DNA of 35,910 nt from a virus, in IMG/VR virus record IMGVR_UViG_3300044712_001212, positions 1 to 35,910 of that record, one strand, 5' to 3'. Below the pieces are notes generated by a model. The model saw only the letters and a program-made list of their open reading frames with translations, did no database searches and was not told the origin of the DNA. Position 1 is the stretch's first letter. Each line of letters starts with the position of its first letter. Of this stretch, positions 1-35,910 are shown piece by piece. A program made the position numbers and the translations under genes.

Positions 1-2087
1 GAAAAATCCTGAACGGTAGCATTGGTGCCAGGAATAACTGTTCCAGAAATAATCTGATTTATAGAACTCTGACTTGTTGTTATGGCTTGCTGGGCTCCGC
101 TAACAATAACCGTTGAACCACTTGAGATTATCTGTAGTCCGCTTTGAGTTACGTTTTGGACTCCACTAGCTTTTATAAAATCATAGGCTTGTTGAACACT
201 ATCACTTAAAACCTGTTTTTGAAATACCTCAGTAGCTTTACCAAATAGAACCCCCATTTGAAACTGGGGAGTTTTCTGAGCTTTTTTTATTTGAACCATA
301 AGATTTGATGCTTTGTCTTTTGAAATTTTGGAATCTATTGCCAAAGACTGCTTCATGGCTTGAAGCTGAGATATCGAAAACTTATTCAATATTGAATCGC
401 ATCTACTCTGAATATCATCCTGTTGAGTATTATCGTTCTCCTGTGGCTGTCTAACAACAAGCTCATCAGTCTTTATTGTAACTGAGTCCCGCTCATCTCT
501 CATGGCATCCAGAATGGAAAGCATTCCATTCATGTCTTGATGAGTGAACGTATTTGTCCCAGAAGACTTAATCATCTCTATCTGGTTATTTGCTCTTAAT
601 CTTTCAGCCGTTCTTCTGAGTTCCTCATCACTCGGACTTAAATCTAATTGAGCATGAGAAATTTCTTCTCTCTGTTTGTCTTCAATTGATTTTTTCTTTC
701 TATCTTTGTTAGTTTTTTCTTTAGCCTCAGATGTCGCTGATTGATTATATCTTTGTTTAAATATGTTATAATAATCGTTAGCAAACTTTCCAAACGTTGA
801 GTTATTTAGCCTTCTTGATTCAGATGCGGTGTCAGCCCCCATTACAAACTTATACTTTGAATCTAATTGTGATACAAAATATTTAGATATAATTCTTTGT
901 TTTTGTAATACTGGAACCTGACTCTTTGCATCATCATAATCCTGTTGAGTCGCAAACGAATCGGGATTGCTCAAGGAATCTTTAATCTTAGAATTTGCAT
1001 CTTCTAAATATTGGGCGTCGTCCTTAAGTATAATTAAAACTTTCCATTGAGGGAAATTTCTTAAAACATAAAATATATCATTTAAATTAACATTTATTAA
1101 GTTTTCTAATTCATTTTCTGACAGGTCTTTATATATACTAGGATCAATGTTGTCTATTATTTTCTGAGTTTGTTCTATTGAAATGTATTCAATAAAATTC
1201 AGTTCCTCTTCATCTATTCTGCCCGATGATGCAACTTGATTCTGAGTGAAGCCATCTGTTTTAATTTTATAAGATGCTGATGGTTTTATTTTTAAAGTGA
1301 CAGCAAAATCATTGGTGTTATTTATAACATATGGCTGTGCTAACTTTGGTATAAAATATAAATAATCTTGGTCGGCGTTATATCCAGAAACAAAAACAGG
1401 ACTAGCAGCCGCAATATTTGAATCGGAAGATAATCTTGCGGTAATGGCACTAAGATTAGCATCTGTATATGTTGCAAAATCTTGATAATATGTGAGCCCT
1501 CCATATATTATAAAAAACTTAGTATCATAATTATCTGGTCTAATTATTGTTCCAACCGTCGTTCCTGCTTGAAATGCAGTAGTAACCCAAAGAACTGCGT
1601 TGGCTTTTGAGACTATAAACCCAGCAGTCTTACTGCCTACTGCGGCTCCAGTTTTAGCTCCAGCTGCCGCTGCGGTCGCACCCTTGGATGTGCTCCAGCT
1701 TGCAATATCAGTTGCGCTAGTTATTAAGGAGCCATTCGTTGCTCTAGCCCATGCTATACCAGCTGGGATTTGGGAAACTGTTGCTCCAATATTTGCTGCG
1801 GTAGAACCAACTATCGCTCCACCTTTCGTGGCAGCTATAGTCCCTACTTTTTCAGCTAAAACTAGCCCTGCAACTCTTCTTGCTACTGCTCCATTATATG
1901 TTCCATCTGAATTTTTATTTATATACTTAACACCGCCAGTTTCAGTATCGCTTTTCTTAAATGATCCAATACTATTAAGTCTAGCGACTGAGCTTGCAAC
2001 ATAGTTAATGTCGCCATCGTCTTTTTGGTCTAAGACGACAGATGATATTTCATATATTTTATTATTTTTTGTTATTTCAGTTGACAT
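1..2087 (-). CDS. large tail or baseplate protein with glycine-zipper region (3' end outside window)
   Basis: The frame is open from ATG 2087 to the left edge, 695 residues, and continues beyond. The N-terminal 65 residues are polar. Residues 66-182 are Ala/Gly/Ser/Thr-rich with small-residue spacing typical of glycine zippers (AATKGGAIVGSTAANIGATV, GATAAAAGAKTGAAVGSKTA) and hydrophobic patches (AVLWVTTAFQAGTTVG). A mixed region follows, then a highly charged helical region near 430-520 (KEKTNKDRKKKSIEDKQREE) and a Ser/Thr/Gln-rich part at the edge. No known family is recognised. It follows the spike genes and may be a baseplate protein or a membrane-active ejected protein. AGGGAT SD, behind candidate promoter copy e. 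Confidence 0.75.
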   Translation of the reverse strand, partial: MSTEITKNNKIYEISSVVLDQKDDGDINYVASSVARLNSIGSFKKSDTETGGVKYINKNSDGTYNGAVARRVAGLVLAEKVGTIAATKGGAIVGSTAANIGATVSQIPAGIAWARATNGSLITSATDIASWSTSKGATAAAAGAKTGAAVGSKTAGFIVSKANAVLWVTTAFQAGTTVGTIIRPDNYDTKFFIIYGGLTYYQDFATYTDANLSAITARLSSDSNIAAASPVFVSGYNADQDYLYFIPKLAQPYVINNTNDFAVTLKIKPSASYKIKTDGFTQNQVASSGRIDEEELNFIEYISIEQTQKIIDNIDPSIYKDLSENELENLINVNLNDIFYVLRNFPQWKVLIILKDDAQYLEDANSKIKDSLSNPDSFATQQDYDDAKSQVPVLQKQRIISKYFVSQLDSKYKFVMGADTASESRRLNNSTFGKFANDYYNIFKQRYNQSATSEAKEKTNKDRKKKSIEDKQREEISHAQLDLSPSDEELRRTAERLRANNQIEMIKSSGTNTFTHQDMNGMLSILDAMRDERDSVTIKTDELVVRQPQENDNTQQDDIQSRCDSILNKFSISQLQAMKQSLAIDSKISKDKASNLMVQIKKAQKTPQFQMGVLFGKATEVFQKQVLSDSVQQAYDFIKASGVQNVTQSGLQIISSGSTVIVSGAQQAITTSQSSINQIISGTVIPGTNATVQDF

Positions 2088-2096
2088 CTTATCCCT

Positions 2097-2121
2097 ATTA
2101 TATTAAAAAATTATAAAATTA
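2097..2121 (-). promoter_or_regulatory. candidate phage late promoter, copy e
   Basis: On the minus strand: TAATTTTATAA, six T, then AATATAAT. It lies in the 37-base spacer before the truncated left-edge gene. The ATG is nine bases after the motif with AGGGAT between, giving a very short leader. Confidence 0.62.
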
Positions 2122-2124
2122 CAA

Positions 2125-2550
2125 TTATCCTATTTTTACAGGTAGATTTGCAGGATTCGCATACATTGAAATATATGCCGCATTAGCCGCTGGGAGATTT
2201 GAGCTAGAGTTTGCGGCAGTCATAAAGGTATGGGCTGCTATAATCCAATTAGCCATTTCTGGTGTCAAAACAGTGCCAAACTTGATTTGTGTTCCAACTC
2301 CCGCAACTCCAGGTCCCATCATGATGCTAAGATTGTCTCTAGTAACAAAAGTCTGATTTCCAACTGCCGTTCCTGCGCTTAATGTTCCCACTATTTTAAC
2401 GTCACTTAAAGAGTCCACAATGCATTGAGCAATAGCATCTCTCAGATTTTGGGTGCTAGTATCCTTCCATGCCGCATCTGGTATTAATGCTATATCTTTT
2501 AGGTTCTTTTCTACTATAAGTTTCATATTTTGCAAGTCTATGGTTGCCAT
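2125..2550 (-). CDS. small baseplate-region protein, unrecognised
   Basis: A 141-residue protein. Residues 1-50 are helical (MATIDLQNMKLIVEKNLKDI, NLRDAIAQCIVDSLSD); the middle is Gly/Val-rich (GTLSAGTAVGNQTFVTRDNL, MMGPGVAGVGTQIKFGTVLT); the C terminus is helical and Ala-rich (MANWIIAAHTFMTAANSSS). The strong SD is AGGAGAGGG. It lies between the spike and the truncated left-edge gene. It may be a small structural component of the baseplate or spike tip, by position only. Confidence 0.75.
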   Translation of the reverse strand: MATIDLQNMKLIVEKNLKDIALIPDAAWKDTSTQNLRDAIAQCIVDSLSDVKIVGTLSAGTAVGNQTFVTRDNLSIMMGPGVAGVGTQIKFGTVLTPEMANWIIAAHTFMTAANSSSNLPAANAAYISMYANPANLPVKIG

Positions 2551-2562
2551 TTATCCCTCTCC

Positions 2563-3864
2563 TTATGGGTTTTGTTCACCTATATACACGTTGCTACTTC
2601 CTTCCGTAATCTCTCCAACGAGTTTAAAATCAACCGAAGTTGGAGTAAATATTACGGGATAAACTCCAAATACCTTAAAGCATGTAGGAACTCCAGTCAA
2701 TAAGGATGCGGTATTTTGCAGGCTCTTTGTTGTAATTCCAGGATGAGTTGTATCGATGACATTGGCTATGGGAATAGTAACTTGGTCATTTTCTCTTGCC
2801 GCGTGCTGAAGACCAACCCCAACTTCGTTGCCGCCATTGATATTGATTTTCTTTGATGTTATAGTGGTATTTCCAGATACTATAGCCGTCAAGTCTTTTC
2901 CCACACCAACATTTGTGTTTCCTGAAACAATTGCTGTCACATTATTCGCCGCATTAACATCTATGTTTTTTGAATTAACACTAAGAGTGTCGCTATTATT
3001 CATCTTAATATTGTTTGTATCAACGAACATCTTTCCATTCTCATCAAACCGAACAACTATTCCAGACTTCATTTTTATTTCTAGATTTATCTTTGTGCCC
3101 TCATCTGTAGTTGTATATGTTCCGTCTGATCCAATAAGCGTCCCAATAGTTACCTCCGCTATATTTGGATTTGGTGTTGAGTCATTTATCGTGTTGTCGG
3201 CTAACGATGCAACAGTTATTTTTAATTCCGTAAGAGCATTGCCTCCGATTGTTGAAGTAATATCGGAGCCATCATTGGTTATAATAGTTGGGTCTCCATT
3301 TATATTTCTTACAACAGAGCCCATTGTAACGCTTCCACCCTCATTAGTCATATAAAACTGAAGAGAGTCTAGATTTATACTTCCATCATTTGGATCAAGA
3401 ACAATGGAATCTTGACCGCCATCTCTTATCTCAATTTGTTCATGAATATAAATTTCTGAGTTTTGTTTACTGTTTAATAGAAGTTCTCCAGGAAGTATCT
3501 TGTTTATTCTAGATGGCAACCCATCAACGTCATCTACGGCATTTAACATCTTGTCATAGTCTGCTGGCAAAAGATATGATAGAAGGACTGGTCTGTTTCC
3601 AGCATAGGCGAATAGGACTATCGATCCGACTTCTGGCATAAAATGCATACCGCTTCGTATTCCAACATATGGTCTGCTAATATCCACATTTGTAACCGCT
3701 CCACGATTAGGAGCTAGCCATTCTAGGTCAACTTTATTTGTATCCGCATTAACTGCTTTAATTTTGGCAATCTTAATGGCAAGACGCCTCAACATACCAT
3801 CATTTGATGTTGTGACGTTTTGGCTTTGATATATGTCAGATTCAGATGTTTGTCTTCCGACCAT
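2563..3864 (-). CDS. baseplate spike protein with OB fold and beta-helix
   Basis: The membrane-piercing tip at the centre of the baseplate. Residues 25-115 have the gp5/gpV-type OB-fold pattern (IAKIKAVNADTNKVDLEWLA, FMPEVGSIVLFAYAGNRPVLLSYL). Residues 115-340 are beta-rich with short repeats, including NTNVGVGKDLTAIVSGNT and a second near-copy VSGNT, consistent with an intertwined beta-helix. A GVGLQHAARENDQVTIP block follows at about 345-365. No lysozyme domain is inserted, unlike T4 gp5. The last residues (VGEITEGSSNVYIGEQNP) would form the tip. GAGG SD. Position after the hub is canonical. Confidence 0.82.
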   Translation of the reverse strand: MVGRQTSESDIYQSQNVTTSNDGMLRRLAIKIAKIKAVNADTNKVDLEWLAPNRGAVTNVDISRPYVGIRSGMHFMPEVGSIVLFAYAGNRPVLLSYLLPADYDKMLNAVDDVDGLPSRINKILPGELLLNSKQNSEIYIHEQIEIRDGGQDSIVLDPNDGSINLDSLQFYMTNEGGSVTMGSVVRNINGDPTIITNDGSDITSTIGGNALTELKITVASLADNTINDSTPNPNIAEVTIGTLIGSDGTYTTTDEGTKINLEIKMKSGIVVRFDENGKMFVDTNNIKMNNSDTLSVNSKNIDVNAANNVTAIVSGNTNVGVGKDLTAIVSGNTTITSKKININGGNEVGVGLQHAARENDQVTIPIANVIDTTHPGITTKSLQNTASLLTGVPTCFKVFGVYPVIFTPTSVDFKLVGEITEGSSNVYIGEQNP

Positions 3865-3876
3865 TTTTATCCTCTG

Positions 3877-6800
3877 TTATTTAATTGGCAATGGAGTGAT
3901 TGTCGGAACATTTGCTACGGTTGTGTCGCCAGTGGCGTCAACAACAGAACTTGACTTGCTATTCCCTATTAATGGAGATGTATTTTGCGGGCTAGACTTA
4001 ACACCTTGCATTGTGATTTTAGCAGCCTTATCCTGAGACTTTGTATTCTTCTTAACAGTCTGTTTTGTTGTTTTGCCACCAGATAGTTTCTTTTGTGTCT
4101 CTAGGATGTTTTTGAACTTTTCTATTGACATGTTGGTATTTTCAAGTATCAAAGACTTTCCAAAGTTCAAGTAAACTGGCAACTCTCTTCCAAACTCATC
4201 AGTATAATCTCTGTATGAACCATTATTGTCAATGTCCTGTATGATAGAGTTGAATATTTGGACCGCCGCGATAATTGATTGACGAGCATCTTTGCCGAGT
4301 GTTGATGCGCCATTTAAGAGGTCATAGCTGACCATATTGGATGAGTTTGCAATTGAGATATTTGAATCAATGAAATCCTTTGTTTGTTTCAAGAAAATCA
4401 ATATGTATTCGTTCATCTTTGAAAGAGAGAAGTAAATTCCAGCAACCTGCTCTGGTTGAGTTCCTCCAACCTGATTGATTTCCAATGTAGTTTGAGCATA
4501 TGGTCCAGATTTAGGAACAGAGTTCAAGTAACTGACTATAGATTGTTGTATTATTGCTATGGCACTATCTATATAGTCTTTCGGCACCGCAAGTTGATCT
4601 GCCTTACTTTCAATCTTATCCTTATCTATGCCATAAAATGATCTAAAATTCTTGTAGTTGATGTTGTAGATAACGTTTTGGGATGGAGATCCGCAATCCC
4701 CAGCAATGTTGCTTTGTTGAGTATCGCCATCAACTATAAGCCCAATGTATGCTGGATTGTCATGGTTGGTGATTATAATTTTACTTTTCAATAGCAATGG
4801 AGCTGTATCTACCTGCTGATTTGTTTCTCTTACCTCAAAGTTCGTAAGGTAAGTTGGAACATAATGGGTTATGACTGCCTCACCACCGTTTACTATATGG
4901 TCAGTGTATGTGTATGGAGGACTTCCAGGCTTTTGTTTATCTTTCGGCTCTTGAGATGTTACTCTTTCAACTAAAGTAACCTTCTTCTGAGCCTTAAATC
5001 CACTTATAATTCTTCTTCCACCGACAAGCGTCAAGGTAGTGGTGAATTGGTCTCCAACTGAGAACTCATGGGATATGTCCTTGATGTAAAACACCATGTC
5101 TCTCGGCTTAATATAAACTGATGTCCCGAGCCTTAATTCTGGTCTTCCAATGATAGTCACTGACCCGTTTACAAGCTCCATGTTGTTTCTAGCCATATAT
5201 GCTCTTCCAAAATCACGGCAATCAGGAATACTATGAAGGAAGAACATATTCTGAACTTCTCTATAGTAATATCCGAAGTCTCTTATTAAATTCATATCTT
5301 GGAAGGCGCTATAAATCATCGACTTCTCAAGCCCTTGGGAATACACATAGTCTCCAGCGACGCCGATTCTAGTTATGATACCATCAACTGTGTCGGTTAT
5401 GCTCATGTTCGTAATGTCTGATTCTTCTATTATATAAGTTGGATTATCAACTGCTGGGTCAACGCTAAATAGTGGCGGCTTCAATACAAAGTGTCCATTG
5501 GTATCACAATAGAATTCATATTGAATTGCATCCGCTACGGCTTGAGCGATTGATGCTCTAGTTTGATAATCACCTTCGAAGAAGTTTGGAGAACGTATGT
5601 CCCAGCGGAAAGGATAAACTAGGCTTAAGAAGTTATCATCAATGACTTCGAGAACAATTTTTGCAAATATTTGCTTCCAATGACTCGTGATTCCAAAAAT
5701 GTCCAAGAAGGCTTCTCTGCCTGCTACTTTATATTTGGCTAATTCTTTTTCTATTTTATTTTTCTGAAGATTTGCTTTTTGCTGGTCAAATTTTACCACA
5801 TCGAGCGCATCTATCTTTTCTGCAATACTGTTCATTTCAGAAGTTTCTTGCTCTATCTGCTTTGATAGTTCCTGAATAGATTTGCTTTCAGATGGACTCG
5901 GAACTGCTTTGGCTTGATATTTTGCAAGATTTGCCGTATTAATCTTTGCCTTATTTTCAAGTGCAGTGTATTGAAGTCCCAAAGATTTCCAAGTGGGGTC
6001 TGTTGTCATGGCTCCGCTTTGGAATTCTTTTCCATTGTATCTTGCCTTGGACCTATCGTTGTATTGATTTAAGAATCTTTGCTTTGATGTTGCACCACTT
6101 AAATCCTTGCCATCTTGGGTTGTGTCTTTTACATTTTCACCTGGCTGGACGTTTCCATATTGGTCAATCTGAGGTATGGTTTCTCCCAAAAGAACCAATG
6201 TTTCAGCCGCATTTGATAATTCATTCAAATCATAGGTAGAGGTTGCTATAATGTTGTCTGTGCTGAAACTAATAAGATCTTTGAAAATCTCTATAGCATG
6301 AGTTTCTGCATACTTGTTGGCATAGTTTGTAAGGTCTTGACCAGTCAAACCTATTTCTAAGCCAGCAGGAGAAACATTTATGCTAGAAGCCTCCATCCAA
6401 TAACCAAAAGATTTTCCAGTTACCGATAGAGACATGGCCGAGCCTGGGGCAATTGCTTGAGATATTGAAGTTATAACTCCAAGAAAGATTCTCTTGTATA
6501 GATTCTTTGGTCTCGGCATCTTTATGGCAATGTTGTAAATCTCATCATTTAATTGACTGCCGCTCTCTTCAAAAATTTCCTGTAAACTTGTTCGTCTAGG
6601 ATAAACATCTTTGACAATAAAATGATTAACCTTGGCATCTCCAAGAATGTCTTGGGCATTTACTGGAACAAAATAGCAGGAAGTTATTCCATCGCCCTCT
6701 GGAATGCTAGGAGCAACTTGTCCCTGAACATTTTGCTTTGAAAGAAGAGTCTTTACGGCTATGGTTTTTCTGCTGCCATCTTTAAAAACTATTATTATGT

Positions 6801-7329
6801 TTCCATAAGATTGAGTTCCAGTAGCAGACTGATATCTAACATCGCTAACATTGTAGGATGGATTTGATAAAGCTGTATATCTTTTTACATCAAAACATGA
6901 TTGAGGAATTACAATGTTGCTGTTCAGCTTCTTAATCTTGGCACAATATTCTTCTATATCTGGAACGTTGCCATAATAATCTATCGCAAAAGCCTGTATG
7001 GAATTTATAGGATGTCCATCTTTGCCATTTTTTGGTATATTGTTTGTGTCATAAACGTTATCCTGTTCAAATTTATCTAGAGAACTCTTACCAAAAATCT
7101 CTATGGAACTCATCTTTTTTACTTGAGTAAATCCGAATCTGTCAACCAATTCATCATTTATGTTGGCTAAAGTAAGATTAAAACTGCTAGAAATTCCTTG
7201 AACAGAGTAACTGCAATTGAAAGACATTACGTGTTTCGTAATGTCTTTCTCAAAGGCACTCCCTCTATTGAGAATAACAATAGCATCTGGGGCATCATAA
7301 CTAGCGTTAAAATACTTACTATAAGCCAT
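3877..7329 (-). CDS. baseplate hub protein (gp27/XkdQ-like), unusually large
   Basis: The hub joins tube, spike and baseplate. The N terminus (FEKDITKHVMSFNCSYSVQG and FNLTLANINDELV) is the usual tube-like hub domain with the pattern DIT-x-HV-x-S-x-S-x-S. Further motifs include VYPFRWDIRSPNFFEGDYQT and AQAVADAIQYEFYCDTNGHFVLKPPLF near 560-620, and VDGIITRIGVAGDY near 650. A charged coiled coil lies at about 460-545. At 1150 residues it is about twice or more the size of most hubs; the C-terminal 330 residues are an extra mostly helical domain plus a Ser/Thr/Lys-rich tail. AAGG SD. The spike gene follows after 12 bases. Confidence 0.78.
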   Translation of the reverse strand: MAYSKYFNASYDAPDAIVILNRGSAFEKDITKHVMSFNCSYSVQGISSSFNLTLANINDELVDRFGFTQVKKMSSIEIFGKSSLDKFEQDNVYDTNNIPKNGKDGHPINSIQAFAIDYYGNVPDIEEYCAKIKKLNSNIVIPQSCFDVKRYTALSNPSYNVSDVRYQSATGTQSYGNIIIVFKDGSRKTIAVKTLLSKQNVQGQVAPSIPEGDGITSCYFVPVNAQDILGDAKVNHFIVKDVYPRRTSLQEIFEESGSQLNDEIYNIAIKMPRPKNLYKRIFLGVITSISQAIAPGSAMSLSVTGKSFGYWMEASSINVSPAGLEIGLTGQDLTNYANKYAETHAIEIFKDLISFSTDNIIATSTYDLNELSNAAETLVLLGETIPQIDQYGNVQPGENVKDTTQDGKDLSGATSKQRFLNQYNDRSKARYNGKEFQSGAMTTDPTWKSLGLQYTALENKAKINTANLAKYQAKAVPSPSESKSIQELSKQIEQETSEMNSIAEKIDALDVVKFDQQKANLQKNKIEKELAKYKVAGREAFLDIFGITSHWKQIFAKIVLEVIDDNFLSLVYPFRWDIRSPNFFEGDYQTRASIAQAVADAIQYEFYCDTNGHFVLKPPLFSVDPAVDNPTYIIEESDITNMSITDTVDGIITRIGVAGDYVYSQGLEKSMIYSAFQDMNLIRDFGYYYREVQNMFFLHSIPDCRDFGRAYMARNNMELVNGSVTIIGRPELRLGTSVYIKPRDMVFYIKDISHEFSVGDQFTTTLTLVGGRRIISGFKAQKKVTLVERVTSQEPKDKQKPGSPPYTYTDHIVNGGEAVITHYVPTYLTNFEVRETNQQVDTAPLLLKSKIIITNHDNPAYIGLIVDGDTQQSNIAGDCGSPSQNVIYNINYKNFRSFYGIDKDKIESKADQLAVPKDYIDSAIAIIQQSIVSYLNSVPKSGPYAQTTLEINQVGGTQPEQVAGIYFSLSKMNEYILIFLKQTKDFIDSNISIANSSNMVSYDLLNGASTLGKDARQSIIAAVQIFNSIIQDIDNNGSYRDYTDEFGRELPVYLNFGKSLILENTNMSIEKFKNILETQKKLSGGKTTKQTVKKNTKSQDKAAKITMQGVKSSPQNTSPLIGNSKSSSVVDATGDTTVANVPTITPLPIK

Positions 7330-7337
7330 TGTCTACC

Positions 7338-8186
7338 TTAAAATATATTTGGATTTAATCCCAAGTTGGAAAGACCTGGGATGTTATTAACCGCATTAGA
7401 TGAGGTGAGAACATTTTTAGCGGCTCTATAGACGCTAGCATCAACAACAATTTGCTTGGTGAGTTCTGGAATGTCGATAGTATCTTTTGCATCAAGGTAT
7501 CTGAAGCTGAAACTATACTTTATAGTATGCGGAGTATCTTCAGATTCCGTGTAATCAAGACTCTCAAAGTATCCTTCATACTGAACCCCCGAGTAAACAC
7601 AAACGGCGGTCGGGGCAAAGTTTTGTTGAGCTATTATTCTGTCGGTTCCTGGCTTGTAATATGGAATGCCGTTTTTCTGATATACCTTCATAAGCCTTAA
7701 GAAGCCTCTCCAGGCGCTAGAGTCCTTGAGGTCTTTATTAAATGATTCAAGCATGTTTCCTATGATCCCATCGCCCTTAATAGAGCCAATATCAGGATAC
7801 CAATGCTGAACTCTCCATCCGCCCAATGTCCTAATTGGATTTATTGTCTTGGCTGGGACAGTGACACTTAGACTGCTAGGGTTAACATACATGTTGAACA
7901 TGTAACCTTTTTTGTATTTTTGAGCATCATCCCCATCCGGTTCAAGAAGAGCGCCATTTCTATCTTTCAGACAAAAAGTAACAGTCTTCTTATCTGGAAA
8001 AGCAGAGCCCTGCTGTATAATTGGAGCAAGCCCTGGAAATGTTTGGGTAAGTTTATTTACAATTTCATTATTACCAGCCTGACCAAGGGATGGTATTTTG
8101 TTCTTAAGTTCAGCGGGGAGAGGATTTTTTAAATCCTCAACCAACTGTCCTGTTCTATTTACGTCAATTGGAAGAAAGGATGACAT
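7338..8186 (-). CDS. tail tube-initiator / hub-adaptor-like protein
   Basis: A 282-residue protein that probably links the tube to the hub. It has a polar first part (1-65), then KTVTFCLKDRNGALLEPDG, the characteristic block FNMYVNPSSLSVTVPAKTIN followed by RTLGGWRVQHWYPDIGSIKG, and a final FESLDYTESEDTPHTIKYSF strand pair. The NPSSL-x-GG-x-W-x-G pattern and its place between tape measure and hub match the XkdP-type position in PBSX-like phages, where a tube-binding protein precedes the hub. I do not see a LysM domain. GGGAG SD, gap of eight bases to the hub gene. Confidence 0.6.
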   Translation of the reverse strand: MSSFLPIDVNRTGQLVEDLKNPLPAELKNKIPSLGQAGNNEIVNKLTQTFPGLAPIIQQGSAFPDKKTVTFCLKDRNGALLEPDGDDAQKYKKGYMFNMYVNPSSLSVTVPAKTINPIRTLGGWRVQHWYPDIGSIKGDGIIGNMLESFNKDLKDSSAWRGFLRLMKVYQKNGIPYYKPGTDRIIAQQNFAPTAVCVYSGVQYEGYFESLDYTESEDTPHTIKYSFSFRYLDAKDTIDIPELTKQIVVDASVYRAAKNVLTSSNAVNNIPGLSNLGLNPNIF

Positions 8187-8199
8187 TTATGAAACTCCC

Positions 8200-10143
8200 T
8201 TAGGCGGTAGCTCCACCAGCCATGTGCGCCTTTAGTTTCTTTATTTTTCTTAGTGTATCTTTTTCTGCATTTCTAAAAGCCGTAGACAGCGTTTTCTCAT
8301 CGATGTTCATATTCATGCTTATGTTTATGTTAGAACCATTACCTGCACCGCCCCTAAAAGGCTCGGTCTTCGCTACTGGATAAACCTTACCTCCATAAGC
8401 AACTTCATTAGCATGAACCATCATAAGCCCAGAGCGCTTGATCGTTGCTCCAATCGCTCCTTCTTTCATGTTTGTGGGCTCTTCTTTGCCAGATAACTTA
8501 TTCATCATTGCTAATTGTTTTGAACTTGGACCCTTTACTCCACCACCCATGAATGGACTTTTAGCCAAAAGCTGCCAAATGGCAACAACTGCTTTGCCTA
8601 TAATACCAACTAATATGTTTTTTATTATATCAAACATTCCCTTTGTTGACATCTGCTGTTCTTTTGCGGCTTTTTGCAAGTCCTTGAATTGCTTGAATGC
8701 TCCACCTTCTGATAATCCACCTGTAGCAAGTTTCTGGAAGACTTGGGTAGTTCTAGGGTCCATTCCATACTGAGAACCCATTCTTTCAATCATCAACTGC
8801 TTAACGTCTCCGCTCAATCCAGAAGTTGGCTTAAACAGCGCTGACTTCATCATTTCAAATGTCTTGGTGATATCAAATTCACCACCGCCAGGCATCATAC
8901 CCCCAGCGCCACGTTGCTGAGCAGAGAACAGGGCGCTAGTATATCCACCCTGGACGCCTGCCATCTTAGCCATAAATACTTGCCATCCCTCAGAAGCTCT
9001 AGTGACTCCCATTAATCCTTGGGCGACTTTCTCTAGCATTGCAGCTGGGAAATTGAGATTCTTAAGTGCCCCAGCTGTGCTATAAAGAATCTTATTAACG
9101 CCCTGAATATTTACGCCAACATCAGCAAAAGAATCAGCCAAACTAAATACTGCTTGCATGTATTTAGTTGTTGTAGTAATTCCGAGTTGAGCAACCTTGT
9201 TTGCTGACTCAAGAATAGAACCATATGTGCCTATTACTTCTTTTTGAGGGACACCAAAGTTACGTATTAAATCAGCATATCTTTCGGCAACGGCAGAAAT
9301 TTCTTCACCAGTTGCTTTTGCATACATCCATGCGCTCTCGGCAAAATCTCCCATTTCGGTATTAAAGCCCCTGACAGCCCCTAAAGCTTCTATACCCGTT
9401 GCTTTCATTGTTTGATAAATCTTAGACACTTCATCGGCGGTCATGCCATAACTTGCTGTCAATCTTGCTTGGGCATCGGTGAGCGCCATTGCCTCACCTC
9501 TAGCTTTACCAAATCCAGTTGCGAAGCTCCCAGATGCAGCCGCAGCTTTATGGAGTTCGCCAGTCATAACACGAACGCCATCAATAATCTCAATTATTTG
9601 CTTGAGTATAATACCCCAAGGACCTAAAAGGTTAAGAATTGCAGATGGGTCATTGGCGGCATTTACGGCAGAAGCGCCTGATTGTCCAACGGACATTTTT
9701 CCGCTTTTTTGATCAAAGAAAGCATTTTTGTAAGCCTCTCTTACATTTGCTGCGATGTAATTCCATGCCTTTCCTTGTTCCTTTAATGCCGATGTAGTTC
9801 TATCAAAAATCTCCCATCCGCTTTTTATTTTATCTGTTTCCACTCTTTGTTTAACTAAAACATCAAGTTTTGATTTTTCTTTGTCATAAATCTTTTCAGT
9901 TATTGCTCCGATTTTCTTAGCTGCCTCTAGCGTTTTATATTCATATTCAAATGATTTCTTTTTATTTGCAACTAATTCTTTTTCAAAAGCACCCAAAACA
10001 CTAGCTTGTTTGTTAAGTTTCTGCAATAAAGAAAAATCCATAGCAGTAAGCTTCGATGCCTTTGATATCTCATCGTTTATTGCCTTATAGGATTCCTTGA
10101 CTCTTTTTAAAACTTCCAAGTCAGTTATTGGTGAATCTGCCAT
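8200..10143 (-). CDS. tape measure protein
   Basis: Sets tail length and is ejected with the DNA. The 647 residues are helical at the N terminus (residues 1-130, KKSFEYEYKTLEAAKKIGAI). A typical middle follows, with ASGSFATGFGKARGEAMALT, TASYGMTADEVSKIYQTMKA and Gly/Met-rich stretches (RGAGGMMPGGGEFDI). A hydrophobic segment (FDIIKNILVGIIGKAVVAIW) lies near 515-540. The C-terminal block KRSGLMMVHANEVAYGGKVYPV is common at the end of tape measures. Using the general relation of about 0.15 nm per residue, tail length would be roughly 95-100 nm. AAAGGAAA SD. It follows the unknown gene after 12 bases. Confidence 0.85.
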   Translation of the reverse strand: MADSPITDLEVLKRVKESYKAINDEISKASKLTAMDFSLLQKLNKQASVLGAFEKELVANKKKSFEYEYKTLEAAKKIGAITEKIYDKEKSKLDVLVKQRVETDKIKSGWEIFDRTTSALKEQGKAWNYIAANVREAYKNAFFDQKSGKMSVGQSGASAVNAANDPSAILNLLGPWGIILKQIIEIIDGVRVMTGELHKAAAASGSFATGFGKARGEAMALTDAQARLTASYGMTADEVSKIYQTMKATGIEALGAVRGFNTEMGDFAESAWMYAKATGEEISAVAERYADLIRNFGVPQKEVIGTYGSILESANKVAQLGITTTTKYMQAVFSLADSFADVGVNIQGVNKILYSTAGALKNLNFPAAMLEKVAQGLMGVTRASEGWQVFMAKMAGVQGGYTSALFSAQQRGAGGMMPGGGEFDITKTFEMMKSALFKPTSGLSGDVKQLMIERMGSQYGMDPRTTQVFQKLATGGLSEGGAFKQFKDLQKAAKEQQMSTKGMFDIIKNILVGIIGKAVVAIWQLLAKSPFMGGGVKGPSSKQLAMMNKLSGKEEPTNMKEGAIGATIKRSGLMMVHANEVAYGGKVYPVAKTEPFRGGAGNGSNINISMNMNIDEKTLSTAFRNAEKDTLRKIKKLKAHMAGGATA

Positions 10144-10155
10144 TGTATATTTCCT

Positions 10156-12042
10156 TTATTTCTTATTTTGTGAATCTAAAATCTTTTGTGCTCTAGACTT
10201 GAATTCTTGACTCATGCTTTCCTTGTCTCTACTTTGACTGTAATAACCCAAAAGAGACTTGCCATATACTCTCCAGAGATTATCATTAGATGAAAGTTCT
10301 CTGCTTTCTGATATGGCGCTAATTTCCGCGTTAAGTAAAGGAACTCTATTATCATTATTTAATTTATATAATATAAACCATTTCATTGTTGGTCCGATAT
10401 TTTTGTATCCAGAATCTAAAAACTTTTTATACGATTGATATATCTTATTTTTTAAAGGACTATCTTTGAAGGCATTGAAATAGGACTCCCCTAGCCCACT
10501 AGAAGCAAGAACATTGTTTGATATTACTGCTTGTATTTCTTTATCACCCATCTCTTCATTATTAAGCAACTTATATTGCAAATATTTTATTGGATTGCTT
10601 TGCTTTGTCTTTTCCACTTCTTGTTTTTGAGATTGTTTTATTCCATCTTGAATGATTTTTAAAAATTCTTCTGGTGTTTTTATTTTATTTTCTTCAACAA
10701 CTCGCAGATATTCTTTGGCTGTTTCTGGATTTCTTGAGGCTATTTCCTTATTCCATAATCTCGGCATGTTTGATAATATTAAGAAATCTCTGTAGTCTAA
10801 TGGCTCACCAGAAACCATTTTGTATTTTGTAAAGAAGAATACTATCTCTTTGTTTTTGATTTTTCCATCATTAAGATTTGCTTCATAATTTCCAATAATT
10901 AATTTCTTCGATGGACTCTTATCTATTAGATTGAATATTTCATCTTTTTCTAATGAGTCTTTATCACAAACCAATATTCTTGAGTATCTTTCATCATACT
11001 TATCAAATATATTCTGTATTTCTTCTTCGGACAACTCTTTGCCTTGTCTTAGCTTTATGATAGTAGGATCAATGGACAAGTCTAAGTCTTCTGGTTCTAC
11101 ATCTTGTTCTTTTTTGTCTTGCTCACCTTCGTCATTTACACCGTATATGGCATCGATGTCTTCTGGATCAGCACCTTTTAATGCCAATGGGTCATAATCC
11201 TTATATCTTTTAAGTGCCTTATCAAAGTCCTCAATGGAATTTTTGGGAACAATTATCTTTATAATTGAGCCGTCTGATTTTTTATAGGCAAGAATCGCAT
11301 CCTTGCCCTTGTATTCTAGAAAAACAAACTTGTTTTTATTAACATCAACAAAGTCTTTTTCTTTTAATCCAATTTTATCTTGTAGGATTTTTTGTTCACC
11401 AGCAGGTATATTATCCTTGATAAGAGAAACAACTTCGTATGGATTCATACTTCTTGCTTGTTGCGCAATTCTTATGGATGCATTTACAGTTTTAAATTTA
11501 TAGTTTTGTTGTTTTACCTCAACATAGCCGAGGCTATTCATCAAATTCAATTTATATCTTTCCTTGTATCCTTGTTTATACTTTTTAAATTCTTTGGTAT
11601 TGGAAGTGTTTTTGTCTAGAGTTTCAAATATTTGCTTAACTGGAACATGTATAATTATTACATTTAAAATTTCATTTGCAACATTTTCTATAACTTTATT
11701 CTTAACTTGCTTGATTCTAACCCCATCTGATGAGTTTTTTTCTATTTCTGTGGCTAATTCTCTTATTGATTTATATGCTGATAACTCCATATCTTGCCCT
11801 GGCAAAAATGGATTTCCAGGAGATGTAGATGTCAATATTCCAGAAAAAGAAACATTAGTTCCTTTAAACTTAACGATACAGTCAATAGATGGTTCTGAGT
11901 TTCTTATATTGGGAGAGTTAAAGTTTATCAGAACTGACCCATTCATAACTGGATAGGTCGTTGAGAAATCATTAGAAATTGGAATGCCATCCTTGTATTC
12001 CAATTTTGAGCCTTTTATATTTCTAAAACTTATTCTGTTCAT
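10156..12042 (-). CDS. large unknown protein between chaperones and tape measure
   Basis: A 628-residue protein, unusually rich in Lys, Asn, Ile and Asp and coded by AT-rich codons. Residues 1-90 are beta-prone (MNRISFRNIKGSKLEYKDG, VMNGSVLINFNSPNI), 90-200 helical, 255-290 beta, and 300-345 an acidic linker (DEGEQDKKEQDVEPEDLDL). The rest is helical with EEIQNIFDKYDERY and VVEENKIKTPEEFLKIIQDG. No motif is recognised. I chose ATG 12042, AAGGA 12 bases upstream, over a TTG 11 codons earlier. The usual genome order has the tape measure directly after G-T, so this is an insertion of an additional tail gene or an accessory gene. The moron is divergent from its start. Confidence 0.7.
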   Translation of the reverse strand: MNRISFRNIKGSKLEYKDGIPISNDFSTTYPVMNGSVLINFNSPNIRNSEPSIDCIVKFKGTNVSFSGILTSTSPGNPFLPGQDMELSAYKSIRELATEIEKNSSDGVRIKQVKNKVIENVANEILNVIIIHVPVKQIFETLDKNTSNTKEFKKYKQGYKERYKLNLMNSLGYVEVKQQNYKFKTVNASIRIAQQARSMNPYEVVSLIKDNIPAGEQKILQDKIGLKEKDFVDVNKNKFVFLEYKGKDAILAYKKSDGSIIKIIVPKNSIEDFDKALKRYKDYDPLALKGADPEDIDAIYGVNDEGEQDKKEQDVEPEDLDLSIDPTIIKLRQGKELSEEEIQNIFDKYDERYSRILVCDKDSLEKDEIFNLIDKSPSKKLIIGNYEANLNDGKIKNKEIVFFFTKYKMVSGEPLDYRDFLILSNMPRLWNKEIASRNPETAKEYLRVVEENKIKTPEEFLKIIQDGIKQSQKQEVEKTKQSNPIKYLQYKLLNNEEMGDKEIQAVISNNVLASSGLGESYFNAFKDSPLKNKIYQSYKKFLDSGYKNIGPTMKWFILYKLNNDNRVPLLNAEISAISESRELSSNDNLWRVYGKSLLGYYSQSRDKESMSQEFKSRAQKILDSQNKK

Positions 12043-12068
12043 ATTTTTATACCGTCCTTGTTTTTTAC

Positions 12069-12096
12069 TTGACAAGTTTTGAATCTTGGATATAAT
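12069..12096 (+). promoter_or_regulatory. consensus sigma70 promoter of the moron
   Basis: Exact TTGACA (12069-12074) and exact TATAAT (12091-12096), spacer 16 bases. The start would fall near 12103, giving a leader of about 30 bases containing AGGAGG. It points away from all surrounding late genes and should be read by host RNA polymerase without phage factors. Confidence 0.88.
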
Positions 12097-12132
12097 AGAA
12101 TCAAGGAAGACAAACTCTCTCAGGAGGCGGTC

Positions 12133-12438
12133 ATGAAATTCTCAGAAATGTGGTTACTGTCAGCGCTAATAAGGGGTGAGAATCCCATCATCAAGTTCAT
12201 TTCGGGCATTCTCTTCGGATTCTGGATTCCACTAACTGCAATTGCTGTATTAACGATTTGCCTGAACTTTGCGACAATTATGCACAATCCCCTTATGTTC
12301 TTTCCTCTTTATTTCTACACTGTCTGGGTGATTGTTTCAACTTTTGTTTCAACTTTCTGGAACGCAATCGCTTATTGTTTCACGCATCCCGAAGAGGTTC
12401 AGTGCTTCTTTAGGCGACTTTTCCTCTTTGATTGCTAG
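12133..12438 (+). CDS. small membrane protein on the opposite strand (moron)
   Basis: The only convincing plus-strand gene. The 101-residue protein begins MKFSEMWLLSALIRGENP. It has two hydrophobic blocks: about 22-48 (ISGILFGFWIPLTAIAVLTI) and 53-80 (LMFFPLYFYTVWVIVSTFVS), and a short Cys-containing end (CFFRRLFLFDC). It has its own consensus sigma70 promoter and a strong AGGAGG SD six bases before ATG; a TTG start upstream is not supported. It lies between G-T and the next minus-strand gene and overlaps the G-T stop tail-to-tail. Independent promoter, opposite orientation and membrane topology are the hallmarks of morons, which often alter the host surface or exclude other phages. Function here unknown. 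Confidence 0.8.
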   Translation: MKFSEMWLLSALIRGENPIIKFISGILFGFWIPLTAIAVLTICLNFATIMHNPLMFFPLYFYTVWVIVSTFVSTFWNAIAYCFTHPEEVQCFFRRLFLFDC

Positions 12439-12950
12439 AATTCTATTACATCAAGGTTCTTTCTCTTATCTTGGTCTTCTTTTTGAAGTCTTCGAGCCCG
12501 CTCCATAAACTCGATATCCTCAGGAGTGATTTCATGCTCTAACTGGGAATCGACTTTATCGGCGGGCTTTTCTTCAAACGACTTCCTTATTTCCTCAACG
12601 CTAGCATCGCCAGCAACTTCCTTGATGGTATCATAGAATGTAGTGTTTACGAATCCAGACTTTTCATCAAAGTCAGCCTTGCCATCTGCAATCATCTTGT
12701 CTCTTTCGGCTGTCTTTCTTCTGGAATCTATAGCCTTAATCGTTTCCTTTGGATGTGGAGAAACTAAAATAGCCAAATATTCAACCAAATCGATAGCCAT
12801 TTCAAATAGACTCTCTTTACGATTGATATTGTGCTGTATTAATACCGACCAAAGCTCGTTGGTCATATCGGTATATTTTTTATCATTAGGGACTCCGCCA
12901 AGCTCAAAAACTACATCAAGTTTTTGAGATAATGCGAAGTCCTTTTTTAG
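12435..12950 (-). CDS. tail assembly chaperone T region (made as G-T fusion by -1 frameshift)
   Basis: After slipping on A AAA AAC, ribosomes read CTA AAA AAG and continue through an open -1 frame of 171 residues, giving a G-T fusion of 284 residues. The T part begins LKKDFALSQKLDVVFELGG, then VLIQHNINRKESLFEMAID, and ends in an acidic helical tail (EITPEDIEFMERARRLQKED). An internal ATG at 12866 exists but has no SD, which favours frameshifting over independent initiation. In lambda the corresponding gpG/gpGT pair binds the tape measure through T. The TAG stop overlaps the stop codon of the plus-strand gene at 12438. Confidence 0.82.
   Translation of the reverse strand, partial: LKKDFALSQKLDVVFELGGVPNDKKYTDMTNELWSVLIQHNINRKESLFEMAIDLVEYLAILVSPHPKETIKAIDSRRKTAERDKMIADGKADFDEKSGFVNTTFYDTIKEVAGDASVEEIRKSFEEKPADKVDSQLEHEITPEDIEFMERARRLQKEDQDKRKNLDVIEF
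12903..12928 (-). promoter_or_regulatory. hairpin downstream of frameshift site
   Basis: Perfect 9-base-pair stem (CTCAAAAAC with GTTTTTGAG) and 8-base loop, 21 bases after the slippery heptamer. It may stimulate the frameshift, although the usual spacer is 5-9 bases, so a separate role is possible. Confidence 0.55.
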
Positions 12951-13288
12951 TTTTTTATTTCTTCCTCAACTACATTGGTTCCGAAAATATCGGACTTCTT
13001 AAAGATGGTAAGAACAACTGATTGTTCTTGGTTTAGCAAGAATTCGGCAGTTGCTTCATGGTTATCTGGCTTAATGCCATCAATGGAGATAATAGCAAAA
13101 GCCAAAGCCCTTACCACATTAGCCATCAATTCAGACATGTTTGGCTTGTCTTCGGCAAAAATACTGAGGTCAATTTTGCCCTCAATCATATCTTTTGTCG
13201 TTAACTTCTTTACCTCTACCTTATGACCCATGACTTCCAAAACTTCTGTTCCATTTTTACCGAACACTATTCCCGAAAGATTTCCCAT
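12947..13288 (-). CDS. tail assembly chaperone G
   Basis: A 113-residue acidic protein that helps polymerise the tail around the tape measure and is not itself in the mature tail. It starts with a short beta region (MGNLSGIVFGKNGTEVLEVMG, VEVKKLTTKDMIEG) and continues with helices (MSELMANVVRALAFAIISID; EATAEFLLNQEQSVVLTIFKKSDIF), the layout of gpG-type chaperones. It ends EEEIKN just before TAA, and the codons ATA AAA AAC at its 3' end form a slippery heptamer that yields the longer G-T product. Strong AAAGGAG SD. Location between tube and tape-measure region is standard. Confidence 0.8.
   Translation of the reverse strand: MGNLSGIVFGKNGTEVLEVMGHKVEVKKLTTKDMIEGKIDLSIFAEDKPNMSELMANVVRALAFAIISIDGIKPDNHEATAEFLLNQEQSVVLTIFKKSDIFGTNVVEEEIKN
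12950..12956 (-). promoter_or_regulatory. programmed -1 ribosomal frameshift site
   Basis: Canonical slippery heptamer A AAA AAC in the reading frame of chaperone G, immediately before its TAA stop. An SD-like GAGG lies seven bases upstream (12964-12967), and a 9-base-pair hairpin (12903-12928) lies 21 bases downstream. A second heptamer, A AAA AAG, follows in the -1 frame right after the stop; slipping there again would end translation after a few codons. Confidence 0.85.
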
Positions 13289-13323
13289 TGCTATTTCTCC
13301 TTTAAAGATGGTTTGTTTATATT

Positions 13324-13329
13324 ATTATA
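13324..13329 (-). promoter_or_regulatory. possible -10 element before chaperone G
   Basis: TATAAT on the minus strand, inside GATATAATAATATAAAC just after the tube terminator and 36 bases before the G start. It matches the 3' half of the candidate late motif but lacks the AAATTTTATAA half and has no -35 box. Chaperone G may instead depend on read-through of the terminator. Confidence 0.3.
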
Positions 13330-13392
13330 TCAAAAAAAGAAAAGGCGCGGCTCAAAAAACGACCATCAAAAGAGCCGTAAAGAGCCGCGCCT
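13330..13392 (-). terminator. GC-rich terminator after tail tube gene
   Basis: An 11-base-pair perfect stem (AGGCGCGGCTC with GAGCCGCGCCT) enclosing a 28-base loop, followed on the minus strand by TTTCTTTTTTT. The left arm's GGCTCTTT is duplicated inside the loop, so a shorter alternative stem could form with the same right arm. It separates sheath and tube from the chaperone gene and probably lowers chaperone expression. On the plus strand the stem is followed by only ATTAAACTTTTT, so activity there would be weaker. Confidence 0.85.
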
Positions 13393-13421
13393 ATTAAACT
13401 TTTTAGTTTAAATTCCAACTA

Positions 13422-13958
13422 TTATAGAACGCCGTCGCCCCAAGCGTTAAATTCATAGTTGAATGGATCCGCAAGACCGTCACTGACATAAGTGCAGTCA
13501 AAGGATGCGCTCTCCGTGATTATGATGTCACCACCGATATTCTTAGGTGCGGAGAAGGATGTTAGATAGCACCCATGATATACCGTTTGGTGAATAGGGG
13601 AACCGTCAGGTTGGAGCATTACCTCCTTGATATCAATAGGGAATCTGAGTTGCGCCAACATTCTAAAGCCACCAGGACCAGACGCATTGTCATATCCTAG
13701 AATCTGAATGAGGTTTTTCTGGAACAGAGCCATTTTAGTAACATTCAACTTGTAGTCGGTAAGGTTCCAGACGCGCTGCAATATGCGGTCTCCGATACCT
13801 ATGCCGCGCACAGGAGTTGTGCTTCTATCTTGGCTTGGCTCCAATGTTTGGACGACACCAACACGAACGCTTCCCCGACCAGGGGCTTCAATGAATAATT
13901 GAGCCGCTGTCGATACCGCAATCTTGTTAGGGTCTTGTAGGAAATTTGAAAGAGGCAT
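13422..13958 (-). CDS. tail tube protein
   Basis: The inner tube of the contractile tail, through which DNA passes. At 178 residues it is close to the T4 gp19 size. It contains typical myovirus tube features: an N-terminal segment (MPLSNFLQDPNKIAVSTAAQ), a beta-strand LFIEAPGRGSVRVGVVQTLEP, a helix-turn in YKLNVTKMALFQKNLIQILGY, and a C-terminal strand pair (YHGCYLTSFSAPKNIGGDII, ITESASFDCTYVSD). AAAGGAG SD. It follows the sheath gene directly and is the last gene before a strong hairpin terminator, so it can be made in excess over the chaperones downstream. Confidence 0.87.
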   Translation of the reverse strand: MPLSNFLQDPNKIAVSTAAQLFIEAPGRGSVRVGVVQTLEPSQDRSTTPVRGIGIGDRILQRVWNLTDYKLNVTKMALFQKNLIQILGYDNASGPGGFRMLAQLRFPIDIKEVMLQPDGSPIHQTVYHGCYLTSFSAPKNIGGDIIITESASFDCTYVSDGLADPFNYEFNAWGDGVL

Positions 13959-13977
13959 GACTTCTCCTTTTTATTTA

Positions 13978-16122
13978 TTAAATCTGGGTTTTGATAGTAA
14001 ACGTTACTTTGATTCTGTTCAACGGGAAGACTGGAACGTAGGAGACGGTAGAGAGCAGTTCGGTTGGATTATTTGGATTCAACTGAACTGTAATGTCTCC
14101 TTGTTGGCTTATGATTCCAGCAGCCGATAGAGAAGACATTGTTGAAACAATAGAAGACTTGACCAACGGAATAACAACAGATGGAACAAGTTTCTGACCG
14201 ATATATCCATCAAGCGTGAAGCGAACCGCCTGAGATACATAGTCAGTTGTTGTAACAACTGAAAGTTCACCGTTTGCTGGATTCGATTGGTCTGTCGTCA
14301 ACTGGTGACGGACATAGATTCTAGAACCAGCCTTGTCGATAATCAAGTTTCCATAAGCGGCTAGATTGTTCTTTTCTGCATCTAGGTAATACTTGCCGCT
14401 ATGGTTTGGTGTAACTGCTGAGAGGTCAAAGTATCCACTGAGTCTTTGATTTGTCAATGGAGTAGCGACATCAGAGCCAGTCTTGCAAGATAGCGCCCCA
14501 ACGCCGACGGACAAGAAGCTTCCATCAACAGTTAGATTTTGGGTTGCACCTGAAGTATCTTGAACTTGAACCACAACAAGTCCAGGAGCAACTAATGAAA
14601 TACGCTTTGACTTAAGGCTTTGGCTTGCTTCGTAGATGTAGGTGTATGGAGTGTTGACATCACCAATTTCAGCCTGCCCCAAGGAGCCAATTGAAATGCG
14701 CTCCTTCTTGTTGATATCAAGAGACATCGTATTGCAATGCGACAACACAGCTTGCAACATTGCCGACTTGTTATCTAGGGTGACTTCTGTTCCGCTTGTG
14801 CTATATCCACATGTTAGAGGAACGATTACGCTAATCAAATCATCTGTGGCTAGTGAATCTAGTGGTCCGCCAGTTACAGTAAGGTCAAGGGCTGTATTTG
14901 CATTTCCAGACATCTGAACGCAGGTAACAAATGGTGCGCCGTTTGCGAAAGCCAAACGAGCAGCCAATGTTAGCGAATTAATCTTTGATGCAACATAATT
15001 GCCATTTGTATCAAGCACCCATTCAACTTCTGGTCCATATTCATTTGCTACATCTGAATAGTTTGAGAAGTTTTGATATCCGTAATCCGCGCTTGTCTTG
15101 TTGAAGGAATAGTTGACATAGTAAGCCCCACTTACCGGAGGAATGGTAAGTGATGGGTAGGTGTAGGTTGATGGATTAACTGGTGCCCAAGTGATGTAAT
15201 TATTTCCAGACAAGTAGTATCCAGCGGCAACGGTGCTGTATCCAGAACTGTCTGGGCTAGTGTATGTTCCTGAAGGAAGATATGTTACACCGTTTCCAGT
15301 TACGCTTATAATTGAAGTTGTATGAATTGTTCCAGTTACATTTACAATTACAGATGTTCTTGTAGATGGCTGAAGAATTGATACACCAGTAGTTCCTGAA
15401 TAATTATATTGAATCCAGAATGCTTCGCCACTTGGCAGCAATCCAGCACCTTCGGCATAGGCGGTTCCAAAGTCTAAAGCAGAACCTTTTGTGAAAACTA
15501 GACTTGTTCCACTCTGCCACCATCCTTGATTGGATGGAGTTGTTCCAGTTCCAGAGAATTGAGCTGCTGGGGTTGGGCTTGTTCCGGTCCAAGGGGCATC
15601 CCAGACACCAATAACTTTAAATGAACTTGCTCCAGATTCTATTAGATTTATTGGAACGATAACGTCTGCTGTATTTCCAGAAACGAAAACAAAACTTCCA
15701 CTTGTCATTTCTGCAATTTTATCTCCGCCATAAATCGAAGATCCACTGTAATTTACGTTTGCAAAATATGTTACACCTGTCGCTGGAGTTGTTGAAAGAG
15801 GATATGGATTAGAAGCAGGATACCAAGTGATGGTTCCGCCTGATTGTGACCATCCATCTCCATAAGTAGATGTTCCAGTTGAAGGATAAGTTCTTACTGA
15901 AGCGCCAACGCCCCTGTAGTCCCAAACTTGATCAACACTTCTAACATCGGTCTCAGAGAGAACGGAAGTATATGAAGCCGACATTATGACGGATTCACCA
16001 GTAATTGACTTATACTTTCTTCCAACTCCGATAAGAGCTAGAAATCTTGTTCCGCCAGGTAGCGAAACAATGGACGAATCGATGACTACGTTCGTGTACA
16101 CTCCAGGAGGCGTGTATGCCAT
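13978..16122 (-). CDS. tail sheath protein with three-repeat insertion
   Basis: The contractile outer sheath of the tail. The 714-residue protein begins with the typical MAYTPPGVYTNVVIDSS and GGTRFLALIGVGRKYKS. It resumes the sheath core at about residue 350 (NEYGPEVEWVLDTNGN, SLTLAARLAFANGAPFVTC) and ends with the conserved C-terminal domain (AAGIISQQGDITVQLNPNNP, YVPVFPLNRIKVTFTIKTQI). Residues 62-348 are a large beta-rich insertion made of three similar units of about 70-80 residues, likely projecting from the sheath surface. AAAGGAG SD; expressed from a unit starting at candidate promoter copy d, 72 bases upstream. Followed by the tube gene after 19 bases. Confidence 0.93.
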   Translation of the reverse strand: MAYTPPGVYTNVVIDSSIVSLPGGTRFLALIGVGRKYKSITGESVIMSASYTSVLSETDVRSVDQVWDYRGVGASVRTYPSTGTSTYGDGWSQSGGTITWYPASNPYPLSTTPATGVTYFANVNYSGSSIYGGDKIAEMTSGSFVFVSGNTADVIVPINLIESGASSFKVIGVWDAPWTGTSPTPAAQFSGTGTTPSNQGWWQSGTSLVFTKGSALDFGTAYAEGAGLLPSGEAFWIQYNYSGTTGVSILQPSTRTSVIVNVTGTIHTTSIISVTGNGVTYLPSGTYTSPDSSGYSTVAAGYYLSGNNYITWAPVNPSTYTYPSLTIPPVSGAYYVNYSFNKTSADYGYQNFSNYSDVANEYGPEVEWVLDTNGNYVASKINSLTLAARLAFANGAPFVTCVQMSGNANTALDLTVTGGPLDSLATDDLISVIVPLTCGYSTSGTEVTLDNKSAMLQAVLSHCNTMSLDINKKERISIGSLGQAEIGDVNTPYTYIYEASQSLKSKRISLVAPGLVVVQVQDTSGATQNLTVDGSFLSVGVGALSCKTGSDVATPLTNQRLSGYFDLSAVTPNHSGKYYLDAEKNNLAAYGNLIIDKAGSRIYVRHQLTTDQSNPANGELSVVTTTDYVSQAVRFTLDGYIGQKLVPSVVIPLVKSSIVSTMSSLSAAGIISQQGDITVQLNPNNPTELLSTVSYVPVFPLNRIKVTFTIKTQI
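15079..15939 (-). repeat. three tandem protein repeats in sheath insertion
   Basis: Residues about 62-130, 168-246 and 270-348 of the sheath share a pattern: a VWD or VTG strand, a Gly/Ser/Thr-rich turn, a GW/GY-x-x-SG-x-x-(I/L) strand, then a strand ending in Y-x-x-x-Y-S (VTYFANVNYSG, FWIQYNYSG, YYVNYSF). Copies are diverged at DNA level. They look like three small beta domains inserted before the core fold. Confidence 0.6.
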
Positions 16123-16261
16123 TTTTGAATCTCCTTTAATTGGAAAGATTTTCTTTATTCTTTTAAAGATTGATTGGTAAGAATATAACTCTTTATATAC
16201 TAAAAAATTATAAAATTTTTGATTCCTGAGAAAAAAATAAATTAATTAAGGGCTAATATTA
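16123..16261 (-). promoter_or_regulatory. spacer with candidate late promoter d before the sheath gene
   Basis: This 139-base spacer between the tail-terminator stop (16262) and the sheath start (16122) carries the fourth copy of the 25-base motif at 16194-16218: AAATTTTATAA, then T-rich spacer, then TAGTATATAAA. It matches the other four in strand and arrangement. A leader of about 65 bases with no clear hairpin follows, ending in AAAGGAG before the sheath ATG. This is the supported reading of copy d; the separate 16194-16218 entry marks only its span. Confidence 0.62.
16194..16218 (-). promoter_or_regulatory. candidate phage late promoter, copy d
   Basis: On the minus strand: AAATTTTATAA, T-run, then TAGTATATAAA. 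It is in the 139-base spacer upstream of a gene boundary: downstream of it, in transcription order, is the sheath gene's end of the spacer. Confidence 0.05.
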
Positions 16262-17425
16262 TTATATTCCTGAAGCATAAATATTGACACTGTTATAGAT
16301 TTGGGGAGGAATAGTGTTATTATATACTCCTGGAGGTAAATATCCAGAAGATGCATAAAGACCTGTTGGAATAGCGGTCCCACTATAGCCCGTAATAAGC
16401 CCAACGCTTCTGAGATCGAACCACTCTACAAACAGAGTGCAAGAAACGCTGTTTTGGAAGATTGGCTCATTTGTATGTTCAAGTTCAGAGCCGCCGCCCT
16501 CTTCCCAACTCAATAAATGGGCTCCTGATTCCTGCTCTATATCAAACTTTTTCTCGTTTAAAAATCTTTCAGCTAGGTCGCTTAATTCTTGGGATTCTAT
16601 TGTTGTTCTACCATAGCAATCAAATTGAATACTTATATCATAAATACCACCATATCTTTCATACACTATTCTTGGCGTATTATACAGTCTCAATTCATAC
16701 TGGTCGCCAGCATATAGGACATCGGACATTTTTATATTTACACCACTTAATGCTGGAACAATGCCGCTTGCCGCAACTATCCATTGATTTGGGAAAACAG
16801 CCTGTGGAGCATATAGCGTTCCATTTCCGCTATAAATTAAATAAAATTGATCTTGCTGTTGATTTAAAGCAAGTGCAAGATTATATGTTCCAGTTCCAGA
16901 AACGGTAACTCCAAAGTCGGGTGGAATCTGGAGTCCATAGGTTATAGAATTAGGTTCAAATTGTCTTGGAGGAGGAATGTTAATTATGACACCAGTATCG
17001 ATATCTGATGGAAAAGTATTACCAGAAGTAAAAACCGTCACAGAGATATCGGTTCCAGAAGGATATCCTATTGAACTATCAAATGGATATCTTGGGTCAT
17101 AAGACACGCCACCTATTTCAGACATACCATCTGCTAGGTTTACTTTTTGAAGATTATTTCCAACCAAATTACTATCAGCAGCAATGGGAACTAATTCTAC
17201 CATACTCTGAACATCATCAATATAATCTTGAAAATCTGTTCTTCTAGCGCTTGCTGATGCAGATCTAACAATAATCATAGGAAGTTGCATTGCTTCCAAT
17301 TGAAATCTATCTGTTATTGAAACATTTTCATATAAGCGTGATGTTTTGAATTTTTCTCTTAAGAAAAAAACCATGGTATCAATAATGCGCTTTGTTAATA
17401 TGGATCTATTTAAAATATAAGCCAT
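16262..17425 (-). CDS. probable tail terminator / tail completion protein
   Basis: A 387-residue protein that probably caps the tail tube. The N terminus is helical (ILTKRIIDTMVFFLREKFKTSRL), leading into a beta strand with QLPMIIVRSASASAR. The long middle is Gly/Thr-rich beta structure (130-260) of insertion type. The C-terminal part has a NTPRIVYERYGGIYDISIQFDCYG segment, the helix SQELSDLAERFLNEKKF, and QNSVSCTLFVEWFDLRS, a layout I associate with tail-completion proteins. It directly precedes the sheath gene, the usual site. The start is two bases after the previous stop with only a weak GGAT SD, so it depends on coupling. Confidence 0.52.
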   Translation of the reverse strand: MAYILNRSILTKRIIDTMVFFLREKFKTSRLYENVSITDRFQLEAMQLPMIIVRSASASARRTDFQDYIDDVQSMVELVPIAADSNLVGNNLQKVNLADGMSEIGGVSYDPRYPFDSSIGYPSGTDISVTVFTSGNTFPSDIDTGVIINIPPPRQFEPNSITYGLQIPPDFGVTVSGTGTYNLALALNQQQDQFYLIYSGNGTLYAPQAVFPNQWIVAASGIVPALSGVNIKMSDVLYAGDQYELRLYNTPRIVYERYGGIYDISIQFDCYGRTTIESQELSDLAERFLNEKKFDIEQESGAHLLSWEEGGGSELEHTNEPIFQNSVSCTLFVEWFDLRSVGLITGYSGTAIPTGLYASSGYLPPGVYNNTIPPQIYNSVNIYASGI

Positions 17426-17427
17426 TA

Positions 17428-18195
17428 TTATAATCCGTTTGGAAGAGAAAATGCTTTTGAATCAACTCCAGGCTGAAGTCTCTTTGCTGAAAAATCCTGG
17501 TGCATTGGCATGTTTTCTTGGACCAAGCTGTATGCTGTGGCAGTAATCTCATATCTTGCAAGTTCTTGTATTGGAGTTCCAGTTTCTTGATTAAAAATAT
17601 ATCTTATGAAAACATCTCTCTCACCAAGAACGTTTACTATTTTACCTTCACAATTTTTAGTAAACACAGTCCATGCTCTGAATTCATGTTCTACAAATAG
17701 TCCAACATCCCTTGTTTTCATTACGCTATCTGTATAACTTTCAGAAATAAAGAACAGTCCATCAGGTCTGTCTGGATTTCTAAGAAGTTGATATCCATGA
17801 ATCGCAAGAGGATTGCTTTGATCGTTTGATGGACTAGTAGTTATTATTCCAAAACCATTGCAGAGAGGACAGGAGCTTCTTCCAGTCTTTCTAACGTCAT
17901 CCCAGCATATACATCTTTTGCCACCATTAAGACCGATATCTGGTATAATTGGATGTCTCCAAATACGAACAAGTTCTCCTAGAGACTCTAATATCTGCCT
18001 TTCACGATCTCTTTGTTCATCAAAAACGGTAATAGGTTTTCCAGTTACCGGATCGGTCCCAAGCCTAGTCTTTATAAAACAATTGTCCATAGACATTTTC
18101 ATGGGGTTGGTTCCCCATTTGTCTAAGTAGGACTTATGCCCTGCTCTGTTCGGAGTATCTCCGTTTGGCTGTATCTTACAGTTTCTCTGTGGCAT
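17428..18195 (-). CDS. zinc-binding probable neck / head-closure protein
   Basis: A 255-residue protein with a four-Cys site Cys95-x-Cys97 (RCICWDD) and Cys109-x2-Cys112 (CPLCNGFG), preceded by a helix (QRDRERQILESLGELVRIW) and followed by beta-rich sequence (GLFFISESYTDSVM, EHEFRAWTVFTKNCEGK). Cys clusters of this form occur in uncharacterised phage neck-region proteins, and the position immediately before the tail-terminator candidate fits a head-closure role. I chose ATG 18195, with GGGAAG upstream, over the in-frame TTG 7 codons earlier. It overlaps the preceding gene by 20 bases and is followed after two bases by the next start. Confidence 0.6.
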   Translation of the reverse strand: MPQRNCKIQPNGDTPNRAGHKSYLDKWGTNPMKMSMDNCFIKTRLGTDPVTGKPITVFDEQRDRERQILESLGELVRIWRHPIIPDIGLNGGKRCICWDDVRKTGRSSCPLCNGFGIITTSPSNDQSNPLAIHGYQLLRNPDRPDGLFFISESYTDSVMKTRDVGLFVEHEFRAWTVFTKNCEGKIVNVLGERDVFIRYIFNQETGTPIQELARYEITATAYSLVQENMPMHQDFSAKRLQPGVDSKAFSLPNGL

Positions 18196-19015
18196 CGTCT
18201 TCCCTTTTTTCTTCAAAATTTCTAACTCTGTCTAACCAACTTATGCCGTAGTCTTCATTTTTTCTAATAGGATTAGGGACACTTGCTATCTTTGTAAGTT
18301 CATTTTTTTCTAGGACTTTATAATCCCCAGTAATCTTGTCAGTTATTCTTATCTCTTCACAAGAATAAATCATCATCTTTATTTCTTCGGGGACATTCTT
18401 TAGAAGAGATAAATCTTTAAGACTCAGGTCAGCAATGAGTTTATCGGTATCTTCATCAAGTTCTATTCTTATCCTAATCCATCCATCGTCCATCATCTTG
18501 GTCCAGACGGCTCTAAAATCCTTACTCTTAAAATGTTCTAGAGCCCAACTAGCATGAGATTCATCTTCTCTAATCTCAATAATCTCTTCTTCAGGAGAAA
18601 TCCAGAATCCTCTTTCGTCTATTAAAGAGGCTTTTCTATAGGAAATAAGGCTAGCCCCAATATTCTTTTCCCAATATTTTCTTTCTTCTGCATCAGCGGG
18701 ATTTTCATCTCTGTCCTGATTCTTCCTAAACTCATCTGCTTTATTTTCTCTTTGATGCATTTCCGCTTCACCTAAAAGCTTCATTGTGTCTGTTAGGGCA
18801 TTATATTTAGCCCTATCATCGTCCGCATACCTATCCGTGTCTAGATATCTATTTACATTAAATGGTCCACCATTTTTAGTTCTATAGTATTTTTTCAAAA
18901 GGTCATGCATATACTTTCTTACACGGGCAAGTTTGAAGGGAGCATGACCTTGAATGTCCTTCCAAATCTTCCAATCGTTCTCATCATAATGTATTTGCCA
19001 ATTAGGATTCAGCAC
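18176..19015 (-). CDS. unknown protein of neck cluster
   Basis: A 279-residue, charged protein of unrecognised family. The first 110 residues are basic-acidic helices (KLARVRKYMHDLLKKYYRTK, EAEMHQRENKADEFRKNQD). The middle contains GFWISPEEEIIEIREDESHA followed by a helix and WTKMMDDGWIRIRIELD, which looks like a small alpha/beta domain. The start is GTG at 19015, overlapping the metallopeptidase gene by 14 bases, with only a weak GGGT upstream. Its 3' end overlaps the next gene. The overlaps on both sides indicate a coupled translational unit with the metallopeptidase and the zinc protein. Confidence 0.74.
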   Translation of the reverse strand: MLNPNWQIHYDENDWKIWKDIQGHAPFKLARVRKYMHDLLKKYYRTKNGGPFNVNRYLDTDRYADDDRAKYNALTDTMKLLGEAEMHQRENKADEFRKNQDRDENPADAEERKYWEKNIGASLISYRKASLIDERGFWISPEEEIIEIREDESHASWALEHFKSKDFRAVWTKMMDDGWIRIRIELDEDTDKLIADLSLKDLSLLKNVPEEIKMMIYSCEEIRITDKITGDYKVLEKNELTKIASVPNPIRKNEDYGISWLDRVRNFEEKREDDATEKL

Positions 19016-20186
19016 TGTATTTACCCGTTAAAACTTCGTAGATTGTCTTGAGGGCTCTTTGCTTGTTTGCTTCTGTAAGATAAAAGTCCTTATCTGAACC
19101 CTTCACCCTATCTTTGAAAGTATTCCACATCTCGCTGTTGTAGTTTAATAGATTCATTATGTATTTCATCTTGTCTTTTTGTGGCACGGAAGCAAATTCT
19201 TCTTCTTTGTGCATATTTTTAACTTCATTTACGAGTGCCGATAGATTTGCTTCGAATTCTATTCTTTGGTTTAGATAGTCTTCCCATCTATGGATTTCGT
19301 CTTGCTTTCTTTCACTCTCAGTTATGTCATCTGGAAGAGGAGACATTCTATCAACTTTGAAATAGTCAATAAAATAGAACATGTTTTTCAAAACACTATT
19401 TTTGTCGTCATCGGTAAGATAAGAGAAGTTTCTCTTCCACAATTCGTCAGTAGAAATAAAGTTCTTTATGAAAGCCATCTTTTTTCTATGGTCCATGTTT
19501 TTGGCTTTTTCTAGGTCTGTCCATTCCCCTTGGTTGTTTTTTATTTTATAGTGAATGAAGTTATTGACTAATTGATTCATAATAAAACTTTTGTCTTTAT
19601 CTTCCATCTTTGAATCAGCACTATAAGGGTATTTATTGCATATCTCAGCAACTAATCCCTTTATCTTCTCTTCTTGCTCATACTGTGCAACGTGGGCGCT
19701 TTCATGCCAAAGAGTCTTGGCAATGTCATCAATTAGATTCTTTTTGTTTCTCAAAAATGTTAGAACTGGATATGGAGCCAAGGTAATCTCTATGGTCCTG
19801 ATTCCCTTCATCGTGCCACCACTTTCAAGCATCGATAACGTTCTAGAACTAATATCACTGCCCTCCTCAGGCTCCTCATAGTGTCTTGGGTCTACCGAAT
19901 ATCTCTTTGGGCTATGCTCGCTAGTTTTTACATAAAACTTTATGGGAATTTCATTTCCCTTTATGTCTTTTACCGAATAACCAGGATAATACTTTGTTAT
20001 TGGAAGATTGTAGTTTCTTGACATGAATGCATCAGCGGCACGGTCTACTGTCACATTCATTCCCTTGGCAATATATAGTTTTTTAAGTTTTGCATAAACA
20101 TCTTCAACGACAACATTGCAGAAGTTGTAAACAGCTTCAGTTGGTATATTTATATAGCCCGATTCTATTTTTCTAAATGAAATCAT
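19002..20186 (-). CDS. HExxH zinc metallopeptidase in neck cluster
   Basis: A 394-residue protein with a zinc metallopeptidase motif, TLWHESAHVAQYEQE: His161-Glu162-x2-His165. A plausible third ligand is Glu310 or Glu312 in YLNQRIEFEANLSALV, a helix with an E-x-E-A pattern often seen after HExxH in gluzincin-like phage enzymes. The N-terminal 130 residues carry a beta segment with a YYPGYSVKDIKGNEIPIKFYV stretch, and the C-terminal part is helical. No signal peptide. It overlaps the next gene by 14 bases. The reaction is presumably peptide-bond hydrolysis; substrate unknown. Placement among head-completion genes suggests a virion maturation role or a structural protein with relict peptidase fold. 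Confidence 0.72.
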   Translation of the reverse strand: MISFRKIESGYINIPTEAVYNFCNVVVEDVYAKLKKLYIAKGMNVTVDRAADAFMSRNYNLPITKYYPGYSVKDIKGNEIPIKFYVKTSEHSPKRYSVDPRHYEEPEEGSDISSRTLSMLESGGTMKGIRTIEITLAPYPVLTFLRNKKNLIDDIAKTLWHESAHVAQYEQEEKIKGLVAEICNKYPYSADSKMEDKDKSFIMNQLVNNFIHYKIKNNQGEWTDLEKAKNMDHRKKMAFIKNFISTDELWKRNFSYLTDDDKNSVLKNMFYFIDYFKVDRMSPLPDDITESERKQDEIHRWEDYLNQRIEFEANLSALVNEVKNMHKEEEFASVPQKDKMKYIMNLLNYNSEMWNTFKDRVKGSDKDFYLTEANKQRALKTIYEVLTGKYSAES

Positions 20187-20199
20187 TTAATAATCCCTT

Positions 20200-20706
20200 T
20201 TAGAAGAAGCGATGACTTCTAAGATGGCGCATCTTCAGGAAGGATGGATTTGGAGTAAGAACCCTAGTGCTTCCAATACCAAAACTCGAAGGCTTCTCGT
20301 TTGCTTTGATGCGTTCTTTTTCTGCTTGGTACTTTGTTTCCATAGCGCTTGCTATGGTCGTCATTTGACCAGGAATGTCGGGAGGAGTATAGGATATTCC
20401 CTGGTCACTAATAGTGAAGTTTCTAGCCTTTTCTGTTATGCTTTGAGTATTAAGCGCGAAGACGTAAGCACCAAGAATAATTACATTCATCCAATCTCTA
20501 GGGACTGTTTCTAGGTCATAATATGTCTTCATGGGATGACTATTAACATCCTGAAGAGCAAGGTCTACATAGGAAAGAAGTTGGCTATCATCAAATATTT
20601 GGCAGGCTTCATCGGTATCGCTTAGAACGCTGCGCAAATAATTGACAAAATGCATTTCTCTTTCAGTAAACCGGTCATCAGAGAGCGGAAATAGTACGGT
20701 AGGCAT
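20200..20706 (-). CDS. probable head-tail connector (adaptor) protein
   Basis: A 168-residue protein that likely sits under the portal. Residues 10-75 are helical (FTEREMHFVNYLRSVLSDTDEAC, DSQLLSYVDLALQDVN), followed by a helix ending in VIILGAYVFALNTQSITEKARNF and then a characteristic ISDQGISYTPPDIPGQM block with a helix SAMETKYQAEKERIKANEKP. I recognise the DQG-x-PP-helix-IKANxKP pattern as one common in uncharacterised phage neck or connector proteins. The C terminus is basic (MRHLRSHRFF). AAGGAG SD. It lies directly upstream of the metallopeptidase and other neck-region genes. The connector call is moderately supported by position and pattern, not by a solved family. Confidence 0.55.
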   Translation of the reverse strand: MPTVLFPLSDDRFTEREMHFVNYLRSVLSDTDEACQIFDDSQLLSYVDLALQDVNSHPMKTYYDLETVPRDWMNVIILGAYVFALNTQSITEKARNFTISDQGISYTPPDIPGQMTTIASAMETKYQAEKERIKANEKPSSFGIGSTRVLTPNPSFLKMRHLRSHRFF

Positions 20707-20707
20707 G

Positions 20708-21526
20708 TTACCTTCTCCTTATCGAAGCCTCTAACTTGTGCTTGAGATGCTTGATTCTCTCTTCGATTTCTTTTTTCTTCTGCTCATCGGCTGACTTTAG
20801 TTCCTGATGTAAATCAATAAGTTCATCTTCAAGTTTTTCCTTATCATCTTCTTGCATCAAGCCTCTAAAACTTATGTCTTTAATGTCATGAATTCCGCCA
20901 AGTTGTTCTTCGTTGGCGCCTTCCATCTCCATGGCATGAATATTTTTATCTTTCATCGCAACAATTGTATCTCTTATTTGATCATATTTGTCTAAGATTT
21001 CTTTTGGAACATCTGATTTTACAAAGCCATGCGTCTCTGCCTTTTTTAAGAAACGAGAGAATGAATTAAACATATCAATGCAATTCTCGATGGTTTTTTT
21101 CTGAGGAGACTTGCTCGCTTCTTCTATTGCATTTTCAATGTCATTAAAGAAAGTCTTGAATGAGTTTAGAACTTGATCAATAACTTCCTTAGGGGATTTT
21201 GAGGATTTTTTTGGAGATTCTAGCGACTTACCCATCTTGCTTATTATTTTTTCCTTTGCCTGCTTCAGAGTGTCAAAGTCTTTATTCTCAACTCCTACCC
21301 CAGACATTGTGCCCAATAATTTCATAAGATTTATATTATCATCATAAATGCTTGCAGCCTTTTCAGCGGACTTATCGTCTACGCTTTCGGCAATTTGAGT
21401 TATAATAAGGACTACTTTTTTAATAATACTTTTTGCAAATGGTTTACTAATGGCTCCTTTTTTCTTCTGCATCTCCTCCATAACCTCTGTATAGATTTTC
21501 TCTAGTTCCTTTATTTGCTCTTCCAT
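20708..21526 (-). CDS. helical unknown protein
   Basis: A 272-residue protein that is almost wholly helical and charged. It has N- and C-terminal coiled coils (MEEQIKELEKIYTEVMEEMQ; EDELIDLHQELKSADEQKKK and the following KLEASIRRR) and a middle helical bundle with a Ser/Lys/Pro-rich linker (SLESPKKSSKSPKE). GGAGG SD. One base separates it from the connector-like gene downstream. No family recognised. Helical composition and location next to neck genes would fit an assembly chaperone or internal protein, but this is inference only. Confidence 0.74.
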   Translation of the reverse strand: MEEQIKELEKIYTEVMEEMQKKKGAISKPFAKSIIKKVVLIITQIAESVDDKSAEKAASIYDDNINLMKLLGTMSGVGVENKDFDTLKQAKEKIISKMGKSLESPKKSSKSPKEVIDQVLNSFKTFFNDIENAIEEASKSPQKKTIENCIDMFNSFSRFLKKAETHGFVKSDVPKEILDKYDQIRDTIVAMKDKNIHAMEMEGANEEQLGGIHDIKDISFRGLMQEDDKEKLEDELIDLHQELKSADEQKKKEIEERIKHLKHKLEASIRRR

Positions 21527-21527
21527 T

Positions 21528-22184
21528 TTAAATCCTCCTTATTTCTCTGAGTTCTTTGAAGGTGATTCCCTTGTAAACAAAGATGTATTCGCCAGGTAGA
21601 ATTTGCATTTTCCAAGTTCCATTTTTATCAGTCATTGCTGATCCGACCTTAACATTGTCAATTGACTTGGGAGTAAAATCCTTTTTTATATATGCATGCA
21701 CATGGACGCCTGGAACTGGATTGTTGTAGACATCAACAACCACATCTTCTATTTCTGTTTTGCTAAATGGATTTGGGGCTGCTATTTGAGACTTTGGTAT
21801 CAGGGCAAATCTATCATCGGCGGCAGGTTTTTTCAATTCTTGTTCTTGGGCTTCAACCATTGCTTCTTTTATAATCTCTGGGACAACTTCGAAGTTGGTA
21901 AATCCCTCTAGAACAATACTTTTACTTCCAGCCTGCTTTGCAGATATTTTTGCCACATAATTACCAAAAGATACGTGTGGCGGAACGCAGAAGTCATAGA
22001 AGTAGTTTCCCATGCTCACCTTGTTCATTGGTGAGCCCTCAACAACTCTTATTACTTCATTTCTATCTCTATCAAAGTATTCTATCGTAACAACGACATT
22101 GTCAACGTCAACAAAGTTTTTATTGTTATCCTGAAACCTTGCTGGGATTTTTACGTTCATGCCTTTTGTATATTTCCCTAACAT
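21528..22184 (-). CDS. second Ig / carboxypeptidase-regulatory-like protein
   Basis: A 218-residue protein. Residues 1-105 are a beta domain (GMNVKIPARFQDNNKNFVDV, FGNYVAKISAKQAGS) matching the N-terminal domain of the preceding gene product in layout; 105-140 is a charged linker (KEAMVEAQEQELKKPAADD); 143-212 is one carboxypeptidase-regulatory-like domain (VVDVYNNPVPGVHVHAYIKK, AMTDKNGTWKMQILPGEYIF). It probably decorates the head or neck, or acts as a connector between virion parts. GAGGG SD, 23 bases after the previous gene. The next gene follows after one base, indicating tight translational coupling. Confidence 0.76.
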   Translation of the reverse strand: MLGKYTKGMNVKIPARFQDNNKNFVDVDNVVVTIEYFDRDRNEVIRVVEGSPMNKVSMGNYFYDFCVPPHVSFGNYVAKISAKQAGSKSIVLEGFTNFEVVPEIIKEAMVEAQEQELKKPAADDRFALIPKSQIAAPNPFSKTEIEDVVVDVYNNPVPGVHVHAYIKKDFTPKSIDNVKVGSAMTDKNGTWKMQILPGEYIFVYKGITFKELREIRRI

Positions 22185-22207
22185 ATCACCCTCTGAAAAT
22201 GAACCCC

Positions 22208-23167
22208 TTACACCAAGTAATTATACTTACTTGTATCCAAGTATCTGAAGTTTGCTGGGGAATGCTGAGCATAGGCGTTGCTTACTTCAATATTGTATGT
22301 TACCAAGTAAACATCGTTGCTAGGACCATTACCTTTGACTTCTAGGATATAGAATCCTGGATTTGCTCCAAGTATAAATGTTCCGCTGGCATCGGTAAAT
22401 GTGGAGGCAATTGGGCTACCGCCAGCTATTTGGTCAATGCTAAACAAGGAAACCTTAAGGTCCGGGAGAGGCATGGTGTTTTGAGTATTCTTATCAACCC
22501 ATTGGTATGTATCTGAAATCGTAAGGCTTCCAACATTGATTCCAACATTGCTAGTATATATAACCTGACCCATGTTGTATGTTGATATATCAACCATGGA
22601 TATACTTGGAACATTATAGTAATTTGTTCCTGTCGGTATATTAAATAGGACCTGGTTGTTGAAATATCCACTCTTGCTAGCGCTGAATACATATGCTCCA
22701 GGGTTTAGATATACTGTATAATTTCCATTAGCATCCGTAAGCGAAGATGCCGTTATAGAACCGCCGAGATATGTTGAAACATTGGCTTGGTAGATTCCAG
22801 AGCCAGAAGGAGTAACAACAGTTCCAGAAACAACAATGGTTCCTGGTGCCGAGCCTCCGCCACTTGCTAACGGAACAACAGTGAAAACCTCACTGCTTTG
22901 AACGGGAGATCCACTAAACATACAGTTATAGACCACATTGTATGTTGTTTCTGCTGCAACTAGAGGAATTTGATATGGATAATAATACATGTTATGGGAA
23001 CCAGAATCCTGAAACATGGTTCCTGTTACAATATCATATTGCTTTATGGCGTTGTAGTAGTGAGACACATCAATGGTTACGCCAGAAATTCCAGCATATA
23101 TAGGCATCCCATTGCTATCAACGAAGTTAGCAAAGAAGGTGATGTTTTGTCCGCGTATTAAATCCAT
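22208..23167 (-). CDS. virion surface protein with carboxypeptidase-regulatory-like repeats
   Basis: A 319-residue, beta-rich protein. Residues 1-95 form an Ig-like domain (MDLIRGQNITFFANFVDSNG, YNVVYNCMFSG). Two carboxypeptidase-regulatory-like beta sandwiches follow: about 110-172 (SGTVVTPSGSG, SLTDANGNYTVYLNPGAYVF) and 230-285 (PDLKVSLFSID, TFTDASGTFILGANPGFYIL). The pattern T-D-x-x-G-x-(Y/F)-x-(L/V) then N/P-G-x-Y is the family signature. Such domains are common in phage capsid decoration and fibre proteins and often bind glycans. GAGG SD. The next gene has the same domain order in shorter form, so the two are probably diverged duplicates. Confidence 0.78.
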   Translation of the reverse strand: MDLIRGQNITFFANFVDSNGMPIYAGISGVTIDVSHYYNAIKQYDIVTGTMFQDSGSHNMYYYPYQIPLVAAETTYNVVYNCMFSGSPVQSSEVFTVVPLASGGGSAPGTIVVSGTVVTPSGSGIYQANVSTYLGGSITASSLTDANGNYTVYLNPGAYVFSASKSGYFNNQVLFNIPTGTNYYNVPSISMVDISTYNMGQVIYTSNVGINVGSLTISDTYQWVDKNTQNTMPLPDLKVSLFSIDQIAGGSPIASTFTDASGTFILGANPGFYILEVKGNGPSNDVYLVTYNIEVSNAYAQHSPANFRYLDTSKYNYLV

Positions 23168-23176
23168 TTAAGCCTC

Positions 23177-23443
23177 TTATTTTGAATCTGATTTTCTTAG
23201 AAACTTAATAATTACAATACAGGCAATTATGTAGGTTTGAGAAATAATTACCATATTTGAGTTGTCATATTCGAAATAATAAGCTAAAGAAATGAAGTTT
23301 AGTATCAATGATGAGGTTGCTAGAAGGCTATATAGATTTACCTTCTTAGAACCCTCTCTTAACTTTTGGAAAAGAACTCCTAAGTTTACACTGAATAGGA
23401 CTGCTATAATCAAATATAGTAGAGCGATTAAGGAGTTGTTCAT
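23177..23443 (-). CDS. three-span small membrane protein
   Basis: An 88-residue protein with three hydrophobic spans: about residues 5-25 (LIALLYLIIAVLFSVNLG), 38-58 (LYSLLATSSLILNFISLA) and 63-82 (MVIISQTYIIACIVIIKF), with a basic first loop (KLREGSKK) and a basic C terminus (KFLRKSDSK). AAGG SD. Size and three-span topology are like class I holins, but no endolysin or spanin gene lies in the window and holin sequences are too diverse to call by eye. It could also be a membrane protein unrelated to lysis. Co-transcribed with structural genes on both sides. Confidence 0.75.
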   Translation of the reverse strand: MNNSLIALLYLIIAVLFSVNLGVLFQKLREGSKKVNLYSLLATSSLILNFISLAYYFEYDNSNMVIISQTYIIACIVIIKFLRKSDSK

Positions 23444-23460
23444 AGTGTCGCCTTTCTATC

Positions 23461-23634
23461 TTATGCTTTTATATCAAACGCATCCCCAAAAGTGTCTTGA
23501 AGAATGGTTTTGTTATCGCGCAACTGCTGGATTATCTTTGTGTCTTTTTCTTTAAGGACATCAAGTCTTTCTCCGACTTTCCTTATTGATTCGACAATAC
23601 CAGCCGCCTCGACTTGCTGCATTTTAGGCACCAT
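23461..23634 (-). CDS. 57-residue helical protein
   Basis: A short gene with a strong SD (GGAGG, six bases before ATG). The protein begins MVPKMQQVEAAGIVESIRKV, continues as a charged helix (GERLDVLKEKDTKIIQQLRD) and ends in DTFGDAFDIKA. It looks like a single amphipathic or coiled-coil helix. It sits between the tail-anchored coiled-coil protein (16-base gap) and a three-span membrane protein (17-base gap) in the same operon. Function unknown; it may form a helical complex with its coiled-coil neighbours. Confidence 0.72.
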   Translation of the reverse strand: MVPKMQQVEAAGIVESIRKVGERLDVLKEKDTKIIQQLRDNKTILQDTFGDAFDIKA

Positions 23635-23650
23635 TTCCGCCCTCCGAGTT

Positions 23651-24277
23651 TTATGTAAATGCTTTTATTATACTTATGATAACATCGACAAACTGTTTAT
23701 TGAACAATAGACCAGAAAGAATCAGAACAACAAACAGGATTATTATCAATAACACATTTACATTTTTTAAACCCGAAAGAGCACCTAAAAAGGTGATTAC
23801 ATTTTTAAACCAGCCTTGCTTCTTTTCTTTTTTCTCTTCTTGTTCTTCCGCTGCTTCTACACCCTTTCTAATCTCAACTGTTTCCCTTTCCCTTCCTTGC
23901 AAATATATCAGAGACAACTTTGACTTAATCTCCATCAACTCAGCGTTTGCCTTAATCAAGGAGGATTTTACTTCAGAGATGTCTCTAGAGAACCCATCTA
24001 GCTTTGTTGCTACATAAACATCGTGTTTACCCATTGATGCATCAACATCTTTTATTACATCCTTGACTTCTGAAATGTTTATGTTTCCCTTTTCAATACC
24101 TTCTTTCATGGACTTTAGTGCCTCAGCGACAATACGAAGATTTCCAGATAATTCATATAGAGTATCTGACTTCTGTGAAACCTCCTTCTCAATACTTGTT
24201 AGAGCCGTATTTAACGAAACTAAAGTATTCAGAAGAAAGGCAGGAGACATGATGTCGTTCTTGTCTTCTGATGACAT
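23651..24277 (-). CDS. coiled-coil protein with C-terminal membrane anchor
   Basis: A 208-residue protein. Residues 12-128 are helical with heptad character (for example SLNTALTSIEKEVSQKSDTL and EVKSSLIKANAELMEIKSKL), 135-154 are charged (EEQEEKKEKKQ), and 173-192 are a clear membrane span (NVLLIIILFVVLILSG) followed by a short amphipathic end. This is a tail-anchored layout: a long soluble rod held to a membrane by its C terminus. The gene starts immediately after the previous stop with GAGG SD. It is unusual among head genes; it may act at the host membrane rather than in the virion. No family recognised. Confidence 0.78.
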   Translation of the reverse strand: MSSEDKNDIMSPAFLLNTLVSLNTALTSIEKEVSQKSDTLYELSGNLRIVAEALKSMKEGIEKGNINISEVKDVIKDVDASMGKHDVYVATKLDGFSRDISEVKSSLIKANAELMEIKSKLSLIYLQGRERETVEIRKGVEAAEEQEEKKEKKQGWFKNVITFLGALSGLKNVNVLLIIILFVVLILSGLLFNKQFVDVIISIIKAFT

Positions 24278-24601
24278 TTATTCCTCTTCGCTAGGCCAAG
24301 TTTCTGCCTTTATTTCTCCTATCGCATCATTGACAATTCTCTCTTCTAATACTTTCAGTGACTCACTCATCTCCTCTATCTTTTCTCTTTCCGCTTCCCT
24401 ATCTTTCCTGAATTTTATATTTTTAATTGCTTCTTCTTTTTCTGCAATTTGTTCTTTTATGTAATCAACTTGTTCTTCTAAACTAGATTGATTGAGAGCT
24501 ATTTTTTTAGGCACACCATCAACTATGGCGACAAAAAAATCTTCTCCCTCTTGCGCCTCTATCGTCCCATCAACTACCCTTTGAAACTTCCCCTTCGCCA
24601 T
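24278..24601 (-). CDS. small coiled-coil protein
   Basis: A 107-residue protein. Residues 1-38 are beta-prone (KFQRVVDGTIEAQEGEDFFVAIVDGVPKKI), and residues 39-98 form a highly charged helix with heptad spacing (LEEQVDYIKEQIAEKEEAIKNI, then EKIEEMSESLKVLEERI), predicted to be a coiled coil. AAGGAG lies ten bases before the ATG inside the preceding gene. Its stop TAA abuts the next ATG directly, so it is probably co-translated with the following coiled-coil membrane protein and could be its partner. Function unknown. Confidence 0.75.
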   Translation of the reverse strand: MAKGKFQRVVDGTIEAQEGEDFFVAIVDGVPKKIALNQSSLEEQVDYIKEQIAEKEEAIKNIKFRKDREAEREKIEEMSESLKVLEERIVNDAIGEIKAETWPSEEE

Positions 24602-24866
24602 CTTTTGGTTTCTCCTTGAATTCCTTTGTCATGAAAACCTTAACACCAGTATTTGCACCTCTAACATTTCCAGTATATCTTTTGCTTGCTATTGATCCAG
24701 GATTTATAACAACTTGTCCATTTTGGAACTTTACATTTTGAGCCGCATATCTCTGTTTTATATAATCTTCTTTGTCGGCATATGATGGAGATGAAGAAAT
24801 TTCACCAGCAGCCCCAGTTACTCTTTTTCTACTTATGATTTGTTTTATCTCTTCTTCGGAAGACAT
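24570..24866 (-). CDS. small hydrophilic protein
   Basis: A 98-residue protein, polar and basic-acidic, with no recognised domain. It begins MSSEEEIKQIISRKRVTGAAG, has a Ser-rich stretch (EISSSPSYADKEDYIKQRYA) and a C-terminal part with GIVINPGS-like beta character (QVVINPGSIASKRYTGN) ending in EKPKDGEGEVSKGS. I chose ATG 24866, which has GAGGGG upstream, over an in-frame TTG 12 codons earlier that overlaps the 45-residue gene. Its 3' end overlaps the next gene by 32 bases in another frame, a compact operon arrangement. Confidence 0.75.
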   Translation of the reverse strand: MSSEEEIKQIISRKRVTGAAGEISSSPSYADKEDYIKQRYAAQNVKFQNGQVVINPGSIASKRYTGNVRGANTGVKVFMTKEFKEKPKDGEGEVSKGS

Positions 24867-24876
24867 GATACCCCTC

Positions 24877-25014
24877 TTACTTATTAAAGAATAAAAATCC
24901 AATTACAACAAGTGCAATAAATCCGCAAATGATGATGAGACCTATTATAAAAGTTATAATAGACTCTGTTATTAAAAATAATAGAGTAAGTAATCTATTC
25001 TTTAGTCTTTCCAT
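24877..25014 (-). CDS. 45-residue single-span membrane protein
   Basis: A very short gene. The protein starts with a basic segment (MERLKNR) followed by about 34 almost continuously hydrophobic residues (LLTLLFLITES, then IITFIIGLIIICG and FIALVVIGFLFF) and ends in NK. It could be one long span or a tight helical hairpin. No good SD lies before the ATG; candidate promoter copy c ends four bases upstream, so it may be leaderless or translated weakly. The stop is followed after 10 bases by the next ATG. Length and hydrophobicity would suit a small holin-like or membrane-remodelling peptide, but the function is unknown. An alternative is that this is only a leader of the next gene. Confidence 0.55.
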   Translation of the reverse strand: MERLKNRLLTLLFLITESIITFIIGLIIICGFIALVVIGFLFFNK

Positions 25015-25017
25015 CTT

Positions 25018-25042
25018 ATTATATTATTTTTTTATAAAATTT
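25018..25042 (-). promoter_or_regulatory. candidate phage late promoter, copy c
   Basis: On the minus strand: AAATTTTATAA, an A/T spacer, then TAATATAAT. It sits between the capsid terminator and the next gene, exactly where transcription must restart. The first ATG (25014) is only four bases after the motif, so the transcript would be leaderless for that gene or begin inside it. Confidence 0.65.
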
Positions 25043-25082
25043 ATGAGGTATTAGACAACAAAATATAGCACATTTTAAAGGA

Positions 25083-25121
25083 TAAAAATAAAAAACCCCA
25101 AGAGATTTCTCTCCTGGGGTT
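25083..25121 (-). terminator. strong rho-independent terminator after capsid gene
   Basis: On the minus strand a 12-base-pair stem (AACCCCAGGAGA with TCTCTTGGGGTT, one G-T pair) closes a GAAA tetraloop and is followed directly by TTTTTATTTTT. It lies 24 bases after the capsid stop and should end or attenuate the scaffold-to-capsid transcript. Confidence 0.9.
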
Positions 25122-25144
25122 CTTTATTAGTAGCAGCTTGGGGT

Positions 25145-26125
25145 TTAGACCAAGGTGTACTTGGCTACGCCGCGAGCATTGGCGATGGAGATACCAATGA
25201 TTTCGCTGACAACCCATCCGAGTTTCAATTGCTTTGGCTCGTCGGCTGGCATGACTTCGATATCTTGACGTATTGGCATTGGACCAACGAAGTCTGCGTC
25301 TGCGCAAGCGTAAACGGTCTTCGAAGGAACAATCTTCGATACGATGATATCAGCAGTCCACAAGCGGCCGAAAAGTCCAGTTTGGAGAACTTCACGGACG
25401 GTGACTGGGTCGAAGTCGGTGTAGGAAATGGTACGGAAACCAGCAAAGGTCTTGATGTTCATAAAGAGCCTTGCGGTTACGTTGTCCCATTGGTCTACTT
25501 GGCTGTAAAGCTCAGCCAATTTTGCCTTCTCAAGTGAGGTTCCGGTTACTGCGGTTCCAGTAACAGCGGCATTCTCAAGAGTTGAGGCATAGTCCAAAGC
25601 TGCGAAGATGTTTGCGTCTTCTTGAGCTTGGATTTCCTGACGGGCGCGTTGCTGCGCACGGTCAATCACGTTGAAACGGCGGGTCTTGACTTCACGGATA
25701 CGAACCGTTGGGTTAGCAACGATTTCGAATTCGGGAACTGAAAGACGATCGCCCTTAATACGTGATTCTTGAACTGCTCCGTTTGAGGATACGACGATAG
25801 CGGAAACGTCGATGTCCTTATCGTAAACAGCCAATGCTCCTTGTGGGAGAGGATCAACGCGTAGAGCCTTACGGCCTACACCCTGATAGTCGAGGTTCTT
25901 ACGGATTGGGTTAGCCATTGCCTGAGCAAGAGCCAATTTGCCGCGCTCGCTTGAAAGAGCCTTGAACAACAGGGCTTCCTTCTCAGCGTCGCTTACAGGT
26001 GAAGAACCTGGTTGGTTTGGCTCAACTCCGGTAGCAAGAGCTTGGGCATACGAAACTAGTCTGTCCAAGGCTTCTTTCTTACCAAAGGCGTTGAGTTCAC
26101 CCTTTGTAGAGAACATTTCTGCCAT
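25145..26125 (-). CDS. major capsid protein
   Basis: A 326-residue HK97-fold capsid protein building the icosahedral shell. An N-terminal helix (MAEMFSTKGELNAFGKKEALDRL) is followed by an E-loop-like region with RKALRVDPLPQGALAVYDKD, a P-domain helix with RRFNVIDRAQQRARQEIQAQEDANIFAALDYA, and a C-terminal region (TADIIVSKIVPSKTVYACADADFVGPMPIRQDIEVMPADEPKQLKL) typical of myovirus capsids. I chose ATG at 26125 because AAAGGAGT lies just upstream; a TTG 12 codons further up would run through that SD. Codon use is more GC-ending than neighbours, consistent with very high expression. A strong terminator follows. No large N-terminal scaffold domain is present, in keeping with a separate scaffold gene. 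Confidence 0.88.
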   Translation of the reverse strand: MAEMFSTKGELNAFGKKEALDRLVSYAQALATGVEPNQPGSSPVSDAEKEALLFKALSSERGKLALAQAMANPIRKNLDYQGVGRKALRVDPLPQGALAVYDKDIDVSAIVVSSNGAVQESRIKGDRLSVPEFEIVANPTVRIREVKTRRFNVIDRAQQRARQEIQAQEDANIFAALDYASTLENAAVTGTAVTGTSLEKAKLAELYSQVDQWDNVTARLFMNIKTFAGFRTISYTDFDPVTVREVLQTGLFGRLWTADIIVSKIVPSKTVYACADADFVGPMPIRQDIEVMPADEPKQLKLGWVVSEIIGISIANARGVAKYTLV

Positions 26126-26132
26126 TTGAGTG

Positions 26133-26336
26133 TTACTCCTTTGATTTATTTTCTGATCCAATTTTCTTAACGTAGTTAAGTCGGATGCAGAATGGCGAGG
26201 TGCAATACACCTTCGCCTTTTTTTGTTCGATAAGAATACGTGCCTTCGCCGGGGTTAGCGGTTTTAGCTGGGTCATGTTGCCGTTGAAAACGATAACTGA
26301 CCTTTCTGGTTTCCCAGAGTTTAAAGAATTAGGCAT
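26133..26336 (-). CDS. stand-alone PLMP/RRXRR-like domain protein
   Basis: A 67-residue protein. Residues 14-53 match the pattern of the PLMP (RRXRR) domain at the N terminus of IscB-type HNH nucleases: VIVFNGN, then PLTP (26-29) followed by AKARILIEQKKAKV and PFCIRL (48-53). In IscB the corresponding sequence is a short strand, a PLMP turn, a helix with an R/K-rich end, AKV, then PFxIxL. No RuvC or HNH domain follows; the protein ends in a short basic tail. The gene lies between the decoration and capsid genes, and its last codons form the capsid SD (AAAGGAGT), so the two are likely coupled. The family resemblance is by eye from the motif spacing. Confidence 0.72.
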   Translation of the reverse strand: MPNSLNSGKPERSVIVFNGNMTQLKPLTPAKARILIEQKKAKVYCTSPFCIRLNYVKKIGSENKSKE

Positions 26337-26373
26337 GTCTCAGCCAACCTCATCTAATGATGGTTTAAGGTTA

Positions 26374-27015
26374 TTATACCTTATAGAAGTTCAGGAAAGG
26401 ATTTCCTGCACTTGGGGCCTTGGTTACATATCCAACTACGGTGAGTCCAACTTCTGGAGTCAATTTACCGTTCTTGGAGACATACAACTTGGCGCCGACA
26501 GCGTAAACTGTAGCTGTTCCTGCACCCTGTTGGTTCATTGTCTCGTAAACGTCCGTTGCATATTCACCAGACTGTAGCCATAGTGTGCACTTGCCGGAAG
26601 CCAAAGTTGTATCATCGCCAGCTTTACCTGGGATAATGTAACTGTAGTTTACGGAAGTTGCAGCGCCGGTATTGGTTATAGTACCATTGGTGTGATCGGT
26701 AATATAGCACAATGCGGCGTTAGGAATGAACGTTCCAGAAACAACGTTAGCGTGAGCCAACGTGGTTTGACCAGAAGTGATAGTCTCATTCCACACAGCA
26801 GCGAGGAATTGCGTAGTCTTATTATCGTCGATGATACCGAGAATAGTGTTAGAAATTCCGCTGTTGGCTACTTCGACCATTGGAAGACCAGTTGGGGTTC
26901 CAGTTGAGGTTCCAGTTAAGAAACCGATCTGACCTTGCTCGAAAGTCAAGGTTGGATCAACTAGGAAGTCGCCTTGTGGACCTGCCAAATTGGTGTAAAG
27001 CAGTTTAAATGCCAT
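26374..27015 (-). CDS. probable head decoration / virion surface protein
   Basis: A 213-residue protein rich in Thr, Gly, Ala and Val with predicted beta structure throughout, few charges and no Cys-rich or catalytic motif. Segments such as LTFEQGQIGFLTGT and GKLTPEVGLTVVGYVTKAPSAGNPFLNFYKV resemble decoration or head-fibre-type proteins encoded next to capsid genes; the C-terminal part reads like a small beta barrel. The codons include more GC-ending choices than most genes in the window, shared with the capsid gene and consistent with high expression. A strong GGGGGTG SD precedes ATG. The decoration call rests on position and composition, not on a recognised family. Confidence 0.55.
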   Translation of the reverse strand: MAFKLLYTNLAGPQGDFLVDPTLTFEQGQIGFLTGTSTGTPTGLPMVEVANSGISNTILGIIDDNKTTQFLAAVWNETITSGQTTLAHANVVSGTFIPNAALCYITDHTNGTITNTGAATSVNYSYIIPGKAGDDTTLASGKCTLWLQSGEYATDVYETMNQQGAGTATVYAVGAKLYVSKNGKLTPEVGLTVVGYVTKAPSAGNPFLNFYKV

Positions 27016-27071
27016 TTTTTCACCCCCTTACATATTTAGTTTGTTCCGCATGGGAACGTATGTTTTATAGA

Positions 27072-27095
27072 AGCCCTTCCCTTTCGAGAAGGGCT
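27072..27095 (-). terminator. hairpin between scaffold and decoration genes
   Basis: A perfect 8-base-pair stem (AGCCCTTC with GAAGGGCT) and 8-base loop, lying 13 bases after the scaffold stop. On the minus strand it is followed by TCTATAAAA rather than a T-run, so it is a weak terminator at best. It may act as an RNA-processing or stability element separating scaffold from the more highly expressed capsid genes. Confidence 0.45.
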
Positions 27096-27108
27096 CAATT
27101 CTGTGAAG

Positions 27109-28977
27109 TTACTTCCAGTCTAGGTTAGCCAACTTGCTGATGAATTCCCCGTCGTTTTCAACTGCTGAGATTCCGTTTTCCTTTTGTCCAACTTGGACAG
27201 CCTTGAAGGAAGCGGTCTTGACGAGTTCTTCGGTTGATGCTGACTTCTTCATTACTGGAGCAGATTCAACTGCCTTCTTGTAGGACATGAAAGCCTTGTC
27301 ATCGAAGTTGAGAACTTGCTCAACCAATTCAGCCTTGGCTTCTTTTGTAGCCTTGCAGAATCCGCGCTCAACTGCGGTCTCTACTAGTTCGTATGCTCTC
27401 TTGACTCTTCCCTTGAACTCGTCCATTGAGGCAACAATCTTGTTTCCACCATCAATATCCTTGTTCATGTCGGTGCCAAATTCCTTGGCGTTTGCTTGAG
27501 CATAGTAATTCTTCCAGTATTCCTCTGACTTGCTGTCTGCGGTCTTGGTAGTTCCCTTGCCCGCACCCTTTGAGGAAAGTTCCCCAGTAGGCATCTTGTT
27601 TACTACTTTTTCAATCTTAACTGCTTGTTCGACCTGGTCTTCAACTTCGGCTCCATCATCGGCTGGCTTTCCTCCGACTGATACATCAGGAACTTCATAC
27701 TTGCCAGGATGAGCCTTCTCGACTAGTCCTTCTGCATCTTTTTCAGAACCAGCAGGAACTACGCCGTATTCTTCTGAAGCTAGTTTGGTGCGACGATCAG
27801 CCTGTGCCTTGAGGAACTTGCCTACGAAGGAAGCTTCAACTGCCTCTTCTACTGGCTCTTCGCTGATTTCAATAGCGCCCTCAAGATTCTCTGGCTCTCC
27901 GCCTTCGACGGCTGCTTCTCCGCCTTCAACGATTCCCTTTGCAGCTTCAATGGCTTCATCAGCCTTTTCAACTAGGGTGTCGATTGAGGTTTCTGCGGCT
28001 TCGATTGCGTCATCGGCGGCGACTGCGTCTTCAACCATTGCTTCTTGTGCTTCTACGGCAATCTTGATTAGCTTTATCTTTCCAGCGGCAGTAAGTTTCT
28101 TGCCTTCCTTCAACTTGGCTGAAACTTCTTTGCCTTCCTTTTGTGCATCAAGAAGACCCTTCTCAGCCTCTTGCAACATCAAGAATACCTTGACAGTTTC
28201 AGCTGGGGCAGTCTTCTCAACTATCTTGGTTTGCCATTCTTCTAATTCTTCCAACTTTTGCTCTACGATTCCAAGACCAGCTTCGGTCTCTGCACCAAGA
28301 TTATCAATTTCTGCATCTAGTGCTGAATCCTCTTCTGGAGTTGCTTCTAGAGATTCCAACTCTTCTTCAACTGGTGCTTCGTTCAAGTCAGCCTTCTTAA
28401 CTAGAGACTTGTTAAGTTCCATTGCCTTCTTGACAAGGGTTTCATCGCCAGTCATGAGATAGGAAACAACGGCGAATCCATCGCTCTTCAACTTGGCTAG
28501 AACCTTCTGTCCATATTCCTTTGAATGACCATATTCCAAGATTTTCTTGGCATCTGCGCCCTTCAATTTCGGTCCCCAAATATCAGCCATGTCTGCGGTC
28601 AAGACTGGTTGACCATCAGCATACATAGTCCAGGTTGACTTAACTGGATTTGAGGCGTTCTTCTTGAGTCCGAGTTTGATTGAGGCATTGGCAATCTTCT
28701 CGTCTTCAGGAATACGCTGCCAGTGCTTCTTCATTTCGAATTCAGAACCCTTTGGACCCATAACTTGCTTGGTCTTGTTGGCTTCGCCTTCGAACTTCTT
28801 GATTTCAAACGGACGAGAATCTTGTCCACCAGGAGCAGTAGTTTCCATGGGCTTGCGATCATACTCAATGCCCTCTTTGCCTCCAAAACCCAACTTCTCT
28901 GGGTTGTTCGAAGTTATTTTACCTTCGTGAGACTCTTCTTGTTGGCCCTGAAACCACGCCTTATTTATCTTAGCCAT
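27109..28977 (-). CDS. probable internal scaffold / prohead core protein
   Basis: A 622-residue, very acidic protein rich in Glu, Ala and Lys. Residues about 195-400 are continuous heptad-like helical sequence (for example VEEELESLEATPEED and the EAIEAAKGIVEGGEAAVEGG region), expected to form coiled coils. A compact block at about 112-190 (STWTMYADGQPVLTADMADIWG) looks folded, and a second helical region lies at 470-600. Location between the prohead protease and the capsid gene is where tailed phages keep their scaffold, and composition agrees. It could instead be a cleaved internal head protein. It starts after AAAGGAG behind candidate promoter copy b. Antisense reading gives a long spurious frame because of the biased codons. 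Confidence 0.65.
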   Translation of the reverse strand: MAKINKAWFQGQQEESHEGKITSNNPEKLGFGGKEGIEYDRKPMETTAPGGQDSRPFEIKKFEGEANKTKQVMGPKGSEFEMKKHWQRIPEDEKIANASIKLGLKKNASNPVKSTWTMYADGQPVLTADMADIWGPKLKGADAKKILEYGHSKEYGQKVLAKLKSDGFAVVSYLMTGDETLVKKAMELNKSLVKKADLNEAPVEEELESLEATPEEDSALDAEIDNLGAETEAGLGIVEQKLEELEEWQTKIVEKTAPAETVKVFLMLQEAEKGLLDAQKEGKEVSAKLKEGKKLTAAGKIKLIKIAVEAQEAMVEDAVAADDAIEAAETSIDTLVEKADEAIEAAKGIVEGGEAAVEGGEPENLEGAIEISEEPVEEAVEASFVGKFLKAQADRRTKLASEEYGVVPAGSEKDAEGLVEKAHPGKYEVPDVSVGGKPADDGAEVEDQVEQAVKIEKVVNKMPTGELSSKGAGKGTTKTADSKSEEYWKNYYAQANAKEFGTDMNKDIDGGNKIVASMDEFKGRVKRAYELVETAVERGFCKATKEAKAELVEQVLNFDDKAFMSYKKAVESAPVMKKSASTEELVKTASFKAVQVGQKENGISAVENDGEFISKLANLDWK

Positions 28978-29051
28978 CGTTTTTCTCCTTTAATTGGATG
29001 AATTATAAATTAATTTATTAGGAGACAGAATCCCCTTGGTTATGCCTTCAC

Positions 29052-29076
29052 AATATATTAAAATATTATAAAATTT
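29052..29076 (-). promoter_or_regulatory. candidate phage late promoter, copy b
   Basis: On the minus strand: AAATTTTATAA, a spacer, then TAATATATT. It lies in the 122-base spacer between the protease and scaffold genes and would drive scaffold, decoration, PLMP-like and capsid genes. A leader of roughly 65 to 70 bases would precede the scaffold ATG, with the SD AAAGGAG. Confidence 0.62.
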
Positions 29077-29099
29077 TTACGCTTTTTAGAAAAAATTAT

Positions 29100-30584
29100 T
29101 TAACCCTTTTTTGTCTTTAAATAACTCAAAAATGCTCTTTTTATTTCTTCTTTATATTCTTTTTCTTTGTGATTAAGAGTTTCATCTTGTTTCTTAAGAG
29201 GCTTTCCGTTTGGACCAGATGGACCTTCAGCGGCGGTTTCATTAAATGTTTCTACCTCTTCTTCACGGGGATCTTTATCTTTAGGATAAATTCCATCCTC
29301 ATCAGCCCAGTGTTCTTTTTTAATAACTTCTTTTACTTGAACTTTAAGTAGAGGATCTTTTTCTCCACTTAATGGCCATGCTTTCTTTACAAAAATTCCG
29401 CCATCACTTGCAACTACCAAATCAGTGTTATCAATATTCTTGATAATCATTTCCTCGATAGCCTTTATTATTTGACCCTGACCCTTTGCCGAGAAAACTT
29501 CGCATAGGTCTTCGTCAATAAAGACACTCCAACTTTGTTTGTCGGATGAGGAAGCCCACCAAGGATAGTCTTTATTTTCAATAACAACTTTTCCTTTGGC
29601 TCCAAAGTCATGTGAGGTCTTGCGTAGTTTAATCTCCTCAGTGACTATTTTTATTCTTCTCATTTCTACTGCGCTCTTTTCCATTTCTGCCTCTTTTTGG
29701 AGTTTTTGTTTGTTTGACTTTCTTGCATCAAATTCACATTCACTATCTTTGCATTGAGCCGTGGCGTTGATGTCCTTAAGGCTTTCTGGGACTGAAAGAT
29801 TTGAAGATGCGAATGTAAGGATATCTTTTTCATCTTGTGTTAAGTCCTTTGAATCCTCATGATGAGACTCAATCGCAGTCTTAAGAGAAGCAACCTTTTC
29901 AAGAACATTTGCTTCGCGGAATGCTGGAACTGAAACCCAAGAAAGTTCTATAAACTCCAAATCATGATTGACCTCATGAACTGGCCACTGTCCCATCTTA
30001 TGACGATCGTTATTGGTCAACATTCCTATCTTCATGCCCTTATAACTTGCAATATGCGGACAATAATCTTTTTCTGTTCTTGCTTCATTGTTACAAACTG
30101 AGCAATTAGAGAATCCGACACGGGTTCCCATTGAAACAGAATTTACCACACCAGTCTCAATGTCGCGTGCCAATTGAGGATGAGATTTTCTATCAACTGC
30201 AATGAGACATTCTACACAATGGTCTGCTCTATTTAAGTAGGCATCAATAACAAGTCCACGAATCATTCTAATATCATCAGATTTGTGGTCTAGAAAGTTT
30301 CCTTTTCCAACAAACGTTTGATAAGAAGATTCTAACTCTCTCATAGGGAATCCATCCCCATTCATATTTGGTCCCCATTTTTCTAGGGATCCAATAGCCC
30401 TTGTTCTAACATAAAGAAAGTCGGCTGATTTCTTTAAAGCCCTCTTAGCTGCAACTACAGTCTTTTTGAACTGCTCGCTAGCTAATTTTGAATCTTCACT
30501 ATTGGGATTCAGTTTTATCTGATTTTCATCAGAAAAAGAATCAACAATGGCATTGTCTGAGAAGGCAAATTTAAGGAATGACAT
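29100..30584 (-). CDS. prohead maturation protease with long C-terminal extension
   Basis: A serine protease that degrades the scaffold and trims head proteins before DNA packaging. The N-terminal domain (residues about 55-190) has the herpes/HK97-type layout: FVGKGNFLDHKSDD with candidate catalytic His100, the strand GLVIDAYLN, and the nucleophile region GVVNSVSMGTRVGF with Ser149 or Ser151. A zinc-like cluster follows (Cys161-x2-Cys164, then Cys175-x-His177), as in many large-myovirus homologues. Residues 240-494 are extra: a hydrophilic linker, a probable folded domain around DYPWWASSSDKQSWSVF, and a charged tail. The extension may be a fused scaffold or targeting region. GAGG SD. Position between portal and scaffold/capsid supports the call. 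Confidence 0.85.
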   Translation of the reverse strand: MSFLKFAFSDNAIVDSFSDENQIKLNPNSEDSKLASEQFKKTVVAAKRALKKSADFLYVRTRAIGSLEKWGPNMNGDGFPMRELESSYQTFVGKGNFLDHKSDDIRMIRGLVIDAYLNRADHCVECLIAVDRKSHPQLARDIETGVVNSVSMGTRVGFSNCSVCNNEARTEKDYCPHIASYKGMKIGMLTNNDRHKMGQWPVHEVNHDLEFIELSWVSVPAFREANVLEKVASLKTAIESHHEDSKDLTQDEKDILTFASSNLSVPESLKDINATAQCKDSECEFDARKSNKQKLQKEAEMEKSAVEMRRIKIVTEEIKLRKTSHDFGAKGKVVIENKDYPWWASSSDKQSWSVFIDEDLCEVFSAKGQGQIIKAIEEMIIKNIDNTDLVVASDGGIFVKKAWPLSGEKDPLLKVQVKEVIKKEHWADEDGIYPKDKDPREEEVETFNETAAEGPSGPNGKPLKKQDETLNHKEKEYKEEIKRAFLSYLKTKKG

Positions 30585-30633
30585 GGTTTAGTCCCTCTTT
30601 TTAGGAATTATCGTAATCTTGTTCGTGGTCTGG

Positions 30634-31014
30634 TTAATGACGATCGCTTTCAAAATCTCTAGACATCTTATCGTAATCGGATTCTTCAAGCAAATCTTCG
30701 GCTTTAGAACTTAGTTCTGCATTTAAATGAGATATTAAAATTTCATCCGTAACATCTTCTGCATCTCCATCATCTAATAACCGATACCATCCATTTACTG
30801 CTTCTGCTGATTTTACATCAAATTCAATTTCAGGAAATTCAGCTGGTTCCTCAAGAGTTGCTGGTCTATATCTGCCAAATGACTTACCTCTATATTCAAT
30901 TTCTGGTTCTTCCGTTACATATTTTGCGCCATTAAATGTTATCTCAACGCTTTTGTTCAGAGTAATGGACGATGCCGTTTTTAGTTTTTTCAAATTGCCA
31001 TAAATTATTGGCAT
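30634..31014 (-). CDS. small acidic protein of head cluster
   Basis: A 126-residue protein, unrecognised. It starts with a basic segment (MPIIYGNLKKLKTASS), continues with beta-prone sequence (VEITFNGAKYVTEEPEIEYRG) and ends in an acidic helical tail (DLLEESDYDKMSRDFESDRH). The start shares one base with the preceding stop (TAATG) and has AAGGA eight bases upstream, so expression is coupled to the acidic protein before it. It sits directly upstream of the prohead protease. A head-assembly role is an inference from position only. Confidence 0.75.
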   Translation of the reverse strand: MPIIYGNLKKLKTASSITLNKSVEITFNGAKYVTEEPEIEYRGKSFGRYRPATLEEPAEFPEIEFDVKSAEAVNGWYRLLDDGDAEDVTDEILISHLNAELSSKAEDLLEESDYDKMSRDFESDRH

Positions 31015-31787
31015 TAAATCTTCCTTAGATGTGCTAGCCTTGAAAATCTTCTCATTGCCTTTTCTGCAAGTCTTGCAGCCTTTAAATCATTGGTGTTAAC
31101 TTCTCCAACTGGCTCTGGAATGTTTGGCTCAGGAGCCTTTGGCTTCAATGCTTCTTCTGGCTTCTTAGGAGCCTCTTCTTTTTCTTCAACTTCTAATGGC
31201 TCTTCTTTTTTCTCTTCAATATCTTGTTCATCTGGTTTAACTTCTTCCTTAATTTCCTCATCTTCTACAGTTGGGGCAACATCAATATCTTTAAGGATTT
31301 TGTCTGACCAATCTGGAGGGAATCCAGCATCGGAAAGAGTCTTTAAAAATTCAAGATCTTCGCCCAAGTTCTCCTTGGTGTCATAACCTCCAACATATCT
31401 CTTATTTACAATTCCCTCTATTCTTTGATTCTCATCTGGATAATACAAATAATAACTCTTAGCCTTGGCTTTTATTTTTGAAAGTTGATTCTCTTCTTCC
31501 ATCTTTTTTGCATAATGAGGGTCGAAGATAATGACGAATTTATCCCAAGGAATTAATTCCTTGAAAGCTTCTTCTTCGGGAGTCTCCATAGGAGGTTCAT
31601 CAATCGGAGGAATGGCGCCAACATCTTCTGGGTCTTCCTTTTTTTCAAAAGGATTGTCTGCGCCAGCGTCTCCTTCGGGGGCTCCTGCGCCTTTTAAGGC
31701 TTCTTCTATTTTGGCGTTTTCGTCTTCGCCCGCAGCGCGAACGATTCTGACGAATTCATCCATTAATTCTTTTTCTGAGTTATTCAT
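31014..31787 (-). CDS. acidic low-complexity protein of head cluster
   Basis: A 257-residue protein, strongly acidic. Residues 20-75 and about 160-235 are Glu/Pro/Lys-rich and probably disordered, with repeated EEK, EEP and PEP units. A middle block (residues 75-155, with WDKFVIIFDPHYAKKMEE and a YYLYYPDENQ segment) looks folded. The C terminus is a basic helix (AARLAEKAMRRFSRLAHLRKI). This charge pattern resembles phage scaffold or internal head proteins, and the gene lies between portal and protease, but no family is recognised. The start uses GGAG and overlaps the previous stop. A single-base overlap (TAATG) couples it to the next gene. Confidence 0.8.
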   Translation of the reverse strand: MNNSEKELMDEFVRIVRAAGEDENAKIEEALKGAGAPEGDAGADNPFEKKEDPEDVGAIPPIDEPPMETPEEEAFKELIPWDKFVIIFDPHYAKKMEEENQLSKIKAKAKSYYLYYPDENQRIEGIVNKRYVGGYDTKENLGEDLEFLKTLSDAGFPPDWSDKILKDIDVAPTVEDEEIKEEVKPDEQDIEEKKEEPLEVEEKEEAPKKPEEALKPKAPEPNIPEPVGEVNTNDLKAARLAEKAMRRFSRLAHLRKI

Positions 31788-31972
31788 CTTGGCTCCAAAT
31801 CCTGAAGCTTATTCTCGTGTCCGTCCGGGCATCTTACAACACCATTTTCAGAACTGCCAACTTCAACTGGCAATCCACAGTCTTTGCAGCGGGGAGCATT
31901 TTTTTTGCCACCCTCAAAAACCTCAATAACCTGATTGTTTAGGTTCTGAATTCCTACTTTTACGAATGACAT
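31784..31972 (-). CDS. very small zinc-ribbon protein
   Basis: A 62-residue protein with a compact zinc site: Cys29-x2-Cys32 (CKDC) and Cys48-x3-His52 (CPDGH). The N-terminal half (VKVGIQNLNNQVIEVFEGG) looks like a short beta hairpin. It has a GAGG SD and is the first gene after candidate late promoter copy a. Its stop overlaps the next start as ATGA, so the two are translationally coupled. Function is unrecognised. Small zinc-ribbon proteins are common in large phage genomes and here it lies inside the head gene cluster, so a structural or assembly role is possible. Confidence 0.8.
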   Translation of the reverse strand: MSFVKVGIQNLNNQVIEVFEGGKKNAPRCKDCGLPVEVGSSENGVVRCPDGHENKLQDLEPR

Positions 31973-31982
31973 AATATGCCTC

Positions 31983-32007
31983 TATTTATTAATTTTTTAT
32001 AAAATTT
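31983..32007 (-). promoter_or_regulatory. candidate phage late promoter, copy a
   Basis: On the minus strand it reads AAATTTTATAA, then an A/T spacer, then TAATAAATA. It is one of five copies that align over 25 bases without gaps. The downstream gene's ATG at 31972 begins only 10 bases after the motif, so the transcript would have a short leader carrying GAGG. The promoter role is inferred from conservation, strand and position. Confidence 0.6.
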
Positions 32008-32377
32008 ATTTACCCAACATATTTGAAAAATTACTACTATCAGGTATCTCAGTATGATAAGGTGTTGCATTTACGGGGTTCGAATTAGAGCCCTGTTGCC
32101 AATCTAGAAGCCCTGGTTGCTCGGCATATGAAGACCATCCTTTATCTTTCTTTTTTCTCATAGAATATCTAGAATTACATTGGGGACAAACATAATAATT
32201 CTTTTCCAATTTCATCTCAATTGTTACACATTTAGGGCAAACCCATGGCTCTTCTGACCCATCTCCATATCTTTCGGGCTCAGCATTTTCTGGAACCTGG
32301 TCCAAAATAGGATAAGGGGAATCCTCATGATAAATTTGTTGACCCATATAACTTTTAATGGTTCTAAAACTTATCAT
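32006..32377 (-). CDS. small zinc-ribbon protein
   Basis: A 123-residue protein with one clear zinc ribbon: Cys47-x2-Cys50 (CPKC) and Cys64-x2-Cys67 (CPQC), spaced by 13 residues, followed by a basic patch (RKKKDKG). The remainder is polar and probably flexible. The N terminus MISFRTIKSY resembles those of two other proteins in the window. An AAGG SD lies upstream, and the gene sits between portal and a second zinc-ribbon gene. Zinc ribbons of this kind bind nucleic acid or stabilise small folds; which applies here is unknown. The candidate late promoter at 31983 overlaps this gene's stop codon. Confidence 0.82.
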   Translation of the reverse strand: MISFRTIKSYMGQQIYHEDSPYPILDQVPENAEPERYGDGSEEPWVCPKCVTIEMKLEKNYYVCPQCNSRYSMRKKKDKGWSSYAEQPGLLDWQQGSNSNPVNATPYHTEIPDSSNFSNMLGK

Positions 32378-32426
32378 TTTATTAGCCTTCTTTCATATTT
32401 TAGCAGATTTATCTTTTTCATTCTTT

Positions 32427-34124
32427 TTATGCTGGTGGAGCTGGTGGGGCTGGAGCAGCACCGCCTCCAGGACCGCCAAGGTCTAATCCTCCGCCTGCCT
32501 CACCGCCACCAGATTCACCACCGCCGCCTAAATCTAATCCTCCTCCACCTGCTTCACCGCCACCGCCAAGGTCGAGTCCTCCGCCGCCTCCGCCACCACC
32601 AGCGGTTTCATCAAGGTTCATACCTTGACCAGGTTCGGTTTCACCCTCAGGTTTACCTTCAAATTCCTCAGCCCCCATAGATGAAACGTTAATATTTTCC
32701 TTGCCCTGATATGGGGTCTGTATCTTGTATGCAATCTCTTTCTGGTCTTCAATTTCTTTCTTAATCCAAGTTGTTTCTTCTTCGTAATTAAGATCAAGGG
32801 CAGAATAAAGGGAGTGCATTGAAACTTTATTGTCTCTAGCAAGACCCTCAAGAGCGCCCTGATACTCTCTATTGTTTTTGAGATTAATCTTCTGCCAGTC
32901 AACTTTTGGAATAATAAGTTTCTTTACTCCATTATCATATTCATAGAAATCATTAAGTCTTGCAATTGGAGCAAAAATCTTTCTCTCCAACCAACGTTCA
33001 ATGATATTTCTAAAAGATACATAACGTTGTTGTAGGACCTCAAGAGCTACCGTTGCGTTGTTGTAGGTTGGACCTTCAGAGTGCGTGAAGGCTTTGCTCA
33101 AGAATAGTCCAGTAAGAACTCTATCCTCGATTCTTTCCATTTCAGAATCGACTTGAAGAATTGCTCCAGATGCTCCAATGTATTGTATTTCAACTCCAGT
33201 ATGCGTAACAATGGTGAAGTTTGGATCGTAAGTGGCTTCCTCAAGAAGTTGTCTAAACGCAACTAAGTCTTCTGCGTTTGGACGATAGGAACCATCAGTA
33301 TTTCCAACTTTTACCAATCTAAGAGGAGTTATGTGGTTCTGCGCAATCGTGAATTGAGCCTCACGAATGATGTCTCTATACATCAAGTCTTTGAAGACTC
33401 TAGTTAGAATCGATGTTCCGCGCACATCGTATGGGGAGGTCTTTCTTGCAATATGTGCTATATTCGTTGGCGGAACTGGATAAGGCTTTCCAGCAAAAAC
33501 ATATTGCAGAAATTCAGGAGCTTTTTCTTTTAGTTGTTCGCGGATTCTTATATGATCTGGATTCGTGGAAGTCAACATCTTTTGAAGTTCGGCATCGGGA
33601 AGAATCGATATCATAGGGTCTGTAAGATTATGCTTAGAGACCTCAACGTAATCTGGATTTTGAATGATAATTTTTGACCACTTACCCTCAACTTCATCCA
33701 ACTCCATCATCGGGAATACTTCACCAAGGATGAAATATTCTCTTGCAATTTCATATATCATTGATCCAAAGTTTAAATCATCAAGCATTTCATTAAAGAA
33801 TTTTGTTATCTCTAATGATTTACACTTTACGCCAAAAGAAGACAGCGGATAAGTTGAATGAAGATCTATAGCATTACCAACCCATGGATCAGTATTGTAA
33901 TAGTGTCTGCACCATGCATTGATTTCTGGTCGATTTCTAGGTAGGTTAAGATTGGTTTCTTCGTAAAACGGCGAGAATGGCCTGGGAGCCATTCTATCAA
34001 CTACCTCAGTAGCAGCCGTCTTTACAAGTTTTCCCCTTAAACCAACTCCAGTATCGCCAGTAATCTTCTTTTCAGCGTTACGGATTAGTCCGCCTTGATT
34101 TGATAATACAGATTTTTTAAGCAT
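32427..34124 (-). CDS. portal protein with Gly-rich C-terminal tail
   Basis: This protein forms the dodecameric ring at the capsid vertex through which DNA enters and leaves, and it nucleates head assembly. The 565 residues show a portal-like layout: NAWCRHYYNTDPWVGNAIDLHSTYPLS near residues 70-95, the FKDLMYRDIIREAQFTIAQNH helix in the middle, and a GLFLSKAFTHSEGPTYNNA segment followed by LEVLQQRYVSFRNIIERWLERKI, which matches the family's stem and crown region. The last 58 residues are a low-complexity tail of glycine runs carrying three LDLGG repeats and ending in an Ala-Pro run. The start has a GAGGAAAG SD. Its location after TerL and before the protease supports the call. The tail is not needed for portal function in known families and is probably disordered. 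Confidence 0.9.
   Translation of the reverse strand: MLKKSVLSNQGGLIRNAEKKITGDTGVGLRGKLVKTAATEVVDRMAPRPFSPFYEETNLNLPRNRPEINAWCRHYYNTDPWVGNAIDLHSTYPLSSFGVKCKSLEITKFFNEMLDDLNFGSMIYEIAREYFILGEVFPMMELDEVEGKWSKIIIQNPDYVEVSKHNLTDPMISILPDAELQKMLTSTNPDHIRIREQLKEKAPEFLQYVFAGKPYPVPPTNIAHIARKTSPYDVRGTSILTRVFKDLMYRDIIREAQFTIAQNHITPLRLVKVGNTDGSYRPNAEDLVAFRQLLEEATYDPNFTIVTHTGVEIQYIGASGAILQVDSEMERIEDRVLTGLFLSKAFTHSEGPTYNNATVALEVLQQRYVSFRNIIERWLERKIFAPIARLNDFYEYDNGVKKLIIPKVDWQKINLKNNREYQGALEGLARDNKVSMHSLYSALDLNYEEETTWIKKEIEDQKEIAYKIQTPYQGKENINVSSMGAEEFEGKPEGETEPGQGMNLDETAGGGGGGGGLDLGGGGEAGGGGLDLGGGGESGGGEAGGGLDLGGPGGGAAPAPPAPPA
32430..32603 (-). repeat. coding low-complexity Gly-rich repeat at portal C terminus
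   Basis: This GGN-rich tract encodes glycine runs of up to eight residues broken by three copies of LDLGG, spaced about 13 to 17 residues apart, plus short GlyGluAla/GlyGluSer units, and ends with alternating Ala and Pro. At the DNA level it is a degenerate triplet repeat that could change length by slippage. The three regularly spaced Leu-Asp-Leu cores in a flexible linker look like repeated short binding motifs, but no partner is known. Confidence 0.85.
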
Positions 34125-34135
34125 CTTTCCTCACC

Positions 34136-34966
34136 TTATAAAATGTTCTTGAGTATTTCGTCTTGCTTTAAGGACTCAAGAACCATTGCCCTTACCTCTC
34201 CCTCTGTTACTTCAAGAACCGATGCCACCCTTACTTTTAGTCCACTTAAATCCTTTGTCTTGTATTCTTTAAAATCCTTGATGTAATCAATGCAATACTT
34301 TGCCTCTTTTTCTATTTTAAGAGAAGATATTGGATAGAAAACCTTTATGCCATTATGGTCTAGGGATTCGTGGAATGCATCAAGTCCCTGAGCGTTTAAT
34401 TTAGATGCAATTTTCTCATAGTCAAAATATGATATTTTGTTGCCGGTAGAGACTGTTTTTGCTAACTTGATTGCATATTTTGGGTCAATGAGTTCTGAAT
34501 AATTTGCTATTGAAACATCAACATAGTTTAGAATGTTATCAATTTCAGACGCAAGGATATTGGCTACCTTGTCTAGACTCTCATTATTAAGAGAGGCATA
34601 TCTTCCACCACACAAGTTTGCTATGGAGGCATGAATCATTCTATCTTTATTGTTCAAATTGGTAAAAGTAACTGTAAGTTCTCTATCCATTTGCTTTTCT
34701 TCTCTTGTTCTTTTTCTTTCTTCGCGCTTAACTTCTATGTCATACTTATCGCCGCTTCTTGAGTCTTGCCCATTTGTCTTGTAGGCATTTGGCGAGGCAT
34801 TTTCAGGATTATTGTTAGATTGATTAATCTTATCCTGTTCACTTCTATTGAGTCCGCTTTGATAATCATTGACAATATCACGCGGATCACGAAGCGACAT
34901 TACCTGCTCTGACGAAGCAAATGATTCTATGAATTCGTTTATCCAACTGTCATTATTCTTGTTCAT
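34136..34966 (-). CDS. unknown protein between terminase and portal
   Basis: A 276-residue protein of unrecognised family. The first 100 residues are polar and probably disordered, rich in Asn, Ser, Lys, Arg and Glu, with a strongly basic-acidic patch (KREERKRTREEKQ near residue 80). The rest looks mostly helical. A LIDPKYAIKLAKTVS segment is followed by a C-terminal stretch ending in EGEVRAMVLESLKQDE, which resembles a small helical bundle. The start ATG overlaps the terL stop as ATGA, so translation is coupled. Position between TerL and portal suggests a packaging or portal-associated role, but that is inference only. No catalytic motif is visible. Confidence 0.8.
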   Translation of the reverse strand: MNKNNDSWINEFIESFASSEQVMSLRDPRDIVNDYQSGLNRSEQDKINQSNNNPENASPNAYKTNGQDSRSGDKYDIEVKREERKRTREEKQMDRELTVTFTNLNNKDRMIHASIANLCGGRYASLNNESLDKVANILASEIDNILNYVDVSIANYSELIDPKYAIKLAKTVSTGNKISYFDYEKIASKLNAQGLDAFHESLDHNGIKVFYPISSLKIEKEAKYCIDYIKDFKEYKTKDLSGLKVRVASVLEVTEGEVRAMVLESLKQDEILKNIL

Positions 34967-35910
34967 CTGTTTCTACTCCGTGGGTGCGACTGCGCGGAAG
35001 TTAAATTCCTAAAGATTCTTTGTAATTCACTATTTGGCTTTCCAGAAAATCTAGCATTGGAAGACATCGGAACATCTTGTTGGTGCATTCTAGAGAACTG
35101 ATCTCTTCCTATACCGCCCTCTCCCAAATGAACTACAGATGCGATGTAGGCGTAGTTTAAACTATGAAGGGCGTCGTTTGGCTTTGACTTTGTAATCTTT
35201 TCGTATCTTCTTCTTGTGTTTCCGCTTCTCATTGTTAGATCTATTTGAGTGTTACAAATCTGCTCAATAAACCAATCTAACTCACTTGCATTTTTCCATG
35301 GAATCTGGAATTGTCCTCTGTTTATTATATCAATAATTTCTTCAATAAATGCATCTCTATCTACGGTAAGCATCCAAACATCTGGCTTATAATCTAGTTT
35401 CATCTTTAAATTATAGGCATAATAACATGATTTTACCCTATCTCCGTATTCCTGTTGCAACAATTGACATTGTATTTGACCAGCTCCAATGTCAGCAACA
35501 ACCGATACGCTGTTATACAATCTTATCAAATCTTTTATGTAATTTACCTGTTTTATGTAGTCGGCGTGCATAACCCTTGTGGTAAATTCTACCTTGTAGC
35601 CATTTCTATCTTTTGATAGAATAGTTACAACTGTGTTAGCACCCTTTTCATTTGCTTCGCTTCTTGCTCCCCAGTCAATTCCCATGAATGTTTCATTTGG
35701 AGGAATAACCTGGGACATAAATTGAATATCGCTATATGGTTCGCAACATCTTTGAATAACGTCAGCGGGATTAAGAGGATTAGAGCCACCAGAATAAAAT
35801 TCTCCAAGAACTTCATTCTTGAAGACGCTCATTGGGCTTTCTATGCGCTTTCTCTCAATTTCTTCCCTAGTAATGTTGGGATGAATCAATTGAGAGATGT
35901 GGAATCCAAC
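34963..35910 (-). CDS. terL: terminase large subunit, C-terminal nuclease part (5' end outside window)
   Basis: This is the DNA-packaging motor subunit that translocates DNA into the prohead and cuts the concatemer. Only the last 315 residues lie in the window; the frame stays open to the right edge (reading VGFHISQ before the first possible internal start), so the ATPase domain is outside. The visible part is the RNase H-like nuclease domain: first acidic motif in FMGIDWGARSE, second in VVADIGAGQIQ, third in SKPNDALHSLNYAYIA. The WGFHISQ-type linker before it is typical of T4 gp17-like terminases. It overlaps the next gene by an ATGA. The family assignment is secure from the motifs and from the position upstream of the portal; the packaging type (headful or cos) cannot be read from this fragment. 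Confidence 0.92.
   Translation of the reverse strand, partial: VGFHISQLIHPNITREEIERKRIESPMSVFKNEVLGEFYSGGSNPLNPADVIQRCCEPYSDIQFMSQVIPPNETFMGIDWGARSEANEKGANTVVTILSKDRNGYKVEFTTRVMHADYIKQVNYIKDLIRLYNSVSVVADIGAGQIQCQLLQQEYGDRVKSCYYAYNLKMKLDYKPDVWMLTVDRDAFIEEIIDIINRGQFQIPWKNASELDWFIEQICNTQIDLTMRSGNTRRRYEKITKSKPNDALHSLNYAYIASVVHLGEGGIGRDQFSRMHQQDVPMSSNARFSGKPNSELQRIFRNLTSAQSHPRSRNR

Follow-up and report, generated by a model that had tools for sequence, protein, structure and literature searches.

Late promoters of the T4 type consist of TATAAATA and are served by gp55 together with gp33 and gp45. Other described systems rely on a phage-encoded RNA polymerase, either multisubunit (phiKZ/AR9) or single-subunit (T7). 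The late motif of AR9 is AACA-N6-U(A/G) and the motif of phiKZ is TATG, neither of which matches the motif described here, and a review holds that bioinformatics cannot predict middle or late promoters in jumbo phages that encode a polymerase (PMC7598289). Jumbo-phage group 3, whose subgroup 3.2 includes phage G, has been described as having neither of the two polymerases, apart from two members, and no sigma factors (PMC7824862). A literature search for promoters of phage-G-like huge phages found no paper, a full-text search for AATTTTATAA returned nothing relevant, and the promoters of these phages appear to be largely uncharacterised.

The stretch of DNA analysed here (the window), a fragment from IMG/VR, is 35.9 kb long. 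Its long open reading frames lie nearly all on the minus strand, in a run of terminase-like, portal, protease-like, putative scaffold, capsid, sheath, and tape/baseplate-like genes that extends to the left edge. The closest named phage is Bacillus phage G (Donellivirus), whose gp27 shares 55% identity with the capsid protein and whose gp14 shares 33% with the portal; the window is therefore taken to derive from a huge phage of the phage-G-like (Donellivirus-like) kind. The capsid query found no match in GTDB genomes and therefore gave no clue to the host; the sheath query found no relative in IMG/VR, and an Rfam search of the window gave no match. The close relatives used for comparison, L007 to L013, have capsids 72–79% identical to that of the window, and longer contigs carry L009 (G001, 205 kb, 47% GC), L012 (G002, 88 kb), and L011 (G003, 39 kb). 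The records of the relatives are mostly fragments, coordinates marked rc refer to the reverse complement of a contig, so that its genes read forward, and gene starts come from the ORF caller of this analysis, not from curated annotation. The portal gene is interrupted by an insertion of about 1 kb in L010/L167 and in L168, as is the capsid gene in L013, and these insertions are probably introns or inteins.

The pattern WAATTTTATAA-N6-TARTAWA occurs five times in the window, always on the minus (gene) strand and in spacers ahead of genes. The five copies (5' ends at 32007, 29076, 25042, 16218, and 2121) align without a gap over 25 bases, with an invariant TTTTATAA (the 5' box), a 6-nt A/T spacer, and a second, 3' box. 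The copies and the genes around them are as follows:

31983..32007, minus strand: copy a, TTTTATAA at 32004-31997 and TAATAAA at 31990-31984, before the zinc-ribbon-like gene
31784..31972, minus strand: zinc-ribbon-like protein, 62 aa, cysteine-rich, with weak Pfam matches only; first gene behind copy a
29052..29076, minus strand: copy b, TTTTATAA at 29073-29066 and TAATATA at 29059-29053, before the putative scaffold gene, leader about 72 nt
27109..28977, minus strand: putative scaffold, 622 aa, Glu/Lys-rich, between the protease-like and capsid genes; no family match
25145..26161, minus strand: major capsid protein, upstream of copy c
25018..25042, minus strand: copy c, TTTTATAA at 25039-25032 and TAATATA at 25025-25019, directly behind the terminator of the capsid gene
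16194..16218, minus strand: copy d, TTTTATAA at 16215-16208 and TAGTATA at 16201-16195, before the sheath gene, leader about 69 nt
13978..16122, minus strand: tail sheath (PF17482, E 3e-7), behind copy d
2097..2121, minus strand: copy e, TTTTATAA at 2118-2111 and TAATATA at 2104-2098, before the left-edge gene
3..2087, minus strand: left-edge gene, reaching the window end, behind copy e

The label "scaffold" is a guess, based on where the gene lies and on the composition of its product. Copy c precedes the first open reading frames beyond the capsid terminator, and the leaders are long for copies b and d and short for a, c, and e. The original prediction is borne out in these respects, as it had placed five minus-strand copies with a gapless 25-base alignment at these positions, in spacers before gene starts, and had described the leaders in the same way. 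On the plus strand of the window, AATTTTATAA occurs once, within a gene at 1263 and without a second box. Among 14 spacers of the window (1,381 bases, 70% AT), the gene strand has five occurrences of the full pattern and the opposite strand none. Markov models of order 1–3 trained on the spacers predict 0.0003–0.006 copies of the strict pattern, at most 0.05 of looser forms, and fewer than 0.06 overall, and 3,000 simulations for each order never reached five copies; a chance origin of the five window copies is excluded.

A position weight matrix built from the five window sites only gave nine matches above 12 bits (at least 12.2) in G001, all nine on the gene strand ahead of starts, and mostly in spacers, with one overlapping the end of the upstream gene. 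Unseeded expectation maximization (EM) on the upstream regions of G001 also puts this motif at the top (log-likelihood 123, versus 90–106 for eight dinucleotide shuffles). A refined scan, whose matrix, like the register comparison below, reuses the training genome, found 20 copies of at least 18 bits in G001, 17 of them in spacers no more than 200 nt before a start on the same strand; of the three others, two have their next called start further off and one overlaps the upstream gene at its end. The motif tracks gene orientation and not the strand of the replicon, since the sole strong G001 copy that is oppositely oriented (rc 18244) is followed by a gene of that same orientation. In many G001 copies, an A-tract and then GC stand some 7–13 nt upstream of TTTTATAA, forming a weak third element.

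Four of the five window copies (a, b, c, and d) lie at junctions that are orthologous in relatives:

Copy a junction: G001 rc 136049; L007 4325
Copy b junction: G001 rc 138686; L007 6923; L008 6889; L010 6926; L011 7034
Copy c junction: G001 rc 142888; L008 11020; G003 rc 27901
Copy d junction: G001 rc 154422

Copy e is shifted in G001, where the nearest copy (rc 167038) lies one gene earlier, before the orthologue of window 2125-2550. In L164, a relative outside the training set, the best match (23.1 bits) stands before the orthologue of the protease-like gene, where G001, L007, and L010 likewise carry the motif. An operator, or a recombination or replication site that happens to sit in spacers, would also mark module boundaries as this motif does, but is hardly credible in view of the strict gene orientation, which includes the opposite-strand copy, the fixed distance to starts in the tightly packed copies, and the placement directly behind terminators. 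The more distant capsid relatives (55–63% identity) contain no strand-biased matches, and EM in four large distant contigs revealed no convincing shared motif, which confines the motif to the clade with a capsid identity of about 72% or more. Matches in phage G (250 kb scanned, 30% GC) fall on both strands at chance level, and an exact-pattern scan of IMG/VR gave no match.

G001 also carries clean TTGACA-N17-TATAAT promoters, mostly at rc 2–25 kb, which is presumed to be the early region, and its strong motif copies span rc 36–203 kb, including the virion genes, except for the opposite-strand copy at rc 18 kb. The window holds a promoter for contrast within its late block:

12069..12096, plus strand: TTGACA-N16-TATAAT promoter of the sigma70 type, serving the gene at 12133-12438 inside the late block

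The gene at 12133-12438 (plus strand) is the one clear opposite-strand gene of the late block and encodes a 101-aa membrane-like product; its G001 orthologue (rc 157879-158232), 34% identical, lies at the same junction on the opposite strand and has a sigma70-type promoter too. That both promoter types occur in one region speaks for the motif as a promoter class of its own. The five sites could alternatively be ordinary promoters of the host housekeeping sigma factor, with a strong -10 element in AT-rich surroundings and active at all times, as the resemblance of TATAAW to TATAAT might suggest. This is improbable, however, since the T at -7 is not conserved, the second box is conserved and has no equivalent in sigma70 promoters, and the clean TTGACA-N17-TATAAT class stands apart in the same genome. 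Nor is there a -35 signal: TTGACA is not conserved upstream of either box, with at most 0.2 bits per column at -36 to -31 over 18 G001 sites, and the TTGA-like sequence found 16–17 nt upstream of the 3' box in two G001 copies is there by chance. The motif is conserved, bound to the gene strand, and different from the TTGACA-N17-TATAAT class, and the spacers that hold it precede transcription units for virion and other genes; it is solely the identity of the downstream genes that points to a late timing.

The spacing of the two boxes relative to the ribosome-binding site suggests which of them acts as the -10 element. Twelve copies are tightly packed (a and e of the window and others in G001, G002, L007, and L008); their 5' box ends 21–27 nt before the ATG and, where a Shine–Dalgarno (SD) sequence was scored, 11–14 nt before that sequence, and the -10 boxes of five tight sigma70 promoters in G001 lie 22–25 nt from the ATG and 10–15 nt from the SD. 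The 3' box ends within -2 to +1 nt of the SD in the tight copies, so the SD would be lost from a transcript that began 6–7 nt beyond the box. From the sigma70-like spacing of the 5' box and the abutment of the 3' box on the SD, the -10 element is most likely TTTTATAA(W), and TARTATAWTAG is most likely the region of the start site, with TARTATA probably spanning the transcription start. The original prediction, in which the 3' half was the -10 element, probably had the register reversed.

That opposite register makes TARTATA the -10 element, gives TTTTATAA the role of a specificity element further upstream, near -25, and implies leaderless or SD-less messages from the tight copies. It draws on the T..TA...T spacing of the 3' box, which is sometimes TATAAT and, like a sigma70 -10 box, has T and A conserved, and a further T conserved weakly, at the spacing of -12, -11, and -7, and on the few starts that follow the motif directly without an SD (G001 rc 40805, G003 rc 27901, and window copy c). 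About nine tight copies nevertheless keep an SD (AAAGGAG, AGAGG) that begins -2 to +1 nt from the 3' box and would be truncated by a start 6–7 nt on, and the 5' box is spaced like the -10 box in the sigma70 promoters of the phage itself; even though the kept SDs could also stem from read-through from upstream, the opposite register is unlikely.

The opposite-strand gene of G001 (rc 17727-18280) bears on the same question. Its SD is paired in a hairpin around the motif copy (-15.9 kcal/mol, z -2.9), and a start inside the 3' box would remove the left arm of the hairpin and free the SD, which fits the register with the 5' box as the -10 element. The product resembles an HNH homing endonuclease by eye, and an HNH Pfam search of it gave no match. 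In T4 gene e and I-TevI, a hairpin likewise sequesters the SD, which a message lacking the left arm frees (PMC3014915). In having a late-type motif inside an SD-sequestering hairpin, the G001 gene resembles I-TevI or mobE of T4.

As the reader of the motif, the original prediction had named a phage sigma-like factor or a phage polymerase, and the relatives favour the former. A beta-type subunit of a multisubunit polymerase (PF00562) is absent from 12 relatives, mostly fragment records but including the complete phage G, with 14 of 14 controls positive, and a T7-type single-subunit polymerase (PF00940) is absent from G001, G002, and phage G, with the T7 control positive. An AT-rich motif with fixed spacing that probably includes the start site would suit either kind of phage polymerase, but a promoter of this sort is very improbable given these absences. 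Proteins with sigma-70 region 2 were found in 12 of 15 relatives. G001 encodes two, one of 249 aa with regions 2 and 4 and one of 284 aa in which only region 2 passes Pfam; phage G gp69 is sigma-like with both regions, and the best match of the relatives' sigma-like proteins is phrog_351. The 284-aa protein was considered as a region-2-only, gp55-like sigma and dropped, because phrog_351 is still matched by its C-terminal part and the collection contains no relative of it. A further protein, of 131 aa and with a region-4-like part as its only sigma-like part, is conserved in the three longest close relatives:

G001 rc 116062-116458: 131-aa region-4-only protein
G002 rc 54508-54904: its counterpart, 57% identical to the G001 version
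G003 rc 1892-2288: its counterpart, 37% identical to the G001 version

A motif copy and the late module lie immediately behind this gene in all three (motif at G001 rc 116517, G002 54999, and G003 2359), the G002 copy being the weakest of them at 14.8 bits. In G001, the gene stands three genes behind the 249-aa sigma. A pairing of a region-2 sigma with a separate region-4-only protein would recall the division of labour between gp55 and gp33 in T4.

Within this clade of huge, phage-G-like phages, the motif is likely the late promoter, at which the host polymerase is probably redirected by phage sigma-family proteins. TTTTATAA(W) would serve as the -10 element without the involvement of a -35 element, and TARTATAWTAG would cover the start site and the first transcribed bases, so that even the tightest copies would yield mRNAs that retain their SD. 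Host RNA polymerase would most likely read the motif after being redirected late in infection by a region-2-containing sigma, perhaps aided by the region-4-only protein, and the reading factor would be encoded outside the window. A late system independent of that of T4, with the sigma split into a region-2 and a region-4-only protein and TARTATA read together with TTTTATAA as a second specificity element, is a tentative and rather doubtful extension. The phage-specific late promoter originally proposed is thus supported by strand, position, orthologous junctions, and the separate sigma70 class; its register and the phage polymerase are not. A late promoter predictable from sequence, beside a clean early class, makes the transcription plan of this lineage testable; in metagenomic contigs, the motif can mark late operons, and it narrows the candidates for the reading factor to a short list.

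Among known elements, the host sigma70 promoters of the same phages share with the motif a TATA core at the same distance from starts, but they carry TTGACA at 16–18 nt and lack a second box around the transcription start. In phage G (JN638751), an unbiased motif search found about 30 near-identical TTTACA-N17-TGATATAAT promoters at the right end (447–497 kb), which carries these instead of the window motif. The promoters of phiKZ/AR9 polymerases are likewise clade-specific AT-rich motifs with conserved start-site bases in huge phages (PMC7598289), but the relatives differ in that no phage polymerase was found in them. Compared with TATAAATA of T4, the motif has the consensus TTTTATAA(W), variable A/T after it, and a second conserved box at the start site, and the relatives' sigmas match phrog_351, with no gp55 orthologue identified. 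Like T4 late promoters, however, it is an AT-rich -10-type element without a -35 element before virion genes, likely used by the host polymerase with phage sigma-family proteins, and the separate sigma4-like protein recalls gp33. The kind of element is already known, and what is new is its consensus, its start-site box, and its lineage.
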